From Malania oleifera (Eukaryota; Streptophyta; Magnoliopsida; Santalales; Ximeniaceae): DNA of 64,000 bases. Location: NCBI RefSeq assembly GCF_029873635.1, contig NC_080418.1, forward strand, positions 15,642,888 to 15,706,887. The letters run 5' to 3'. Under the pieces are notes generated by a model that was not told the origin of the DNA, made no database searches, and worked only from the letters and a program-made list of their open reading frames with translations. Shown piece by piece: positions 1-64,000 of the stretch. Made by a program: the position numbers and the translations under genes. Within the stretch, counting starts at the first letter, position 1. Every line of letters starts with the position of its first letter.

Positions 1-521
1 AACGCATTCAATCATATTGTAAGTGATTTGATGCATATTGATGTAAAGTTCGAGGAGGAAAATAAGGCATTGATGCTATTGAATTCCTTACCTACATCGC
101 ACATGTATGAAAATTTGGTTACCACTCTAACATAAGGCAAAGAAAGCCTAAATTTGGAGGAGGTAACAAGCAATTTGCTTAGTTTTCATCAAATAAAAAT
201 GGTTAGCAATGAAGTTTCACATGGTGAAGGGCTTGTGGTGAAGAGTAACTAGGAACGTGGAAGTCGTAAGTCCTAGAGCGGATCTCGGTTGTAGTACATG
301 AAAAGGAAGCACATAAAGGGTTTTAGGTGTAGTAAAATTAGGCACATAAGACCGGAATATCCAGAGTGGAAGAAAGGGAATGTTGAAAATCAGAAAGATC
401 TGTCAAAATCTGCAAATGTAGTGGAAGGAGACTCAGGGAGCAGTGATGGTGATATATGTCACGATGTTCCTGAGGCAAACTTGGACAAAGGTGGTTTTAA
501 AAATATTTTCGTAAAAAACAA
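1..521 (+). pseudogene. Copia gag remnant (C-terminal half)
   Basis: Reading from base 1 gives one frame of Copia Gag, the capsid/nucleocapsid part of the polyprotein, broken by four in-frame stops. Recognisable stretches are the helix around ALMLLNSLP, the segment LNLEEVTSNLLSFHQ and a decayed zinc knuckle near 325-365. The knuckle should read CxxC-x4-H-x4-C, but here only one Cys and the His survive, followed by PEWKKG. An SGSSDGD segment follows, typical of the linker before protease. The fragment is cut at the left window edge and at 521 by the Ogre-like LTR. Clearly non-functional; the Copia lineage is not certain. Confidence 0.8.
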
Positions 522-2512
522 TGTGTAATGGAGTCGCCACTAATCTTTTAGTGTGATTAGAAAACTTGATTACTGCCCATTAAGCATAGAATCAGTCTGC
601 GTTACCAGAATCAGGTTCAAGAGTTCGGTTACGCAAGGGGAAGGTATTAGCACCCCCTACACGCCCGTTCTACAAATGATACCTAATTAATTAAAACTTA
701 TCCCACAAATTAAATTTAATAAGCCTTCGAAATTACTCTCTTTCAAAAATAGTGAAGAAATGCACAAAATAAAATAATATATAAGTATTCCCTTAGAACT
801 AGGGCATATCGTACTCCGAAGAGTTCATGCCTCCCTTCAAAATCACTAAGATGGAAAAACGGGAAATTATGTTTTTACAAAAAATGGTCCCAGGTCTTTT
901 GAAATTTGTAGGATTTTTCTAAGTAAGGAAAAATATATTTTGAAGGAACCTTGGGAGGTTTCTGAATTTATTCAGGACGAAAAACTAAGAAAAAACATTT
1001 TTTTTTTTACCTTAAAGCATTTTTTTTTAATTTTCCATGATTTTACTGAATTTTTATGTTATTTTTCCAAGTATAAAAACAATTTTGATTTCAAAATATT
1101 TTTTTTGATTTTTTGTAATTTTTTCTAATTTTTTTGTAAGTTTTCAATATTTTCCCGAATATTAAAATAAAAAAAAGACAATTAACGAAAATATTGACTG
1201 TCAAAAACATTTTCTCCTAATTTTTCTGAATTTTATAATTTTTCTATATTTTTAATGATTTTTCTGAGTTTTTTTGGGAGTTAATAATTGTTAAAATAAT
1301 AATATAATAAGATATAAGTTAAACTGATTGAGCACCAATTCAAAGGACCCAATAAATTCAGTGAGAAACCAGTCAAATGGGGACAAGACAACGCCTAGTT
1401 GGGGCCAAGACATGTGGCGGTCATCAAGCAAATGGAGCATATAGGTGGAGATCAGTGTGGTGGAGCGATCATGAGCGTCCGTTGGTCAATGAGGATCAGA
1501 CTTTGCTGACAGGACCACGCTATCCTCTGCATGTGTGGGAGCATACGGTCCACGTGTCATCTGGCGAGCGGAGGTACAAGCGCTTGTGATGGTTTCTAGC
1601 ACGGGGTGTAACAACCTGCTTATCTTATCATATAGTAAAACATAATAAATAAAATAGTCAACTCGAAACCCCTGGGTAACGGGGACACCTGTCATACACC
1701 GTGGAACCTAGGCAGTAGTAAATGTAAATCATCATTCTCACAACCACAAAATATTTAATACCAAAGTTGACTACAATTCATATACAACCTCAAAATATCA
1801 AAAATACAATTAGGATCTCATAACAACAATCTCTTGAACCTAGCCCAAACTTACCCTCCTAGCAAGGTAGTACAATCGACTCAACGGTAATCACGCTCCA
1901 TCGATCTTTCTAGGTTTGCTGAAAATCATTTAATGTTCGAGGGTGAGACACTTCTTAGTAAGGGAAAATAAAGTAAATACAGTTGTGTGGCAACATGAAT
2001 ATTTAAGGATAATATAGATATACAGTACATTTTCCATACCATAAAACATTAATCATTTAATAATTGCATATACGTATACCTTCATATTTTAATAAATCAT
2101 ACTAATCATAACTATTTGGTATAGCTAATAATACTGAAAACATACCCAGGATGAATAGTTAGTTGATATCATGTATTACCCCCCATGACGAGTTGTGCAG
2201 TTTGAAGGCAGGACCCGACAATGGTTGGTCTATCACTACCGAGTTAAAAATTTCTTTAAGTACGATGGGCCCGCCATACCCTGATCCGAACTTCCAGGTG
2301 GACATCTACAACTCTACACTGAAAGTCACATCGGCTATCCATCTCCCACCTCCTCGTGGGGTGGTTAGCACTAATCTAAACATAGATATCTAATCTATAT
2401 AGCGACGGTACCGTGCTCCTGAAAATGAACCAAACTAAAATTCGGGTTCTAATAACATATAATACATGATAATATAGCGTTTAACACAAATGGATTGATA
2501 GCATTTTCTATA

Positions 2513-2628
2513 ATTTCATAAATACGGCCTCACACCAAACATTTCATAAATACGACCTTGCACTGAATATTTCATAAATACGGCCTCGCGCCGAACATTT
2601 CATAAATACGGCCTTGCGCCGAAATTAT
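2513..2628. repeat. 28-bp tandem repeat in LTR of element A
   Basis: Four units begin with ttcataaata at 2515, 2543, 2571 and 2599, an exact 28-bp period. Each unit holds a GC-rich centre like CGGCCTCGCGCCG, whose ends CGGC/GCCG can pair. Degenerate units continue to about 2690. The same array with the same period is in the other LTR. Confidence 0.9.
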
Positions 2629-3415
2629 ACGTAAAACACGGTTTTGCGCCGGATATCAATCACAGCCTTGCGCCAAATATCTCATACATATCATTCTGAA
2701 TAAATAAATTAATTATCATGTATTTTCAAAATCATAATGTACTGTATTATTACATAATTCCTAGAAACATGCTTTACTCGTAAAATTTGCCATAACATAA
2801 TACCTATCACGTAAAATAATATTCATGCCACACAATGCTGAGTAAAATCATACATTTCATTCTAAAATTACATTTCCAGTATCACAACAATATTTTCCCA
2901 AATATGCATTTTCTCAATAATATTCAAATATAACACATGTTTTTCTGAAAAATTATTTGCCGATAAATAATATTAATTTCCATGAAAAAAATAACTGCTT
3001 TAATTTATTCCCTTACCTAACACTAGAAAAAAACCCCCTAAAAATTTTGATCCTGCACTCGCAGGGTTCCCCATTCAACTTTCTAAAAACAATAACTCTC
3101 AGAACTAAACTTCAGTATTTTTTCGTGAATATCATTTCCTATAACTATGAAAAGACCCAATTTGACTTAAAAAGTCTTACCTCAATTCAGGGATGAATTT
3201 CAACTAGCTTCCACCAACAATCCACTCCGGAAAATTTGGAGAGAACTTACCCAAGACTGTCGTGGTGGCTTCAGATCGTCGATCTGGCGAACGACGAAGC
3301 CAAAATCAAAGAGAGAGGAGAGAGAAACCGTAGGGAGGAGAGAGAGAGAGAGAGAGAGTGAGAATTTCTGATTTTTCCTACGTAAAACCAACTTTTTGCA
3401 CTATTTATAGAGACA

Positions 3416-3576
3416 GATTCATCAATGAGACACGTCACCTCTTCAACGAGTCCTTGAAGAGTTTCATCAACGAACCTTCACCCCTCGTCGATGAAATTCA
3501 AAATTGCCAAAACCCTCCTCAGTATTTTCTTGTCAACAAGATATACCCTCATTGACGAGCCCAATTGCCGAAGCGT
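3416..3576 (-). repeat. U3 inverted-repeat word array, element A 3' LTR
   Basis: About seven degenerate copies of a 12-base word (TTCGTCGATGAA / TTCATCGACGAA and CTC...GAG variants) lie just upstream of the TATA box on the minus strand. Several copies show CG to CA or TG changes, so they are more worn than those in the 5' LTR. Confidence 0.75.
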
Positions 3577-3668
3577 TCGTTGATGAAATCTATTGCGCCC
3601 TCTTTTCGATTCCCATTTTCCTCTCTCTTAATTATTATTTAAATACAATTATACTTCGGGTCATTATA

Positions 3669-3681
3669 TTCTCCCCTCCTT
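3669..3681 (-). promoter_or_regulatory. Polypurine tract of element A
   Basis: On the minus strand AAGGAGGGGAGAA abuts the inner edge of the 3' LTR. This is the expected primer site for plus-strand DNA synthesis. The same tract occurs in element G at 32570-32582. Confidence 0.85.
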
Positions 3682-3924
3682 ATTAAATTTCGTCCTTGAA
3701 ATTTATTATTCATATAACTCATCATCCCTTAAAGGCAAAATGGTCTACTTATTTTATTACTTACCCTCACTTATAGCGGAGGAATACTGTGGCTACATCC
3801 GAGTTCTGGGAGATTACATATATAAAAGAAAATTCCCCCAAAACTAAAATACCACTTACTAACTAAAGTATTACGTGTACCTGCAAAAGAAAGACTATAT
3901 ATTTACTTACATTTCCTAATTACA

Positions 3925-4660
3925 TCTGAACTTCTTGGGATAATTGTGGGTACTTCTGTCTGATCTGCTCCTCGAGCTCCCAAGAAGCCTCTTCTACTGC
4001 ATGATTCTTACATAGAACCTTTATCAAAGGAATCTTTTTATTACGTAGTTCCTGTTCTCTTCTATCCAGAATCTAAACTGGTACCTCCTCATAAACTAGC
4101 GAATCTCTAAACTCTAATTCACTATAACTGATAATATGAGAAAGATCTGGGACGTATTTCCTCAGTATGGAAACATAGAATACATCGTGCATCCTGGATA
4201 ACACAGGTGGTAAAGCTAACTTATAGGCAACCGGCCCCACTTTCTCTAAAATCTCAAATGGACTGATAAACCTAGGGTTAAGTTTACCCTTCCTTCCAAA
4301 CCTTATAACTCCTTTTAAAGGAGCTATCTTTTAGTATCTGTATCGTCCTCTCAGTTTGCCCATCTGACTGAGGATGGAATGTCGTGCTAAACGATAGCTG
4401 AGACCCTAGAGCTTCCTGCAAACTTCTCCAGAAATGTGACGTAAAACGCAGGTCTCGATCTAACACAATAGATATGTGCACTCCATGAGAACGAACTATC
4501 TCCTGAACGTAAATCTCCACTAAACGGCTAAGGGAATAGCTGATCTTGATAGGGAGGAAATCAGCAGTCTTAGTCAATCGATCTACTATTATCCATATTG
4601 CATTCTGGCTATGTGACGCCGATGGCAGCCCTGAAATGAAGTCCATGGATATATGATCCC
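3925..4660 (-). pseudogene. Integrase C-terminal half plus chromodomain-like tail, element A
   Basis: Integrase inserts the cDNA into the genome. The readable frame (4646-4284) shows the rve core start MDFISGLP, the segment [12 protein letters not shown], a core segment [12 protein letters not shown] (usually SDRDPRFTS) and [10 protein letters not shown] with the catalytic Glu. After ILKD the sequence jumps into the GPY/F-type C-terminal module in shifted frames (RFxxPFEILEK-like at about 4220-4280), so a part of the core C-terminus is deleted. Around 3925-4060 the translation resembles a Tekay-type chromodomain tail (NHAVEEASWELEEQIR, then KYPQL). This places the element among chromoviruses. 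Many stops and shifts; not functional. Confidence 0.8.
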
Positions 4661-4904
4661 ACTTCCACTCTAGGATAAATAACGGCTACAACTGACCTAC
4701 CGGCCTCTGGTGCTCAGCTTTAACCTGCTAGCACGTCAAATACTGCGCTACATACTCGGCAATTTCTTTCTTTATACCACTCCACCAATAAAACTCTCAC
4801 AGATCCCTATACATTTTTGTACTGCCGGGATGAACCGTATACAAAGATCTGTGAGCCTCCTCCAAAATAGTCTTCCTGATGTCAACATCAACAAGAACAC
4901 ACAA

Positions 4905-6519
4905 TCAGGAACGAAACCATAAAGCTCCGTCATCTAAAATGCAGAATTCCTCTCCCTTACCAGTCTGCACTCTATCTATCACCTCTACTAATTCTGGATC
5001 TTCCTTCTGAGCAGCTTTAATTATTTCCTGTAGAGTAGGTTGTACCACTAGGCTGGCGATACATACTAGAGGATTACTCTTAATCAATTCAATGTCGAGT
5101 CTCTCCAGATCCATCATAATCAGATGCTGGATTTCCTTAGTCGTCAATGTTGATTCCATGGACTTCCTACTCAGTGCATTAGCTACCACATTTGCTTTCC
5201 CTAGGTGATAACTAATGGTACAATTAAGATATTTAATTAACTCTAACCACCTTCTCTGTCTCATATTCAGTTCCTTCTAAGTGAAGAAATACTTTAAGCT
5301 CTTGTGGTCGTAGAAAATCTCACACTGCTCGTCGTATAGATAATGCCTCCAAATTTTCAATGTGTGTACCACTAAAGCCAATTCAAGATCATGGGTAGGG
5401 TAGTTCTTTTCGTATTATTTCAACTGTCTAGATGCATACGCCACTACCCTACCATGTTACATCAATACACAGCCAAGACCCTTCAAGGATGCATCACTGT
5501 AGATAGTATAACCCTCAACCCTTTGACGGGATGATCAGTACTGGTGCTGTGACTAGTCTCTGCTTCAATTCCTGAAAATTCTGCTCACAGCTATCGTCCT
5601 ATTCAAATCTGACATTTTTCCTAGTCAATCGTGTTAGAGGTCCTGATAAAGCTGAGAATCCCTCAACGAAACAATGGTAATACCAGCTAACCCCAAGAAA
5701 CTCCTAATCTCCTGGACATTCCTTGGCCTAGCCCAATTCACTACTGCCTCAATCTTACTAGGATCCACAGAAATTCCGTCTCCTGAGATAACATGCCCCA
5801 AAAACACAAATTTCTTGAGCCAGAAGTCACATTTACTAAACTTGACATACAGCTTCTTTTCCCTGAGCATCTGCAAGACCTGCCTTAAATGTATCGCGTG
5901 CTCCTCATAGCTCCTCGAATAGACCAGCACATTATCAATAAAAACAACAACAAACTGGTCTAAAAATGGATGGAAGATCTTATTCATCAAATCCATAAAA
6001 TATTTTAGGACCATTCGTCAAACCAAATGACATAACAAGGAACTCGTAATGCCCATACTTGGTCCTGAAGACCGTCTTCGATACATCCTCTGCTCTCACC
6101 TTTACCTGATGGTAGCCTGATCTGAGATCAATCTTGGAATATACCCATGTACCCTGGAGTTGGTCAAAAAAATCATCTATATGGGGTAAAGGATACTTAT
6201 TCTTGATGGTCACTTTATTAATCTCTCTGTAATCTATACACATCCTCATAGACCCGTCCTTCTTCTTCACAAATAGTACTGGAGCTCCCCACGGAGATAC
6301 ACTAGGTTGTATGAAACCCTTATCAAGTAAATCCTGTACCTGATCTTTTAATTCTGCCAACTCTGTCGGCGTCAATCGATACGGTGCTTTAGAGATCGAC
6401 GCTGTACCTGGAAGTAAATCAATGGAAAAATCTACCTTACAATCAGATGGCAAACTTGGTAATTCATCTGGAAACACTTCGGTAAACTCCTTTACCACTG
6501 GCGTACTGGTGAGCTTCAC
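4905..6519 (-). pseudogene. Reverse transcriptase / RNase H region, element A
   Basis: 6519-5980 encodes the RT fingers and palm: [55 protein letters not shown] and [14 protein letters not shown]. The frame shifts near 6010. 6014-5634 continues with the active-site strand, which reads FVVVFIDN instead of FIDD: the codon at 5931-5933 is AAT, so the second catalytic Asp is lost by a G to A change. 5264-4905 is the end of RNase H and the linker, with [11 protein letters not shown] and KANVVANALSRKS. The RNase H core between is broken by stops. Dead. Confidence 0.9.
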
Positions 6520-6962
6520 TTAATTTCCTATTGTTTCCTTCACAAAGGCCACAAATCCCTGACAACCACTCAAGAGCAGTCTCCTCGTCTGAACAGCTGA
6601 GACCATCTGAGGTAGGGATTGCACTCGTGACCTTGTAAATCTGAATTCTGGTTCCCCTGGAGGTCTTAATATCACTTCTCTCGCACGACAATCTATAATG
6701 GCAAAATTAGCTACTAGCCAATCCATACCGAAAATGATATCAAACCAATGCATATCCAGCACCACTAAGTCAGTAGATAAAATTCTCCCCTGAATATCAA
6801 CTAGACAACCCTGAAGCATCCTACTACGTCTCACCACTGACCCGATCGGTGTAGCTACTAAGAATTCAACATCTAGTGATTGTGTTTCAGCCCCACACAA
6901 TTTAACACACCCTAAAGATACAAACCAGTGTGTGGCCCCCCGAGTCAAAAAGTGTAATAACT
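6520..6962 (-). pseudogene. Aspartic protease, element A
   Basis: Retropepsin-like protease that would cut the polyprotein. The catalytic LFDSG motif is visible in one frame at about 6935-6950 and the following GATHWFVS in the next frame. A single-base change in a run of six G (minus strand) therefore separates the active site from the rest. Downstream landmarks are VATPIGS, DLVVLDM, FDIIFGMDWL and DCRAREVILRPPGEPEF, the usual PR-RT linker of Tekay elements. The frame ends in TAA at 6520-6522, just before RT. Confidence 0.85.
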
Positions 6963-7079
6963 TTAAATGAAAACATATTAATCGTACCTATCACCACGTC
7001 GCTGGCCGCCTCAGCATCACCCAGCATTAAAGCAAAAACCCTGACTAGAACCATATTCCTCTGCTAGCCTCTACGTGGC

Positions 7080-8076
7080 TCCTGATAACCTCCTCGAGCA
7101 GGTTTAGGAGCAGGAGCAGCATCAATCTAAGCCTGACAATTTCTCATAACATGCCTTGGCTCCCCACACCGGTAGGAAACACCTCACCCACGACACTCCC
7201 CCAGGTGTCCCTTTCCGCAAAACGGGCAAGCTAGAGATGGCTGCACACCCTAAAAACCACGATTCGTGGTCTCCTACCTCTAATATCTGTAGTAGCCACC
7301 TCTCATCCACGAATCACGGCCGACTCCCTGCTGAAAACCAGAAGGTGCAGATCTTTTCTTCTGTCTCTGCTCCTCATCTTTCAACCGCTCCCTAATCTCT
7401 GCTATAGTGGCTCTATCCACCAGCTCAGCTAAATCCTGCAACTTCAGCATTGACACCTGCTTATATATTTCTCTCCTCAAATCTCTTTCAAACTGTCGTA
7501 CCTTCTTTGCTTCATCTGGTATGATGTACAGGGTGAAGCGAGATAATTCGATGAATCTCTCCGCGCACTGTTGCACAGTCTGTTGTCCCTACTTCAGATT
7601 CAAGAACTCCTCAATCTTAGCTTCCCTAGACGAGGTTGAAAAATACCTGTCAAAGAATGTCTCCTTAAACCGATCCTATGTCATCTCCATAGGTACCATC
7701 CTCTGTTGTTCCAAGAGTTTCACAGTCGTCCACCACTCTTGGCCTCTCCAGTCAATCTGTAGGTAGCAAACAACACCCTTTGCTCCTCTAAACACTGTAG
7801 CATTGCAAATATTTTCTCGATCTCCTGCACCCAATTTTCAGTGAATGTAGGGTCAGTTCCTTCTGAGAAAGCCGGAGAATTCATCTTAATGAATTTCTCT
7901 ATCGAGCTACCATGGCCTGCCAACGGACGACCCTATTCCCTCGAACTCCTAGCAATTTTGGCCATAACTTGCTGTTCTACGCTACGTAAAATTGCATCTG
8001 AATCACCACCTGCAATGCTTGAGGGTCCAGCATCCTCATTCTCACTAGCATGGGCACTACTGCCACCAAGGTCCAT
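7080..8076 (-). pseudogene. Gag of element A
   Basis: Gag starts at ATG 8076 (MDLGGSSAHAS), matching the start MDPGSSGTNAG of element F gag. Capsid segments follow: TFTENWVQEIEKIFAMLQC, LFATYRLTGEAK, FIELSRFTLYIIPDEAKK and LAELVDRATIAEIRERLK. A decayed zinc knuckle lies near 7135-7180 (SYRCG...H...C, first Cys now Ser). In-frame stops occur from about 7950 onwards and the frame shifts around 7735. Capsid/nucleocapsid role by family; non-functional here. Confidence 0.85.
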
Positions 8077-8124
8077 CCTAAAAAACAAATAACTAAACTC
8101 AGAAACTATTGACCTGAGGGAGAA

Positions 8125-10277
8125 TGTTGACCTTATAGGTTACGCCCAGTTTGATTATGACAAATACTCATTCTATCTAATGAGTGTTTGAGACTTTATG
8201 CAGGAACTTAAATTGACAGATCATAATGCACATGGAGAGAGTGAAGCTTAAAGATCAAATTTCTATTGAAGACTCAATTTCTTATGTTGTAATATAGTTC
8301 ATTTATGTAAAGGGTCTGTAATAGTAATTAGGGCTTTTGTATATAATAATCACACGTCACATGCATGGTCAAATACGTAAGCTCATAATACAAATAACCT
8401 TAGAATGACCTTAGGGTTTACCCTTTGGTCAACCGACACCGAATTATTTCGGTGTCTTCAAATTGGATCTAAAGAGACCTCAGGACACTCACCCGTGCAC
8501 TTATATATGTTAGACACATTGAATAGGGTGTTTGTGAATCAAAATAGGACCGAAATGCACACTTTATGCACTTTCGATCGACTGACCCATGTAGTTCATT
8601 TTGCCCCGGTCGACCAAATCCAGTTTGGTCAACAAAATTGACCTTGTCCCGGTCGAACGAACTATATAGTTCAATTAGCCCCCAGTCGACCGAAACCTCC
8701 TGAAGTCAACATTTTGACTTCCTGGTCGACCGAGCCCAAATTGTATTCCAACTGTTTGGTCGACCGAGGGTCCTCAGGAGAAATCCCAACTTTCTGGTTG
8801 ACTGAATCACTCAGTTCAAATCATCCTAGTCGACCGAACCTCAGTAAAACTAAAAAATCACCTCGAACATGCACTTCCGATCGACTGAGTCCCAAGTTCA
8901 AAAATAGGCCGGTCGATCGAGCCATATGAACTTCGGTCGATCGAAATGGTTCTGGTCGACTAGGCCTTTCGGGTTGCTATGAATTTTTACCGTGGTTAAT
9001 ATTTTTAAAATAGGATTAAAATGGCTAATACATCATTAAACTTTTCTAATAATACCATTCTTGTCCCTAACAGTAAAAATTCTTGGGGTATCTATATATC
9101 ACTTTATTTGGGAAAATTAGTAACTTGATTAACATACAAAATCCAAATATTTTCTCTCAAGCAAAACTCTCACTACTATTTCTACTCTCTCTAAAACCAC
9201 TCAACCTTACCTTCTTCAATTCTATATATCATTTGTAAGTGTATTGAGTGTTGATGTTAAAAGGCTTGCTCTCTCATTGTTGTGTGTTTGAATCAATTTT
9301 CATTGAGAGCTAAATCTAAGTGTTCTTAGGGGGCTTTTCTCATAAGCCTATCTTAAGAAGACTTTCCTAAGTTTATGAGTATTGCATTTGTATTGCAATA
9401 TCTTAGGAAGCTTGTATTTGTTTTTGGCTTGCAAAAATATTTTCAAACTTACCCAAATATCTTGTGGGATTTATATTGATATATTTGTGAAAAGATATTT
9501 GTGTTTGTGATATTAATCTTTGTGGCAATATTTATTCAAGTATACATCATTTGTTGAATACAAAGATTACATAGCTTTTGCAAACCAAGCATATACACTA
9601 TATTCGTGATTGAGACATCCTACTAATTGACACACTTAAGACTCACTTGACATCTTGTGTGAACATGTTTGATTGAATATTTTGAGATACATAGATTGTT
9701 GACACTCATGTACTCATTACATTGATAGAAAATAAATTTGAGAGTTGAACTATTTAGACCACACTGAGTTTACGTATTAAATCATTTGTGGTGTATGTGA
9801 TTGAACGCATTTGGGTACAAATCTGCTGTACATGAAAGCACTTTTGTATTATACCATTTGATTGTAAATCTGAGTGTTTCCAGGTATGGCCTAAGGGGGC
9901 GTTAATCCAGCCCGGTAAGGATTGTTGTAAAGGTTAAGGTCAGCCCTATGCTGATTGACCTGGTTTGTATAGGTGCCGCTCCACCCGTTTAAGTGAGCAA
10001 GTTATAGTGGTAATCCTTGTGCTTGTTAGCCAAGGCGGGGACGTAAGCAATTGACCAAACCTCGATAACATCTCTGTGTGTCACTTTTACTTTACTTCTT
10101 TCTAGTGCATGTGGTGTTGAGTAAATTGCTTTATTTAAATTCTAATATATTTACTTTACTTGCATAGGATTGTCCTTAAGGTTGTGAGCATACTGGTGTT
10201 AGAACATTTACCTAGAGATTAAATTTAAAACTACCAATTCACCCCCGCCCCCTCTTGGGATCACGGTAAAGCTAACA
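8125..10277 (+). mobile_element. Sirevirus solo LTR, family S2, inside element A leader
   Basis: A 2.15-kb unit starts TGTTGACCTTATAGG and ends CACCCCCGCCCCCTCTTGGG...CTAACA. It aligns over its whole length with 53916-56236. It interrupts the untranslated leader of element A: sequence on both sides matches the leader of Gypsy element F. No coding sequence. It contains a word array (8405-8965), TATA-like CTATATATC at 9092, and a U5 segment ending in the conserved CACCCCC...CTCTTGG block. The target duplication is not clean (GAGAA against GAAAC). Confidence 0.85.
8405..8965 (+). repeat. U3 word array, TCGG-TCGA-CCGA type
   Basis: About 12 dispersed copies of a near-perfect palindrome TCGGTCGACCGA. 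Clear ones are at 8607-8615, 8724-8734, 8758-8768, 8829-8838 and 8908-8917. Degenerate copies (GGTCAACC, GATCGACTGA) look like decay at CpG. The array ends about 130 bp before the TATA-like box. Confidence 0.9.
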
Positions 10278-10554
10278 GAAACCCTTCAATATACATATCA
10301 CCCAACCAAAATAGTATATACTCCTAATTAATTCATCTCTCTTGATCTTAATTCAAGGTTCAATCTTGCAACCTAGATACCCAACCCGACGATATTTTAC
10401 CATGACTTTCCTGAAATCGTCACCCTAGGAAAATCACACAAACCACCATGGAAGTCCTGCATCTAGACTACAAAACCAGACCTCAAATACCCTTATCCTA
10501 TACTCTGGTATTATTACTGCTACATTCTAGAGTCTACAGAACCTAGTATTCTAG

Positions 10555-10566
10555 GCTCTGATACCA
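10555..10566 (-). promoter_or_regulatory. Primer binding site of element A (tRNA-iMet)
   Basis: On the minus strand TGGTATCAGAGC lies three bases inside the 5' LTR. It is complementary to the 3' end of plant initiator-Met tRNA. Confidence 0.95.
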
Positions 10567-11478
10567 AACTGTAACAACCTGCTTATCTTATCATATAGTA
10601 AAACATAATCAATAAAATAGTCAACCTGAAACCCATGGGTAACGGGGACACCTGTCATACACAGCGGAACCTAGGTAGCAATAAATGTAAATCATCATTC
10701 TTATAACCACAAAATATTTAATACCAGAGCTAACTACAATCTACAATAATACTGTATTCATATACAACCTCAAAATATCAAAAATACAGCTAGGATCCCA
10801 AAACAACAATCTCCTGACCCTAGCTCAAACTTACCCTCCTAGCAGGGTAGTACAATCGACTTAAAGGCGTCACGCTCCTCCGGTCTTTCTAGGTTTCTCG
10901 AAAATCATTTAATGTTCAGGGGTAAGACACTTCTCAGTAAGGGAAAATAAACTAAATATAGTTGTGTAGCAACATGAATATTTAATGATAATATAGATAT
11001 AGAGTACATTTTCCATACCAGAAAACATTAATCATTTAATAACTGCATAAACGTATACCTTCATATTTTAATAAATCATACTAATCATAACTGTTTGGTA
11101 TAGCTAATAATACTGAAAACATACCCAGGATGAAAAGCTAGCTAATGTCATGTATTACCCCCCATGACGGGTTGTGCAGCCCGAAGACGAGACCTGAAAA
11201 TGGCTAGCCGACCACTACCGAGTCAAAAATGTCTTTAAGTACGATGGGCCCGCCACACCCTAGTCCGAACTGCCAGGTGGACATCTACAACTCTACACTA
11301 AAAGCCACGTCGACTATCCATCTCCCACCCCCTTGTGGGGTCTGAACATAGATATCTGATCTATATAGTTACGGTACCATGCTCCTCAAACTGAACTAAA
11401 CTAACATCTAAGTTTTGATAACATATAATACATGATAATATATCGTTTAACATAAATTGATTGATAGAATTTTATTTA

Positions 11479-11600
11479 ATTTCATAAATACGGCCTCGCA
11501 CCGAACATTTCATAAATACGACCTTGTGCCGAACATTTCATAAATATGGCCTCGCGTTGAACATTTCATAAATACGGCCTTGTGCCAAAATCATACGTAA
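11479..11600. repeat. 28-bp tandem repeat in 5' LTR of element A
   Basis: Units start at 11481, 11509, 11537 and 11565, the same 28-bp period and core as at 2513-2628. Confidence 0.9.
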
Positions 11601-12371
11601 AACACAGCCTTGCACCAGCTATCAATCAGCGCCGAATATCTCATATATATCATTCTGAATAAATAAATCAATTATCATGTTTTTTCAAAATCATAATGTA
11701 CTATATTATTGCATAATTCCTGAAAACATGCTTTACTCGTAAAATTTGTCATAACATAATACCTATCATATAAAATAATATTCATGTCACACAATGCTGA
11801 GTAAAATCATACATTTCATTCTAAAATTACATTTCCTATATAACAGCAGTATTTTCCCAAATATGCATTTTCTCAATAATATTCAAATATAACACATGCT
11901 TTTCTGAAAATTAATTTGCTGATAAATAATACTAATTTGCATGGAAAAATAACTGCTTTAGTTTATTCCCTTACCTGACACTGGAAAGAAACCCCCTAAA
12001 AATTTCGATCCTACACTCACAGGATTCCCCATTCAACTCCCTAAAAACAATAACTCTCAGAACTAAATTTCAGTATTTTTTCATGAATATCATTTCCTAC
12101 AACTATGAAAAAACTCAATTTGACTTAAAAAGTCTTACCTCAATTCAGGGATGAATTTCAACTTCCTTCCACCAACGATCCGCTCCGGCAGATTTGGAGA
12201 AAACTTCCTTAGGAGTATCACAGTGGCTTCAGATCATTGATCCGGCGAACAACGAAGCCGAAATCGAAGAGAAAGGAGAGAGAAACCATAGGGAGGAGAG
12301 AAAGAGAGTGTGTGTGTGAGAATTTCTGATTTTTCCTTCATAAAACTGAGTTTCACACTATTTATATACCT

Positions 12372-12548
12372 AGATTTGTCGACGAGACACGTCACCTCAT
12401 CGACGAGTCCCTGAAGAGTTTTGTCGATGAACCTTCACCCCTTATCGACGAAATTCAGAATTGCCAAAAGCCTCCTTGGTATTTTCTCATCGACAAGATA
12501 TACCCTCGTCGATGAGCCTAATTGCCAAAGCGTTCATCGACGAAGTCC
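12372..12548 (-). repeat. U3 word array, CTCA-TCGA-CGAG type, element A 5' LTR
   Basis: CTCATCGACGAG (12396-12407) and its exact reverse complement CTCGTCGATGAG (12505-12516) both occur, with TTCATCGACGAA at 12533-12544 and at least four near copies. All share a TCGA centre. The array ends a few bases upstream of the TATA box on the minus strand. Confidence 0.9.
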
Positions 12549-13689
12549 ACTGCGCCCTCTTTTCAATTCTCATTTTCCTCTCTCTTAATTATTATTTAAA
12601 TACCATTATACTTCAGGTCATTACACAGGGCAATCTCCACCGTTGATGGGGATCAGAGATCTAACGACTGATACAAGGTGCGTCCAAATCGCTAACGTGG
12701 CTGAATCACAACCATGTGAGGGAATTTCGATCAAACCGTGGCGAATTGTATACGCATGGATAGACAGCATGGCTTCATCCGCACCATTCAAGAGAAACAC
12801 AAAATGAATGGCCTCAATTCTATCGTGCACAACTTCAATCATAGGGTGACAGGAGGTTCCACGTGTCGACATCCTGCAGCTTCAAGAAGAAACATATTTA
12901 AACCCAAATTTTTGCCTCTTCAAATTTTTCATCCTCCCATTTCCTAAGTACTCCCTCTCTCCCTTCCTTTTCTGCGAACCAGACTCAGAAACCCTAAGGT
13001 TTCTGAGATCTTCTTCTCATCTCTCACCCACTATCTTTCCCTCTATATCTCTAAACTCTAATCCTTCTTGAACCTTACCTATTTCCTCTCCAATCTGAGT
13101 CTTCTGAAAACCCCAGCTCTCCAAGATTCCTTCGAAACTCTAAATAAAAAAAAATCAATAATCTCTCTAATCTCTAAGACCTACAACTCTCTTCTCCTAC
13201 CTAAACCTCAGACACTCACCGAATCCCTCAGATCACCAACTCGCTAATTTCTCTTTGTTCATTGCAAAACTTAAACCAAAAGCCTTAGCTAATTCTCTTC
13301 TCGATTTCAAAAGGGCTATGACCTCTCTGGTCATTGCGAGATGAGCTTGAAGATCCAAGCTCCCCCTGAGCTCAAATAGGTTTGCGATCTAAAGGGTAAG
13401 GGTTTGCCTGACTCTCAAAGAAAGTCAAGAAGATAAGCACCTCTCCCCTTCTTATTGATTTTTTTTTATTTCTTGTTCATATGGTTAGGGTATGGTATGT
13501 GAATAATATTATCTTGGCTTTGTTGATTTGGGATACTTCTTGTGCTTGTAGTGCCTTGTGTGTGAATCAGTTATGGTTAGGTTTCGGTTGCAGGGTCAAA
13601 GATGAAGACGAGTCAAATCGTCTTCAACTTATTGAGTAGCGTCGGGTTAACTCACACGAGTCAACCCGATGGGCTAAGAGACCTTGGGT

Positions 13690-14150
13690 AAGTACGAGTG
13701 GGCTTGGACACAAGTGGGATTGGATTAGCACATGTTGGCTTTGATTTGATAGTTAGGCCCTTGTCTATGTATTTCAAATGGGCTTGGGGTCAAATGTTTT
13801 TAAAACGGGCTCAAGGGTATTTGAAAAATGGGCTTGAGGTCAAGTGTTTTTAAAAATAGGCTCAAGGGTATTTGAAAAATGGGCTTGGGTTAAATAGGTG
13901 TAGGTTCTAAGGGATTTAAAAGCAGGGGGGCTCTTGGTAAATTTTCAAATGGGCGTGGCTCATGTAAGTTTTAAAAACAAGATGGGCTCCAGGGCCGGTT
14001 TTAAAACAATGGGCCTCAGTAAGCTTCAAAAATGAGCTTTAGGGTTTTAACGGGGGGCCTTGGACTTCGGGTTTAAAACAGGTTTTGGGTTCGGGTCAAA
14101 GGGGGTTGATTCAATCTGGTCTAGGTCGGGGAATGTGAAATGGGCTAGGG
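13690..14150 (-). repeat. Site II (TGGGCY) rich stretch of Ogre-like LTR
   Basis: At least seven TGGGCT or TGGGCC words recur in degenerate units like AAATGGGCTTGAGG every 40-60 bp. The matching region of the second Ogre-like LTR (35690-36070) has the same words in the opposite orientation, as expected. Confidence 0.7.
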
Positions 14151-14210
14151 GTCTGAACCCAAGTTCAAGTTTGGGTAAGATCAATGTTGAAACAAGGCTT
14201 AGAGGGATTC

Positions 14211-14214
<4 letters not shown>

Positions 14215-14243
<29 letters not shown>
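14215..14243. repeat. (CA)n microsatellite
   Basis: About 14 CA units inside the Ogre-like LTR. Confidence 0.95.
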
Positions 14244-14244
<1 letters not shown>

Positions 14245-15785
14245 TCACCATACAGATTAACAAGATAGGAATGGGACCTGAAGATTTTACCTTAACGTCC
14301 CTTCTCCTCTGGTCTTCTTCTCTAGTGAGCGTGTATAGGGGTTTGGATATTCTACTGTTCCGAATCTCTGTTTCTTTGCTCCTTCTCTGCTTCTCAATTT
14401 CTCTGCTCCTCTTCAACCTTACTGAGCTTCCCCTATGCTTACCAGTCCTTAATCGCTCTCACTTTCTGCAGATCCTCTCTTTTAGCTCTCTGATTAACCC
14501 CTTTTTTTTCTCAATTTCTATAGAACTTCTCTACAATTCTCCCTCTGAATCTCTCTATTTCTATAGAGTTTCTCCCTCTCTTCCTAATTTCTTTCCTTCT
14601 CTCAATGTTTCTAGGGTGTTATTCAGCTCTTCTTTTTTTTTCTTTGCACGGTTTCCCTGATGCTCTTTGATTAATCCATACAGTGTGAGTCCTCCCCTAT
14701 TTATAGGGGGCTTGGGGGTTATTTGGCTCAAATCCTCTCCCGTCCAATAGAATTCCCCTGAGATGGCATGGAATATTTGCTTTTTAACAAACTTATTCCT
14801 GCACATGTAAATTTCTAAGTTTTTATTTATTCTCTAACAACTTAATTCTCTCTTTGATGCGCAGAAGAGCTTGGGGACGTCTTCAGTTATGCCAGATGGC
14901 AGTAGGAGAGTGGAGGACTTGTGATTTTCCTTGTATTTTATTTTTATTTTTTTTGTAATTTTTGAATGTACCCCCGTATGATATCTACTGCAACATTTGT
15001 TTGTATCATTCTATAACATTTCTTTTATTTCCCTGTACTTCTCCCTGTATTTTATTTTCAATTTACTTCTGCATTTTATTTCCCCTGCAATATTTCTTGT
15101 GTATTTGTACTTCACGTGTGCACACGTGCCCTCCCTTTTTCAATAAAATGTGACATTATACATGTTCATAGTTGACAAATTTTGACTTAGGAAGCCCACT
15201 GGTAATAAAGCAGGACCTTACGTCTCAAACAAAAACTTGGTTTTGAAATTAAAAGACCCACTCAATCTAAGAACTTGATTAACATTTGAAAGACCGAATT
15301 TAAAAATCTGAGGTCCCAAATTAAAAAATTAAAACTCAATTTTCAAAATAATAGGACTTAATGTTGTAAATTCAAAAACACCATTAAAGGATTAATTACG
15401 GGAGTCTCAACTAATAAAGGAGATTAATTTTGCAACTAAAAGAACCTATACTAGGATTATTATAACTGGTTTTACAACTAAAGTCAAGGTGACTTTAAAA
15501 AAGAAATCTAACAACTTGATGTGAACATTCTAGAGACTCTATTTTGGAAAATCAAGGACTCTAATTGAAAATTATAAAACTCAATTCCAAATGGAAAGAG
15601 AAAAGAAATCAATTTTTTGAAGTTTTTTAAAGAACTCAACCAACTGAAATCAAAGAGACTCATTTTTTTAAAAATGGAGACTTAGGGTCTTAATTTTTAA
15701 AAATCTAGATTATTCATGATTCAAAGTAAAACTTTATTACACCGAGTCTTTTTAGGAGCCCCTAGTAAAAATTAGGGTGTCTACA

Positions 15786-15797
15786 GTTGCCCCTCTT
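15786..15797 (-). promoter_or_regulatory. Polypurine tract of Ogre-like element
   Basis: On the minus strand AAGAGGGGCAAC runs directly into TGTAGACACC, the usual PPT-LTR junction of Tat-type elements. Only these bases of the interior remain before the Sirevirus LTR. Confidence 0.7.
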
Positions 15798-16850
15798 ATG
15801 GCCTAACAAGGCTTACAATTCTTATTTTGATGATAACAAATCACGATAAGTTTGATATGGTTTGTTTCAAGTGAAACTCTTTCAGGAAGAAGGCAAAGCT
15901 TAAATAAACTCCAAGCTCAAATGGATGATAAAGCTCATGATGAATGTCCTATACAAAAGGTTCAAGAAAGAAAGATGATCAAAAGCTCAAAGATGATATA
16001 TGATCATAGAAGAATAAGGACTTACTTGAAGATCAAAAGAATAGAGTTTTAAGGATGTCTGTATATAAGTACTTCATGTAAATTTCAATATAAATTGAAT
16101 TGAAGCTCTTATAAATCAAAAGAAACTTAGAAATGTATTTTTTTTTTAAAAACCCTAAAGTATGTTTTAAAATCAAAGTAAATAAGGTCTTAAAAGAAGA
16201 AAAGTTTTTTAAAGAATATAAAGTGAAGCTGAACAGCCAGGCGATTGCCTACATGTGGCAGGCGACTGCCCAATTTATAAAAAGAATTTTTAAAGAGGCG
16301 GTAGTGTCCCAGGCTACTGCTTGAGCACAACCAGGCGCCTGGGTGGTCAAGCAAGGCAACTGCCTGGGTTCCAGCAGGCTACTTCTAATATTCTGGATCG
16401 TTCAGCGACCTGGCAGGCGACTGCCACTCGAACAAATTTTTAAAATTCTCAATGGAAAGATTTTTTAAATGGATTTCTTGGGCACTACTCTTTTGAAAAA
16501 ACTTGAGGATTGCTCCAAGTAAACTTAGGGGGCAAGGAATTACTTTTAAACATCTATAAATACCCCCAAACTTCAAAGATTTCTACACCAAGAAATTTTC
16601 TAGCAATCAAAGTTATCTAAAAGCTCTCAAACTCTCTTGTGTTCATTCTACTTCAACTACTGAATTGCTGCTGATACAAATTCCAAAGTTGAGCCTTCAA
16701 AGTTTGAATCTTTCAATACTTGGAAGATATATTTGGTGATCTAAATTCAATTTGAGCTTCAATCTTTTTATATTGATTTACTTTGAAGTATATTTGTGCT
16801 GATCTTGTACTAATCAACTCTATTGTGAGAGTTAACAATCTAATGGATGT
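15798..16850 (+). mobile_element. Sirevirus LTR fragment, family S1
   Basis: TGGCCTAACAAGG...TTTTGATGATAACAAAT matches the start of the S1 LTR at 38203. A TATA box (TATAAATA) at 16555 and the following segment TTGTACTAATCAACTCTAT match S1 at 39362. The 3' part is missing: after about 16850 the sequence switches to a minus-strand Copia pol. The first bases (TATGGCC for TGTTGGCC) are mutated. Confidence 0.75.
16225..16430 (+). repeat. U3 word array, GGCAG-GCGA-CTGCC type
   Basis: Two perfect copies of the 14-base inverted repeat GGCAGGCGACTGCC at 16257-16270 and 16412-16425, plus five or more variants such as CCAGGCGCCTGG, CCAGGCTACTGC and AAGGCAACTGCC. The array ends about 125 bp upstream of the TATA box. 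Confidence 0.9.
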
Positions 16851-16859
16851 ACTTTTAGA

Positions 16860-18440
16860 AACCAGAGAAAAAGTATCAAAAACATCAAGATCTTTTTTTT
16901 TGGCCTTTGGCTACAAGGCGGGACTTATACTTGTCTATTTATCCATCCGGTTTGAGTTTCTTTTTAAGGACCCATTTGCACCCAATGGTTTTACATCCAT
17001 CTCATCATTCACGACCTTTTTCTAGAAAAACCGCATCAAGCGATGTCAATGCATCTTGTAAGGTAATTTGATTTTCCTCTAAAATATTGACATACTAATC
17101 AGGACCAAAGTCCTTCTCGACTCTAGCTCTTTTACTCCTTCTCAGATCAATCTCAAATTTTTTTTTATTCTTTAAGTTAGGAGTAGATGAGCTAGACTCT
17201 GAAACAACATTATTACTATCACTTTTACTCCCACTATCTCTAGTTTTAAACGGAAACTTCTCTTCATGAAAGATTGCATCGCATGATTCAAAGATAACAT
17301 TATTCTCAATGTCTAAAAATCTATAGGTTGTTCTATGAATAGAATATCCAAGAAAAACAGAAGTAGAAGCTTTAGCACCTAATTTCGGTCTTTTTGGATC
17401 TATGAGCCTTACAAAAGCTAAACAACCCCAAACTCTGAGATAAGTTAAAATAGGCTTATGCCCTTTCCAAAGTTCAAACGGAGTAACTTTGGTCTGTTTG
17501 TGTGGCACTCTATTCAATACATGACAAGCAGTTAAAACAGCTTCTCCCCAAAGATTAGGAGGTGCACTTGATTCTATTAGCATGACATTAGTCAAACCTA
17601 TTAAAGTTCTATTCTCTCTCTTAGCTATGTCATTTGATTCAAGTGAATAAGGTGGAGTAACTTCATGTATAATTCCCAAGGATTCTACAAATGAGTTGAA
17701 TTCAAAAGATTCATACTCACGACCTCTATCACTTCTAATTCTCTTAATTTTCCTACCGAACTGATTTTCAATTTCGAGGAGGAAATTCTTAAATTTTACA
17801 AAAGTGTCACTTTTATTTTTCAACAAATACACTTGCGCAAACTTTGAAAAGTCATCAATAAAAGTGATAAAATATCTATTTCCTCCACGAGTTAAAATTT
17901 CTTCAAATTCACACAAATCTGTGTGAATTAAGTCTAATAATTCGGTATTTCTTTCAATGCTTTTATGAAGCCCTCTGGTTATTTTAGCTTTACTACATGA
18001 TTCACATTTATCAAAATCCTTATCTACATTTGGAATTAATCCCAAACCACTCATGATTCCTGCATATCTACTATTAATATGACATAAACGAGCATGCCAA
18101 AAACTTAACGAAGAGAGCATATAAACAGAACTTGAAGATGCTATATTGTTATTCTCAATACTGAATTTAAACATCCCATCACAAGCATAACCTTTTCCCA
18201 CAAATATTCTATTTTTAGTAATTACATATTGGTCAGATTCCATGGTTTGTTTAAACCCAGCCTTGTTAAGGAGAAAATCTGACACCAAATTCTTTCTCAT
18301 GGAAGGAGTAAAGTATACATCTTTTAATACTAATACTCTTCCAGAAGTAAACTTCAATTCAACCTAACCACTTCCAAGTACTTGAGTGGTATGTGAATCA
18401 CTAAGTATAATAGTTTTGGGTTCCTTAAAAGGAGTATTGT
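16860..18440 (-). pseudogene. Copia pol fragment: GAG-pre-integrase, integrase, start of RT
   Basis: 18357-17095 is a long open stretch. It begins with the protease end (KFTSGRVLVLKDV), then the GAG-pre-integrase zinc module (SFWHARLCHIN...CESCSKAK). The integrase core has LIHTDLCEF and IRSDRGREYESF carrying the first two catalytic Asp. The third motif reads SNDIAKRENRTL, where the usual AER has become AKR (codon 17620-17622), so the catalytic Glu is Lys. The C-terminal integrase part (LWGEAVLTACHVLNRVP, VWGCLAFVRLIDPKRPKLG) is complete. 17095-16860 holds the first RT segment (QDALTSLDAVF, then a PLGA-like piece) with stops. Tork-like by appearance, not firmly placed. Confidence 0.85.
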
Positions 18441-18957
18441 AGAGACCCAGCTTTTTGTAAATGGGTGGATGCCCAAAGGAGATCGGTGTATCAATTGTGA
18501 CAAGAGGTAAAAATTCCTTTGGAGTGAATCCTTGGGCCCTTATCCATTGTTTTTCAACAATTTGTACTTCTAAATCTCCCGGCTTAACTCGAAGAATTTT
18601 TCCCAAAGATATGGGAGTAAGATGAATACTCTGCCCTAGGAGATTTGTTTCTATCCCATTGTCAAGTTTCTCCATATTAGCATAGAAAATCCGTACTACG
18701 TTTCGATAATACCCTTTTGCTTGATATGTGATAAATCGTTCCCATCCAATTTCCTTAAAAAGCTCTATGATTTCAGGAAAATCAAAATTGAAGAATTTAA
18801 CATTAAGTACTTTACCTAGAATCGATTCTGCTGAAGCTATTTGATTTCTATAGAAAGTTTTGGTGTGAGGAGTTACTAAGCACTTCTCTACTTCATCGTT
18901 GTTGATTCATGTGGAGGAAGAGGTACCCTTGTTAGCAACCAATTTGATTCGAGGCAT
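18440..18957 (-). pseudogene. Sirevirus accessory ORF2 (putative plant transposon protein domain)
   Basis: Starts at ATG 18957 (MPRIKLVANKGTSS) with an in-frame TGA at 18907-18909 and then a readable protein to about 18440. It is collinear with 50880-51456 of element D: both show a segment ending in VRIFYAN or VKIFYAN, then SIHLTPISLGKIL or SIPLTPESLAKIF, then an EFLP(L/F) segment. The pattern 'FYAN ... basic linker ... I-x-LTPxxLxKIL' resembles the family named putative plant transposon protein, seen in many plant genomes. It lies downstream of RT/RNase H of the same strand, where Sireviruses carry an env-like or accessory ORF. At about 18440 the frame fuses by chance to the protease end of the neighbouring Copia pol. 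Function unknown. Confidence 0.65.
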
Positions 18958-19139
18958 GTTTGTTTTGAAGAGTGAAATTGATAAACCCTAGAATTTTATG
19001 CGAAATGATGCAAAGGTTGGGTTTGAATCAGGATCTCAGACGGATTTGGAAGAGAAATCGGTTTGAAAAAGAGTAGGAATGGAAGATTGTGGAGTGAGAG
19101 GAGAAGGGGCAGGTGCCTGAGAGTAGTTAAAAGGACACA

Positions 19140-19282
19140 TAACAGGGTTTTAAACCTTTACCCGTCGCGAGGCAGTCGCCTCCTACGAGGAGGCAGGCGC
19201 CTGTCAACCAAGAAAAGTACCAAGTCAGTTGCATGACAATCGCTTGTCACCCAGGGGGCAGTCGCTTGCCAAGCAGATTTTC
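19140..19282 (-). repeat. Word array just upstream of ORF2 (GGCAG-GCGA-CTGCC type)
   Basis: Copies of the word found in the LTR at 16225-16430, here on the minus strand: 19257-19270 (one mismatch to GGCAGGCGACTGCC), 19171-19183, 19192-19205 and one near 19230. The array lies 180-320 bp before the ORF2 start. Confidence 0.85.
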
Positions 19283-19329
19283 TGTTTAAATTGCTTCTCG
19301 TATATGCATCATTCCTAATTCTCGTCTAA

Positions 19330-19681
19330 TGAATATGAACTGCTCCTCAGAGAGTGGTTTTGTGAATATGTCTGCTAATTGATTGTTTGTATTGACAAAT
19401 TCTAGTGTTATGTCCTCGTTTTGTACGTGATCTCTCAAGAAGTGATGTCTTATGTCAATATGTTTGTTCTTGAGTGAGATACCAGATTTTTTGAAATATT
19501 TATGGCACTTGTGTTGTCACACTTTATTGGAATAGATTGATATTGAATTTTGAAATCTATTAATTGTTGTTTTATATATAATGTTTGGGCACAACAACTC
19601 TCCGCTGCTATGTATTTTGCTTCAGCTGTGGATAATGCCACAAAATTTTATTTCTTTAAAGACCAGGAGACTAATGAGTGT
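19330..19681 (-). pseudogene. Sirevirus RNase H, C-terminal part
   Basis: Translates to SLVSWSLKK, then after a TAG, NFVALSTAEAKYIAAESCCAQ and DNTSAINISKNLVSHSR, the C-terminal half of Copia RNase H, which degrades RNA in the hybrid. It continues the frame of 22653-21562, interrupted by the solo LTR at 19682-21561. Several stops follow after SHSRTNILT. Confidence 0.9.
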
Positions 19682-21561
19682 TGTTGGCCTTACTATGTTT
19701 GATACTCCATTTTGATGCTAACAAACAAGTACGATTTAACATATTTTAGTTGAGTGTTGTGTTTTCTTAGGAATTCATATTGAAGGTACTCATATAGCAT
19801 GAATCAAAGTCTGAAGAACATAAAAGCATGATGATTAAAGAAGATCAACATGAGAGATTAAAGTTTAGATTATTCTGAGAGATCAAAGATTAGCAATAAA
19901 GAAAGTTCAAGAGCAAAGGAGAATTTTTGAGAACTTAGGACAAGTCTTTGTAAGTACTCTAAGTTTATTCAAGTATAAAGTTTTCATTTTGAAGCTCATT
20001 AGACAAAGAGACTAAGAGACCTTAAGATAATAAATTGGAACATGTTTTCAAAGTTAAAACAAATCTATATTCCAAGTAAAAATGAGAGAGAAATCAAAAA
20101 GTGACTAAGAAAGAAATTTATTCAATTGACAGACGACTGTGTGGTTATAGACAGATGACTGGCTAAATTAAAGGCTTAAAATTGAAACACAGGAGCCTGA
20201 CAGATGACTGTCAAGGTTCCCACAGACAACTGTCAGTGAAAAGTGAGAAGTTTGTGAAAGTTTCACCAGATGACTGTCCACCTTATATGTTACTAAAAGG
20301 CTCAAAATTTCACATGGACAGACGGCTGTCATCATATGGACAGACGACTGTCACCTTATATTCTGATGACAGACGACTGTCACTCAAGGGACAAACGACT
20401 GCCACCTTTCTGCCTATGATTCTTACCGTTATATTAAATGGACAGACGACTGTCAGGACTTCACAGTCGTCTGCCTCGCGGCAATTTTCTGTTTTCCAAT
20501 GGATATAATTTTTGAAATTCAAATATTTGGAAACTCAAATAAGTTTATTTTATGGAAACAAGTCTGAGTATCCTTTGGGGAACAAGCAAAGAGGTTTTAT
20601 ACATCTATAAATACCCCTAAAGACTCATTGAATTAATAACCAAGATCATTAAGAACTCACAATCTGCTGTCATACTCTCTCTCACTTTGAAATTCTGAAA
20701 GTGCTTCATATTGCTCTCATCCTTTCTCGAAATTAAGAGAAGTTCTTGCTGAATTTCACTATGCTTGATCATTGAAGTTGCTGATTCTTTCATTGAAAGA
20801 TACCCACGGTGATAAATTCCTAAGAGCTTCATTTTGAAATTCATATTCTAAAATTTACTGAAGTGCATTAGTGTTTTAAGCTTTTACTAATCAGATCTTT
20901 GAGGAGCAAGTTCTTGTACGTATTGTTTTTCTATCTTTGTAATAGGGCTTGTTGATGATTTGAGTAGTTGAATCGTTGGACCAAACAAGGGAAGATTGTT
21001 TGGAGAAGGCGGGCTCTAGCCTTACCTAAGGAGTGCTTGTAATTGGTTTTGTTCCAACTGATAAAGGAACGGTAGTAGTGAATCCTTTGGCGGTTTGGCC
21101 AAGGGCAAGGAGGTAGACTATTTTGAAACCGAACCTCGTAAAAATCCTTGTGTTCTTCTTTCTCTACTCTACTCTTTATTTTTCAAGGATATAATCAGTG
21201 TGGTTGTTTTAAATTTCATTTCTAAATGTTTGGTAGTTAAATAGACCGAAAGGTAATTTGTTTTGGATAAATCAGCATTGATTGCAGAAACCGAAAGGGA
21301 CTACGTTGGTTGATTATCCTTGACCTATTAATCTAAAAGTTTATTTAAAAACTGAACATTGAGAAGAAAAATAATTGTGATACAGGGCTTAAACTGAGTG
21401 CAGCAAATTTTCACATATATTGTTACTTAAATTGAGAGTTTGATCTTGTTGTGATTGATTGTGATTGTTTCTAAGATTTGCAACTTAAAAGAACTAATTC
21501 TGAAGGAAAAATTTTTTAAAACCAATTCACCCCCCCTCTTGGGAAGCTATTCCTAGTTTCA
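19682..21561 (+). mobile_element. Sirevirus solo LTR, family S1, inside RNase H
   Basis: Starts TGTTGGCCTTACTATG and ends CACCCCCCCTCTTGGG...TAGTTTCA. It splits the minus-strand RNase H between LRH and SLVSW. The flanks AGTGT and AATGT suggest a 5-bp target duplication with one change. It contains a word array (20128-20490), a TATA box TATAAATA at 20606 and no coding sequence. Confidence 0.9.
20128..20490 (+). repeat. U3 word array, GACAG-ACGA-CTGTC type
   Basis: Perfect 14-base inverted repeats GACAGACGACTGTC at 20339-20352, 20368-20381 and 20441-20454. Variants with paired stems are at 20199-20212 (loop ATGA) and 20317-20330 (loop ACGG), with six or more degenerate copies. It ends about 115 bp before the TATA box. 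Confidence 0.95.
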
Positions 21562-22664
21562 ATGTCTTAGAAAATGACAAGTTCCACTAGTGCTCTTTCT
21601 ATCTATTCTGCATCCAGCAAAATCTGCATCTAAATAGCTTATCATTTCAAACTCAGTTCCCTTTGAATACCATAAGCCTAGTTTGAGTGTGCCTAGTAGA
21701 CATCTAAGGATTCGTTTAACTGCTATTTGATGTGATTTCTTAGGAGCCGATTGGAACCTAGCACACATACATACACTAAACATGATATCTAGTTTACTTG
21801 TTGTTAAGTAAAGTAAGCTTCCTATCATGCCTCGGTAGTGCTTGGTATCTACTTGTTTCCCTTTTTCATCCTTGTCAAGACTAGTTGAGGTGCTTATGGG
21901 AGTTCTTATAGGTTTACTTTCTTCCATATCAAACTTCTTTAACATGTCTTTAATATACTTAGTTTGATTTATGAAAGTTCCATCTTTAGCTTGTTTGATT
22001 TGTAACCGCAGGAAGTAATTTAACTCTCCCATCATGCGCATCTCAAATTCTTTTTGCATGGACTTAGCAAGTTCATTACACAATTCTTCATGAGTTGCTC
22101 CAAAAATAATATCATCAACATAAATTTGTACTATAAGCATGTCTTTATTTTTGGTTTTTATAAATAGAGTGCTATCTATCTTTCTTCTTGAAAAATTGTT
22201 TTGAAGTAGGAACTTGCTTAATCTTTCATACCAAGCTCTAAGAGTTTGTTTCAAATCATACAGAGCTTTTGTTAACTTAAATACATGATTTGGAGTTTTT
22301 GAATTTTCAAAACCTGGAGGTTGTTTAACATACACTTCTTCATTTATATATCCATTTAAGAATGCACTTTTTACATCCATTTGGTATAATTTAAAATCCT
22401 TATGGGCTGTATAAGTTAGGAGCATCCTAATTGCTTCCATTCTAACTACGGGAGCAAAGGTTTCATCGTAATCAATACCTTCTTCTCGATTGTAACCTTG
22501 TGCTACTAACGTAGCTTTATTTCTTATAACTACCCAATTTTCATCCTTTTTATTTCTAAACACCCATTTAGTTCCTATGATTGATTTATCTTTGTGTTTA
22601 GGTATAAGTTCCCACACTTGACTTCTTTCAAATTGATTTAGTTCCTCCTGCATAGCTATAATTG
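21562..22664 (-). pseudogene. Sirevirus reverse transcriptase and start of RNase H
   Basis: 22653-21559 is open for 364 residues. It shows the Copia RT start MQEELNQFERSQVWELIP, IIGTKWVFRNKKDE, YDETFAPVVRMEAIRMLL, MDVKSAFLNGYINEEVYV, the intact catalytic IYVDD near 22115, then LDKDEKGKQVDTKHYRGMIG, YLTTSKLDIMFSV and the RNase H start YLDADFAGCRIDRKSTSG. RT copies the element RNA into DNA. The sequence is typical of the Sirevirus branch. Upstream it stops abruptly at 22664 against an integrase on the opposite strand; downstream it is broken by the solo LTR. No frameshift is visible within this piece. Confidence 0.95.
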
Positions 22665-23716
22665 ATTTACTTGGGTACTATTCCTATCAAACAAAGATGA
22701 AGCCTATGACATGCTAATCACCTTATGCAAAAAATTATAAAATGAAAAGGGTTATAATGTAACAAGCTTTAGAAGTGATCAAGGTAAGGAGTTTAAAAAC
22801 AAAGAGGTTGATAAATTCTGTAATGAACATGGAATAAATCATAATTTTTCAGCACCTAGGACTCCACAACAAAATGGAGTTGTGCAAAGAAAGAATAGAA
22901 CCCTATAAGAAATGTCAAGAACAATGATAAACGAAAATAACCTACCCAAATACTTTTGGGCAGAAGCTGTAAATACAACTTGTTTTATTGTTAATAGGGT
23001 GTCTATAAGATCAAGTATAGACAAAACACTGTATGAACTATGGAAAGGTAGAAAACCAAATATCTCCTACATTCATGTATTCAGATGCAAATGTTTTATC
23101 CTTAATACTAAAGATGATTTAGGAAAGTTTGATGCAAAATCTGATGAAGTTATCTTCTTAGGTTACTTTATAAATAGCAAAGCTTATAGGGTTTATAATA
23201 GAAGAACCCTTACCATTATTGAATCAATACACATAACGTTTGATGAATCAAATAATTATAAATATAAGATTGATAAAAAAGAAGACATGCCACAAGAAGA
23301 AGAAGATCTTGAAATAAAAGAAGAAAACAATAATGAAGATTCAAATGAAAACATCATAGAAAATCTAGATCTACCTAAAGAATGGAGATATGCTAAAAGT
23401 CACCTAAAAGACCAAATCCTTGGTGAACCATCAAAAGGGATAACCACTAGAACCTCATTAAAAAATATTTGTAACCATTATGCCTTTTTATCTCAAGATG
23501 AACCCAAGAACATTAAGGAAGCCTTAAAAAATGACTAAATATATTTCACTAAAGTTCTTTAACACTCACGAACTTCTGAAGAAAGGAGATGTTGACATTT
23601 GCAAAATTCGTTCAAGTGACAACTCAGTAAATCTATTCACAAAAGCATTGTCAATTTCAATTTTCAAAAAACATGTACATAATATTGGAATGCGACGACT
23701 TAAGGACATTTCTTAA
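22665..23716 (+). pseudogene. Copia integrase fragment joined to RNase H tail (RT deleted)
   Basis: The plus strand gives the second half of a Copia integrase: TWVLFLSNKDEAYD, SFRSDQGKEFKNKE with a catalytic Asp, then GVVQRKNRTL, where the catalytic Glu is Gln (22885-22887). It continues with LPKYFWAEAVNTTCFIVNRV, a KCFILNTKD segment, EVIFLGYF and an acidic linker to EPKNIKEALKND (stop 23536-23538). The next frame jumps straight to the end of RNase H: HELLKKGDVDI, NLFTKALSISIFKKHV and GMRRLKD. RT and most of RNase H are therefore deleted. In-frame stops at about 22729 and 22906. Confidence 0.85.
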
Positions 23717-23846
23717 TTGATTGTATTTTTAAGAAAAGTATGAATATTATACTCTTTTTCCTTCGTTAAGGTTTTATCCTATAGGGTTTTCCTTAACAAA
23801 GGTTTTAACGAGACATATTCATAGTATATAGTTATCCAAGGGGAGG

Positions 23847-24170
23847 TGTTGTAAAACGTGTATATTACACATATGGATGACTATCTTAAGAATAAGTTAT
23901 AACTTTTGATATGCCCACATAATGGTTCATTATGGAATTGACCTTTAGAATGTCAATATAATTTTTGTCTATATAAAGACATATTTTACAACCAAAATGG
24001 AGATTAAAAAAAAAATGATTAATAACATCTAATTTCTAAAAAATTAGACGGCTAATTTTTATAGTTTCAAATTTCTTTATTTTAATTTTTCTATAATTCT
24101 CCCTTTATTTCATTTACAATAAATTTTAGTTTTTTTTATATATAAAATTAGAATTAATTTGATTAATACT
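23847..24170 (+). repeat. Copia LTR fragment with preceding polypurine tract
   Basis: CCAAGGGGAGG (23836-23846) followed by TGTTGTAAAACGTG has the form of a Copia PPT and 3' LTR start. It is correctly placed after the RNase H tail. TATATAAAG at about 23972 may be the TATA box. The right end is unclear. Confidence 0.5.
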
Positions 24171-24172
24171 GG

Positions 24173-24243
24173 ACGGACTATAACGTCCGTCGCCGTTAGG
24201 CAAAAAACAACGCTGACGGCGTTCTGGCAACAACTCCGTCAGG
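24173..24243. other. Two perfect inverted repeats upstream of host gene
   Basis: GACGGAC-TATAAC-GTCCGTC (24173-24192) is a 7-bp stem with a 6-base loop. CTGACGG (24214-24220) and CCGTCAG (24237-24243) form a second 7-bp stem. Both share the core GACGG. They could be cis elements of the host gene or the edge of a small transposon. Confidence 0.7.
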
Positions 24244-24820
24244 AGCTCACTAGTTTTCGTTCTTCATGACAAATAACGGTCGTTTTGACAGAGTCACCGA
24301 TTTTTCTTCTCATTGTTTTGTCCTCCCTCTCATCTTCTCTCTCTCTTTTCGCTGTTATTTGGCGATGAGGATTGCTCGTGAAGATCTCTGTTCTTCTTCT
24401 GGATTCGAAGTCTATCTTATAAGGTATCTTCGAAGATCCCTGCTTTATCTATCCACCTTCATGTGCGTGTGTTTGCTTCTTTGAGCTTTTCAGAGTTGTT
24501 CAGATTTTTTTGAGGGTTTGTTGGCATCCTTTCTTCTTGTTCTCGATTAGGGTTTTCTGAATTATTCTCTTTCTTTTTAATGATTGATAGAAATTTTTTC
24601 ATTCTTATGATAGAAATGGTCAATAAATTCTTCCTTTTTGGATTGATTTTTGAAGTGAATGGATAAAGTATAGTTCCGCTGAGATGTGTCTAGGGTTTAT
24701 TGTGGGAAAATATCTATATGGGTATGTTGTAAGGTGCTTTTGTTGACCGTGGAGGGGTCTGAAAATCCTAAGCACGCACACGAGAAACAAAAGATTCCTA
24801 AGAGTGGGGAAAGGGTTAAA
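24244..24820 (+). other. Probable promoter / 5' leader of HSP20-like gene
   Basis: CT-rich leader-like DNA (24310-24350) followed by T-rich DNA (24490-24680). A 5' UTR intron is likely, because a 45-codon extension upstream of ATG 24821 shows no family resemblance. Possible donor AAG|GTATCT near 24422; candidate acceptors TATAG near 24673 or TCTAG near 24692. Exact exon edges cannot be set from this sequence. Confidence 0.4.
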
Positions 24821-26326
24821 ATGGGAGAAGATCTGCTTACAAGTCTATCCATGGAGAATCATCACCCATCCACACTGTTGTCCATGGATTCAAGTGCAAT
24901 CTCTCATGAGGAATTGGACAGAGAGATGAATCGACAGGTAATCTTATCTCGACCGCCTGATATTAATCTTCCCCTGTCGGCTGAGCGTAGTCCTCCTTCT
25001 CAATCATGGAATCCTGACCCTTTTGATATGCTAGAGGTTGGCCTTGGGCCTCAAATTAATGAGCCTGATGTCCTCCTTAATCTCCCTAAGACAGGGCGGA
25101 AATTTGCCAAGAGGTTGGATAGTATATGGGGTGCTTGGTTTTTCTTTACTTATTACTACAAGCCTGTTTTGAATGAGAAATCAAAAAGCAAGGTTATCCG
25201 GGACAGTAATGGGGTTTCTGGGTTTGATAAGTTAGATCTCAATCTTGACTCTTTCTTAGTTCAGCATGATATGGAGAACATGTACATGTGGGTTTTTAAG
25301 GAGAGGCCGGAGAATGCCCTAGGTAAGATGCAGCTGAGGAGTTACATGAATGGGCACTCCCGCCAGGGTGAGCGTCCATTTCCGTTTAGTGCTGATAAGG
25401 GTTTTGTCCGATCTCACAGGATGCAGCGGAAGCATTACAAAGGGCTTTCCAATCCTCAGTGCGTACATGGAATTGAGATTGTTCGCTCACCCAATCTGAT
25501 GGGTATGGATGAGGAGGAACAGAAGAGATGGATGGAACTTACTGGTAGGGAACTGAACTTCTCAGTCCCACCCGAAGCTAGCGAGTTTTCTTCATGGAGG
25601 AACCTACCTAACACAGAGTTTGAGCTTGAGAGGCCCCTTCCTCCATTAAAAAGTAACCCACATCCCAATCAAAGGAAATTGCTTAATGGGTCTGGTCTGA
25701 ATTTATCGACTAGGCCATCCAACCATGTCAATGGCAGTGGAATGGATCTCTCTCCAGTATGCAATAAGAGGAGGAAGGACTTCTTCCCGCATGGAAGTGA
25801 TGAAGATTGTCTACTTATTAATTCTCATTCTGATAGAGTCCAGGATACAGAGATGCATGCAGTTGAACCTCATTGGTTGAATGAGTTTAGTGGAGTAATG
25901 AGGAACGTTTATGGGCCTGTTACGGCGGCAAAGACCATCTATGAGGATGAAGAAGGATATCTAATAATTGTCAGTTTGCCTTTTGCGGATCTTCAAAGGG
26001 TTAAAGTAACTTGGTGGAACACTCTTACTCATGGTGTTGTGAAGATATCATCTGTGAGCACAGCCTGCATGCCATTCATCCAGAGAAAAGACAGAACATT
26101 CAAGCTTACTGATCCGTCTCCAGAGCACTGCCCTCCAGGAGAGTTTAAAAGGGAAATCCCACTTGCAACCCGGATTCCGGATGATGCCAAGCTAGAAGCA
26201 TATGGTGATGAAACAGGGACCGTTCTTGAGATCATGGTGCCAAAACACCGTGTGGGACCAGAAGAACATGAGGTTCGCGTTTGCCTTCGCCCTCACCTTG
26301 GAGCAAATGAGCTTTTGTTGTCTTGA
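24821..26326 (+). CDS. HSP20-like chaperone superfamily protein (alpha-crystallin domain)
   Basis: An intact single-exon reading frame of 501 codons from MGEDLLTSLSMENHH to stop TGA. The frame is open further upstream, but I start at 24821 because the extra residues look like leader. The N-terminal 300 residues are rich in polar and Pro residues, with strongly conserved-looking blocks: WGAWFFFTYYYKPVLNEKSK (about 106-125), MENMYMWVFKERPENALGKM (about 150-170) and GERPFPFSADKGFVRSHRMQ (about 187-206). The last 140 residues (about 360-495) form an alpha-crystallin-like domain, from YGPVTAAKTIYEDEEGYLI to LEIMVPKHRVGPEEHE. This matches, from memory, an uncharacterised plant family of HSP20-like proteins (Arabidopsis At1g20870-like). 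It is much longer than a small heat-shock protein, so general chaperone activity should not be assumed. No signal peptide or membrane segment. It is the only undamaged gene in the window, and its composition is less AT-rich than the surroundings. Confidence 0.9.
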   Translation: MGEDLLTSLSMENHHPSTLLSMDSSAISHEELDREMNRQVILSRPPDINLPLSAERSPPSQSWNPDPFDMLEVGLGPQINEPDVLLNLPKTGRKFAKRLDSIWGAWFFFTYYYKPVLNEKSKSKVIRDSNGVSGFDKLDLNLDSFLVQHDMENMYMWVFKERPENALGKMQLRSYMNGHSRQGERPFPFSADKGFVRSHRMQRKHYKGLSNPQCVHGIEIVRSPNLMGMDEEEQKRWMELTGRELNFSVPPEASEFSSWRNLPNTEFELERPLPPLKSNPHPNQRKLLNGSGLNLSTRPSNHVNGSGMDLSPVCNKRRKDFFPHGSDEDCLLINSHSDRVQDTEMHAVEPHWLNEFSGVMRNVYGPVTAAKTIYEDEEGYLIIVSLPFADLQRVKVTWWNTLTHGVVKISSVSTACMPFIQRKDRTFKLTDPSPEHCPPGEFKREIPLATRIPDDAKLEAYGDETGTVLEIMVPKHRVGPEEHEVRVCLRPHLGANELLLS

Positions 26327-27245
26327 AAGAGGCATTAAATGGAGAAATGTAAGGGTAGCTGATGTGATCGATTTCTATTAGTTACTATGTACCAGAAAAT
26401 TAAATCTATGAAACAAAATTCACATCCTTACTAATCGCAACCTCTATTTAACTTCTGACTCAAGACTGATTGTGCTGGTGTTGTTTTTTCTTTTGCATTT
26501 GGAGAAACTTTAGTGTTGGATTGCTCATCAGCTTCCAGGTTGAATTTCGCAGGTTGGGGTAAGGATCCTGCATTCTCGTTGCTCATCTACTTCATGTCTT
26601 CAACATTTTTGGAATCAATTTAGTGACATATTTTTTCTGTTATTCTAGGTTTTTGGAGACCTTGGATATTAATTTCAAGAGAATTTTTTTGTGCACTTTA
26701 TAATTTGTGATGCATAAAGACTGGAGAAACATGTGATAGACTAAACTTTAGAAAGGAAGAAGAGGAAAGGGGGTGGGTGGGGGAAAAGAAATGATAGGCT
26801 TTTTCATTTGCTTTAGCACTGTTTTGTGAAGTCCCAACTTCATGGATAAATAAACAAGTTGGTTCGATGAGTTATGCAATTGTATTTTGTAGTTTAAATG
26901 CATGTGGGTATGTGGTTGTAATGATGGTGTGATTATGAGATTTAACTTATTATTATGAGGTTGCTGTTGTAAATGGATTATTCTGTAATTTTGTTAAGCA
27001 GATGAATCCACAAAGTTATTGAATTGTCTACCAAGTTCTTTGGGTTTTAATTTACAGGCTTCGTAATGTATATGTATTTGCTTGATGAAGCTTGTGTGAT
27101 AGTGATATCCATATTGTTTTTATTTATATCTGTTTTTGTTTTTATTTTGGTCACATTATTTGGATTAAAGATTCTGTACGAGAAAAAGATGATGAAGGGA
27201 ATTAAAAAAATAGGAAGAGAGGAGGAGGAATTTTCAAGGATTTTG
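26327..27245 (+). other. 3' untranslated / downstream region of HSP20-like gene
   Basis: AT-rich sequence with no repeat shared elsewhere in the window. It probably includes the 3' UTR; no clear AATAAA lies near the stop. Small ORFs here look like chance. Confidence 0.4.
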
Positions 27246-27280
27246 TGTAAAATAATATATATATATATATATATATAGCT
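27246..27280. repeat. (TA)n microsatellite
   Basis: About 13 TA units. Confidence 0.9.
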
Positions 27281-28890
27281 ATTTTATTTTATTTTCCCTT
27301 CAGAAAATTTTATTTAGAGATGAATATTATTTTTTTAAAGAAGCGAGTTTAATGACGTGTAAAATAAAATCTTTGTCAGTACTTAATTTGTTACAAAATT
27401 CTTTGACTATTATTGTCTCATAATCAAACATGATGATGAAAGTGCATGTTTTTTATTTTTATATACTGCGGTGTTCTTTAGGAAGCCACTGAAAACGAAA
27501 TAAGCTTCTTCAAGGGCACGTTTGGTTCATTTGTGGAATTTTGCATCCCAGGATTCTCTAAGAAAATGTATTTTGCCCCAAAGCATTTTCATCTTCTTTA
27601 TTTTTATTTTTTTAAAGCACACCTTACTCGGAGCTTATAATTTCTGAATCAAGTGCTCAAGAAAATTCTTCTCTTCAAATCTGTTAAAAAAAAAATTAAA
27701 ATAAAATAAGACACCCAAACATACCAGTAGAAGAGAAGAACCTGGTGAGGATGACCCAATCTTAAAGATTGGAATTATAAAATTATCATACAGTTCAAAT
27801 AAAATGTCTTGTTTAGCCATTGTGCCCAGAAAAAGATAAAAACAAAAACAAAGTAAGTGGTTCAAATTTAGGGAAAATTGAGGGAAAAAATTATTAAATA
27901 TTTGAGAAAAAGTCATGAATATTCCAACCACACACTGGATCTATTTGAAATTTGACAATACTTAAAATGATTAAAGGGTAAAATTCAACAACTTTTAGAC
28001 ACTTAACCCATCTGTATTTTCAAAAACTACAAAGAAGATTTAATTTTGTTGATAAAATGAACTTTTCACTAGTAGAATGTGTCAAGTATATGTGAAAAAA
28101 AAATTTAATTTTAGTTATAATAAAATGATATTTTAAAATGATACATGTTTAATAAATTAAATTGAAAAAATGGTCCCTATAATGTCTTGAAAACTAATTA
28201 AGTGACTTAAAAAATTTAATTGATTTTCAAATTAATTGGTCTATCGAGTCCAATTGTTTTGGATCAACCAATTACATCGGCATAACAAAAAAAATTCTAT
28301 TATGATTCTAATATTTTTTTAAAAAAAATGAGAAAATAAAAATTACTAATAAATTATAAAAATATCTAATGATTATGATACTACAAAATGTTTGTTAGGT
28401 TTGAATTTTATAAAAAGTTAATGGCTAAACGCATCATAAAACAAATAAAACATAGTTCTATATTTTTAAATTCAAGTAACTTATCAAATATATTGTTAAA
28501 AAAATATAAACTAAAATATTAGAATTCATTCTTCATAAATTAAAATTATAAAATTGAGTGTTAGTTTTTTTGCATGTAAAATATGAATGTTAAATGAATA
28601 AAGAAAACTCAAATTATATTAATTGGTTGATCATTATTTGAGACAATTCACCGACTTTTCCTAATTTTATTCAAGTTACTATGTTATTAAATTATATTCA
28701 ACAAAACTTAAAAAGTAAGCCACAATTTAGCAAACCATCTAATTCGAGTCAATTTTTAAACTATATTTTATTTTTTAAAAATATATTTAGTCATTTAATT
28801 TTCATAAAATATATATAGAAATTATTTTATAACAATATAATTATTTGATTTTTTTTATAATTAATTACTTATTTATTATTATTGCTACCA
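27281..28890. other. AT-rich intergenic DNA, possible MITE
   Basis: Very AT-rich with no coding signal. GGGCACGTTTGGTTC at 27515 and the inverted-like ACACCCAAACATACC near 27711-27725 could be worn ends of a ~210-bp miniature element, but the arms match only partly. Otherwise I see nothing. Confidence 0.3.
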
Positions 28891-29394
28891 AAAATTGAAT
28901 GGCTTCGCGGAGATTGACATTCAATTGTGACCACCTAAAAGGAATTAAGCAAGAATAGCTTGGAGGACTCAAGGTGTACTTTGGGAGATCACTTTAATGC
29001 TTAAGTTAGGAATCGAGAGAGGTTTAGACTACAACAGCAAAGAAGAATGATGAGAATGAGATGCTTACCTTCTCCCAAGGCGCCGCTTTTATAATAGTGG
29101 TGGCATACCCTTATTTAATTAAATATTTATGAATACATTATTTCGCTCACTAGGGTTATAGATTAATTTAGGAACATTTATGATAGGGAATAATGAAGAT
29201 TTATTGATTACGACTCCTCATTTATATGCCCATTAATCTTTGGCCATATCAATTGCCCTATTTTTACTCCTGTAGTTCAAAATTTTGAGAGTATCATGAG
29301 CCACCTTTCAATCTTTAAGTAGTCTTCTGTTTTTTTTTTTTTTGACTCATGACCCCCTCTTTTTTTTTTTTTCTTTTTTTTTTTGTGAATGGCT

Positions 29395-30090
29395 TATTCC
29401 GGGCGGATGTTAGATATTTGGCCTAATCCGAGCTTATGTGAGAGAACAGCTTAATCCAAGCCGCTTCTTAGGAGTGGATGACTCAATCTGAGCCAATGTC
29501 ACATTTCGACTCAATCCAAGCCGATTCTTAAGAGTGGATGGCTTAATCCAAGTTGATGTCACACTTCAACTCAATCTGAGCTGCTTCTTAGGAATGGACG
29601 GCTTAATCTGAGTTGATGTCTCGCTTCGGCTCAATTTGAGTCACTTCTTAGGAGTAGACGACTCAATCCGAGTCGATGTCACACTTCGAATTTATCTGAG
29701 CCGATATTTGGTTCAATCAAATCCGATATTCAGGGACAACGATTCATTTCGGATTAGTCCGAGCCAATGTTTGCAAGAGAACGACTTCATCTGAGTTGAT
29801 ACCTAACTCAATTTGAGTTAATGTTCAGGAGAATAGCTCCATCCGACTCAATCTAAGCTGATTTTTTATGGGATAACGACTCACAACGGCTCAATCCAAC
29901 CCAATGTTTGCAAAAGAATGGCTTTATCCGAATCGATACCTGGCTTAATTCGAGCTAATTTTTGCACGATAACGACTCACCCTAGCTTAATCCAAGCCAA
30001 TGTTTGGGGGAAAATGACTCCATCTGAGCCGAAAACTGGGTCAATCTGAGCTAATGTTCAAGGAGAACAACTCAATCTGAGCCATGCTCA
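29395..30090 (+). repeat. Array of GGCTC-AATCC-GAGCC inverted repeats
   Basis: About 20 degenerate words of the type (G)RCTC-AATCC-GAGY(C). GACTCAATCCGAGTC at 29660-29674 is a perfect 5-bp stem with loop AATCC. Between 29460 and 29700 the words sit in four larger units of about 60 bp marked by CTTCTTAGGAGTGG. Confidence 0.85.
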
Positions 30091-30330
30091 CTCTTAAGTT
30101 GCCTCATGAGCAGTGCTTATCAGGTTGGCCATTCTCAGTGAGCCAAGCTCACTCTTGAGTTGCCTCATGAGTAGCTCTTATCATTTAGGTATGTCTTCGG
30201 CCATCATAAGCGGTGCTCATTAGTTGGGCCATTCCTGGTGAGCCGTGCTCACTCTCAAGTTGCCTCATGAGCAATGCTCATGAGGTCGACATGTCTTGAA
30301 GCCTCATGAGTGGTGCTCATCAATTGGGTA
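30090..30330 (+). repeat. Array of CCTCATGAGC...GCTCATGAGG inverted repeats
   Basis: Five copies about 50-60 bp apart. The best (30263-30285) has perfect 10-bp arms CCTCATGAGC and GCTCATGAGG around AAT; the others are degenerate. Confidence 0.9.
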
Positions 30331-31091
30331 GATGTTCACATAACATCGTAATTTGTGCAATCACTTCTATATAAGTAGCCTACCTCCCCTCCTTATTCTT
30401 TTCATCATGAAGGAAGTTGTTTTTCTTTGGAGGTACACTCTCTTCCCTTCTTTCTTTCATTGTCTTCATTTCTTGGTGATGTTTGCTTTGAATGTTTGAA
30501 TGTTTGTGGTTGTTCTTGGTTGTTCTTCATGAGTTTTTCATGCATTCATCATGCTTTCTTCATGCGTTCTTCATAAGTTCTTCAAAATTTCCAAAAAGTC
30601 TTCCTTTTGATCTTTCCTAACAGATAAAAGTGTTGATTTTTGTCGTTATTCTTCCCCTTGGAGCCTTGTAGAATGGAAACCTTTAAGGCTCAATCTTCAA
30701 CGATAGTCAGTAAGAGGAGTGCCATATTTTTCTTATCCTCATATGACTTGTCCTATCTACACAACTTATATTTTATTCCAAGCACAATTCGCCTCAGGGT
30801 GCTCTCCAGCTCTGCATCAAACCTCCAGCCAGGCCCAAATGACCCGAATTTTATACCACGAAAGACCTCAAATTCATTTATGCCAGAGTACTAAAAACCT
30901 TTATTATAACAATATCTCTAATATCAAAATTAACAACCCTAAAATTCCAAAACATTAAAAACATAACTAATTAAATGTTTCTCCTAACTAACTCTTCTAT
31001 CACACCCATGCTTCCGTTATGCTACTCTGATTTCGGTTAGGCATCTTAGGGTATCTTAAATGTAAGATAATAATGAGGTGAGACACCTCTT

Positions 31092-31406
31092 TGTAACACC
31101 CCAACCTAGGTTTGCTAGGGAGAACTACATCTCTCCTCCTCCACCTAGAACAGACAACAGGGGGCGGGCCTTATCGGACTAATGACTGGTCCCACAGACC
31201 AACACGTGTCATTTTCAGTGTGTTTTGTCCTAACTTATACACTTCCTAAGAAAGCTTCCTAGAAGGTCACCCATCCCAAGATTACTCCAAGCCAAGCATG
31301 CTTAACCATGGAGTTCTTATGGGAAGGCTTCCAAAAACAAAGGTGCACTTTGTTGATATGAGTAGTAACATCTAATCCTTTTAAGTCTTTCTTCCATGGG
31401 GTATCA
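31092..31406 (-). mobile_element. Cassandra (TRIM) solo LTR
   Basis: A 315-bp insertion in the left LTR of element G: minus strand TGTGATACCCCATGG to GGGGTGTTACA. The uninterrupted target is seen in the right LTR near 33060-33075 (ACACCTCTCAGTAAG). Flanks CTCTT and CTCTC form a 5-bp duplication with one change. It carries 5S rRNA sequence, the hallmark of Cassandra elements. Confidence 0.9.
31255..31328 (-). other. 5S rRNA-derived segment in Cassandra LTR
   Basis: On the minus strand AACTCCATGGTTAAGCATGC, CTTGG and GGGATGGGTGACCTTC align with the second half of plant 5S rRNA, including the internal control regions (A box GTTAAGCATGCTTGG and C box GGATGGGTGACC). By family knowledge Pol III can start here. 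It is not a functional 5S gene. Confidence 0.9.
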
Positions 31407-32569
31407 CACTCTCAGTAAGTATGGGTTAGATTATTATCAGTGTGTGTGGCTAAAATGAGATTTACAATATAAAAATACATTTAATAATTTTACTTTAATA
31501 GAAATTATACTTGTAAATTGTAGATCACATATAAAATTAAATAAACATACTTTTCTCCAAAACATCGTTTAGGCCTATTAAAAGCCATAATCACATAAAT
31601 ATCCAAATATGTATAAAAGAACTCATTTTTGGCCATGTCATGTTTAACCCCCATGACCCAGTTGTATGGTCCGAAAACTGGACTTAGCTGGTTGGCCACC
31701 AACCAACCAAACTAAATCAAATGGTTATGTCTGTATTATCAGTTTGTCTGTCACATCCTCACACACATTCTCATACTCAAGCCCAAGCTGACTATCCACT
31801 GCCAACACTTCCACAACAGTGCGGATGCACTAATATTCATTTGTAACTACGGACATCAGGGTTCTTAAAACATATAATACAATTTATGCAATTAAATCAT
31901 ATAATAATCTAAACATTTCCCCAATATCAAATTTATAATCAAATCGCACAAATATTTTCAATAACTCACATAATAAGCGTAACACCACAAAAATCACAAA
32001 TTTGCTCAATTATGCAATAATATAAAATTAACTCATGCCACACGATTTGTATAATAATTATAATTTTAATAAATTATTAGAGAAAATGTATAATAATTCA
32101 CATATTTTATTTAACACTAATATAATCAGAAAACCCGATATAATCAAATCCTCGCAGTATAATTTAGCCCAGGCATATGGAAATAATTGAATTTATAAGA
32201 TCAATTTAAATCAGGAATATATTTAAAATAATCCTTGTCATAATCTAGTCCACTTATCCTAACCCCGGAGTGGTGCCTACGGTGCGCGGATGATGAAATC
32301 TCTCCAGTTAAATTCTTGGAGAGCAGAGCTGAGACCCGGGAATGATGTTTTTTTTTTAATTTGGCCAAGAAATGTAAGAAAAATTAAGAGAAAGAAAGAA
32401 AGAGTGAAGAGAGAGAACGTGAGAGAGAGATTAAGAGAATTGGGGGGAAGCTCAAGATGCTTACAGAAGCATCCTGATGCTTTTAACATATACATACATA
32501 CATATATATATATATATGCATAGGATTATTCCACTAATCTTGTATATATATATTTTTGGGGTCATCACA

Positions 32570-32582
32570 TTTTCCCCTCCTT
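32570..32582 (-). promoter_or_regulatory. Polypurine tract of element G
   Basis: On the minus strand AAGGAGGGGAAAA abuts TGTGATGACCCC, the LTR start. Confidence 0.8.
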
Positions 32583-32731
32583 ATAAAAAAATTCATTCTC
32601 AAAATTTGTTAAATATAATCCTAAATAGAATCTATCATTAATGCATAAAGAATAAGTTTAAAAAAATATGCTAACCTACCCACTCCTACCCTTATCCTAA
32701 TTCCTAAAGTTTACAGAATTTATAATGTGGT

Positions 32732-32810
32732 GCTCTAATACCAACTCTAGTATCTGAAATTTTATGCTCTGATACCAACTATAATGATCCGAATTTCTGC
32801 TCTGATACCA
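32732..32810 (-). promoter_or_regulatory. Triplicated primer binding site of element G
   Basis: The tRNA-iMet complement TGGTATCAGAGC occurs three times on the minus strand, at 32732-32743 (one change), 32766-32777 and 32799-32810, 33-34 bp apart. Each copy is joined to a short piece resembling the LTR end (for example TAATGATCCGAATTTC). Only the last is next to the real LTR. Confidence 0.9.
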
Positions 32811-32812
32811 AT

Positions 32813-33885
32813 TGTAGTAACCCGAATTTTATACCGCGGAAGACCTCAAATTTTATACCAGAACACTAAAAACTTTTATTACAACAATATCTCCAATATC
32901 AAAATTAACAAGCCTAAAATTCCAAAACATTTTAAAACATAACTAATTAAATGTTTCTCCTAACTAACTCTTCTATCACACTCACGCTTCTGCTATGCTA
33001 CTCTGATTTCAGTTAGGCACCTCAGAGTATCTAAAATGAAAGATAATAATGGGGCGAGACACCTCTCAGTAAGTATGGATTAGATTATGATCAGTGTATG
33101 GCTAAAATGAGATTTACAATATAAAAATACATTTAATAATTTTACTTTAATAGAAATTATACTTGTAAACTGTAGATCACATATATAATTAAATAAACGT
33201 ACTTTTATCCAAAACATCGTTTAGGCCTATTAAAGGCCATAATCACATAAATATCCAAATATGTATTAAAGAACTCCTTTTTGGTCATGTCATGTTTAAC
33301 TCACATGACCGAGTTGTGCGGCCCGAAGATTGGACTTAACTGATTGGCCACCAACCAACCAGACTAAATCAAAAGGTTATGTCTGTAAGATTAGTTTGCC
33401 TGTCATATCCTCATACACATTCTCATACTTAGGCCAAACTGACTATCCACTACCAACACTTCCACAACAATGTGGCTGCCCTAATATTCATCTATAACAA
33501 CGGTTATCACGGTTCTTAAAACATATTATACAATTTATGCAATTAAATCGTATAATAATCTGAGCATTTCCCCAACATTAAATTTATAATCAAATCACAC
33601 AAATATTTTCAATAACTCATATAATAAGCATAACATCGCAAAAAACCCAAATTTGCTCAATTATGCAAGAATATAAAATTAACTCATGCCACACGATTTG
33701 TATAATAATTATAATTTTAATAAATTATCATAGAAAATGTATAATAATCCACATATTTAATTTAACACCAATATAATCAGAAAACCCGATATAATCAAAT
33801 TCCCGTAGTATAATTTAGCCCAGGCATATGGAAATAATTGAATTTACAAGATCAATTTAAATCAGGAATGTAGACACCCTAATTT
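32813..33885 (-). repeat. Right (5') LTR of element G, truncated
   Basis: TGTAGTAACCCGAATTTTA onward aligns with 30840 onward but lacks the Cassandra insertion. It stops at 33885 where the Ogre-like LTR begins. Confidence 0.85.
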
Positions 33886-35689
33886 TTACCGCGCCTTTCT
33901 GAAAAGACCTGGTGTAATAAGATTGACTTTAAGTTAAATTGAAGTCCCCCTTATTTTCAATTGAGTCCTCTTCAAAATTTGAGTCCCGTCTAAATTCTTG
34001 ATCCTTTCAAAATGGTATCATTGTTTCAGGTGGAGTCCCGACATTTTTGGAAAAATTGTGAATCCCCCTATAGCTGTGTTGGTTGCAAAATTAATCTCTA
34101 TTCTTAGTCTAGGGTTTGTGAAGTAAACCATATATTTTGAAAAAAAAAAAAAAAAGAAGAAGCTTAAAGTCAATTTCATTTTTTGAAAAATAAGTCCCAT
34201 TGTTGGGATCTCCACTCAAGTCTTCAGCATGTCAAGAAAGAATCCTAAGTTATCACTAAGTTGAGATCCTATAATTTCAAAAATAAAAGTTTTGTTTTCC
34301 AATTTTAATTTTAATTTTTAGTTAGATTTCCTTTCACCATTGGAAATTTAGTTTTAATGCGGGTCCTAGTTTTAAATTAAGTCCTTTGAATTTGAGTCTT
34401 TCTTTAAATTGAGTTTTTAAAAAAAAACTAGGTAGGTCTTAAGGTCATACTTTATTAACCAGGTATTCTTAGGTAGGGTTGATTAACATTGACAATTTGG
34501 ATTTCTTTGGGTGTTAAAATAAATGATGTCATATTTTATGGAAAAAGAGAGAGACATGTGTCCCAATTGCCACGTTGGATACATGCGTAAGGTGCAAATG
34601 CATAATACATATAGGAAGCTACAAAAAAATACAAAATGTCAAGTGCAGTAAATGTTACAAGAAGAGGTTGCAGTACAAGGGGGTGGGTGTACATTAGCAT
34701 ACATTCATGTAAAAATTACAAAAGAGAAAATTCAAAAAGGAAAGGTGGACAGGCCCATGTCCGCCATTCCTGTGCTGCCATCTGGAAGCACCACTCCAAA
34801 ATCCTGTGCACAAAGGAAGCAACAAGAGAGAGGTGGTTAGGTGGAAATCCAAAAATAATAATAAATGAAAATAAAATGGCAAGGTCACATGTTGAAAGAA
34901 TAAAGTGGTTAAAGAAATATTCCCTCACTAGCTCATGGGAACTGTTAAGATAGAGAAAATTGGCGCCACTTGAACCCCTGAGCCTCCCTATAAATAGGGA
35001 AGCCCACACACTGCAAAGGCACGGAGAACATAAAGAAATGCTGGGAAAATAGAGAGAAAATAAAACGGAGAAAGAGCATAAGAACACTCTACCAAATTGA
35101 GAGAATAGTGAATTAGAGGAGGGAGGTACTGTAGAAATTGAGAAAAGATTAAAAGAGAACTTGAGAAAGACAAAACCATTGGGAAAACTCTGTCAAGTCA
35201 CAAAGAGCAGAGAAGGAGAGAATTGAGGGAAGAGAGAAGCTATACACTAGGCACCAGAGAAGCAAACAGACCTTAAAGAGAAGCAAAGTAGTTGGTTCAA
35301 AACCAACCAGTGAGACAGACACACGCATACACAAAAGCTGGAAAAGAAGACCGAAGGAGAAAGAGGATAGAGGTATAATAGTCCATTTTACCCCTATTTC
35401 ACGCGATTCAATCATGGTTATGCATGCTAACAGTCATGTAGGAACTCATGCCTAAGCCTTCAGATCTCATATGAACCAGAGCTTGGGAAATCCATAGTTG
35501 TTCATCCCCCAGACTTCAGGTTCAAATTTGAACCTGAGGTTTCAGATCCTCAGGTTCAAACCCAAGTCCGAACCCATGCCCGAATTGTGAATGGAACCCC
35601 TGTTCAAACCCTTTAACCATGTGACCCGAACACCCTAACCCGAACTTAGGTTCGAGTTCGAAGCCCAACCGCCTTAGCGCTAACTCAGC

Positions 35690-36190
35690 CCACTCATTTT
35701 ATAAAAAAAAACTTTAACCGGCCCACTAACCTTTTAAAACCCCAAACCCATCTAAGTTTTTAAAACCTGAAGCCTTTTTTTTTTTTTTACCCGCAGCCCA
35801 TTTCTAACTTTTAACCTGAAGCCCATTCTAAAATTGAACCAACCCATTTTGAAAGTAAACCCCTAGCCCATTTTAAAACTATTAACCCAAAGCCCATTGC
35901 AAACTTAATCCAAGCCCATTTTTAAAATCCACCCCAGGCCAACCCATTTTTTTCAAAAATCTAAGTCCGACCCATTCATGCCCAAGGCTCAATCTTTTAA
36001 AATACCCCGAGCCCATTTTTGAAATCACCCTACTCGTGCTCGTTTTGAAGGCTCAAACCAAGCCCACACGTGTTAACCTCACACGCGCCCCCTAACCTGC
36101 TCAAGTTTTACTCGGGCACCATCCACTAGGTTTAGACGAGTTGCCTCATCTGCAACCCCAAATCGAGCCAAAAACCCTAACCCTAAGATT
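35690..36190 (+). repeat. Site II (RGCCCA) cluster and telo-box in Ogre-like LTR
   Basis: At least nine RGCCCA (TGGGCY) words in degenerate AAGCCCATTTTAAA-like units, then AAACCCTAACCCTAA at about 36173-36188. In plants, site II plus telo-box is a known promoter pairing of ribosomal protein and cell-cycle genes. Confidence 0.7.
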
Positions 36191-37388
36191 TGCAACAAAA
36201 ACCTTAATCAGAGAAGCACCCCAAATCCTCACAAGCCAGTACAATCATCACAAAAAAATTTCAAATGAGAACTAGAAAGGAGAACACTTAACCTTTTTTG
36301 AATAAGCGTTGAATATACGAAGGAGCTCCCCTCTCAAGCTTTAGGTTGATCGTCTCCTCCCAAGTATGCCGCAGTGGTTTTCTATTTGTCTTTTCGAACA
36401 AACATTAAAGTCACAAGAACTGAAACTTCAAAAGTTAGGACTTCAAGTTTATAACTGTATAAATCTATAGTTACTAAGGGTTTTAAATAGAACTCTAAGA
36501 CAATAGTGAAAGGGGAATCTCAGAGAGAGAGAGAGAGAGAGAGAAAGAGATCTTGGAAGAAGATGAGAGTGTGAGGGCTTCTGAGAACATGTTAGGACCT
36601 CGATTGCAAACAGGAAGGGAGAAAGATGAGAGATCGAGGAGGTTGCAAGAATAGGGGCTAGGGTTTCATAGGAACTCTTGCTCGCAGAAGAGAAGGATAG
36701 GACGAGAGAGAGAGAGAGGGATGCTATAACCGAAGAGTGAAAAATGAAAAGGAACAAAAAAAATTCAGCTTAAGTATCTTAAGCCTCATCATCGTAGGAT
36801 TAAGTTACGTGGCATGTTCTCCTCTGTTGGATGAGAAAGTTATGCGGCCAAATCTGGGCCATTCATCACGTGTTTCCTCTGAATGACAAGGATCGAGCCA
36901 CAGCAGCAATCTGAGAGCCATCTATCACCCACCGTCTGATTTGCCTCTCCTCGGACAGTCAAGATCTGCATGCATCAGCAGTCCCAAGGCATCTTGCCTT
37001 CGCCGTTGATCTTCTGCCCCGCATCAACGGCTGAGATTGCTTCGGGTCAGGAGCCATGACGAAGACCTAACCCTCCGTGTAGTTGGTGACATGTGGCGCG
37101 TTCCTTTCCACGCACAACAACGAAGGACGCGACTGCTTCTCCATCCTTGGATCGGCGTTTCCTATGGAAGGCCACGATGATGCCACGTAGCCGATCTTAC
37201 TCCCATCTGCTCTCCACACACATGCGAACATGTGTCCCATTGGCCTTGACCAGGCCTTAAAATGATTGACCACCCTACAAACTGGTTCTCCCCTGAACCA
37301 GTTCGGTCCGCTGAACCAGTGTGAAACCAATTCAGCATTTTAAATAATTCAATGAAATTCATGAAAAATTCAACAAAATAAATAAATA

Positions 37389-37457
<69 letters not shown>
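37389..37457. repeat. (TA)n-(GA)n microsatellite
   Basis: About 9 TA units followed by about 24 GA units. Confidence 0.95.
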
Positions 37458-37459
<2 letters not shown>

Positions 37460-38689
37460 TAGGATAAATTAAGGAAAATTAAAAAAAAATGCTTTTAAGC
37501 CAATTTTGTTTGTTTGTTCCTCCTAAAATAAATTTCGTGTTGAAAAATCACAAAAAAATAAAAAATGCACAAAAATCCACAAAAATCATAAAAATGTCAA
37601 AAAATCACAAAAATTTAGAAATTTCAGGAGAAAAATCTAAAAAATGTTTTTCCCTTGATCTTTATTGTTTTTCTTAATTGAATTTGTGTCATTTCAATTA
37701 AAAATCAAAAATCACAAATAACATTTTGAAATTAAAATTGCTTTCATAAAATCCATGAAAATTCAGAAAAAAAAAATCATAGGAGTAAAAAATATTTTGA
37801 GTTGGAAAACTCATTTTTACAAATTTCTTAATCCCAAATGAATTCCAAAAACCTCCTGGAATATTACTTTTCACTTATAAAATTCTATAAAAATTTAAAA
37901 ATTCACGGAAACATATTTTCCTGGTCACTTTCTCAATTTTCCTTCACGATGATTGCAACAAAGGGGCATGGACTCTTCGGAGTATTGGATTGCCCCAGTT
38001 CTGAGGGAATACCTACATACTATCTACGTTGTACATTTTTCTTTTATTTTTGAAAGGAAGTAATTTTCTAAGGCTTATTAAGTTTATTTTGGGATAATTT
38101 TTGATTAATTTGGTATCGTTCGTAAGAACGGGCGCATAGGGGGTGCTAATACCTTCCCCTTGCATAATTGTACTCTCAAGCCCAATTTTGGTGACGCAGA
38201 CCTGTTGGCCTAACTAGGCTTTTCAAACTTGTTTTGATGATAACAAATGAAGATGTTTTAACATGTGTTGTTAAGTGACTTTGTTTCAGGATAACATAAC
38301 TCTACACTTATGTTTGTCCTAAAAGCAAGCTGGAAAACAAGTCAAGTGAAAGCTTCTCCGAGTAGTTGAGCATCAAAAGACTAAAGCTTGAAGATAATGA
38401 GAGCATGGATATTAAAGAGAATTCGATGAAAAGCTCAAAGTATCTTAAAGCTTGAAGAGGAAAAGAAGACCAAAGCATGAAGACTTAAGTGTTTAAGAAT
38501 GACAAATGACTTAGAAGTCTTTTTGTAAGTGTTTTATTTAAATATCTTTTGAAATATTGTTGAAGCTCTTTAGGGGAAATACATGGACTTAGAGACCTAT
38601 TTTAAAACCCTGAAAAATGTTTTATGAAAGACCAAAATAAAATATCAAAATTAAATTTGAAAACCAAAAATGAAAAAAAAAAAAAAAAA

Positions 38690-38965
38690 GGACTTGTCAG
38701 CCAACTAACCAGAAATACTCTGGGTTTAGTCAGACGACTGACAGATAAACAATAGAAAAATTAACTATCCAGCCGAATGACTCAATAAACTGAAACCACC
38801 CAACCGACTGACAGTGCCCAACCGACTGACCCATTTTGAACTATGTCACGCCAGCTGACTGACTATTTCCTGATTTTAATTTATAGAAGACAGAAGGGTG
38901 TCAGTCGCCTATCTAGCCGACTGACCCTGTGGAAATACACTACTCATTCGCCTAGTCAGCCAACT
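38690..38965 (+). repeat. U3 word array, GTCAG-CCGA-CTGAC type
   Basis: About nine words. GTCAGACGACTGAC at 38729-38742 is a perfect stem. Others: CCAACCGACTGACAG, CCAACCGACTGACCC, CTAGCCGACTGACCC, GTCAGCCAACTAAC. It ends about 130 bp before the TATA box. Confidence 0.9.
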
Positions 38966-39894
38966 AACTCCACGGGTTTTTATTTTTTAAACTCCAACGG
39001 AAAAATTTCAAATTTTGGTTTTTCAAATATGAACGTTATAAAAACTTCATGGACACTCCAAGTCACTTGTGGAACATGGAAACTCATCCTAAATTGCCTA
39101 TAAATAATCCTTTAATCCCAAGAATTCAAAGATACAAGCAATCACACAGCATACTTGCATCAAATCTTTCAATCTCTCTCAAAGTTTCATATTGCTTATA
39201 CTCTTGTTGAAGGGAAATCATCTGAATTGCTGAAACACCAACCTAAGGTTCTCATACTGAGCTTTCTCAAATCACAAAGGAACCCTTGGTGAATTCTACA
39301 CTTGAGCTTCAATTCTATTTCTTATTCGTATTTAAATTATTGAAGTACCTAGAGCTGAAATTGTACTAATCTACTCTATTTTGAGAATGCTATTGTATGC
39401 AGAGATTACTTCATATATTTTGTAGTTCTTGGGTGATTCGAGGTGTTTGTATCGTTGGCTAAGTGAGGGGATATCGCTTAGAAAGGTGCTGCTCTAGCCT
39501 AATTGAAGGAGAGACCAAACGAGGGTATATCGTTTGGAGAGGCGGGCTCTAGCCTACTGAAGGAGTGTGTAAATGGTGTTGTTTCTCCTGGAAAAGGAAC
39601 TGGTTTTAGTGAATCCTTTGGTGTTTTTCCAAACGCAAGGACATAAGCTAGGTATAAGTCGAACCTCGCAAAAATCCCAATCTCACTCTCTCTTTCCCTT
39701 ACTCTTTATTTTCAGCACATATAAATTGCGTGGATGATTTAATTTTTAATTATATATACTACGTATACTTGGAAATCAAGTAAACTTAAAGTCTAATTTT
39801 GATTTGGGTTGTGGAAACCAAAAGGGAGTACGTTGGTTAAACCATACTTTGCAGAAACCATAAGGAGTACGTTACTTGGTTAACACCCAAAGAT

Positions 39895-40069
39895 TGTTGG
39901 GGATTAAACCTGGAGCAACAATCACACACGAAGAAAAATAATGCACATCCACACTGGAACACCAGATTTACGTGGTTCGGTCGAATCTAACCTACGTCCA
40001 CGGGAGCACACACCACTACACTATACTGGGAGAAAAAATACAAGAGAAGCCACACTGCTCAACTCTGTT

Positions 40070-40129
<60 letters not shown>

Positions 40130-40272
40130 CAACTCTCTGCGTACAACCTCTCTGCACTCACAACACAACACTCTGCACAGCACTCACACCTCTCATAACT
40201 TGCTGCTGCACGCACACAACTTACTACAACCCACACACAGCTTCATACACTCTCACACTACCACACCTCTCA

Positions 40273-40338
<66 letters not shown>

Positions 40339-40478
40339 GAAAGGGGGGAGTAAAATCAAAGAAGGTGGCTACAGATTTCAAAAAAATCTGCAAAGGTTGG
40401 TGGTCGCCGTTCTTTAATATCAAAGGTGACGGTTGGGCTGGTGCGGCTGTCAGCGACTCCACACCTGCAAACTCAACA
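39895..40478 (-). repeat. 3' LTR of element C
   Basis: TGTTGGGGATTAAACC to CAAACTCAACA. It contains (CT)n at 40076-40124 and (CA)n-(TA)n at 40276-40338, which explain the length difference from the other LTR. Confidence 0.95.
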
Positions 40479-40491
40479 ATCTCCCACTTGG
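40479..40491 (-). promoter_or_regulatory. Polypurine tract of element C
   Basis: Minus strand CCAAGTGGGAGAT directly before TGTTGAG, the usual Copia form. Confidence 0.9.
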
Positions 40492-40547
40492 AGACGGAGA
40501 TAACATCTCAACCAGTGTATAGGCAAATGATGTGCTCTTGTCTGTCT

Positions 40548-42000
40548 TCAAGGATGAAGATCAATTGAAGTTGAGCACAACTTCAGCTCCTCTGTAGTCA
40601 CCACCTTTGTCAACATGTCAGCTGGATTTCTGCTACCTTGAATCTTTTCAAGTGTCAGTACTTCATCCTCTAATAGAGACCTGATGAATTGATAACGCAA
40701 TCCGATATGTTTGGTTCTAGAATGAAATATAGAGTTCTTTGCCAGATGTATCGCACTTTGACTGTCGCTGTACAAAACATTCCTCTCCTGCTTTAACCTA
40801 AGCTCCGTCAACAAACCTTGAAGCCAAATCATCTTTTTACTGACTTCTGTCACTGCTACGTACTCAGCTTCTGTAGTGGATAGGGCAACAATATTTTGTA
40901 TCTGCGACATCCAACTAACAGCTGTTGTGCCAACAGTGAACACGTATCCGGTGGTGCTCCTGTGGTGATCAATTTCACCAGCAAAATCGGCATCTATATA
41001 CCCTTTGACTTTCAAGTCTCCTTTGCCGAAACATAAGCACTTATCAATAGTGCCTCTGAGGTACCTGAAGATCCACTTCACTGCTTCCCAGTGAGTCTTC
41101 CCTGGATTAGACATGAATCTATTGACTGCTCCCACTACTTGGCCAATGTCCAGTCTGGTACAAACCATGGCATACATGAGACTTCCAATGGCTGATGCGT
41201 AAGGTACCTTAGCTATGAAGTCCTTCTCTTCATCTGTCTGGGGAACTTGATCCTTGGAGAGGCGAAAGTGTCTTGCTAAAGGTGTATTTACTGCTTTGGC
41301 ACTGCTCATGTTAAACCTCTGTAGAACATGGCTAATGTACTCCGACTGATATAACTGCAATGTTCCCTGACGCTTATCTCTGGAGATTCGCATCCCAAGT
41401 ATCTGCTTCGCTGAGCCTAAGTCCTTCATGTCAAACTCTATTGACAATTGCTGCTTCAATTTCCTGATCTCTTCTATATCTGGTCCTGTGATCAACATGT
41501 CATCTACATATAACAACAAAATGATATAGCTATACTGATACCTCTTAAAGTAGCAACAGTGGTTGGCGTTACACTTTAGAAAATCATTCCTGTGCATAAA
41601 GCTGTCACATTTTTGGTACCATTATCTGGGAGCTTGTTTGAGACCATACAAGCTCTTCTTCAACCTGCACACCAGATTCTCTTCACCTTTCTCTGAGAAT
41701 CCTTCTGGTTGATACATGTAGATTTCCTCATCAAGATCACCGTGAGGAAATGCCATCTTCGTATCTAACTACTCAAGATGTAAACCCTCTGAGGCAACTA
41801 TACTCAGAACAGATCTGATGGTTGTCAACTTCACAACTGGTGCAAAAATGTCGGTGTAGTCAATTCCTTCCTTCTGCTCAAAGCCTTTAACTACCAACCA
41901 AGCCTTGTATCTCCTGGAGCCGTCATGCTCCTCTTTGATTTTGTACACCCACTTGTTGTGAAGGGCCTTCTTACCTTTGGGCAACTCAGCTAGTTCTCAC
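40548..42000 (-). pseudogene. Reverse transcriptase / RNase H of element C
   Basis: 41984-41769 holds the RT start (HNKWVYKIKEEHDGS, KEGIDYTDIFAPVVKLTTIR). A TAG replaces Gln at about 41766 before LDTKMAF. Then MYQPEGF and a TAA where Gln is expected before WYQK. From 41597 the frame is open for 349 residues with the catalytic LLLYVDDMLITG, LGSAKQILGM, MYAMVCTRLDI, then RNase H (KGYIDADFAGEIDHHRSTTG, NIVALSTTEAEYVAVTE, DSQSAIHLAKN, NPADMLTKVV). RT and RNase H active-site motifs are preserved; only the stops and shifts prevent expression. Tork lineage by sequence style. Confidence 0.95.
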
Positions 42001-43660
42001 GTTCTATTGGAGGTGAGGGACTTCATCTCGTCCTTCATCACAAGCTCCCACTTGCTTGCATCTCCTGCTTAACATGCTTCATCATAGCATTCGGGATCTC
42101 CTCCATATGTAAGAAGTAAATAATCTATATACCTTATGTTTGGTACGTGGGGCCAAGTAGATCTCCTAAACTCTGGAGTTGGAGTAGGAGGCTGTGGTGC
42201 GACGATCTGATCCACTGGTTCCTCCGCCTTAGGATTCTCGGCATTCTTCTGTTATATCCCGACACATTCTAGGACATCATCCATATTTGCATAGGTTGAT
42301 TCTCTCTGAACTGGTTCGGTAGATTCTGCTGTGTGCCTATCTTTGTACATCACCTTTTCATCAAAAATCACATCTCTGCTTCTGATCACCCTTTTGTTTT
42401 CATCATCCTAAATGTTGTATCCAAATTCATCTCCACCATAACCGATGAAAGTGCATTTTCGGGATTTCGGATCCAGCTTATCCCTGACATGATCATTGAT
42501 ATGTACATATGCAACACAACCAAAAACTTTCCAATGTGAAAGTCTTACCTCTTTGTTACTCCAAACTTCTTCTAGTAAGCTATAGTCCAATGGTACTGAA
42601 GGACTTCTATTAATCAAATAAGCTACTGTGTTGACTGCATCTGCCCAAAACATTTTTGGCAAGCCTGACTACATACGCATGCTTCTGGCCTTTTCTGTCA
42701 ACATTATGTTCATCCGCTCGACTACGGCATTGTGTTGAGGCGTACCTGACACAATTCTTTCCATTCTGATACCATGCTCATAGTAGAATTTCTTGAACTA
42801 GGTGTCAACATACTTTCCACCGTTATCAGTTCTTAGCCTTTTGATTTTCAAACTAATTTCATTTTCTACCTTCGCTTTCCAATTTTTAAAAGCATCAAAA
42901 ACATCAGATTTATACTTCAGGAAGTAAACCTATACCTTCCGTGAATGATCATCGATAAACGTGACGAAGTAATGCTTTCCTCCTGTAGATGAAATGGTTG
43001 TTGGTCCCCATACATCTGAATGGACTAGCTCAAGTCTCTCCCTCTCCGGGGTACTAATGTTTGTCTGGAAACTAACTCTCTTCTGTTTCCCAAATATTTA
43101 ATCCTCACATATGTCAATCTTCACTAACTATAAATCACTCAACTTACCCTTTGAGTGCATCACCCTGAGTCCCTTCTCACTCAGGTGTCCGAGTCGTTGA
43201 TGTCATAAGTTGCTATCATCATTTCCTATAGCAACTGTAATAGACATACATGTATTAGGAGTTATATAAAGAGTACCACTTTTCTTACCTCGAGCAATTG
43301 TCAATGCACCCTTCGAAATCTTCCATTCATCACCAATGAAAGATGTGTTATAACCTTCATCTGCCAATTGACTGACTGAGATTAAATTCTTCCTCAGGTT
43401 TGGAATATACCTAACACCTCTCAGTTTCCATACTGACCCATTCATTTTGATCTCCACTGTCCCCTTACCGGCAATGTCGCAAGGTTGATCATTGCCCAAA
43501 TATACTTTATCGAAATTACCTGATGTATACTTCTCCAGGCAATCTCTGCTGCAAGTGGCATGGAATGAAACTCCAGAGTCTAACACCCAAGACTCCTTTT
43601 TGCTCTCTAAAGAGCATATCAAAGCATCTTTTTCTCCTGAGGAAGAGGCAAGATTTGCTT
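42001..43660 (-). pseudogene. Protease and integrase of element C
   Basis: 43622-43203: protease with intact VLDSG at the active site, then the GAG-pre-integrase segment HQRLGHLSEKGL. Integrase 43135-42100 is readable through several stops: HSDVWG and TDNGGKY (first two Asp present; the usual Glu after GG is Lys), AVVERMN with the catalytic Glu, then PKMFWADAVNTVAYLINR, VFGCVAYVHI and the linker region. Stops sit mostly where Gln or Trp is expected. Confidence 0.9.
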
Positions 43661-44443
43661 TTGTCTTCGCCTCAGATTCCTTTCTCGGACCTTTATACTG
43701 GTTTCTGAAATGGCCGGTCTTTCCACAGTTCCAGCACTCAACATTCTTTATGCCCTGGGAACCTCTGGGATTTCTAGATTTGGACCTCCTGGTCCTGGAT
43801 CTGCCACGATTGTTAGATTGCCCATGCCAGCTTCCCTTTCCTCAGCTTTCCACATTCAAGGCTGAACTTGAAGTAGAGGCATTGTTCGACTGCATTCTGA
43901 TCTCCTCCGTCAAAATTATGCTGATAACCTCATCGTATTTCAACTTCGATTTTCCTATAGAGCTATTGATCGCAGTGACAATACCTTTCCAACTCTCAGG
44001 TAGCTGACTGAGAATTAGTAGGGCATGGATCTCACTATCAAATGTAATCCCGACCAAGGCAATTTGATCCGACAGCTCGTTAAAATTATTCAGGTGTCTG
44101 CTGAAGCTTTCACCTGCAGGCTCATGGTAAACAATATCTTCATTGGATGTACCTTATTCACGGCTAATGGCTGCTCGTACATGTTAGACAGTGCATCCAT
44201 AAGGGACTTGGTGGTTGTCAAGTGCTTGATGTTGAACGCCACAGACTTCGACAATGTCATTCTAATGGCTCCGAGGGCTTTTCGGTCAAGCAACTCCTAC
44301 TCGCTCTCCTTCAGGGATTCTGGCTTCTCCATCAGTGGTAAGTGCAACTCCTTACCAAACAAGAAGTCCTCGATCTGTATTTTCCAGAAACCGAAGTTTG
44401 TGCTGTCAAACATCTCGATGTGAGAGCTCTTTTCGTTTGACAT
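43661..44443 (-). pseudogene. Gag of element C
   Basis: Starts at ATG 44443 (MSNEKSSHIEMFDSTNFGFW). Capsid-like segments: WKIQIEDFLFGKELHLPL, a TAG where Trp is expected at about 44299, LLDRKALGAIRMTLSKSVA, TTTKSLMDALSNMYE. Frames shift several times downstream, and a zinc-knuckle region is only partly visible near 43720-43760. Confidence 0.85.
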
Positions 44444-45256
44444 CTTGATTTACTGATCTAGAGATGGAATTAGCTCAATCGAATAGCACGGTTAGATCCG
44501 GAATGGCTGAAAACCCTAGAAATGGCTTAAGCCATTCGAAAAACAAACCCAAAATGGCTTCGAAAAGCGTGGTCAAACTTTCGGTCAAATTTGGTCAACT
44601 CTGGTCAACTTAACGGAATATTCCTCTCACGGACGAAATATTTTCTAATGGCGTTACTACGCCGTTAACTCACCCTCTGCTGACGTGGCGCGTGGGACTC
44701 ACTGCTGACGTGGCACGGTGGGGCCCACTTACTGGTGGATGACTATAGGGCCCACTTGCTGATATGTCGCTGACGTGTAATGGGCCCTTGCTGACGTGGC
44801 GGTGACACGGCTGATGACTGGCCACTTTCTTGGCGCTGACAGTGGGCTGACTAGGCGCGGTCCCGCTAACGTGGACTGGTGATGTGGCGCTGACGCAACA
44901 GCACTGACTTGGCTCTCGGATCTAGAACGGTTCAGGTTGATCCGGTTTGAGAGCTTCTCCGGATCAGGTCGGGTGGAGTCCGGGTTGGGTTTTGTTTGTC
45001 CGGGCAAGGAGGATGCGTGGGCCCGTGAAGAGCAAACACTGGAGCGTAACGGCGCGTGCAGAGGCGTCTTTCTCTGGCGTGGCACGTGGTGGCATGTGCA
45101 GTGTCTTCCAAGCTCCGTTCGAGCTCCGATTACAGCGGTTGGCTTCGTCTCGGCTAAAGGAGTTCGATAGTAGCCTCAAAATTTAATTTTGAGCTATTGG
45201 ACAGAGGCTCAAAATCCAGGAATTTTTCTCCGATCTGGCGATTCTACTCCAACCAA

Positions 45257-45268
45257 GCTTTGAAACCA
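45257..45268 (-). promoter_or_regulatory. Primer binding site of element C
   Basis: Minus strand TGGTTTCAAAGC, two bases inside the 5' LTR, matches TGGTATCAGAGC at 10 of 12. Confidence 0.85.
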
Positions 45269-45270
45269 AT

Positions 45271-45437
45271 TGTTGGGGGATTAAACCTGGAGCAAAAATT
45301 ACACACGAAGAAAAATAATGCACATCCACATTGGAACACCGGATTTACGTGGTTCGGTCGAATCTGACCTACGTCCACGGGAGCACACACCACTACACTA
45401 TACTGGGAGAAAAAATACAAGAGGAGCCACACTGCTC

Positions 45438-45490
<53 letters not shown>

Positions 45491-45817
45491 CAACTCTCTG
45501 CGTACAACCTCTCTGCACTCACAACACAACACTCTGCATAGCACTCACACCTCTCACAACTCACTGCTGCACGCACACAGCTTATTGCAACCCACACACA
45601 ACTTCATACACTCTCACACTACCACACCTCTCACATACACACACACACACACAGATACATATATATATATATATACAGAAAGGGGGGAGTAAAATCAAAG
45701 AAGGTGGCTGCAGATTTCAAAAAAATTTGCAGAGGTTGGTGGCCGCCATTATTCAATGTTAAAGGTGACGGTTGGGTTGGTGCGGCTGTCGGCGACTCCA
45801 CACCTGCAAACTCAACA
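45271..45817 (-). repeat. 5' LTR of element C
   Basis: TGTTGGGGGATTAAACC to CAAACTCAACA; shorter (CT)n, (CA)n and (TA)n runs than the partner. Confidence 0.95.
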
Positions 45818-46229
45818 AAGAAAAATTAACTAAGAGTTTATTTGAATTCTAAATTTTGGGAAGAGTGTGAATGTTTTGTTGAAAATCACTTTGAGAAAGT
45901 TAATTCATTATCAAAGGGATTGCATTAACAACAGGGCTGCAAACAAACAAAAGCTGAAATCTTGTATCTTATATATCTTAGTTTGGATATTGTGTTTGAT
46001 TGGATAATTGGTTTGGTTGATTGATTAATTACTTGATTGTTTAAGTAGTTGTGTTGTTGATTGTATTAAAGGAACTAAGTTCTTGTGTGATTGATAAATT
46101 ATACAAACAAGTCAAAAATTGGTTAAAAGAAATAAAAGAGGTTAAGAAGTCTTAAAAGGAATTAAGAAAAAAAAATTAAATCCAATTCACCCCCCCCCCC
46201 CCTCTTGGTACTACATCTTAGTTTTCAAT

Positions 46230-46240
46230 TGGTATCAGAG
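46230..46240 (+). promoter_or_regulatory. Primer binding site of Sirevirus D (tRNA-iMet)
   Basis: TGGTATCAGAG three bases after the LTR end, followed by TCAGG. Confidence 0.95.
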
Positions 46241-46996
46241 TCAGGTTATAAAAAATCTTAATTAGTAGTTATAAAAATATCTTAATGGCTCACATAGGCA
46301 TAGCTCCCTTTGGAAAGGGGCAATCCTTAACTAAGCCTCCTATCTTTTGTGGTTTAAATTATACATTTTGGAAACAAAGGATGAGAATATATCTTCAAAC
46401 TATGAATGGGAAAGCTTGGGAGGTGGTCACCGATGGTGATTTAATTCCTACCAAACTAGTAGATGGAAAACAAGTTCCTAAGGAGAAAATTGATATGACA
46501 AACTTAGATCATAAGATGCTGCAGTTAATTCTAGTGCCATGAATGTTTTATATTGGGCTTTAGATATGAATGAATTTAATAGAGTAATGGTTTGCAAATT
46601 AGCCAAGGAAATATAGGACAAGTTAGAAGTAACTTACGAAGGCACTATAGATGTTAGGGATAATAGGATTGATATGCTTACAAGCGAATATGAAGCTTTT
46701 AGGATGAACCCGGATGAATCTATAACTAGCATGTATACTAGGTTCACTCATATAATAAATTCCCCAAATGCCTTAGGAAAAACATACACTACTTATGAAA
46801 TGAATAGAAAAATACTTAGAAGTCTTCCACCTATATAGGAATCTAAAGCCACTGTAATAACCGAAGGAAGAAATTTGAAAAATACCTCCTTAGATGAGCT
46901 TATAGGTTCTCTCCTCACATATGAAATGGCAATGAATGAAAGGAGTGGAAAAACCAAAGCCCAAGAAACAATAGCCTTCAAAGCCTCAAAAGAAAA

Positions 46997-49038
46997 TGTT
47001 AGCTTTGGTGTATTCCCAAGAGGGGGGGTGAATTGGGTATTTAAAAAATTATCGCCTAGGCTAAACCAGATCAACAGTATTACTCAACCTAGGGTCTGTC
47101 TATGCAAAAATAAACTCAATCATTCACAATAAAACATACACATGCAGTAAATAAATTGCAAAAATGTAAAGAATACGTACGATATGTTATCAGGGTTTCG
47201 CTAACTGTGCCTACGTACCCACCTCTAGCTCGCAAGCCCGAGAATTCCACTAATGCTTACTTAATGGGTGGAGTGGCACCTAATACAACCAAGTCAATTA
47301 GCACAGGGCTGACCTCAACCTTTACAAATTCTTCTTACGGGGCGGAGGAGGCCTTAACAATCCTTAGGAACTAGATTACCGCCCCCTCAGGCCACGCTTG
47401 GAAATACAACAGTATTTTTCACAACATGACTAATACAGTGATTATGCTTCTAAAGTAAAGCAGATATATACCCCAATACGCACAGTATACTCAATCAATT
47501 ACACATCAACAATATAGGAAATGTAAGTTCGGTGATGTAATTTTGAGCAAGCAACACTCAACAAGGTATTATCACTAATATGCTCAAAAGTGTTCAAAAC
47601 AAGCTAAATCTTTGAAACACGTTAATATCAAATCTCAATGTTCAATCAAAGTTTCAAAGATGCCTAATCAAATATTCAAACTAACTCAAAAGATTTTCTT
47701 CAATGAAATAAGCACACGAGTAGTTTGAAAAATATTTTAGCTTGTAGAAAATATTTTGCACAACAAAATCAAAGCTATTGGACACTTGCAATAACAATGC
47801 AAATATCCTAAGCTTACTAGTTTATCCCAACACAAGATTTATTATATTCAAATTTGTGGGATAAACTTTGCTAACTCTCCAAAAATAAATCAAACAATCA
47901 ACCAAACAAATGGGAGTATTTGCACTATCTAATAAATACAAGGACAATCAATACTCTCACAATATCAAAATGTATCAAGGGAATGAATATTTGAGAGTAT
48001 TTTAGGAAAAATGAGATTTTGAGATAGAGGGGATTTTTGCTAATTATTTTGGCTAATCTCTTCTTAATTTTGCAAATAAGCCCCTATATATAGAGAATGG
48101 AAAAATTATAACCATTGGGGGACACAGGGCATTCTTAAATTTGTTAAAAAAGTTTAGCAAAATTAACCTTGTTTAATCAATTTAACCTCAGTAAAAATTT
48201 AATTAACCCGAGAAGGTTCAGGTGCTCGACTTGAGGTTCGGGTGCCTGAATAGACTCAGTCAAAAAAAGCATTTTTAAAGAGTTCGGTCACCCGAGTCTA
48301 AGTTTGGTTGCCTGAACAAAAGTCGAAAACATTTGCCACGCGGTTTAGTGCTTGAAACTAAGTTCGGTTAATCAAACTAACAAGTTCAGTCGCCCGAGAC
48401 CTTTTTGAACACGAAGGTTTGGGTGCCCGAGTTGGTGAAAAGCACCCTGACAGAGGTTCAGTTGCCCAAAGGCAATACATTCATTCTTGGTTCGGTAGCC
48501 CGACCCCAAGTCAAACTGCTGACTTTCTAGCAGTTCGGGCGCCCGTGGAGTTTTGAACTCCTAAGGTTCGGTCGCCTGACCTCTCACATATTTGCCTATT
48601 AAGTCCAATTTTTAATTCAATTAATTCCTCTGATAATATATGTGATATAGGGACTTTTTGTGCATTTGTGTTAGGACCTAAGGTCTTTTCAAGTATGCCC
48701 AAAAACCTGGCGTTGGTCGACCTTCGGTCAACCAAAGGGTGCCCTAAGGTCATTTGATCCCTATGGTCAGTCTATGGCATTGCTAAGCTTACAAACCTAC
48801 ATGCATGACATGCAGAGATTATTACAGATCATATCCCTAGTTACTATTATAGACCCATGTTACATTAATTGACTTTACAATATGAAATAGAATCTTCGGG
48901 GTCTTTAGGCTTCACTTCAGGTTGTCGCATGTCATTATATAAGTATTTGCCAATAAGAACATGTACATAAACTTGGCAACCATTAAATACCTAAGTATTT
49001 GTCATAATCAAAATAGGGTATGACCCATGGGGTCAACA
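46997..49038 (-). mobile_element. Sirevirus solo LTR, family S2-like, inside gag of D
   Basis: Minus strand TGTTGACCCCATGGGTC to ACCAAAGCTAACA, with the conserved CACCCCCCCTCTTGGG block (47016-47033). Perfect 5-bp target duplication GAAAA (46992-46996 and 49039-49043). TATA-like CTATATATAGG on the minus strand near 48082-48092. Confidence 0.95.
48215..48585 (-). repeat. U3 word array, TTCGG-NNGC-CTGAA type
   Basis: About ten words on the plus strand such as GTTCGGGTGCCTGAA, TTCGGTCACCCGAG, GTTTGGTTGCCTGAAC, GTTCGGGCGCCCGTGG and GTTCGGTCGCCTGACC. On the minus (element) strand many centre on GCGA or GTGA between CGG and CCG. It lies upstream of the TATA box of this minus-oriented LTR. Confidence 0.85.
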
Positions 49039-50509
49039 GAAAACTCTAGTAGTGAGGAAGAGATGGATGAAGATGAACTAGCCTTCATATCTAAGAAACT
49101 TGCAAAGATTCTAAGAAGGAAGAATAAATTTAAAAGAAGAATTTAGAACTCCGAAACAGATGAAGAAGAAATTAGCAAAAAGAAATCTAAAAATAAAACT
49201 CCTACATGTTATAATTGCAACAAAGCTGGACATATTAAACCGGAATGTCCATTACTTAAGAAAGATTCTAAAAAGAAAAAGAAAAAGGTCATGAAAGCCA
49301 CTACTTGGAATAGTACAAGTAGTTCGGAATATGAATCAAGTGACCAAGAGGTTGCTTATACTTGCTTTATGGCTTGGGATGATAAGGAAAGTTCCTCATC
49401 CAAATCCTTAAATAATTCTTGTAGTAATTCATCAAATGAATCCAATGATGAGTGTATGTCATCTTATGATGAATTACAAAATGATTTATTCAAAGTACAT
49501 AAGATGCTAATCAAAGTAACTAAACAAAACACATCATTGAAAAACAAGAATGATGAAATGATGAAAGAACTAGAATCAATTAAGATTGTTGAAAATGATA
49601 AAGATTCAAAACTCAAGAAAATAGAAAATAAGTATGAAGCTGTAATAAAAGAATTAGAAGCTAAAAATCTTGCTAAAAAAGAAAAATACTTGAAAATCAA
49701 GAAATTAGAAAGCAAAAATGAAAAGATGATAGAAGATCTTCGATCCCTATCCTCCATGGAATATGAAAAAGACATATATATTTCTGAATTAGAGGATAAA
49801 ATTAGAAAATTATCTCAAGAATTAGAGAAATCACAAAAAAAGGTTGATGACAAGAAAGACATTGAGATAAATGATCTCAAAAATCAAATTGAAGATAAAG
49901 AAAAGATCATTTAAAACTTCACAAAGGAAAAGAAAACTTTTGACAAAATGATAAGCTCACAAAGGATGACCTTAAACAAAGAAGGCATTGGATTTAATGG
50001 GGTTGAAAATAAAAAAAAAATTACATTGGTTATTTTTCAAAAGGATCCAAAGATTATACTAGCACATCTTCTAATGCCTACACTAACACCATATGCTATC
50101 AATGTAAGAAAAAGGGACATATAAAGTTTGAATGTCCATTTAAAAGGAAAGGTGTGAAAACAAAATAAGTTTGGAGAATTAAAGAAACATCCTTGTTAAA
50201 TCAACCGGACCCAAGAAAATATGGGTACCAAAAATAAAATACTAAATTCTTTAATTTCAATTGATATTGAATTTATGGAACATCATACAAATGTATTGAA
50301 ATTGAAATAGAGAATAAGAATAAAAAGTTAATCTTATTGAAACTCATAAAAATTGTTGGCCTCAAATCATACAAGGCATAAAATATAAAGTATGAGGATA
50401 CATGAAGTTTGGATGTTTGAATAAAAACAAAAGAAAAGAAAATATGAAGTAAATAGAGTTTATTGATAAAGAAGAGAGTTTGGCATATTAACCAGTAAGT
50501 CAAAATTAT

Positions 50510-50745
50510 GAAAGACTACATAGTTAGCCAACTGACTACAGGCCCAGCTGACTGAATGAACATAGAAATAAAGAGCAGAATTGCAGTCAGCCGCCTGACT
50601 CAAGACCTAGCGGACTGACTGAGCTGTGGTCTCTAAAACAAAGAGCAATCAACCGACTGACCCTGTAATCAGCCTACTAACTGACGAAAAAACCCTAACT
50701 TTTTTTATAAAAACACGACTCATTCGAGTTGTCAGCCAACTAACC
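50510..50745 (+). repeat. Word array just upstream of ORF2 of D (GTCAG-CCGA-CTGAC type)
   Basis: Seven words: GTTAGCCAACTGAC, CCAGCTGACTGAA, GTCAGCCGCCTGAC (50586-50599, perfect stem), CTAGCGGACTGACT, CAACCGACTGACCC, ATCAGCCTACTAAC and GTCAGCCAACTAACC. This is the word of the LTR of the same element (38690-38965). It ends about 135 bp before the ORF2 start. Confidence 0.9.
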
Positions 50746-51456
50746 TAGGGTTTCTACTCTTCCTTGCCTTCGTCCTCTTCCTTTCCTCATCTCCTTCTCC
50801 TCTAAAAATCACCAAATCCCATCTTCCATTTCCAAAATCCATTACTACCACCTTTATTTTTCCATTGAGAAACTTCAAAATGTTGAGGATCAAACCAGTA
50901 GGAAGTAAGAAACCTTCCACCTCATTTCAACACACTGAAGATCTAGTCATTGAGCAATGGCTTGTAGGTCCACATGCCAAAACTTTCTATCACAATCATC
51001 TAAGCATGATGGAACCACTTCTAGGTAAAATTCTTGACACTTCCTTTTTCACATATAATTTCCCACATATTATTTCGTTATTCGAAGCCCTAGGATGGAA
51101 AAATTTTGTACTCTATCAAGCTAAGGGACACTTCCCGAACCTTGTCAAAATTTTCTACGCCAATCTTGTTAGAGAGGAACACAACACGGGCTTTCAACCA
51201 ACGTAATGGGAAAATCTATCCCTCTCACTCCCGAATCCCTTGCCAAAATTTTTAAAATTCCAAATGGCAATTTTGAATGTCCTACTTTTGACACATCTTG
51301 GATTCTCGAACAAGACTTCACTCTAGAAGAATTTCTTCCTTTTATATTAGATCATGAGCCCGTTTCTTTTGAAAATCCTTCACTATATAAGCATTTCAAT
51401 CTTCAGGCTCAAATTCTGAAAAATATAATTACATATAATATCCTCCCTCAAGCCGG

Positions 51457-52557
51457 ATGTGATGCCCCGATTTTTGTACCAATTTTTTTAATAATAATAA
51501 ATAAATATTCACTTGTCCTCAATAACATTCATAAATCACCCACGTCAACAACCCTATTACCATTCATATGACCCAACCCGCATTGGGTATTGAGTAAAAA
51601 GTCATTTTATTATTATAACCTAACAGCGGAAGATAATACATACTTAACAACCAGAATACAATACCCAAAGTATCAACATACATACAAATATATACACTAC
51701 CATCCCATACTCAAAAACAACTCAACTCTAGGAGAATTACACCCTCCCCTAGTCCAGAAATTCACCCTGTGTGTCAGGGTCCCAGCTCCCTATGGTCACG
51801 GAGTTCTATCACCTGGCCTATCCTTATTCTTTGGAAAATTTAGATAATTTGGGTGAGACACATCTCAGTGAGAATGAATAAATTATTTACAGTGTGTGGC
51901 CATATGAGTTCATTTATAATACACTTTACTTTTCAAATCATCATTTCATCTGAGAAAATACAATGATATACACATTCTCATAATCATATATATATATATA
52001 TATATATACAACACAAGCTTTTATAAGCTTTAAAACCATTTCTCAAATTCAATGATTTCCAACATATATTTACCGCGAAGTTCCTGAGAATAGGGAAGAA
52101 TACTCGCCCATATAAGTAGCTTCCCTCTGCCCTAACACGTTACGCAGCCAAGTATGGCCACATCTGATACCTATCAAGGTACTCAGCTTACTCAGTAAGC
52201 CCTTAGGCAACCAAAGTGGGGTTCAGGCTCCTGAAGTGGCAAGTTCAGGCCCCTGAGGTCTCAGTTCAGGTGACTGAAGTGCCTCGGCCAGGTTCTGTGT
52301 TTCCCATTAATTCTTCAGGCTACCGAACTTAATCTTCAGGCAACCGAAGAAATTCTTCAGGCTACTAAGGTGGAGTTCAGGCTACCGAAGTCCCCTTTTT
52401 TTTATTTTCTTTTTCTAATTTTAAAAAATGCTTTGCTCTTTTTCTTAGGCCTTTTAGAAAACATATTTTCCATGATTTCAAAAACATTTCTAAGTCCATG
52501 AAGGTTCCCTAATGATATACAAGAAATGCATGAATCCTAAAGAAATTCTAATTTACA
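51457..52557 (-). mobile_element. Gypsy solo LTR in ORF2 of D
   Basis: Target duplication GCCGG at 51452-51456 and 52558-52562. Plus-strand start (A)TGTGATGCCCCGATTTTTG, end CTAATTTACA. Internal segment GGTGAGACACATCTCAGTGAG matches the LTRs of elements A and G, so the orientation is minus. Contains (TA)n at 51986-52008. Confidence 0.85.
52185..52395 (-). repeat. Word array in Gypsy solo LTR, TTCAG...CTGAA type
   Basis: Eight words. TTCAGGTGACTGAA at 52265-52278 is a perfect 5-bp stem with loop GTGA. Others: CTTCAGGCAACCGAAG, TTCAGGCTACCGAA (twice), TTCAGGCTCCTGAA, TTCAGGCCCCTGAG. It lies in the U3 part given the minus orientation. Confidence 0.9.
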
Positions 52558-52584
52558 GCCGGCATGCTGCCGAATTTTCTATAG

Positions 52585-53080
52585 ACATTTGCCTAAATAA
52601 TTGAAACATTACTTGTGTGTGCCAAATGTATATATATACATGTGAAGTAATTGCTTCATCATTTGCACACATTTAGGAGGAGCATCTGAAAATAAATGTC
52701 TATTTTATTTTGCTCACAAAATATGTTTGGATTAGATCTGCTATTAAATCAAGTGTGGCTTATGCTTAAATGGAATGTTTTAATCATAAATTTGAAATAT
52801 GCTCTTGTTGCCACAGTTACTTGATTTGCCATATGATCTTGCATGTGAGTCTTAAATTCTTTTTGGGATCATTATGGTTATGATTTTTCTGGTTATAATT
52901 TAGTATGTGCATAATTGACAACCCAGAAAAATGTTGCTTGATTGTCTTAAAATTAAAGTTCTCTTTTTCATCAAGCAACTCCCCCAGTACCTTTTGCACA
53001 TATCAAAGGGGAATATATATATTTATTATTATATACATATGTATATCTATATCTATATACTACATATATATATATATATG

Positions 53081-53112
<32 letters not shown>

Positions 53113-53915
53113 TATTTATGAAAGCAAGAACTGAACTCATATAGAATATATTGTATGTCTTGCTAGTGTGCTTACATGCCTTCATGACTTGTGCTTTCTC
53201 TTTATTAAAATTTTATGTCACGAAATCTCTTAAGGGTGTTGCATTACATAACTGGTTCATTGATAATATGTGAAAATGCATGTGAACTAGTTAGACTATA
53301 TTTATGCTCAAACCTTCTTTTTGGTATCATATGTCGTGTGTCTTTAACTCAAATCTTCCACGGGTCTTATGATATGTTTCAACTTCAAATGGTTTGTGTA
53401 TATTTCTGGTCTAATCATGTTTGATATGTCTTTTGAATCTCGTAATAACCAGTTATATCGTTTGTGTGCTTTATTGTTAAGGTTATCTTTGTCAGTTTTT
53501 GTGCATAAGTATGACTATTATATTATTGAATGATTGAAAGATTATACCTCTAATCTATGCGTTCACCATATTGAACTGTTTGAGTAGTCGTGGATAAATT
53601 GTTAGGAAATATAAACTCAAACATGTTACATATTATACAGGATTTATTTTTGGGAAGTCCAATTTACAAACGGCATTCTGCCGAAATTTTTCTAAATCTT
53701 TCCAAACTTTCTCTTGTATAACTATACTATTTACCCATGGCCTAGGATTTTATTTCAAATGGCCCTTTTTGCTGTTGCCAAAAGGGGGAGATGGAAGGAG
53801 GCAAAAATAATGGGTTTGTTTAAATACATTAGATGCATATTGTGAGGGGGAGCCTTCTTAGGCTTAACCCTATATTTTTGCTTGTCATATTTGTCATCAT
53901 CAAAAAGGGGGAGAT
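52585..53915 (+). other. Sirevirus 3' internal non-coding region with multiple polypurine tracts
   Basis: No coding sequence. CGGCATGCTGCCGAA (52561-52574) and CGGCATTCTGCCGAA (about 53670) are two copies of a hairpin-like motif. Polypurine tracts CCAAAAGGGGGAGATGG (about 53779), TGAGGGGGAG (about 53841) and TCAAAAAGGGGGAGAT (53900-53915); the last touches the LTR. Several PPT-like tracts before the 3' LTR are a known Sirevirus trait. (TA)n-rich tract at 53017-53115. Confidence 0.7.
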
Positions 53916-56236
53916 TTTTGACCTCATTGGTCACGCCCGGTTTTGATTATGACAAATACTCATTGTATCTAATGAGTGTTTGAGGTTTTGTACAGGAATT
54001 AAGACTGTTAAGATCAAGATGTGCACAAAGCAAGCAAAGCCTGAAGACCAATTTATAATTCAACATTGTAATATATTTAATTGGTCTGTAATAGTAAGTA
54101 GGTATTTGGTTTGTAATAAGCTCACACACATCACATGTATGATTTACTACGTAAGCTCAAACAAACCATGAATGAGAAATGACCTTAGAAAGACCTTAGG
54201 TTGTACCCTTTAGTCGACTGACACCAAACTTTTTCGGTGTCTTCAAATTAGACCCCAAGTGACCCTAAGAGACACATTTACACATATGTTTGTTAGGCAC
54301 TTGAATATGGCTTGTATGTTTCAAAACGGGACTGAAATACACACATGGTGCACTTTCGGTCGACTATCCAAGCTAGTTCAAAAAGCCCTGGTCGACCAAA
54401 ACCTCCCTGGGTCAAAAGTTTGACCATCTGATCGACCGAACCAGGTAGTTCAAAAAGCCCTGGTCGACCGAAACCTCCCTGGGTCAAAAGTTTGACCACC
54501 TGGTCGATCGAACTAGGTTGTTCAAAGAGACCTGGTCGACCAAAACCCTCCTTGGTCAACATTTGACCATCTGGTCGACCGAGAACTTTTGTTCTCCAAC
54601 TACCTAGTCGACCGAAGGGTCCGCGAGAGAATTTCCAGCGGTCTGGTCGACCAAACCAGCCAGTTCAAAATGGCCTAGTCGACCAAACCTCAGAAAATTG
54701 AGAAATCGCCATCTCCTGGTCGACCGAGCCTTTAGTTCAAGACTCCCCTGGTCGACCGAACCATATTAAACTTGGTCAACCAAAACATTTCTGGTCAACC
54801 GGACCTCTCGGATTGCCCTAATTTTTACCGCAGTTAATATTTTTTTAAACAGGGTTAAAATGCTTTAAATGTCATTAAACTTCCCTAAGAATACCCAATA
54901 TGTCCCCAACGGTCATATTTTCTCCTATGCCTATATATATAAGATCATTTGAGAAAATTAGCATGGATTAGCCACTTTGATTAAGGGAACATTCTCTGAA
55001 AATCCAAAAGCCTATACTACTCATTTTCTTACTCAAATCACTCATACTTGCCTTCTATTATTACCTACATCATTTGTAAGTTGATTGAGTGTTTTTCTTA
55101 AATAGGTTTGCTCTCCTTGTGCTACTTGTTTGACACGATTTTCTTGAGAGCCAAACTTAAGGATTCTTAGGGGGGTTTTTGCTAATAAGCCTATCCTAAG
55201 AAGACTTTGTTTGATCTTCTAAGCTTGCACCTTTATTGCAAGATCTTGAGAAGATTGTTTTTGTTTTTGGTTGCAAAAACTTTTCAAACACTTCCAAATA
55301 TCTATTGCGCTTTTATCTTGTAAAATATTTGAGGAGATATTTGTTTGTGTGATAGTGGTCTTTGTTGCAATACTCTTTCACTCATATATTACTTGCTAAA
55401 ATACAAAGATTACACATCTTTTGCAAACCAAGCATATACATCATTTGATACTTACATGCTTGAGACACCCTACTGATTAAAATACTTAAGACTTGACATC
55501 TTTGTGTGAACTTATTTGTTAAATATTTTGTGATACAAAGATTGCTTGTTTGTCACTCTCACGTATGCATTACACATATAGAAAATACTTTTGAGAGTTG
55601 AACCATTTAGACCACATTGAGCTTACATATTAAATCATATTGTGGTGTATGTTATTGCGCGCATTTGGGTACATATCTGCTTTACATGAAAGCACAATCA
55701 CTGTACCATTTGATTGTAATACACATCTGTTGTATTTCCAGGCACGGGCCTAAAGAGGGAGACTAGCCCTGGAATAGTCCCGGATTGGCTTAGACCCGGT
55801 TAGGAAAGCTAGGTGCGTCGTCTTGTCAAGGCGTATAGGTTGAGGTCAGCCCCGCTAATTGACCTGGTTAAGGTTAAGGTCAGCCCTGTGTTAATTTGAC
55901 CTGGTTATAAACGGTGCCGCTCCAGCCTTAAGTGAGCTATTAGCTAAATCCTATGGCTTGCGAGCTAGAGGCGGGGACGTAGGCACAGTTGGTCGAACCC
56001 CAATAACAAATCGTGTGTTTGTTTACATTTCTACAGTTTATACTTACACACATGTATGTTATGAGTGAATGATGTGTATGACTTAATTTCCACATTATAC
56101 TTATCTACGCATTTGAAAATTGTATAAACTGACCCTAGGTTGTGTATTTACTGTCGTTGGATAAATTAACCTAGGTGAAAAAGTTTTAAATTCCATTTCA
56201 CCCCCCCCCCCTCTTGGGAATACACTAATTCTAACA
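53916..56236 (+). repeat. Sirevirus LTR, family S2, following the PPT
   Basis: TTTTGACCTCATTGGTCACG (start decayed from TGTTGACC) to CTAACA. Full-length match to the solo LTR 8125-10277. TATA box CTATATATATAAG at about 54931-54943. Conserved CACCCCC...CTCTTGGG block at 56199-56218. It stands where the 3' LTR of D should be, but belongs to another family than the left LTR. Confidence 0.85.
54205..54810 (+). repeat. U3 word array, GGTCGACCGAA type
   Basis: About 15 words GGTCGACCGAA or decayed GGTCAACCAAA. One larger unit (word, ACCTCCCTGGGTCAAAAG, TTTGACC) is repeated about three times between 54390 and 54580, period near 75 bp. The array ends about 120 bp before the TATA box. Confidence 0.9.
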
Positions 56237-58461
56237 AAAGTGCTCACAAGGATCAAATGAAGCTTAAAAGGGGGAAAGCATGGATTTAAAGATGATATAT
56301 TAAACCTTGAAGAATATGAGGACATGAATGAGTTGTTGAAAGCCAAGGAATATTAAAGTCAAAAGAGCCAAAGAAAGGCAAAGTGGGAAAGCTCAAATAA
56401 TATGGAAGCTTGAAGAAAAGATGGACTCAATTCAAGGACAAAGCCTGAAGACTCAAGAACCTAGAATGTTAATGTTTTAGAAGTCTCATGTAAGTGCTTT
56501 AATGTTTAAAGTATCGTTTGAAATATTTTTAAGCTCTTAGGTTAACTTCTTGGACCTAGATACCTTTTAAAATACTTGAAAAATATTTTTATAAGGTCAA
56601 AAATTATTTTAAAAGGGTTAGAATCATTTTTGGAATGAAAAGCACCAAAAAGAGTTTTTCAAAATGCTGTCAGTTTTTATACAGCTGTATTGAGGTGAAT
56701 TTTTTTCTATGAAGATCTCATTATTTTAAAATGTGTTCAACATGAAAGTTGTATTATTTTCTTTTAGCTTTCTTTTTACACCAAGAAAACCTAATTTGGA
56801 GTTATATAGAAAAAGTTATGGTCAAAACACTGAAATGGGGTCACTGCTGTCAAACATTTGAACACTGTTCACGGGAGGGACTTCAGCTGTCTGAACAGCA
56901 CACAGAACCACTTCAAACATCTAAAATTGACACCTCAAACGTCTGAAGATTTTTTGGACAAAAATACAGCAGGCAGTAGCTGTTCAGATGACTGAACTCG
57001 GCACTTCAAACATCTAAACTTGACACCTCAGACGTCTGAACCCTACCTTAGACATCTGACCCTGTGTCTAGTTCATTTTTTAAGGAGTTTTAGAAACTTC
57101 AGATGACTGAACTCGAATCTTCAGACATCTGAACATTGTTCAACGAGAAAAATTTTTAAATTCTAATATTTTAAAATATAGCCGTTTGAGCTCCAAACTT
57201 TCTAAAAATTTGGGAAACTCTCTAAAGAAACTTTTGCAACATGGAAACAAGTTTGAAAGCCTATAAATAAATGGTTTTGTAAATCAAAATACATCCATGA
57301 ATTGAAAAATCTGTTTTGAGAAGCTGAAAGCAATCTTGTTCTCCCAAAGTTCTCTTGCTCACTCATTATAAAAAAATTTTTCTGAGATATTCTGAAGTGC
57401 TAATCCTTCCTCCTCTGAATTCCTACTACTTAATCCTCATCTAAGAAGGATATTGGTGAATTCTACACTTGAGCTTACATTGAAGTATATAGTGCTGAAA
57501 TTGTACTAACTTGCTCTTTGAAAGAGTATATTTGTACGTAAATCTTATCTTGTGTTTCTTGTACTTCTTTGATGTTCCAAGGATTGTTTGGATCGTTGGC
57601 TAAGCAAGGGGATATTGCTTAGAGAGGCGGGCTCTAGCCTAAAGGAGTGACCAAACAAGGGGACATCGTTTGGAGAGGCGAGCTCTAGCCTAATGAAGGA
57701 GTGTTTAAGCGTGGGGTATCGCTTGTAAAGGTTTTGTTCCACCCGTCAATGGAACAAGTTTTGTGAATCCTTTGGTGGTTTGCTAAAGGCAAGGACGTAG
57801 GCTGTGTTGAAGCCAAACCTCGTAAAAATCTTCGTCTCACTCTCTCTTTCCCTATTCTTTATTTTCAGTGCATATTTAAATTGCGTGGATGGTTTAAATT
57901 TGAAAATCATATAAACTACGTATATTTGGAAATCAAACAAACTTAAGGTTTAATTTTGATTTGGGTTGCGGAAACCGAAAGGGAGTACGTTGGTTACACC
58001 ATATCTTGCGGAAACCATATGGGAGTACGTTACTTAGTTAACATCCCAAAGATAAATTTACCAAGAGTTTATTTTAGTTCTAAATATTTGGAAAGAGTGA
58101 TTTATTCATCTATACAGGGCTTTACATCAGCAAGCATAAAATTCTCATTCACTATAGAGCTTGATTCAAATTTGGCTAATATAAACAAACAACCATCTTG
58201 AGTTTTTATTTTACATAAGTGTTGTGTATTGGCTTATTTGTTTACTTTCTAATTATAGTTGATTGGTTTGGTTGAATGATTGGATGTTTGTATGGTTAAA
58301 GATTAAATAAAGAAACTAAGTTCTTGAGTGCTTAACAAATTAAACAAATAAGTCACGAATTGGTTAAAAGAAATAAATAAGTTTAAGAATTCTAAAAGGA
58401 ATTAAAAGAAATTTTTAAAAGCCAATTCACCCCCCCTCTTAAGAAGCTATTCCTAATTTCA
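56237..58461 (+). repeat. Sirevirus LTR fragment, family S1
   Basis: Matches the S1 LTR at 38203 from its middle to its end, including TATA box TATAAATA (57262), GGAAACCGAAAGGGAGTACG and the final CACCCCCCCTCTTAAG...TAATTTCA. The first few hundred bases of the LTR are missing at the junction with the S2 LTR. Confidence 0.85.
56835..57140 (+). repeat. U3 word array, TTCAG-ATGA-CTGAA type
   Basis: Perfect 14-base inverted repeats at 56983-56996 and 57098-57111 (TTCAGATGACTGAA) and 57120-57133 (TTCAGACATCTGAA), plus about eight variants such as CTCAGACGTCTGAA and TTCAAACATCTAAA. It ends about 120 bp before the TATA box. Confidence 0.95.
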
Positions 58462-59474
58462 TGATTATACAGTTCTCAGTACCATGACGTATGGATTACA
58501 GTTACAGTTTATTCAGTATCATGGTTATTACAGTTATTTTAGAATCATGATAAATCAGATAGTTGTATATAGAGATATATTATATAGTATCAGACCCTGT
58601 TGGACCATATAGTTACAGAGCACGGTACCGTTGCTACAGATATTTCAGTTATGAGTGCAACCACCTATTTAGATAATACGTGGTAGTAGGTCGATCATAT
58701 AGTGCCCTTGACGTGGATAGGCTTCCCATCAGATATAGGTTGAGGTGGGTAGATCAGACCGAGGGAGTATAGTGATTTACCCTGGTCGGCCAGCCAGTCT
58801 AGATCCCACCTACGGGCCGCACAACCCTATCATGAGGAGTTAAATCATGACACACAGTTATCCATAAGGAAAGTTTTCAGTTACTATTACGTATATACAG
58901 ATTTACAAAAACAGGGAACATACTTATGTACACTAAAAGTATTTTGAATAGTAACCCACAATACTGTTATGTTAAGTAACATGGGAAGGGTGGTGGATTT
59001 TATCACTTGTACTGTATTTACATATTCAGTTATATATGATTATATGAAAACATATTTTCATAATATTGTAGTTCATTTGCCACACACTAGTAATAGCATA
59101 TTTCGTCTTACTGAGCGTTGGCTCATCCTAGTGTTGAATCATTTTTCAGGTGATCCAGGTAGGCGAGCAGACCAGACTAGCAGATAGAGGGGCTTTAGTA
59201 TTGCCCTGACAGTGAAGTGAGTATCGTGGGAGTATTTTTGTATAAAACTGTCCAGTTGAGGGTGTTTTGGGAAAACAGATATATATGTATATTTTGAGGA
59301 TACATTCTAGCACTCTGGTATTGCATATAATTATATATGCATATGTTTATTTGATTTCTGCTTCTCGCTGCCTAGGCTAATGATTGGGTTTACCCCAGTA
59401 TGGTATCAAAGCATGTAGAATGTTGTTGTATAAAAAATAAAAATAAAAACATGGAAATTAAGCAGGTCGTTACA
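58462..59474 (+). repeat. 5' LTR of Gypsy element F, left part missing
   Basis: Ends GCAGGTCGTTACA directly before the PBS. Contains the LTR segments of this chromovirus family (ACGGTACCGTTGCTACAGAT, ACCCTATCATGAGGAGTTAA), seen reversed in element A. Its upstream end is replaced by the Sirevirus LTR at 58461. Confidence 0.8.
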
Positions 59475-59477
59475 GTT

Positions 59478-59489
59478 TGGAATCAGAGC
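59478..59489 (+). promoter_or_regulatory. Primer binding site of element F
   Basis: TGGAATCAGAGC, 11 of 12 to the tRNA-iMet complement. Confidence 0.9.
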
Positions 59490-59778
59490 ATAGGTTGCTA
59501 GGTTCTGTAGACTTTAGAGTGCAGCAGAAGCAATACCAGAGTATAGGAAAAGGATTTGACGTTTGTTCGGTTGTCTGGATACAAGATTTCCATGGTGGTT
59601 TCTGTGTTTTTCCTAAGGTAACGATTTCAGGAAAACCATAGTAAACCATTATCAGGTCGTGTGTCTAGGTGACAGAACTAGATATTGAGTTAAGGTCAGG
59701 GAAGGTAATTAATTTTGAATTGGTACAGGATAGGTCGTATAGGAGATAAAGTGCTTAAGTGTGTTTCTTGTTTTCAGG

Positions 59779-60815
59779 ATGGACCCAGGAAGTAGTGGCA
59801 CGAATGCTGGGGAGAATAGGCCAGGACCTTCCAGCATAGGTGGAGGAGATACAGATGTTATACTGCGTAACGTCACTCAGCAGGTGATGGCAGAGATGGC
59901 TAGGAGCTCTGAGGAGCGTGGCTGTTCGATTGAGCAGTTTACGCGGATGAAGCCCCCATCCTTTGCTAGAGGAGATGATCGATTGTAGTTGAGAATTGGG
60001 TCTAGGATACCGAAGAGACATTGGCGGTGCTTCCTTGTACGGATGAACAGAAGGTAGCATTTGCAGCATTCAAGTTGACAGGGGAGACAAAGCGCTGGTG
60101 GAGAGTAGCGTGTCTGATAGAGGAGTAGAGGCCGGTTCCAATTCCAGTGACGTGGGACCGATTCAAGGATCTGTTCTTCGAGCAGTATTTCCTCGCTATC
60201 GTTCGGAGTGTGAAGGTAGCAGAGTTTCTGCATTTGGTACAGGGACAGATGACTGTATCCCAATACGCGGCTCGGTTTGTCGAGTTTTCGTGTTTTGTTC
60301 CACATCTAGCACCTGATGAAGAGAAAAAGGCAAGGAAGTTTGAGGAGGGACTAGGGCAGAATCTGTTTGAGCAAGTGATTGGTTTCAGGGCTCAGACATT
60401 CACAGAGGTTGTAGATCGAGTTGCGATCATTGAGAGTGGTATTCAGAGGGGTGTAGCAGCTCAGAGTCAGAGGAAGAGGCCTGCGCCTCAAGGTTTTCAG
60501 GCTGGCACCAGTAAGGGTCCATGGAGAGAAGGTCGCGATAGAGGAGACCAAAGGCAGATGGCAGGACCTTGTGGGAACCAGGGTGCGCCAACTTACCTGG
60601 TGTGTCAAACATGCAGAAGACATCATTTGGGGGAGTGCCGGGTAGGCAGAGGTGTATGTTATCATTGTGGGAGACCCGGTCACGTGGTACGTGAATGCCC
60701 AAGTCAGCAGGACCAGGTCCCAGCTCCCAGGCCCTATCAAGGAGGAAATCAGGTAGCTCGAGGAGGATACCAGGCGCCTCATGGTGGCCAGCAGAGGAAT
60801 GTGGCCCCAGTGTGA
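59779..60815 (+). pseudogene. Gag of Gypsy element F
   Basis: ATG 59779 (MDPGSSGTNAGENRPGP), after TTTTCAGG, the same start as element A gag. ILRNVTQQVMAEMARSS and FTRMKPPSFARGDDRL follow. A TAG and frame changes occur at 59986-60130, with [19 protein letters not shown] readable. From 60147 the frame is open: TWDRFKDLFFEQYFL, VSQYAARFVEFSCFVPHLA, EEKKARKFEEGLG, VVDRVAIIESGI. An intact zinc knuckle CYHCGRPGHVVREC lies at about 60657-60699, preceded by a degenerate CQTCRRHHLGEC. Structural protein of the particle; inactive because of the stops. Confidence 0.9.
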
Positions 60816-60857
60816 GTATACGCTCTAACGCCGGGTGATTCGGAGGCTGCTGCGAAT

Positions 60858-61240
60858 GTGGTGATAGGTACATTTACTTTTTTATCACATCCATTCATTG
60901 TTCTTTTTGACTTGGGTGCTACTCATTCTTTCAATTCTGCATCTTATATTAAATTATCTAAGAGTGAGACCTGGTCATTAGATATAGCGTTGTCAGTAGC
61001 TACACCATCAGGATCAATGATCAGATGTCAGAGGGTACTTAGAGACTATCTGATAGAAATTAAGGGGAAAGTACTACCAGCAGATCTTATTGTGTTTGAT
61101 ATGTGTGGGTTCGATATAATACTGGGTATGGACTGGTTGGCTTCCAATCACGCTAGCATTGATTGTTGTTAGAAAGAAGTAATTTTCAGACCTCCTGGAG
61201 AGCAAGAATTCAGATTCATTGGTTCACGGGTACGTGCTCC
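60858..61240 (+). pseudogene. Protease of element F
   Basis: VLFDLGATHSF at the active site: the usual DSG is DLG, a change likely to abolish activity. Then VATPSGS, DLIVFDMCGFDIILGMDWL. TAG at 61170-61172 in the DCC-KEV segment. Confidence 0.85.
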
Positions 61241-62765
61241 AATGCAGTTGGTGTCAGTCGTGCAGGCGAGTGGATTACTCCTAGATGGAGGACAGGGGTT
61301 TATAGCATTTGTGAAAGAAGTATCTGAAAATGAATTGAAGATTGATAGCACTCTAATAGTACGAAAATTTCTAGATGTTTTTCCAGAGTTACCTGGATTA
61401 CCTCCTGTGCGCGAGGTAGAATTTCCTATAGATTTACCTCCAGGGACTGCGCTAATCTCTAAGGTCCCATATCGTATGGCTATAACCGAGTTGGGATAAT
61501 TGAAAAATCAGTTGCAAGACTTGCTGAACAAGGGGTTTATACGACCCAGTGTATCGCCATGGAGAGCTCCAGTGTTGTTCGTAAAGAAGAAAGACGGGTC
61601 TATGAGGATGTGTATCGATTACAGAGAAATTAACAAAGTTACTATTAAGAATAAATATTCTCTACCCTGCATAGATGATTTGTTTGATCAGCTCCAAGGT
61701 ACACGGGTATATTCTAAGATCGACCTCAAATCCGGGTATCATTAAGTGAGAGTAAAAGCGGAGGACGTCGCGAAGACAGCCTTCAGGACCAGGTATGGGC
61801 ACTATGAATTTCTCGTTATGCCATTTGGTTTGACGAATGCCCCAGCCGTGTTCATGGACTTGATGAGCAGAGCTTTTCACCAGTATCTAGATTAGATTGT
61901 AGAAGTTTTCATTGATGATATACTGGTGTATTCGAGGAGTTTTGAGGAGCATGAGGTGCATTTGAGGCAAGTGTTGCAGACACTCAGGGAGGAGAAGCTT
62001 TATGCCAAGTTTAGCAAGTGTGAGTTCTGGCTTGAGAAGGTGGCATTTTTAGGCTATGTGATCTCAGGGGACAGTATTTTAGTGGATCCCAGCAAGATTG
62101 ACGCGATGGTAAATTGGGCTAGGCCGAGAAATGTGTAGGAAGTTAGGAGTTTCTTAGGATTGGCAGGTTATTAACACCGATTTGTGGAGGGATTTTCAGC
62201 TTTGTCAGGACCTCTCACACGATTGACTAGGAAAAATGTCGGATTTGTGTGGGGTGAAGAGTGCGAGCAGAGCTTCTAGGAAGTAAAGCAATGGCTCGTC
62301 ACTACACCAGTTCTCACGATTCCATCAGGAGGCGATGGTTATGTTATTTACATTAACGCGTCTTTGAAAGGACTTGGTTATGTGCTGATGCAACATGGTA
62401 GGGTGATAGCATATGGGTCCAGGCAGTTGAAAGAATATGAAAAGAACTACCCTACTCACGATCTGGAATTGGTTGCAGTTGTACATGCACTGAAAATCTA
62501 GAGGCATTACCTTTATAGTGAGAGGTGTGAGATATTTTCTGATCATAAGAGCCTCAAGTACTTCTTTACACAGAAAGAGTTGAACATGCGGCAGAGGAGG
62601 TGGTTAGAACTTATCAAAGATTACGACTGTACCATCAGTTACCACCCAAGTAAAGCAAATGTGGTAGCTGATGCACTGAGCCGTAAATCAGGAGACACAG
62701 CACAGCTAGCAGCGGTAATTCAGCATCTGATTCAGATAGACTTAGGAAGACTTGTGTGGAATTAG
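61241..62765 (+). pseudogene. Reverse transcriptase / RNase H of element F
   Basis: PR-RT linker (GGQGFIAFVKEVSENELK), RT with [37 protein letters not shown] and [10 protein letters not shown], then TAA 61743-61745. Next [39 protein letters not shown] 61893-61895, and the catalytic [10 protein letters not shown] intact. [23 protein letters not shown] 62136-62138. RNase [14 protein letters not shown] (DAS now NAS, catalytic Asp changed), [45 protein letters not shown]. Stops at 62277-62279 and 62499-62501. Confidence 0.9.
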
Positions 62766-64000
62766 TGGAAGATGATTCTCAGGTGCTTATTGTCAGTTTG
62801 GTTGTACAACCCACGTTATATGAAAAGATTAAAGCTGCTCAGAGAGATGATCCAGAGTTAGTGGAGGTGTTTGCCAGAATACAGGATGGTTAGGGAGAGG
62901 AATTCAGTATTTCTGATGATAGGGCTTTGAGATTTCGCACCAGATTGTGTGTGCCTGCAGATGATAGCATCAGGAGGAAGATTTTAGAGGAGGCACATAG
63001 ATCTCTATACACTGTTTATCCTAGAAGTACGAAAATGTATAGGGATCTGCGGGAGTATTTTTGGTGGAGTGGCATGAAAAGGGAAATAGCAGAATTTGTG
63101 CGGTAATGTTTGACGTGCCAACAGGTTAAACTGAGCACTAGAGACCGGCTGGTCAATTGCAGCCACTTTTCATTCCTGAATGGAAGTGAGACTATGTATC
63201 CATGGATTTTGTTACTAGGCTGCCGCCAGCGCCGCATGGTCAGAATGCTATTTGGGTGGCAGTTGATAGGTTGACAAAGACAACGCATTTTCTGCCCATT
63301 AAAGTCAGCTACCCTATGAAACGATTAGCAAAGATATATATACAGGAGATTGTTCGACCCCATGGAATGCTGGTATCCATAGTCTCAGACCGTGATCCAC
63401 GTTTTACATCACGATTCTGGAGGAGTTTACAGGAGGCACTAGGGACTCAGCTAGCATTCAGCATATCTTTCCACCCTCAGATCGATGGTCAGACTAAGAG
63501 AACAATCCAAGTATTAGAAGATATGCTTCGTTCTTGTGTGCTAGACTTTAGAGGTAGTCGGATTTAGTTTTTTTTGCTAGTTGAATTTGCTTATAATAAC
63601 AGTTATCAGACTAGCATCGGCATGGCGCTCTACGAGGCATTATATGGTAGGAGATGTAGATCTCCTCTTTTCTAGGATGAAGTAGGTAAAAGGCGAGTTT
63701 TGGGTCCAGAGATAATTCAGCAAGCGTGTGATAAAGTCCGACTTATTCAAGATAGAATCAATGCAGCGCAGAGTCGGCAGAAAAGCTACGCGGATACTCG
63801 CCGTCGAGAATTAGAATTTGAAGTGGGTAATTATGTATTTTTGAGAATAACTCCACTGAAGGGGATCTTGAGATTTGGGAAGAAGGGTAAGTTGAGCCCT
63901 AGGTTTATTGGCCCCTTTGAGATACTTGAGAAGATTGGGTGAGTGGCCTATCGGCTAACTTTACCACCATCTCTATTTCAAGTTCATGACATATTTCATG
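62766..64000 (+). pseudogene. Integrase of element F (runs past window end)
   Basis: Zinc-binding N-terminus readable around 62990-63130 (EEAHRSLYTVYPRSTKMYRDL, then C-LTCQQVK after a TAA at 63104-63106). Core: [53 protein letters not shown] (second Asp present) and [14 protein letters not shown], where the catalytic TER is TKR. GPY/F module from 63700: LKGILRFGKKGKLSPRFIGP. Stops at 63565-63567 and 63673-63675. A chromodomain is expected beyond 64000 by comparison with element A. Confidence 0.9.

Follow-up and report, generated by a model that had tools for sequence, protein, structure and literature searches.

The closest described counterparts of the sequence arrays reported here are the RM boxes of Sireviruses (Bousios et al. 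2010, PMC2829016). These short palindromes occur eight or more times per element, clustered upstream of TATA in the upper half of the LTR and again ahead of the ENV gene. In Table 3 of that paper, a CGG-CCG core is fixed in 12 of the 13 Sirevirus RMs and is flanked by symmetric outer bases that change from element to element; Tnd-1 is the exception to this core in the published set (PMC2829016). On average, about 45 bp separate an RM from the end of the CpG island, and the TATA box lies 37 bp past the island. The sections of PMC2829016 on the boxes leave their role open, and its passages on helical, spacing, phase, distance and period make no statement on box phasing. In maize B73, 21% of the genome consists of Sireviruses (as cited in PMC10760457), and the maize Opie, Ji and Giepum elements carry palindrome clusters in the cis-region of the LTR, as found here (Bousios et al. 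2016, via PMC5311732 and PMC10760457). As these two papers cite it, the maize work differs from ours in its motif, CACCGGACNNNGTCCGGTG, and in stressing rapid evolution, hairpins and small RNAs, for which the palindrome regions are hot spots. Another parallel is offered by the VANC target arrays of Arabidopsis VANDAL elements, in which short, element-specific motifs form noncoding arrays whose copies evolve together and are read by an element-encoded protein (PMC5735166). The VANDAL motif, YAGTATTAY, differs in that it is not a perfect palindrome and belongs to a DNA transposon, and the terms 'helical' and 'spacing' are absent from the main text of PMC5735166.

Results and discussion

Palindromic word arrays in the window and in the genome

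The window analysed here is the whole 64-kb stretch of the Malania oleifera contig NC_080418.1. An earlier, sequence-only reading described four LTRs in this window that carry arrays of a 14-bp inverted repeat upstream of the TATA box. Our analysis confirms the eight perfect words that it listed (16257, 16412, 20339, 20368, 20441, 38729, 56983 and 57098) and finds CTATAAATA downstream of each array. Its figure of 7-12 copies per LTR is roughly right, since we count 7, 12, 10 and 6 words with at most two mismatches to CAGNCGACTG.

16236..16425, plus strand: LTR palindrome array 1, GGCAG-GCGA-CTGCC words; gaps 21, 51, 22, 82; last word to TATAAAT, 129 bp
20128..20475, plus strand: LTR palindrome array 2, GACAG-ACGA-CTGTC words; gaps 22, 49, 22, 44, 52, 22, 29, 22, 51, 21; last word to TATAAAT, 130 bp
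38696..38968, plus strand: LTR palindrome array 3, GTCAG-NCGA-CTGAC words, left arm often decayed; gaps 39, 31, 18, 33, 50; mean cosine 0.24
56882..57133, plus strand: LTR palindrome array 4, TTCAG-ATGA-CTGAA words; gaps 52, 49, 44, 71, 22; last strict word to TATAAAT, 128 bp
16554..16562, plus strand: TATA box CTATAAATA of array 1
20605..20613, plus strand: TATA box of array 2
39098..39106, plus strand: TATA box of array 3
57261..57269, plus strand: TATA box of array 4
19682..19725, plus strand: LTR start with inverted-repeat right arm (TGTTGG...TTTTGATGCTAACAAA), by pattern match
38203..38247, plus strand: LTR start with inverted-repeat right arm, by pattern match

The LTR start with its right arm is retained in two of the four reported LTRs (19682 and 38203), the arm letters being our assumption, based in part on the window sequence. 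The arrays are real. CAG-N4-CTG occurs 5, 11, 2 and 5 times in the four arrays, against 0.08-0.15 in first-order Markov sequence of the same make-up, and across the 1.49-Gb M. oleifera genome CAGNCGACTG has 60,320 matches, compared with 7,715 for its reversed control. Across a sample of 48 arrays with 303 words, the general word is 14 bp long, CRG-N-CG-N-CYG, with element-specific outer bases, and positions 4 and 11 are A-T in 200 words, G-C in 43 and mixed in 60. This sample takes in CAGTCGACTG places. Loci L001-L008, which overlap later loci, are excluded from the counts, and in the phasing set and all later analyses a word less than 14 bp from a better-scoring one was discarded. Orientation was assigned to 29 of the 48 arrays by BLAST against the LTRs of the window, so that these 29 are kin to the window's LTRs by construction.

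In the arrays we recognize the palindromic RM boxes known from Sirevirus LTRs, here in a CAG-CTG version. Like RM boxes, they combine a fixed core with symmetric, element-specific outer bases, cluster in the LTR before the TATA box and have further copies before an ENV gene (PMC2829016). A dyad-symmetric word recurs at high copy number per LTR, and TATAAAT lies 20-420 bp downstream in 22 of the 29 oriented arrays; the other seven, one of which is a linker array of the kind described below, have none within 420 bp. The Sirevirus PPT, AGGGGGAG, is also found joined to AT/TG with its flanking inverted repeat: the PPT followed by AT, with TTGTCATCA immediately before, lies upstream of the arrays at five loci (L009, L010, L019, L029 and L048) and of the window array at 54355, and the inverted repeat and LTR start are present at locus L034. 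The PBS, TATCAGAGC, occurs in the window on the minus strand only (32807, 32774 and 10563), none of these sites being tied to the four reported LTRs, and the window holds nested RVT_2 and rve frames, candidates for Ty1/copia pol of the Sirevirus lineage.

Three further arrays of related words lie in the window.

54355..54760, plus strand: CCTGGTCGACCGAA-type word array (CGG/TGG-CCG core), with a PPT and inverted repeat upstream at 53890; gaps 104, 111, 33, 31, 81, 32; mean cosine 0.37
8573..8945, strand unassigned: CGGTCGACCG-type word array; gaps 32, 43, 33, 40, 34, 70, 51, 32, 24
52222..52389, minus strand by a weak BLAST match (52 bits): TTCAGGCTACCGAA / TTCAGGTGACTGAA word array, possibly of a minus-strand LTR; gaps 22, 21, 49, 21, 41

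Unlike 12 of the 13 published RMs (PMC2829016), the four reported arrays carry CAG-CTG in place of a CGG-CCG core, while CGG-CCG arrays are present in the same window at 8573 and 54355. The CAG-CTG core could have arisen from CGG-CCG, as if both CpG had been deaminated. The published Vitis RM, CGGTCGACCG, is the core of the CGGTCGACCG-type arrays found here, and the Usier RM, GTCGGACGTCCGAC, has the geometry seen in GTCAGACGACTGAC (PMC2829016). Covariation and element specificity had been thought undescribed, but symmetric, element-specific outer bases were published in 2010 (PMC2829016).

Outer bases pair between arrays and not within them

It had also been proposed that the outer bases stay complementary by compensatory change. 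Both outer positions are paired in 106 of the 303 words, and no shuffle over all 48 arrays reaches this number (mean 56.3; 0 of 5000). When the bases are shuffled within arrays, however, 104.4 paired words are expected and 1927 of 5000 shuffles reach the observed count, and in a blind sample of seven arrays the paired words number 8 of 45, where 11.0 would be expected; neither comparison shows an excess of outer-base pairing. The complementarity therefore holds as a tendency between arrays and fails as copy-by-copy compensation, which the within-array shuffles reject as its source. Pairing between but not within arrays indicates that the word differs array by array and that single copies are not re-paired. 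The outer bases vary independently inside an array and not between arrays, and the words, differing as they do from array to array, do not form one random mutation cloud; neither of the two refuting conditions set by the sequence-only reading thus holds in full. The modal outer dinucleotides on the left and right match in 27 of the 48 arrays, and between copies of the GG family the outer bases differ by 0.271, near the 0.301 of the spacers. Against within-array shuffles, a slight surplus of pairing is seen at the inner pair 4/11 alone (243 vs 235; 87 of 3000 reach it).

Words are helically phased and, in one LTR group, keep a constant distance to the TATA box

Adjacent gaps between words cluster at multiples of about 10.4-10.5 bp. 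The mean cosine at 10.5 bp is 0.563 over 255 gaps in 48 arrays, against 0.019 in a jitter null (sd 0.045; maximum 0.186 in 20,000), and it peaks at 10.4. The cosine is positive in all 48 arrays, and family means are positive in 13/13, 17/17 and 21/21 families at three clustering thresholds, although these 13-21 families share descent and are not fully independent. Gaps longer than 25 bp, taken alone from a single array per family, still give 0.43-0.45 against -0.08 (0 of 20,000), and the phasing extends beyond multiples of 21 to gaps of 3, 4, 5 and 7 turns. Off-phase gaps exist, at 16-18, 29 and 38-40. The blind sample, 16 stretches of 8 kb from eight contigs run through the same pipeline, yielded seven arrays in five stretches, three of the seven sharing one stretch. 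Their 38 gaps have a mean cosine of 0.418 against -0.077 (sd 0.113; 0 of 20,000), with six of seven arrays positive and one, L076, out of phase (-0.12). Three unrelated palindromic words show no phasing (-0.007, -0.006 and 0.050 for 192, 459 and 486 gaps), and our literature search found no report of helical phasing for such arrays.

In 16 of the 22 oriented arrays that have a TATAAAT, the last strict word ends 127-131 bp before it; the remaining six, counted from the strict last word, fall outside this range. Array 3 is an example, with TATAAAT 185 bp past its last strict word and 130 bp past a two-mismatch word at 38955. If two mismatches are allowed for the very last word in all arrays evenly, the count becomes 17 of 22, the arrays at 38729 and L014 moving to 130 and that at 56882 to 71. 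In the 16 arrays, the stretch between word and TATAAAT has a gapped identity from 0.48 upwards (median 0.64; shuffled mean 0.55) and an ungapped identity down to 0.26, and at least one gap is needed in 105 of 120 pairs, which means that the indels cancel. TATAAAT is found at 127-131 bp in none of the 19 unoriented arrays and at 60-260 bp on either side in none of the seven blind arrays. The fixed distance is thus limited to the LTR group related to the four reported arrays and is not general. It differs from the published promoter averages of about 45 + 37 bp (PMC2829016). Phasing and TATA distance, both absent from the sequence-only reading, are stronger features than the outer-base pairing.

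Proposed phased operators and other explanations of the arrays

The sequence-only reading had left two options, a dimer binding site and a hairpin. Helical phasing, together with the fixed TATA distance in one LTR group, argues for a landing strip for a DNA-bound protein and favours the first of these over RNA hairpins, since whole-turn spacing helps to separate the two. We consider it probable that the arrays are promoter-proximal operators in double-stranded DNA, with helix-phased sites for a putative dimeric DNA-binding protein on one face; what we observe are the words, their phasing, the identity of the word array by array and, in one group, the TATA distance, whereas the binding, the dimer, the cooperativity and the direction of control are what we infer. 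Each 14-bp word would be the site of one putative dimer, and sites mostly 2, 3, 4, 5 or 7 turns apart would bring the dimers onto the same helix face. About 130 bp would separate the last site from the TATA box downstream of it in the LTR group to which the four reported arrays belong, with the dyad of that site about 13 turns away, and cooperative binding on the array may then drive or repress the LTR promoter. While lineages split, an altered word could spread along an array as units are gained and lost, leaving families with different words. To our knowledge, none of the DRE, MYB, bZIP and ARF cores matches all words, nor does any known factor. If the arrangement is general, a single genome with its many phased arrays would offer a large natural library for cooperative binding.

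It is also conceivable, though unlikely, that the arrays have no function and are the remains of units of 21-22 bp and 31-33 bp that were duplicated and lost again and again. Such a process would yield regular spacing as well as words that resemble one another inside an array and differ from family to family, and words are indeed uniform within arrays. In the young GA family, moreover, 22-bp units are inserted or deleted between copies and the arms differ more than the spacers (0.140 vs 0.093), so the arms are not conserved there. In the old GG family, however, the arms differ three times less than the spacers (0.102 vs 0.301). The spacers of 20-23-bp units are almost unrelated, their likeness (0.313) only slightly exceeding the random value (0.266); this slight likeness and the gain or loss of 22-bp units suggest that duplication plays some part. 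Simple tandem duplication is nevertheless disfavoured because of the spacer identities and of the phasing of the long gaps, and the TATA distance held across cancelling indels in one LTR group also speaks against it.

A little less probable, in our view, is that the words are kept as hairpins in RNA or single strands, the U3 of the 3' LTR being transcribed and its stem-loops acting in RNA or feeding hairpin-derived small RNAs, a role put forward for maize Sireviruses. In 29 arrays folding is indeed stronger than in dinucleotide shuffles (mean z -3.37 vs -0.35 for adjacent controls), but any palindrome folds stably. The maize small-RNA hot spots fit this explanation, as does the excess of G.U over A.C at arm pairs 3/12 and 4/11 (25 vs 11). 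Over all five arm pairs of 174 sense-oriented words, however, A.C outnumbers G.U by 72 to 35, a bias opposite to the one that sense-RNA pairing would leave, and at pair 2/13 the numbers are 30 and 1, a count for the sense strand that leaves room for antisense RNA. RNA hairpins are disfavoured because of this bias and because outer pairs lack copy-level compensation, and we see no evident role for stems set 10.5 bp apart in a single strand. A poor prospect is that nucleosome positioning or DNA bending, instead of a dimeric activator, underlies the 10.4-bp spacing, with CG-centred words on one face setting the rotational position of a nucleosome over U3: the period would suit rotational phasing as well as protein-protein contacts and the last dyad would lie about 137 bp from the TATA box, near one nucleosome length, but such phasing requires dinucleotide periodicity and has no need of a 10-14-bp palindrome whose arms are conserved and whose word is element-specific.

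Linker arrays and the env-like frame

Returning to the putative phased operators, we also find additional arrays of such words upstream of an ENV-like gene, two of them in the window.

50523..50744, plus strand: linker-type array of GTCAG...CTGAC words upstream of an env-like frame that matches PF20167 weakly (E 0.27); gaps, with two mismatches, 20, 43, 20, 42, 20, 63
19108..19270, minus strand: linker-type array of GGCAG words upstream of the env-like frame 18364-18906, which is the reason for the strand, assigned by hand
18364..18906, minus strand: env-like frame, partial match to PF20167 'putative plant transposon protein' (5.5e-7, below the curated cut-off)

In elements that carry env, the second array of the same word probably controls the env-like gene likewise. 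By analogy with VANDAL, it might even be, although we would put little weight on it, that the phased arrays are private operators of each Sirevirus family, read by a dimeric protein of the element's own; the best candidate would be the env-like PF20167 protein, since an array of the same word precedes its gene. If so, word and protein would change together, as VANC proteins and motifs do in the Mutator-like VANDAL elements, and the long-unexplained plant 'env' would be a regulator or anti-silencing factor. A protein search with the 351-residue env-like protein of L028 (from the first ATG of a 361-codon frame) gave no homologue at E 0.001, and against solved structures it gave a chance-level match only (E 0.99). 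The array of L069 was rejected as a linker array and is not counted, RVT_2 being what follows it. Ten elements were inspected, eight via the upstream sequence plus L034 and L028, which came to notice because each holds two arrays. Six of the ten have no linker array and three have one before a PF20167 frame, and in all three its word class is that of the element's own 3' LTR, namely GA in L034, GG mixed with GA in L028 and TT in L067/L013.

Results

All words that the sequence-only reading had listed are present at their coordinates in the window, in numbers far above the simulated expectation. Across the 1.494-Gb genome (510 contigs), probably that of a plant to judge from its elements, the core CAGNCGACTG has 30,085 forward and 30,235 reverse matches and its backward-read control 3,851 and 3,864; the self-complementary CAGTCGACTG enters the core counts once per strand, that is, twice. 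Our loci comprised 39 at the first listed places of one contig (C1) and 17 at CAGTCGACTG places, with one blind 10-kb stretch (L048) and the window added, and an array was defined as at least four words of core CRGNCGNCYG with at most one mismatch and gaps of at most 130. This main sample yielded 48 arrays with 303 words, forming 13, 17 or 21 families by flank similarity; all array statistics refer to one genome and kindred families, the first sample having been picked through the exact CAG core. Sixteen blindly chosen 8-kb stretches from eight contigs served as hold-out and gave seven arrays from five stretches, three of them in locus L081. Upstream of many arrays stand Sirevirus marks, namely the PPT AGGGGGAG, the repeat arm TTGTCATCA and the LTR start TGTTG...TTTTGAT. 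The arm letters, seen in the window, are presumably those of Sireviruses. The PPT and PBS letters follow PMC2829016.

Adjacent gaps concentrate at 21-22, 31-34, 42-44, 50-52 and 70-74 bp. At 10.5 bp their mean cosine, our measure of phasing, is 0.563 against a null of 0.019 (sd 0.045) and is positive in all 48 arrays; family means are positive for every family at each of the three clustering thresholds, gaps above 25 bp are also phased by themselves, and a period scan peaks at 10.4 for mean cosine and 10.2 for vector length. The hold-out is phased as well (0.418 versus -0.077, sd 0.113; six of seven arrays positive). Nine other words passed through the identical pipeline as controls: two formed no arrays, three unrelated words rich in gaps yielded -0.007, -0.006 and 0.050, of which 0.050 exceeds its own null by about two sd, and another two, supplying 23 and 39 gaps, came to -0.240 and -0.201. 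The remaining two, GRCNGCNGYC and CGRNCGNYCG, scored 0.604 and 0.318, and these are unclean controls because their matches overlap the studied words (49 of 92 and 86 of 130, respectively). The spacers that separate units are almost unrelated (identity 0.313 versus 0.266).

The window further contains:

8573-8945: CGGTCGACCG-type word array
54355-54760: CGGTCGACCG-type word array
48237-48580: TTCGG...CCGA word array, LTR start TGTTGACCCC on the minus strand
51461-52420: stretch beginning TGTGATGCCCCGATTTTTG, adjoining a TTCAGG word array at 52222

The two CGGTCGACCG-type arrays stand beside CAG-CTG arrays, which prefer two-turn spacing; spacing in array 8573-8945 is mostly 32-34, 40-43 and 70 bp, equal to three, four and seven turns. 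Gaps in array 48237-48580 are 46, 102, 106, 43 and 33. The TGTGATGCCCCGATTTTTG stretch may be another element, inserted next to a minus-strand Sirevirus LTR.

The outer bases had been claimed to stay complementary while differing between LTRs. Between arrays this covariation stands: both outer positions pair in 106/303 words versus 56.3 expected, a count reached by none of 5000 shuffles over all arrays, and in 27 of 74 exact-core words versus 10.6. Copy by copy it fails, as shuffles within arrays expect 104.4 and 1927 of 5000 reach the observed count. Nor is there an excess in the hold-out (8/45 words versus 11.0), a small set mostly of the TTCGGTCGACC kind. Since shuffling within arrays abolishes the excess and the hold-out has none, complementarity is a property of an array's word, not of single copies. 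Left and right modal dinucleotides agree in 27/48 arrays, and word classes track LTR lineages, with seven changes on a tree of 20 flanks where five is the minimum. Among the 29 sense-oriented arrays, the mean modal share of the outer dinucleotide is 0.75 on the promoter-proximal side versus 0.59 distally (proximal higher in 17, lower in six), and this more uniform proximal half suggests one strong and one weak half-site.

TATAAAT lies 20-420 bp downstream in 22 of the 29 oriented arrays, and in 16 of these 22 the last strict word ends 127-131 bp before it (17 when the final two-mismatch word serves as the reference in every array). Over this stretch the 16 arrays have a minimum gapped identity of 0.48 and a median of 0.64, shuffled partners averaging 0.55; without gaps, identity goes as low as 0.26 (median 0.375). 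With identity so low and a gap required in 105/120 pairs, length is constant in this group while sequence drifts. The fixed distance is confined to this one LTR group: none of the 19 unoriented arrays, checked on both sides, has TATAAAT at 127-131 bp, and none of the seven hold-out arrays has it at 60-260 bp. Of the seven oriented arrays that lack TATAAAT, one is a linker array, another is L027 and the remaining five belong to LTRs beginning TGTTGACTC. LTRs with this beginning (L009, L018, L019, L025, L028:8800, L043, L048) carry TTCAG words and no TATAAAT at the usual distance; in L018 it lies at 95 bp.

Ten elements, from eight upstream fetches plus L034 and L028 (picked because each holds two arrays), were surveyed for linker arrays. 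Three have one ahead of a PF20167 frame (L028, 361 codons, E = 2.3e-15; L067, 3.3e-12; L034, 1.2e-4), and in all three the linker word class is that of the element's own LTR. This agrees with the Sirevirus RM boxes, for which Table 3 of PMC2829016 gives a single consensus common to linker and LTR copies. On the minus strand of the window, within 17095-18906, a PF20167 env-like frame adjoins a frame with pre-integrase and integrase domains, an unusual neighbour.

Discussion

That RM boxes are symmetric, have outer bases specific to the element and also occur before ENV is already described in PMC2829016; CAG-CTG cores and both spacing rules, helical and TATA, were not found in the portions of the RM box literature examined. 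For phased palindromes in Sirevirus LTRs, no paper was found among the matches listed, with subscription literature poorly covered and PMC6911290, PMC3520747 and PMC10398659 included in part.

A putative dimeric protein sitting on one helix face of the array would explain palindromy and phasing jointly and, in one LTR group, the TATA distance likewise. As to the alternative that the words are kept as hairpins, arrays do fold better than their shuffles (z -3.37 versus -0.35), but such folding is a consequence of palindromes. Mispairs weaken this alternative without removing it, because A.C exceeds G.U over the five arm pairs together (72 versus 35), yet G.U leads at pairs 3/12 and 4/11 (25 versus 11) and trails at the remaining arm pairs.

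Differences between copies were compared by family, with a bias toward arms, since word columns were picked by a core match in at least one copy. The older GG family differs by 0.102 in arms, 0.301 in spacers and 0.271 in outer bases, GT by 0.160, 0.214 and 0.235, and TTG by 0.135, 0.169 and 0.052; the young GA family shows the reverse order, arms (0.140) above spacers (0.093). A new word could spread through an array by unit turnover, as GA copies gain or lose 22-bp units, each with one word.
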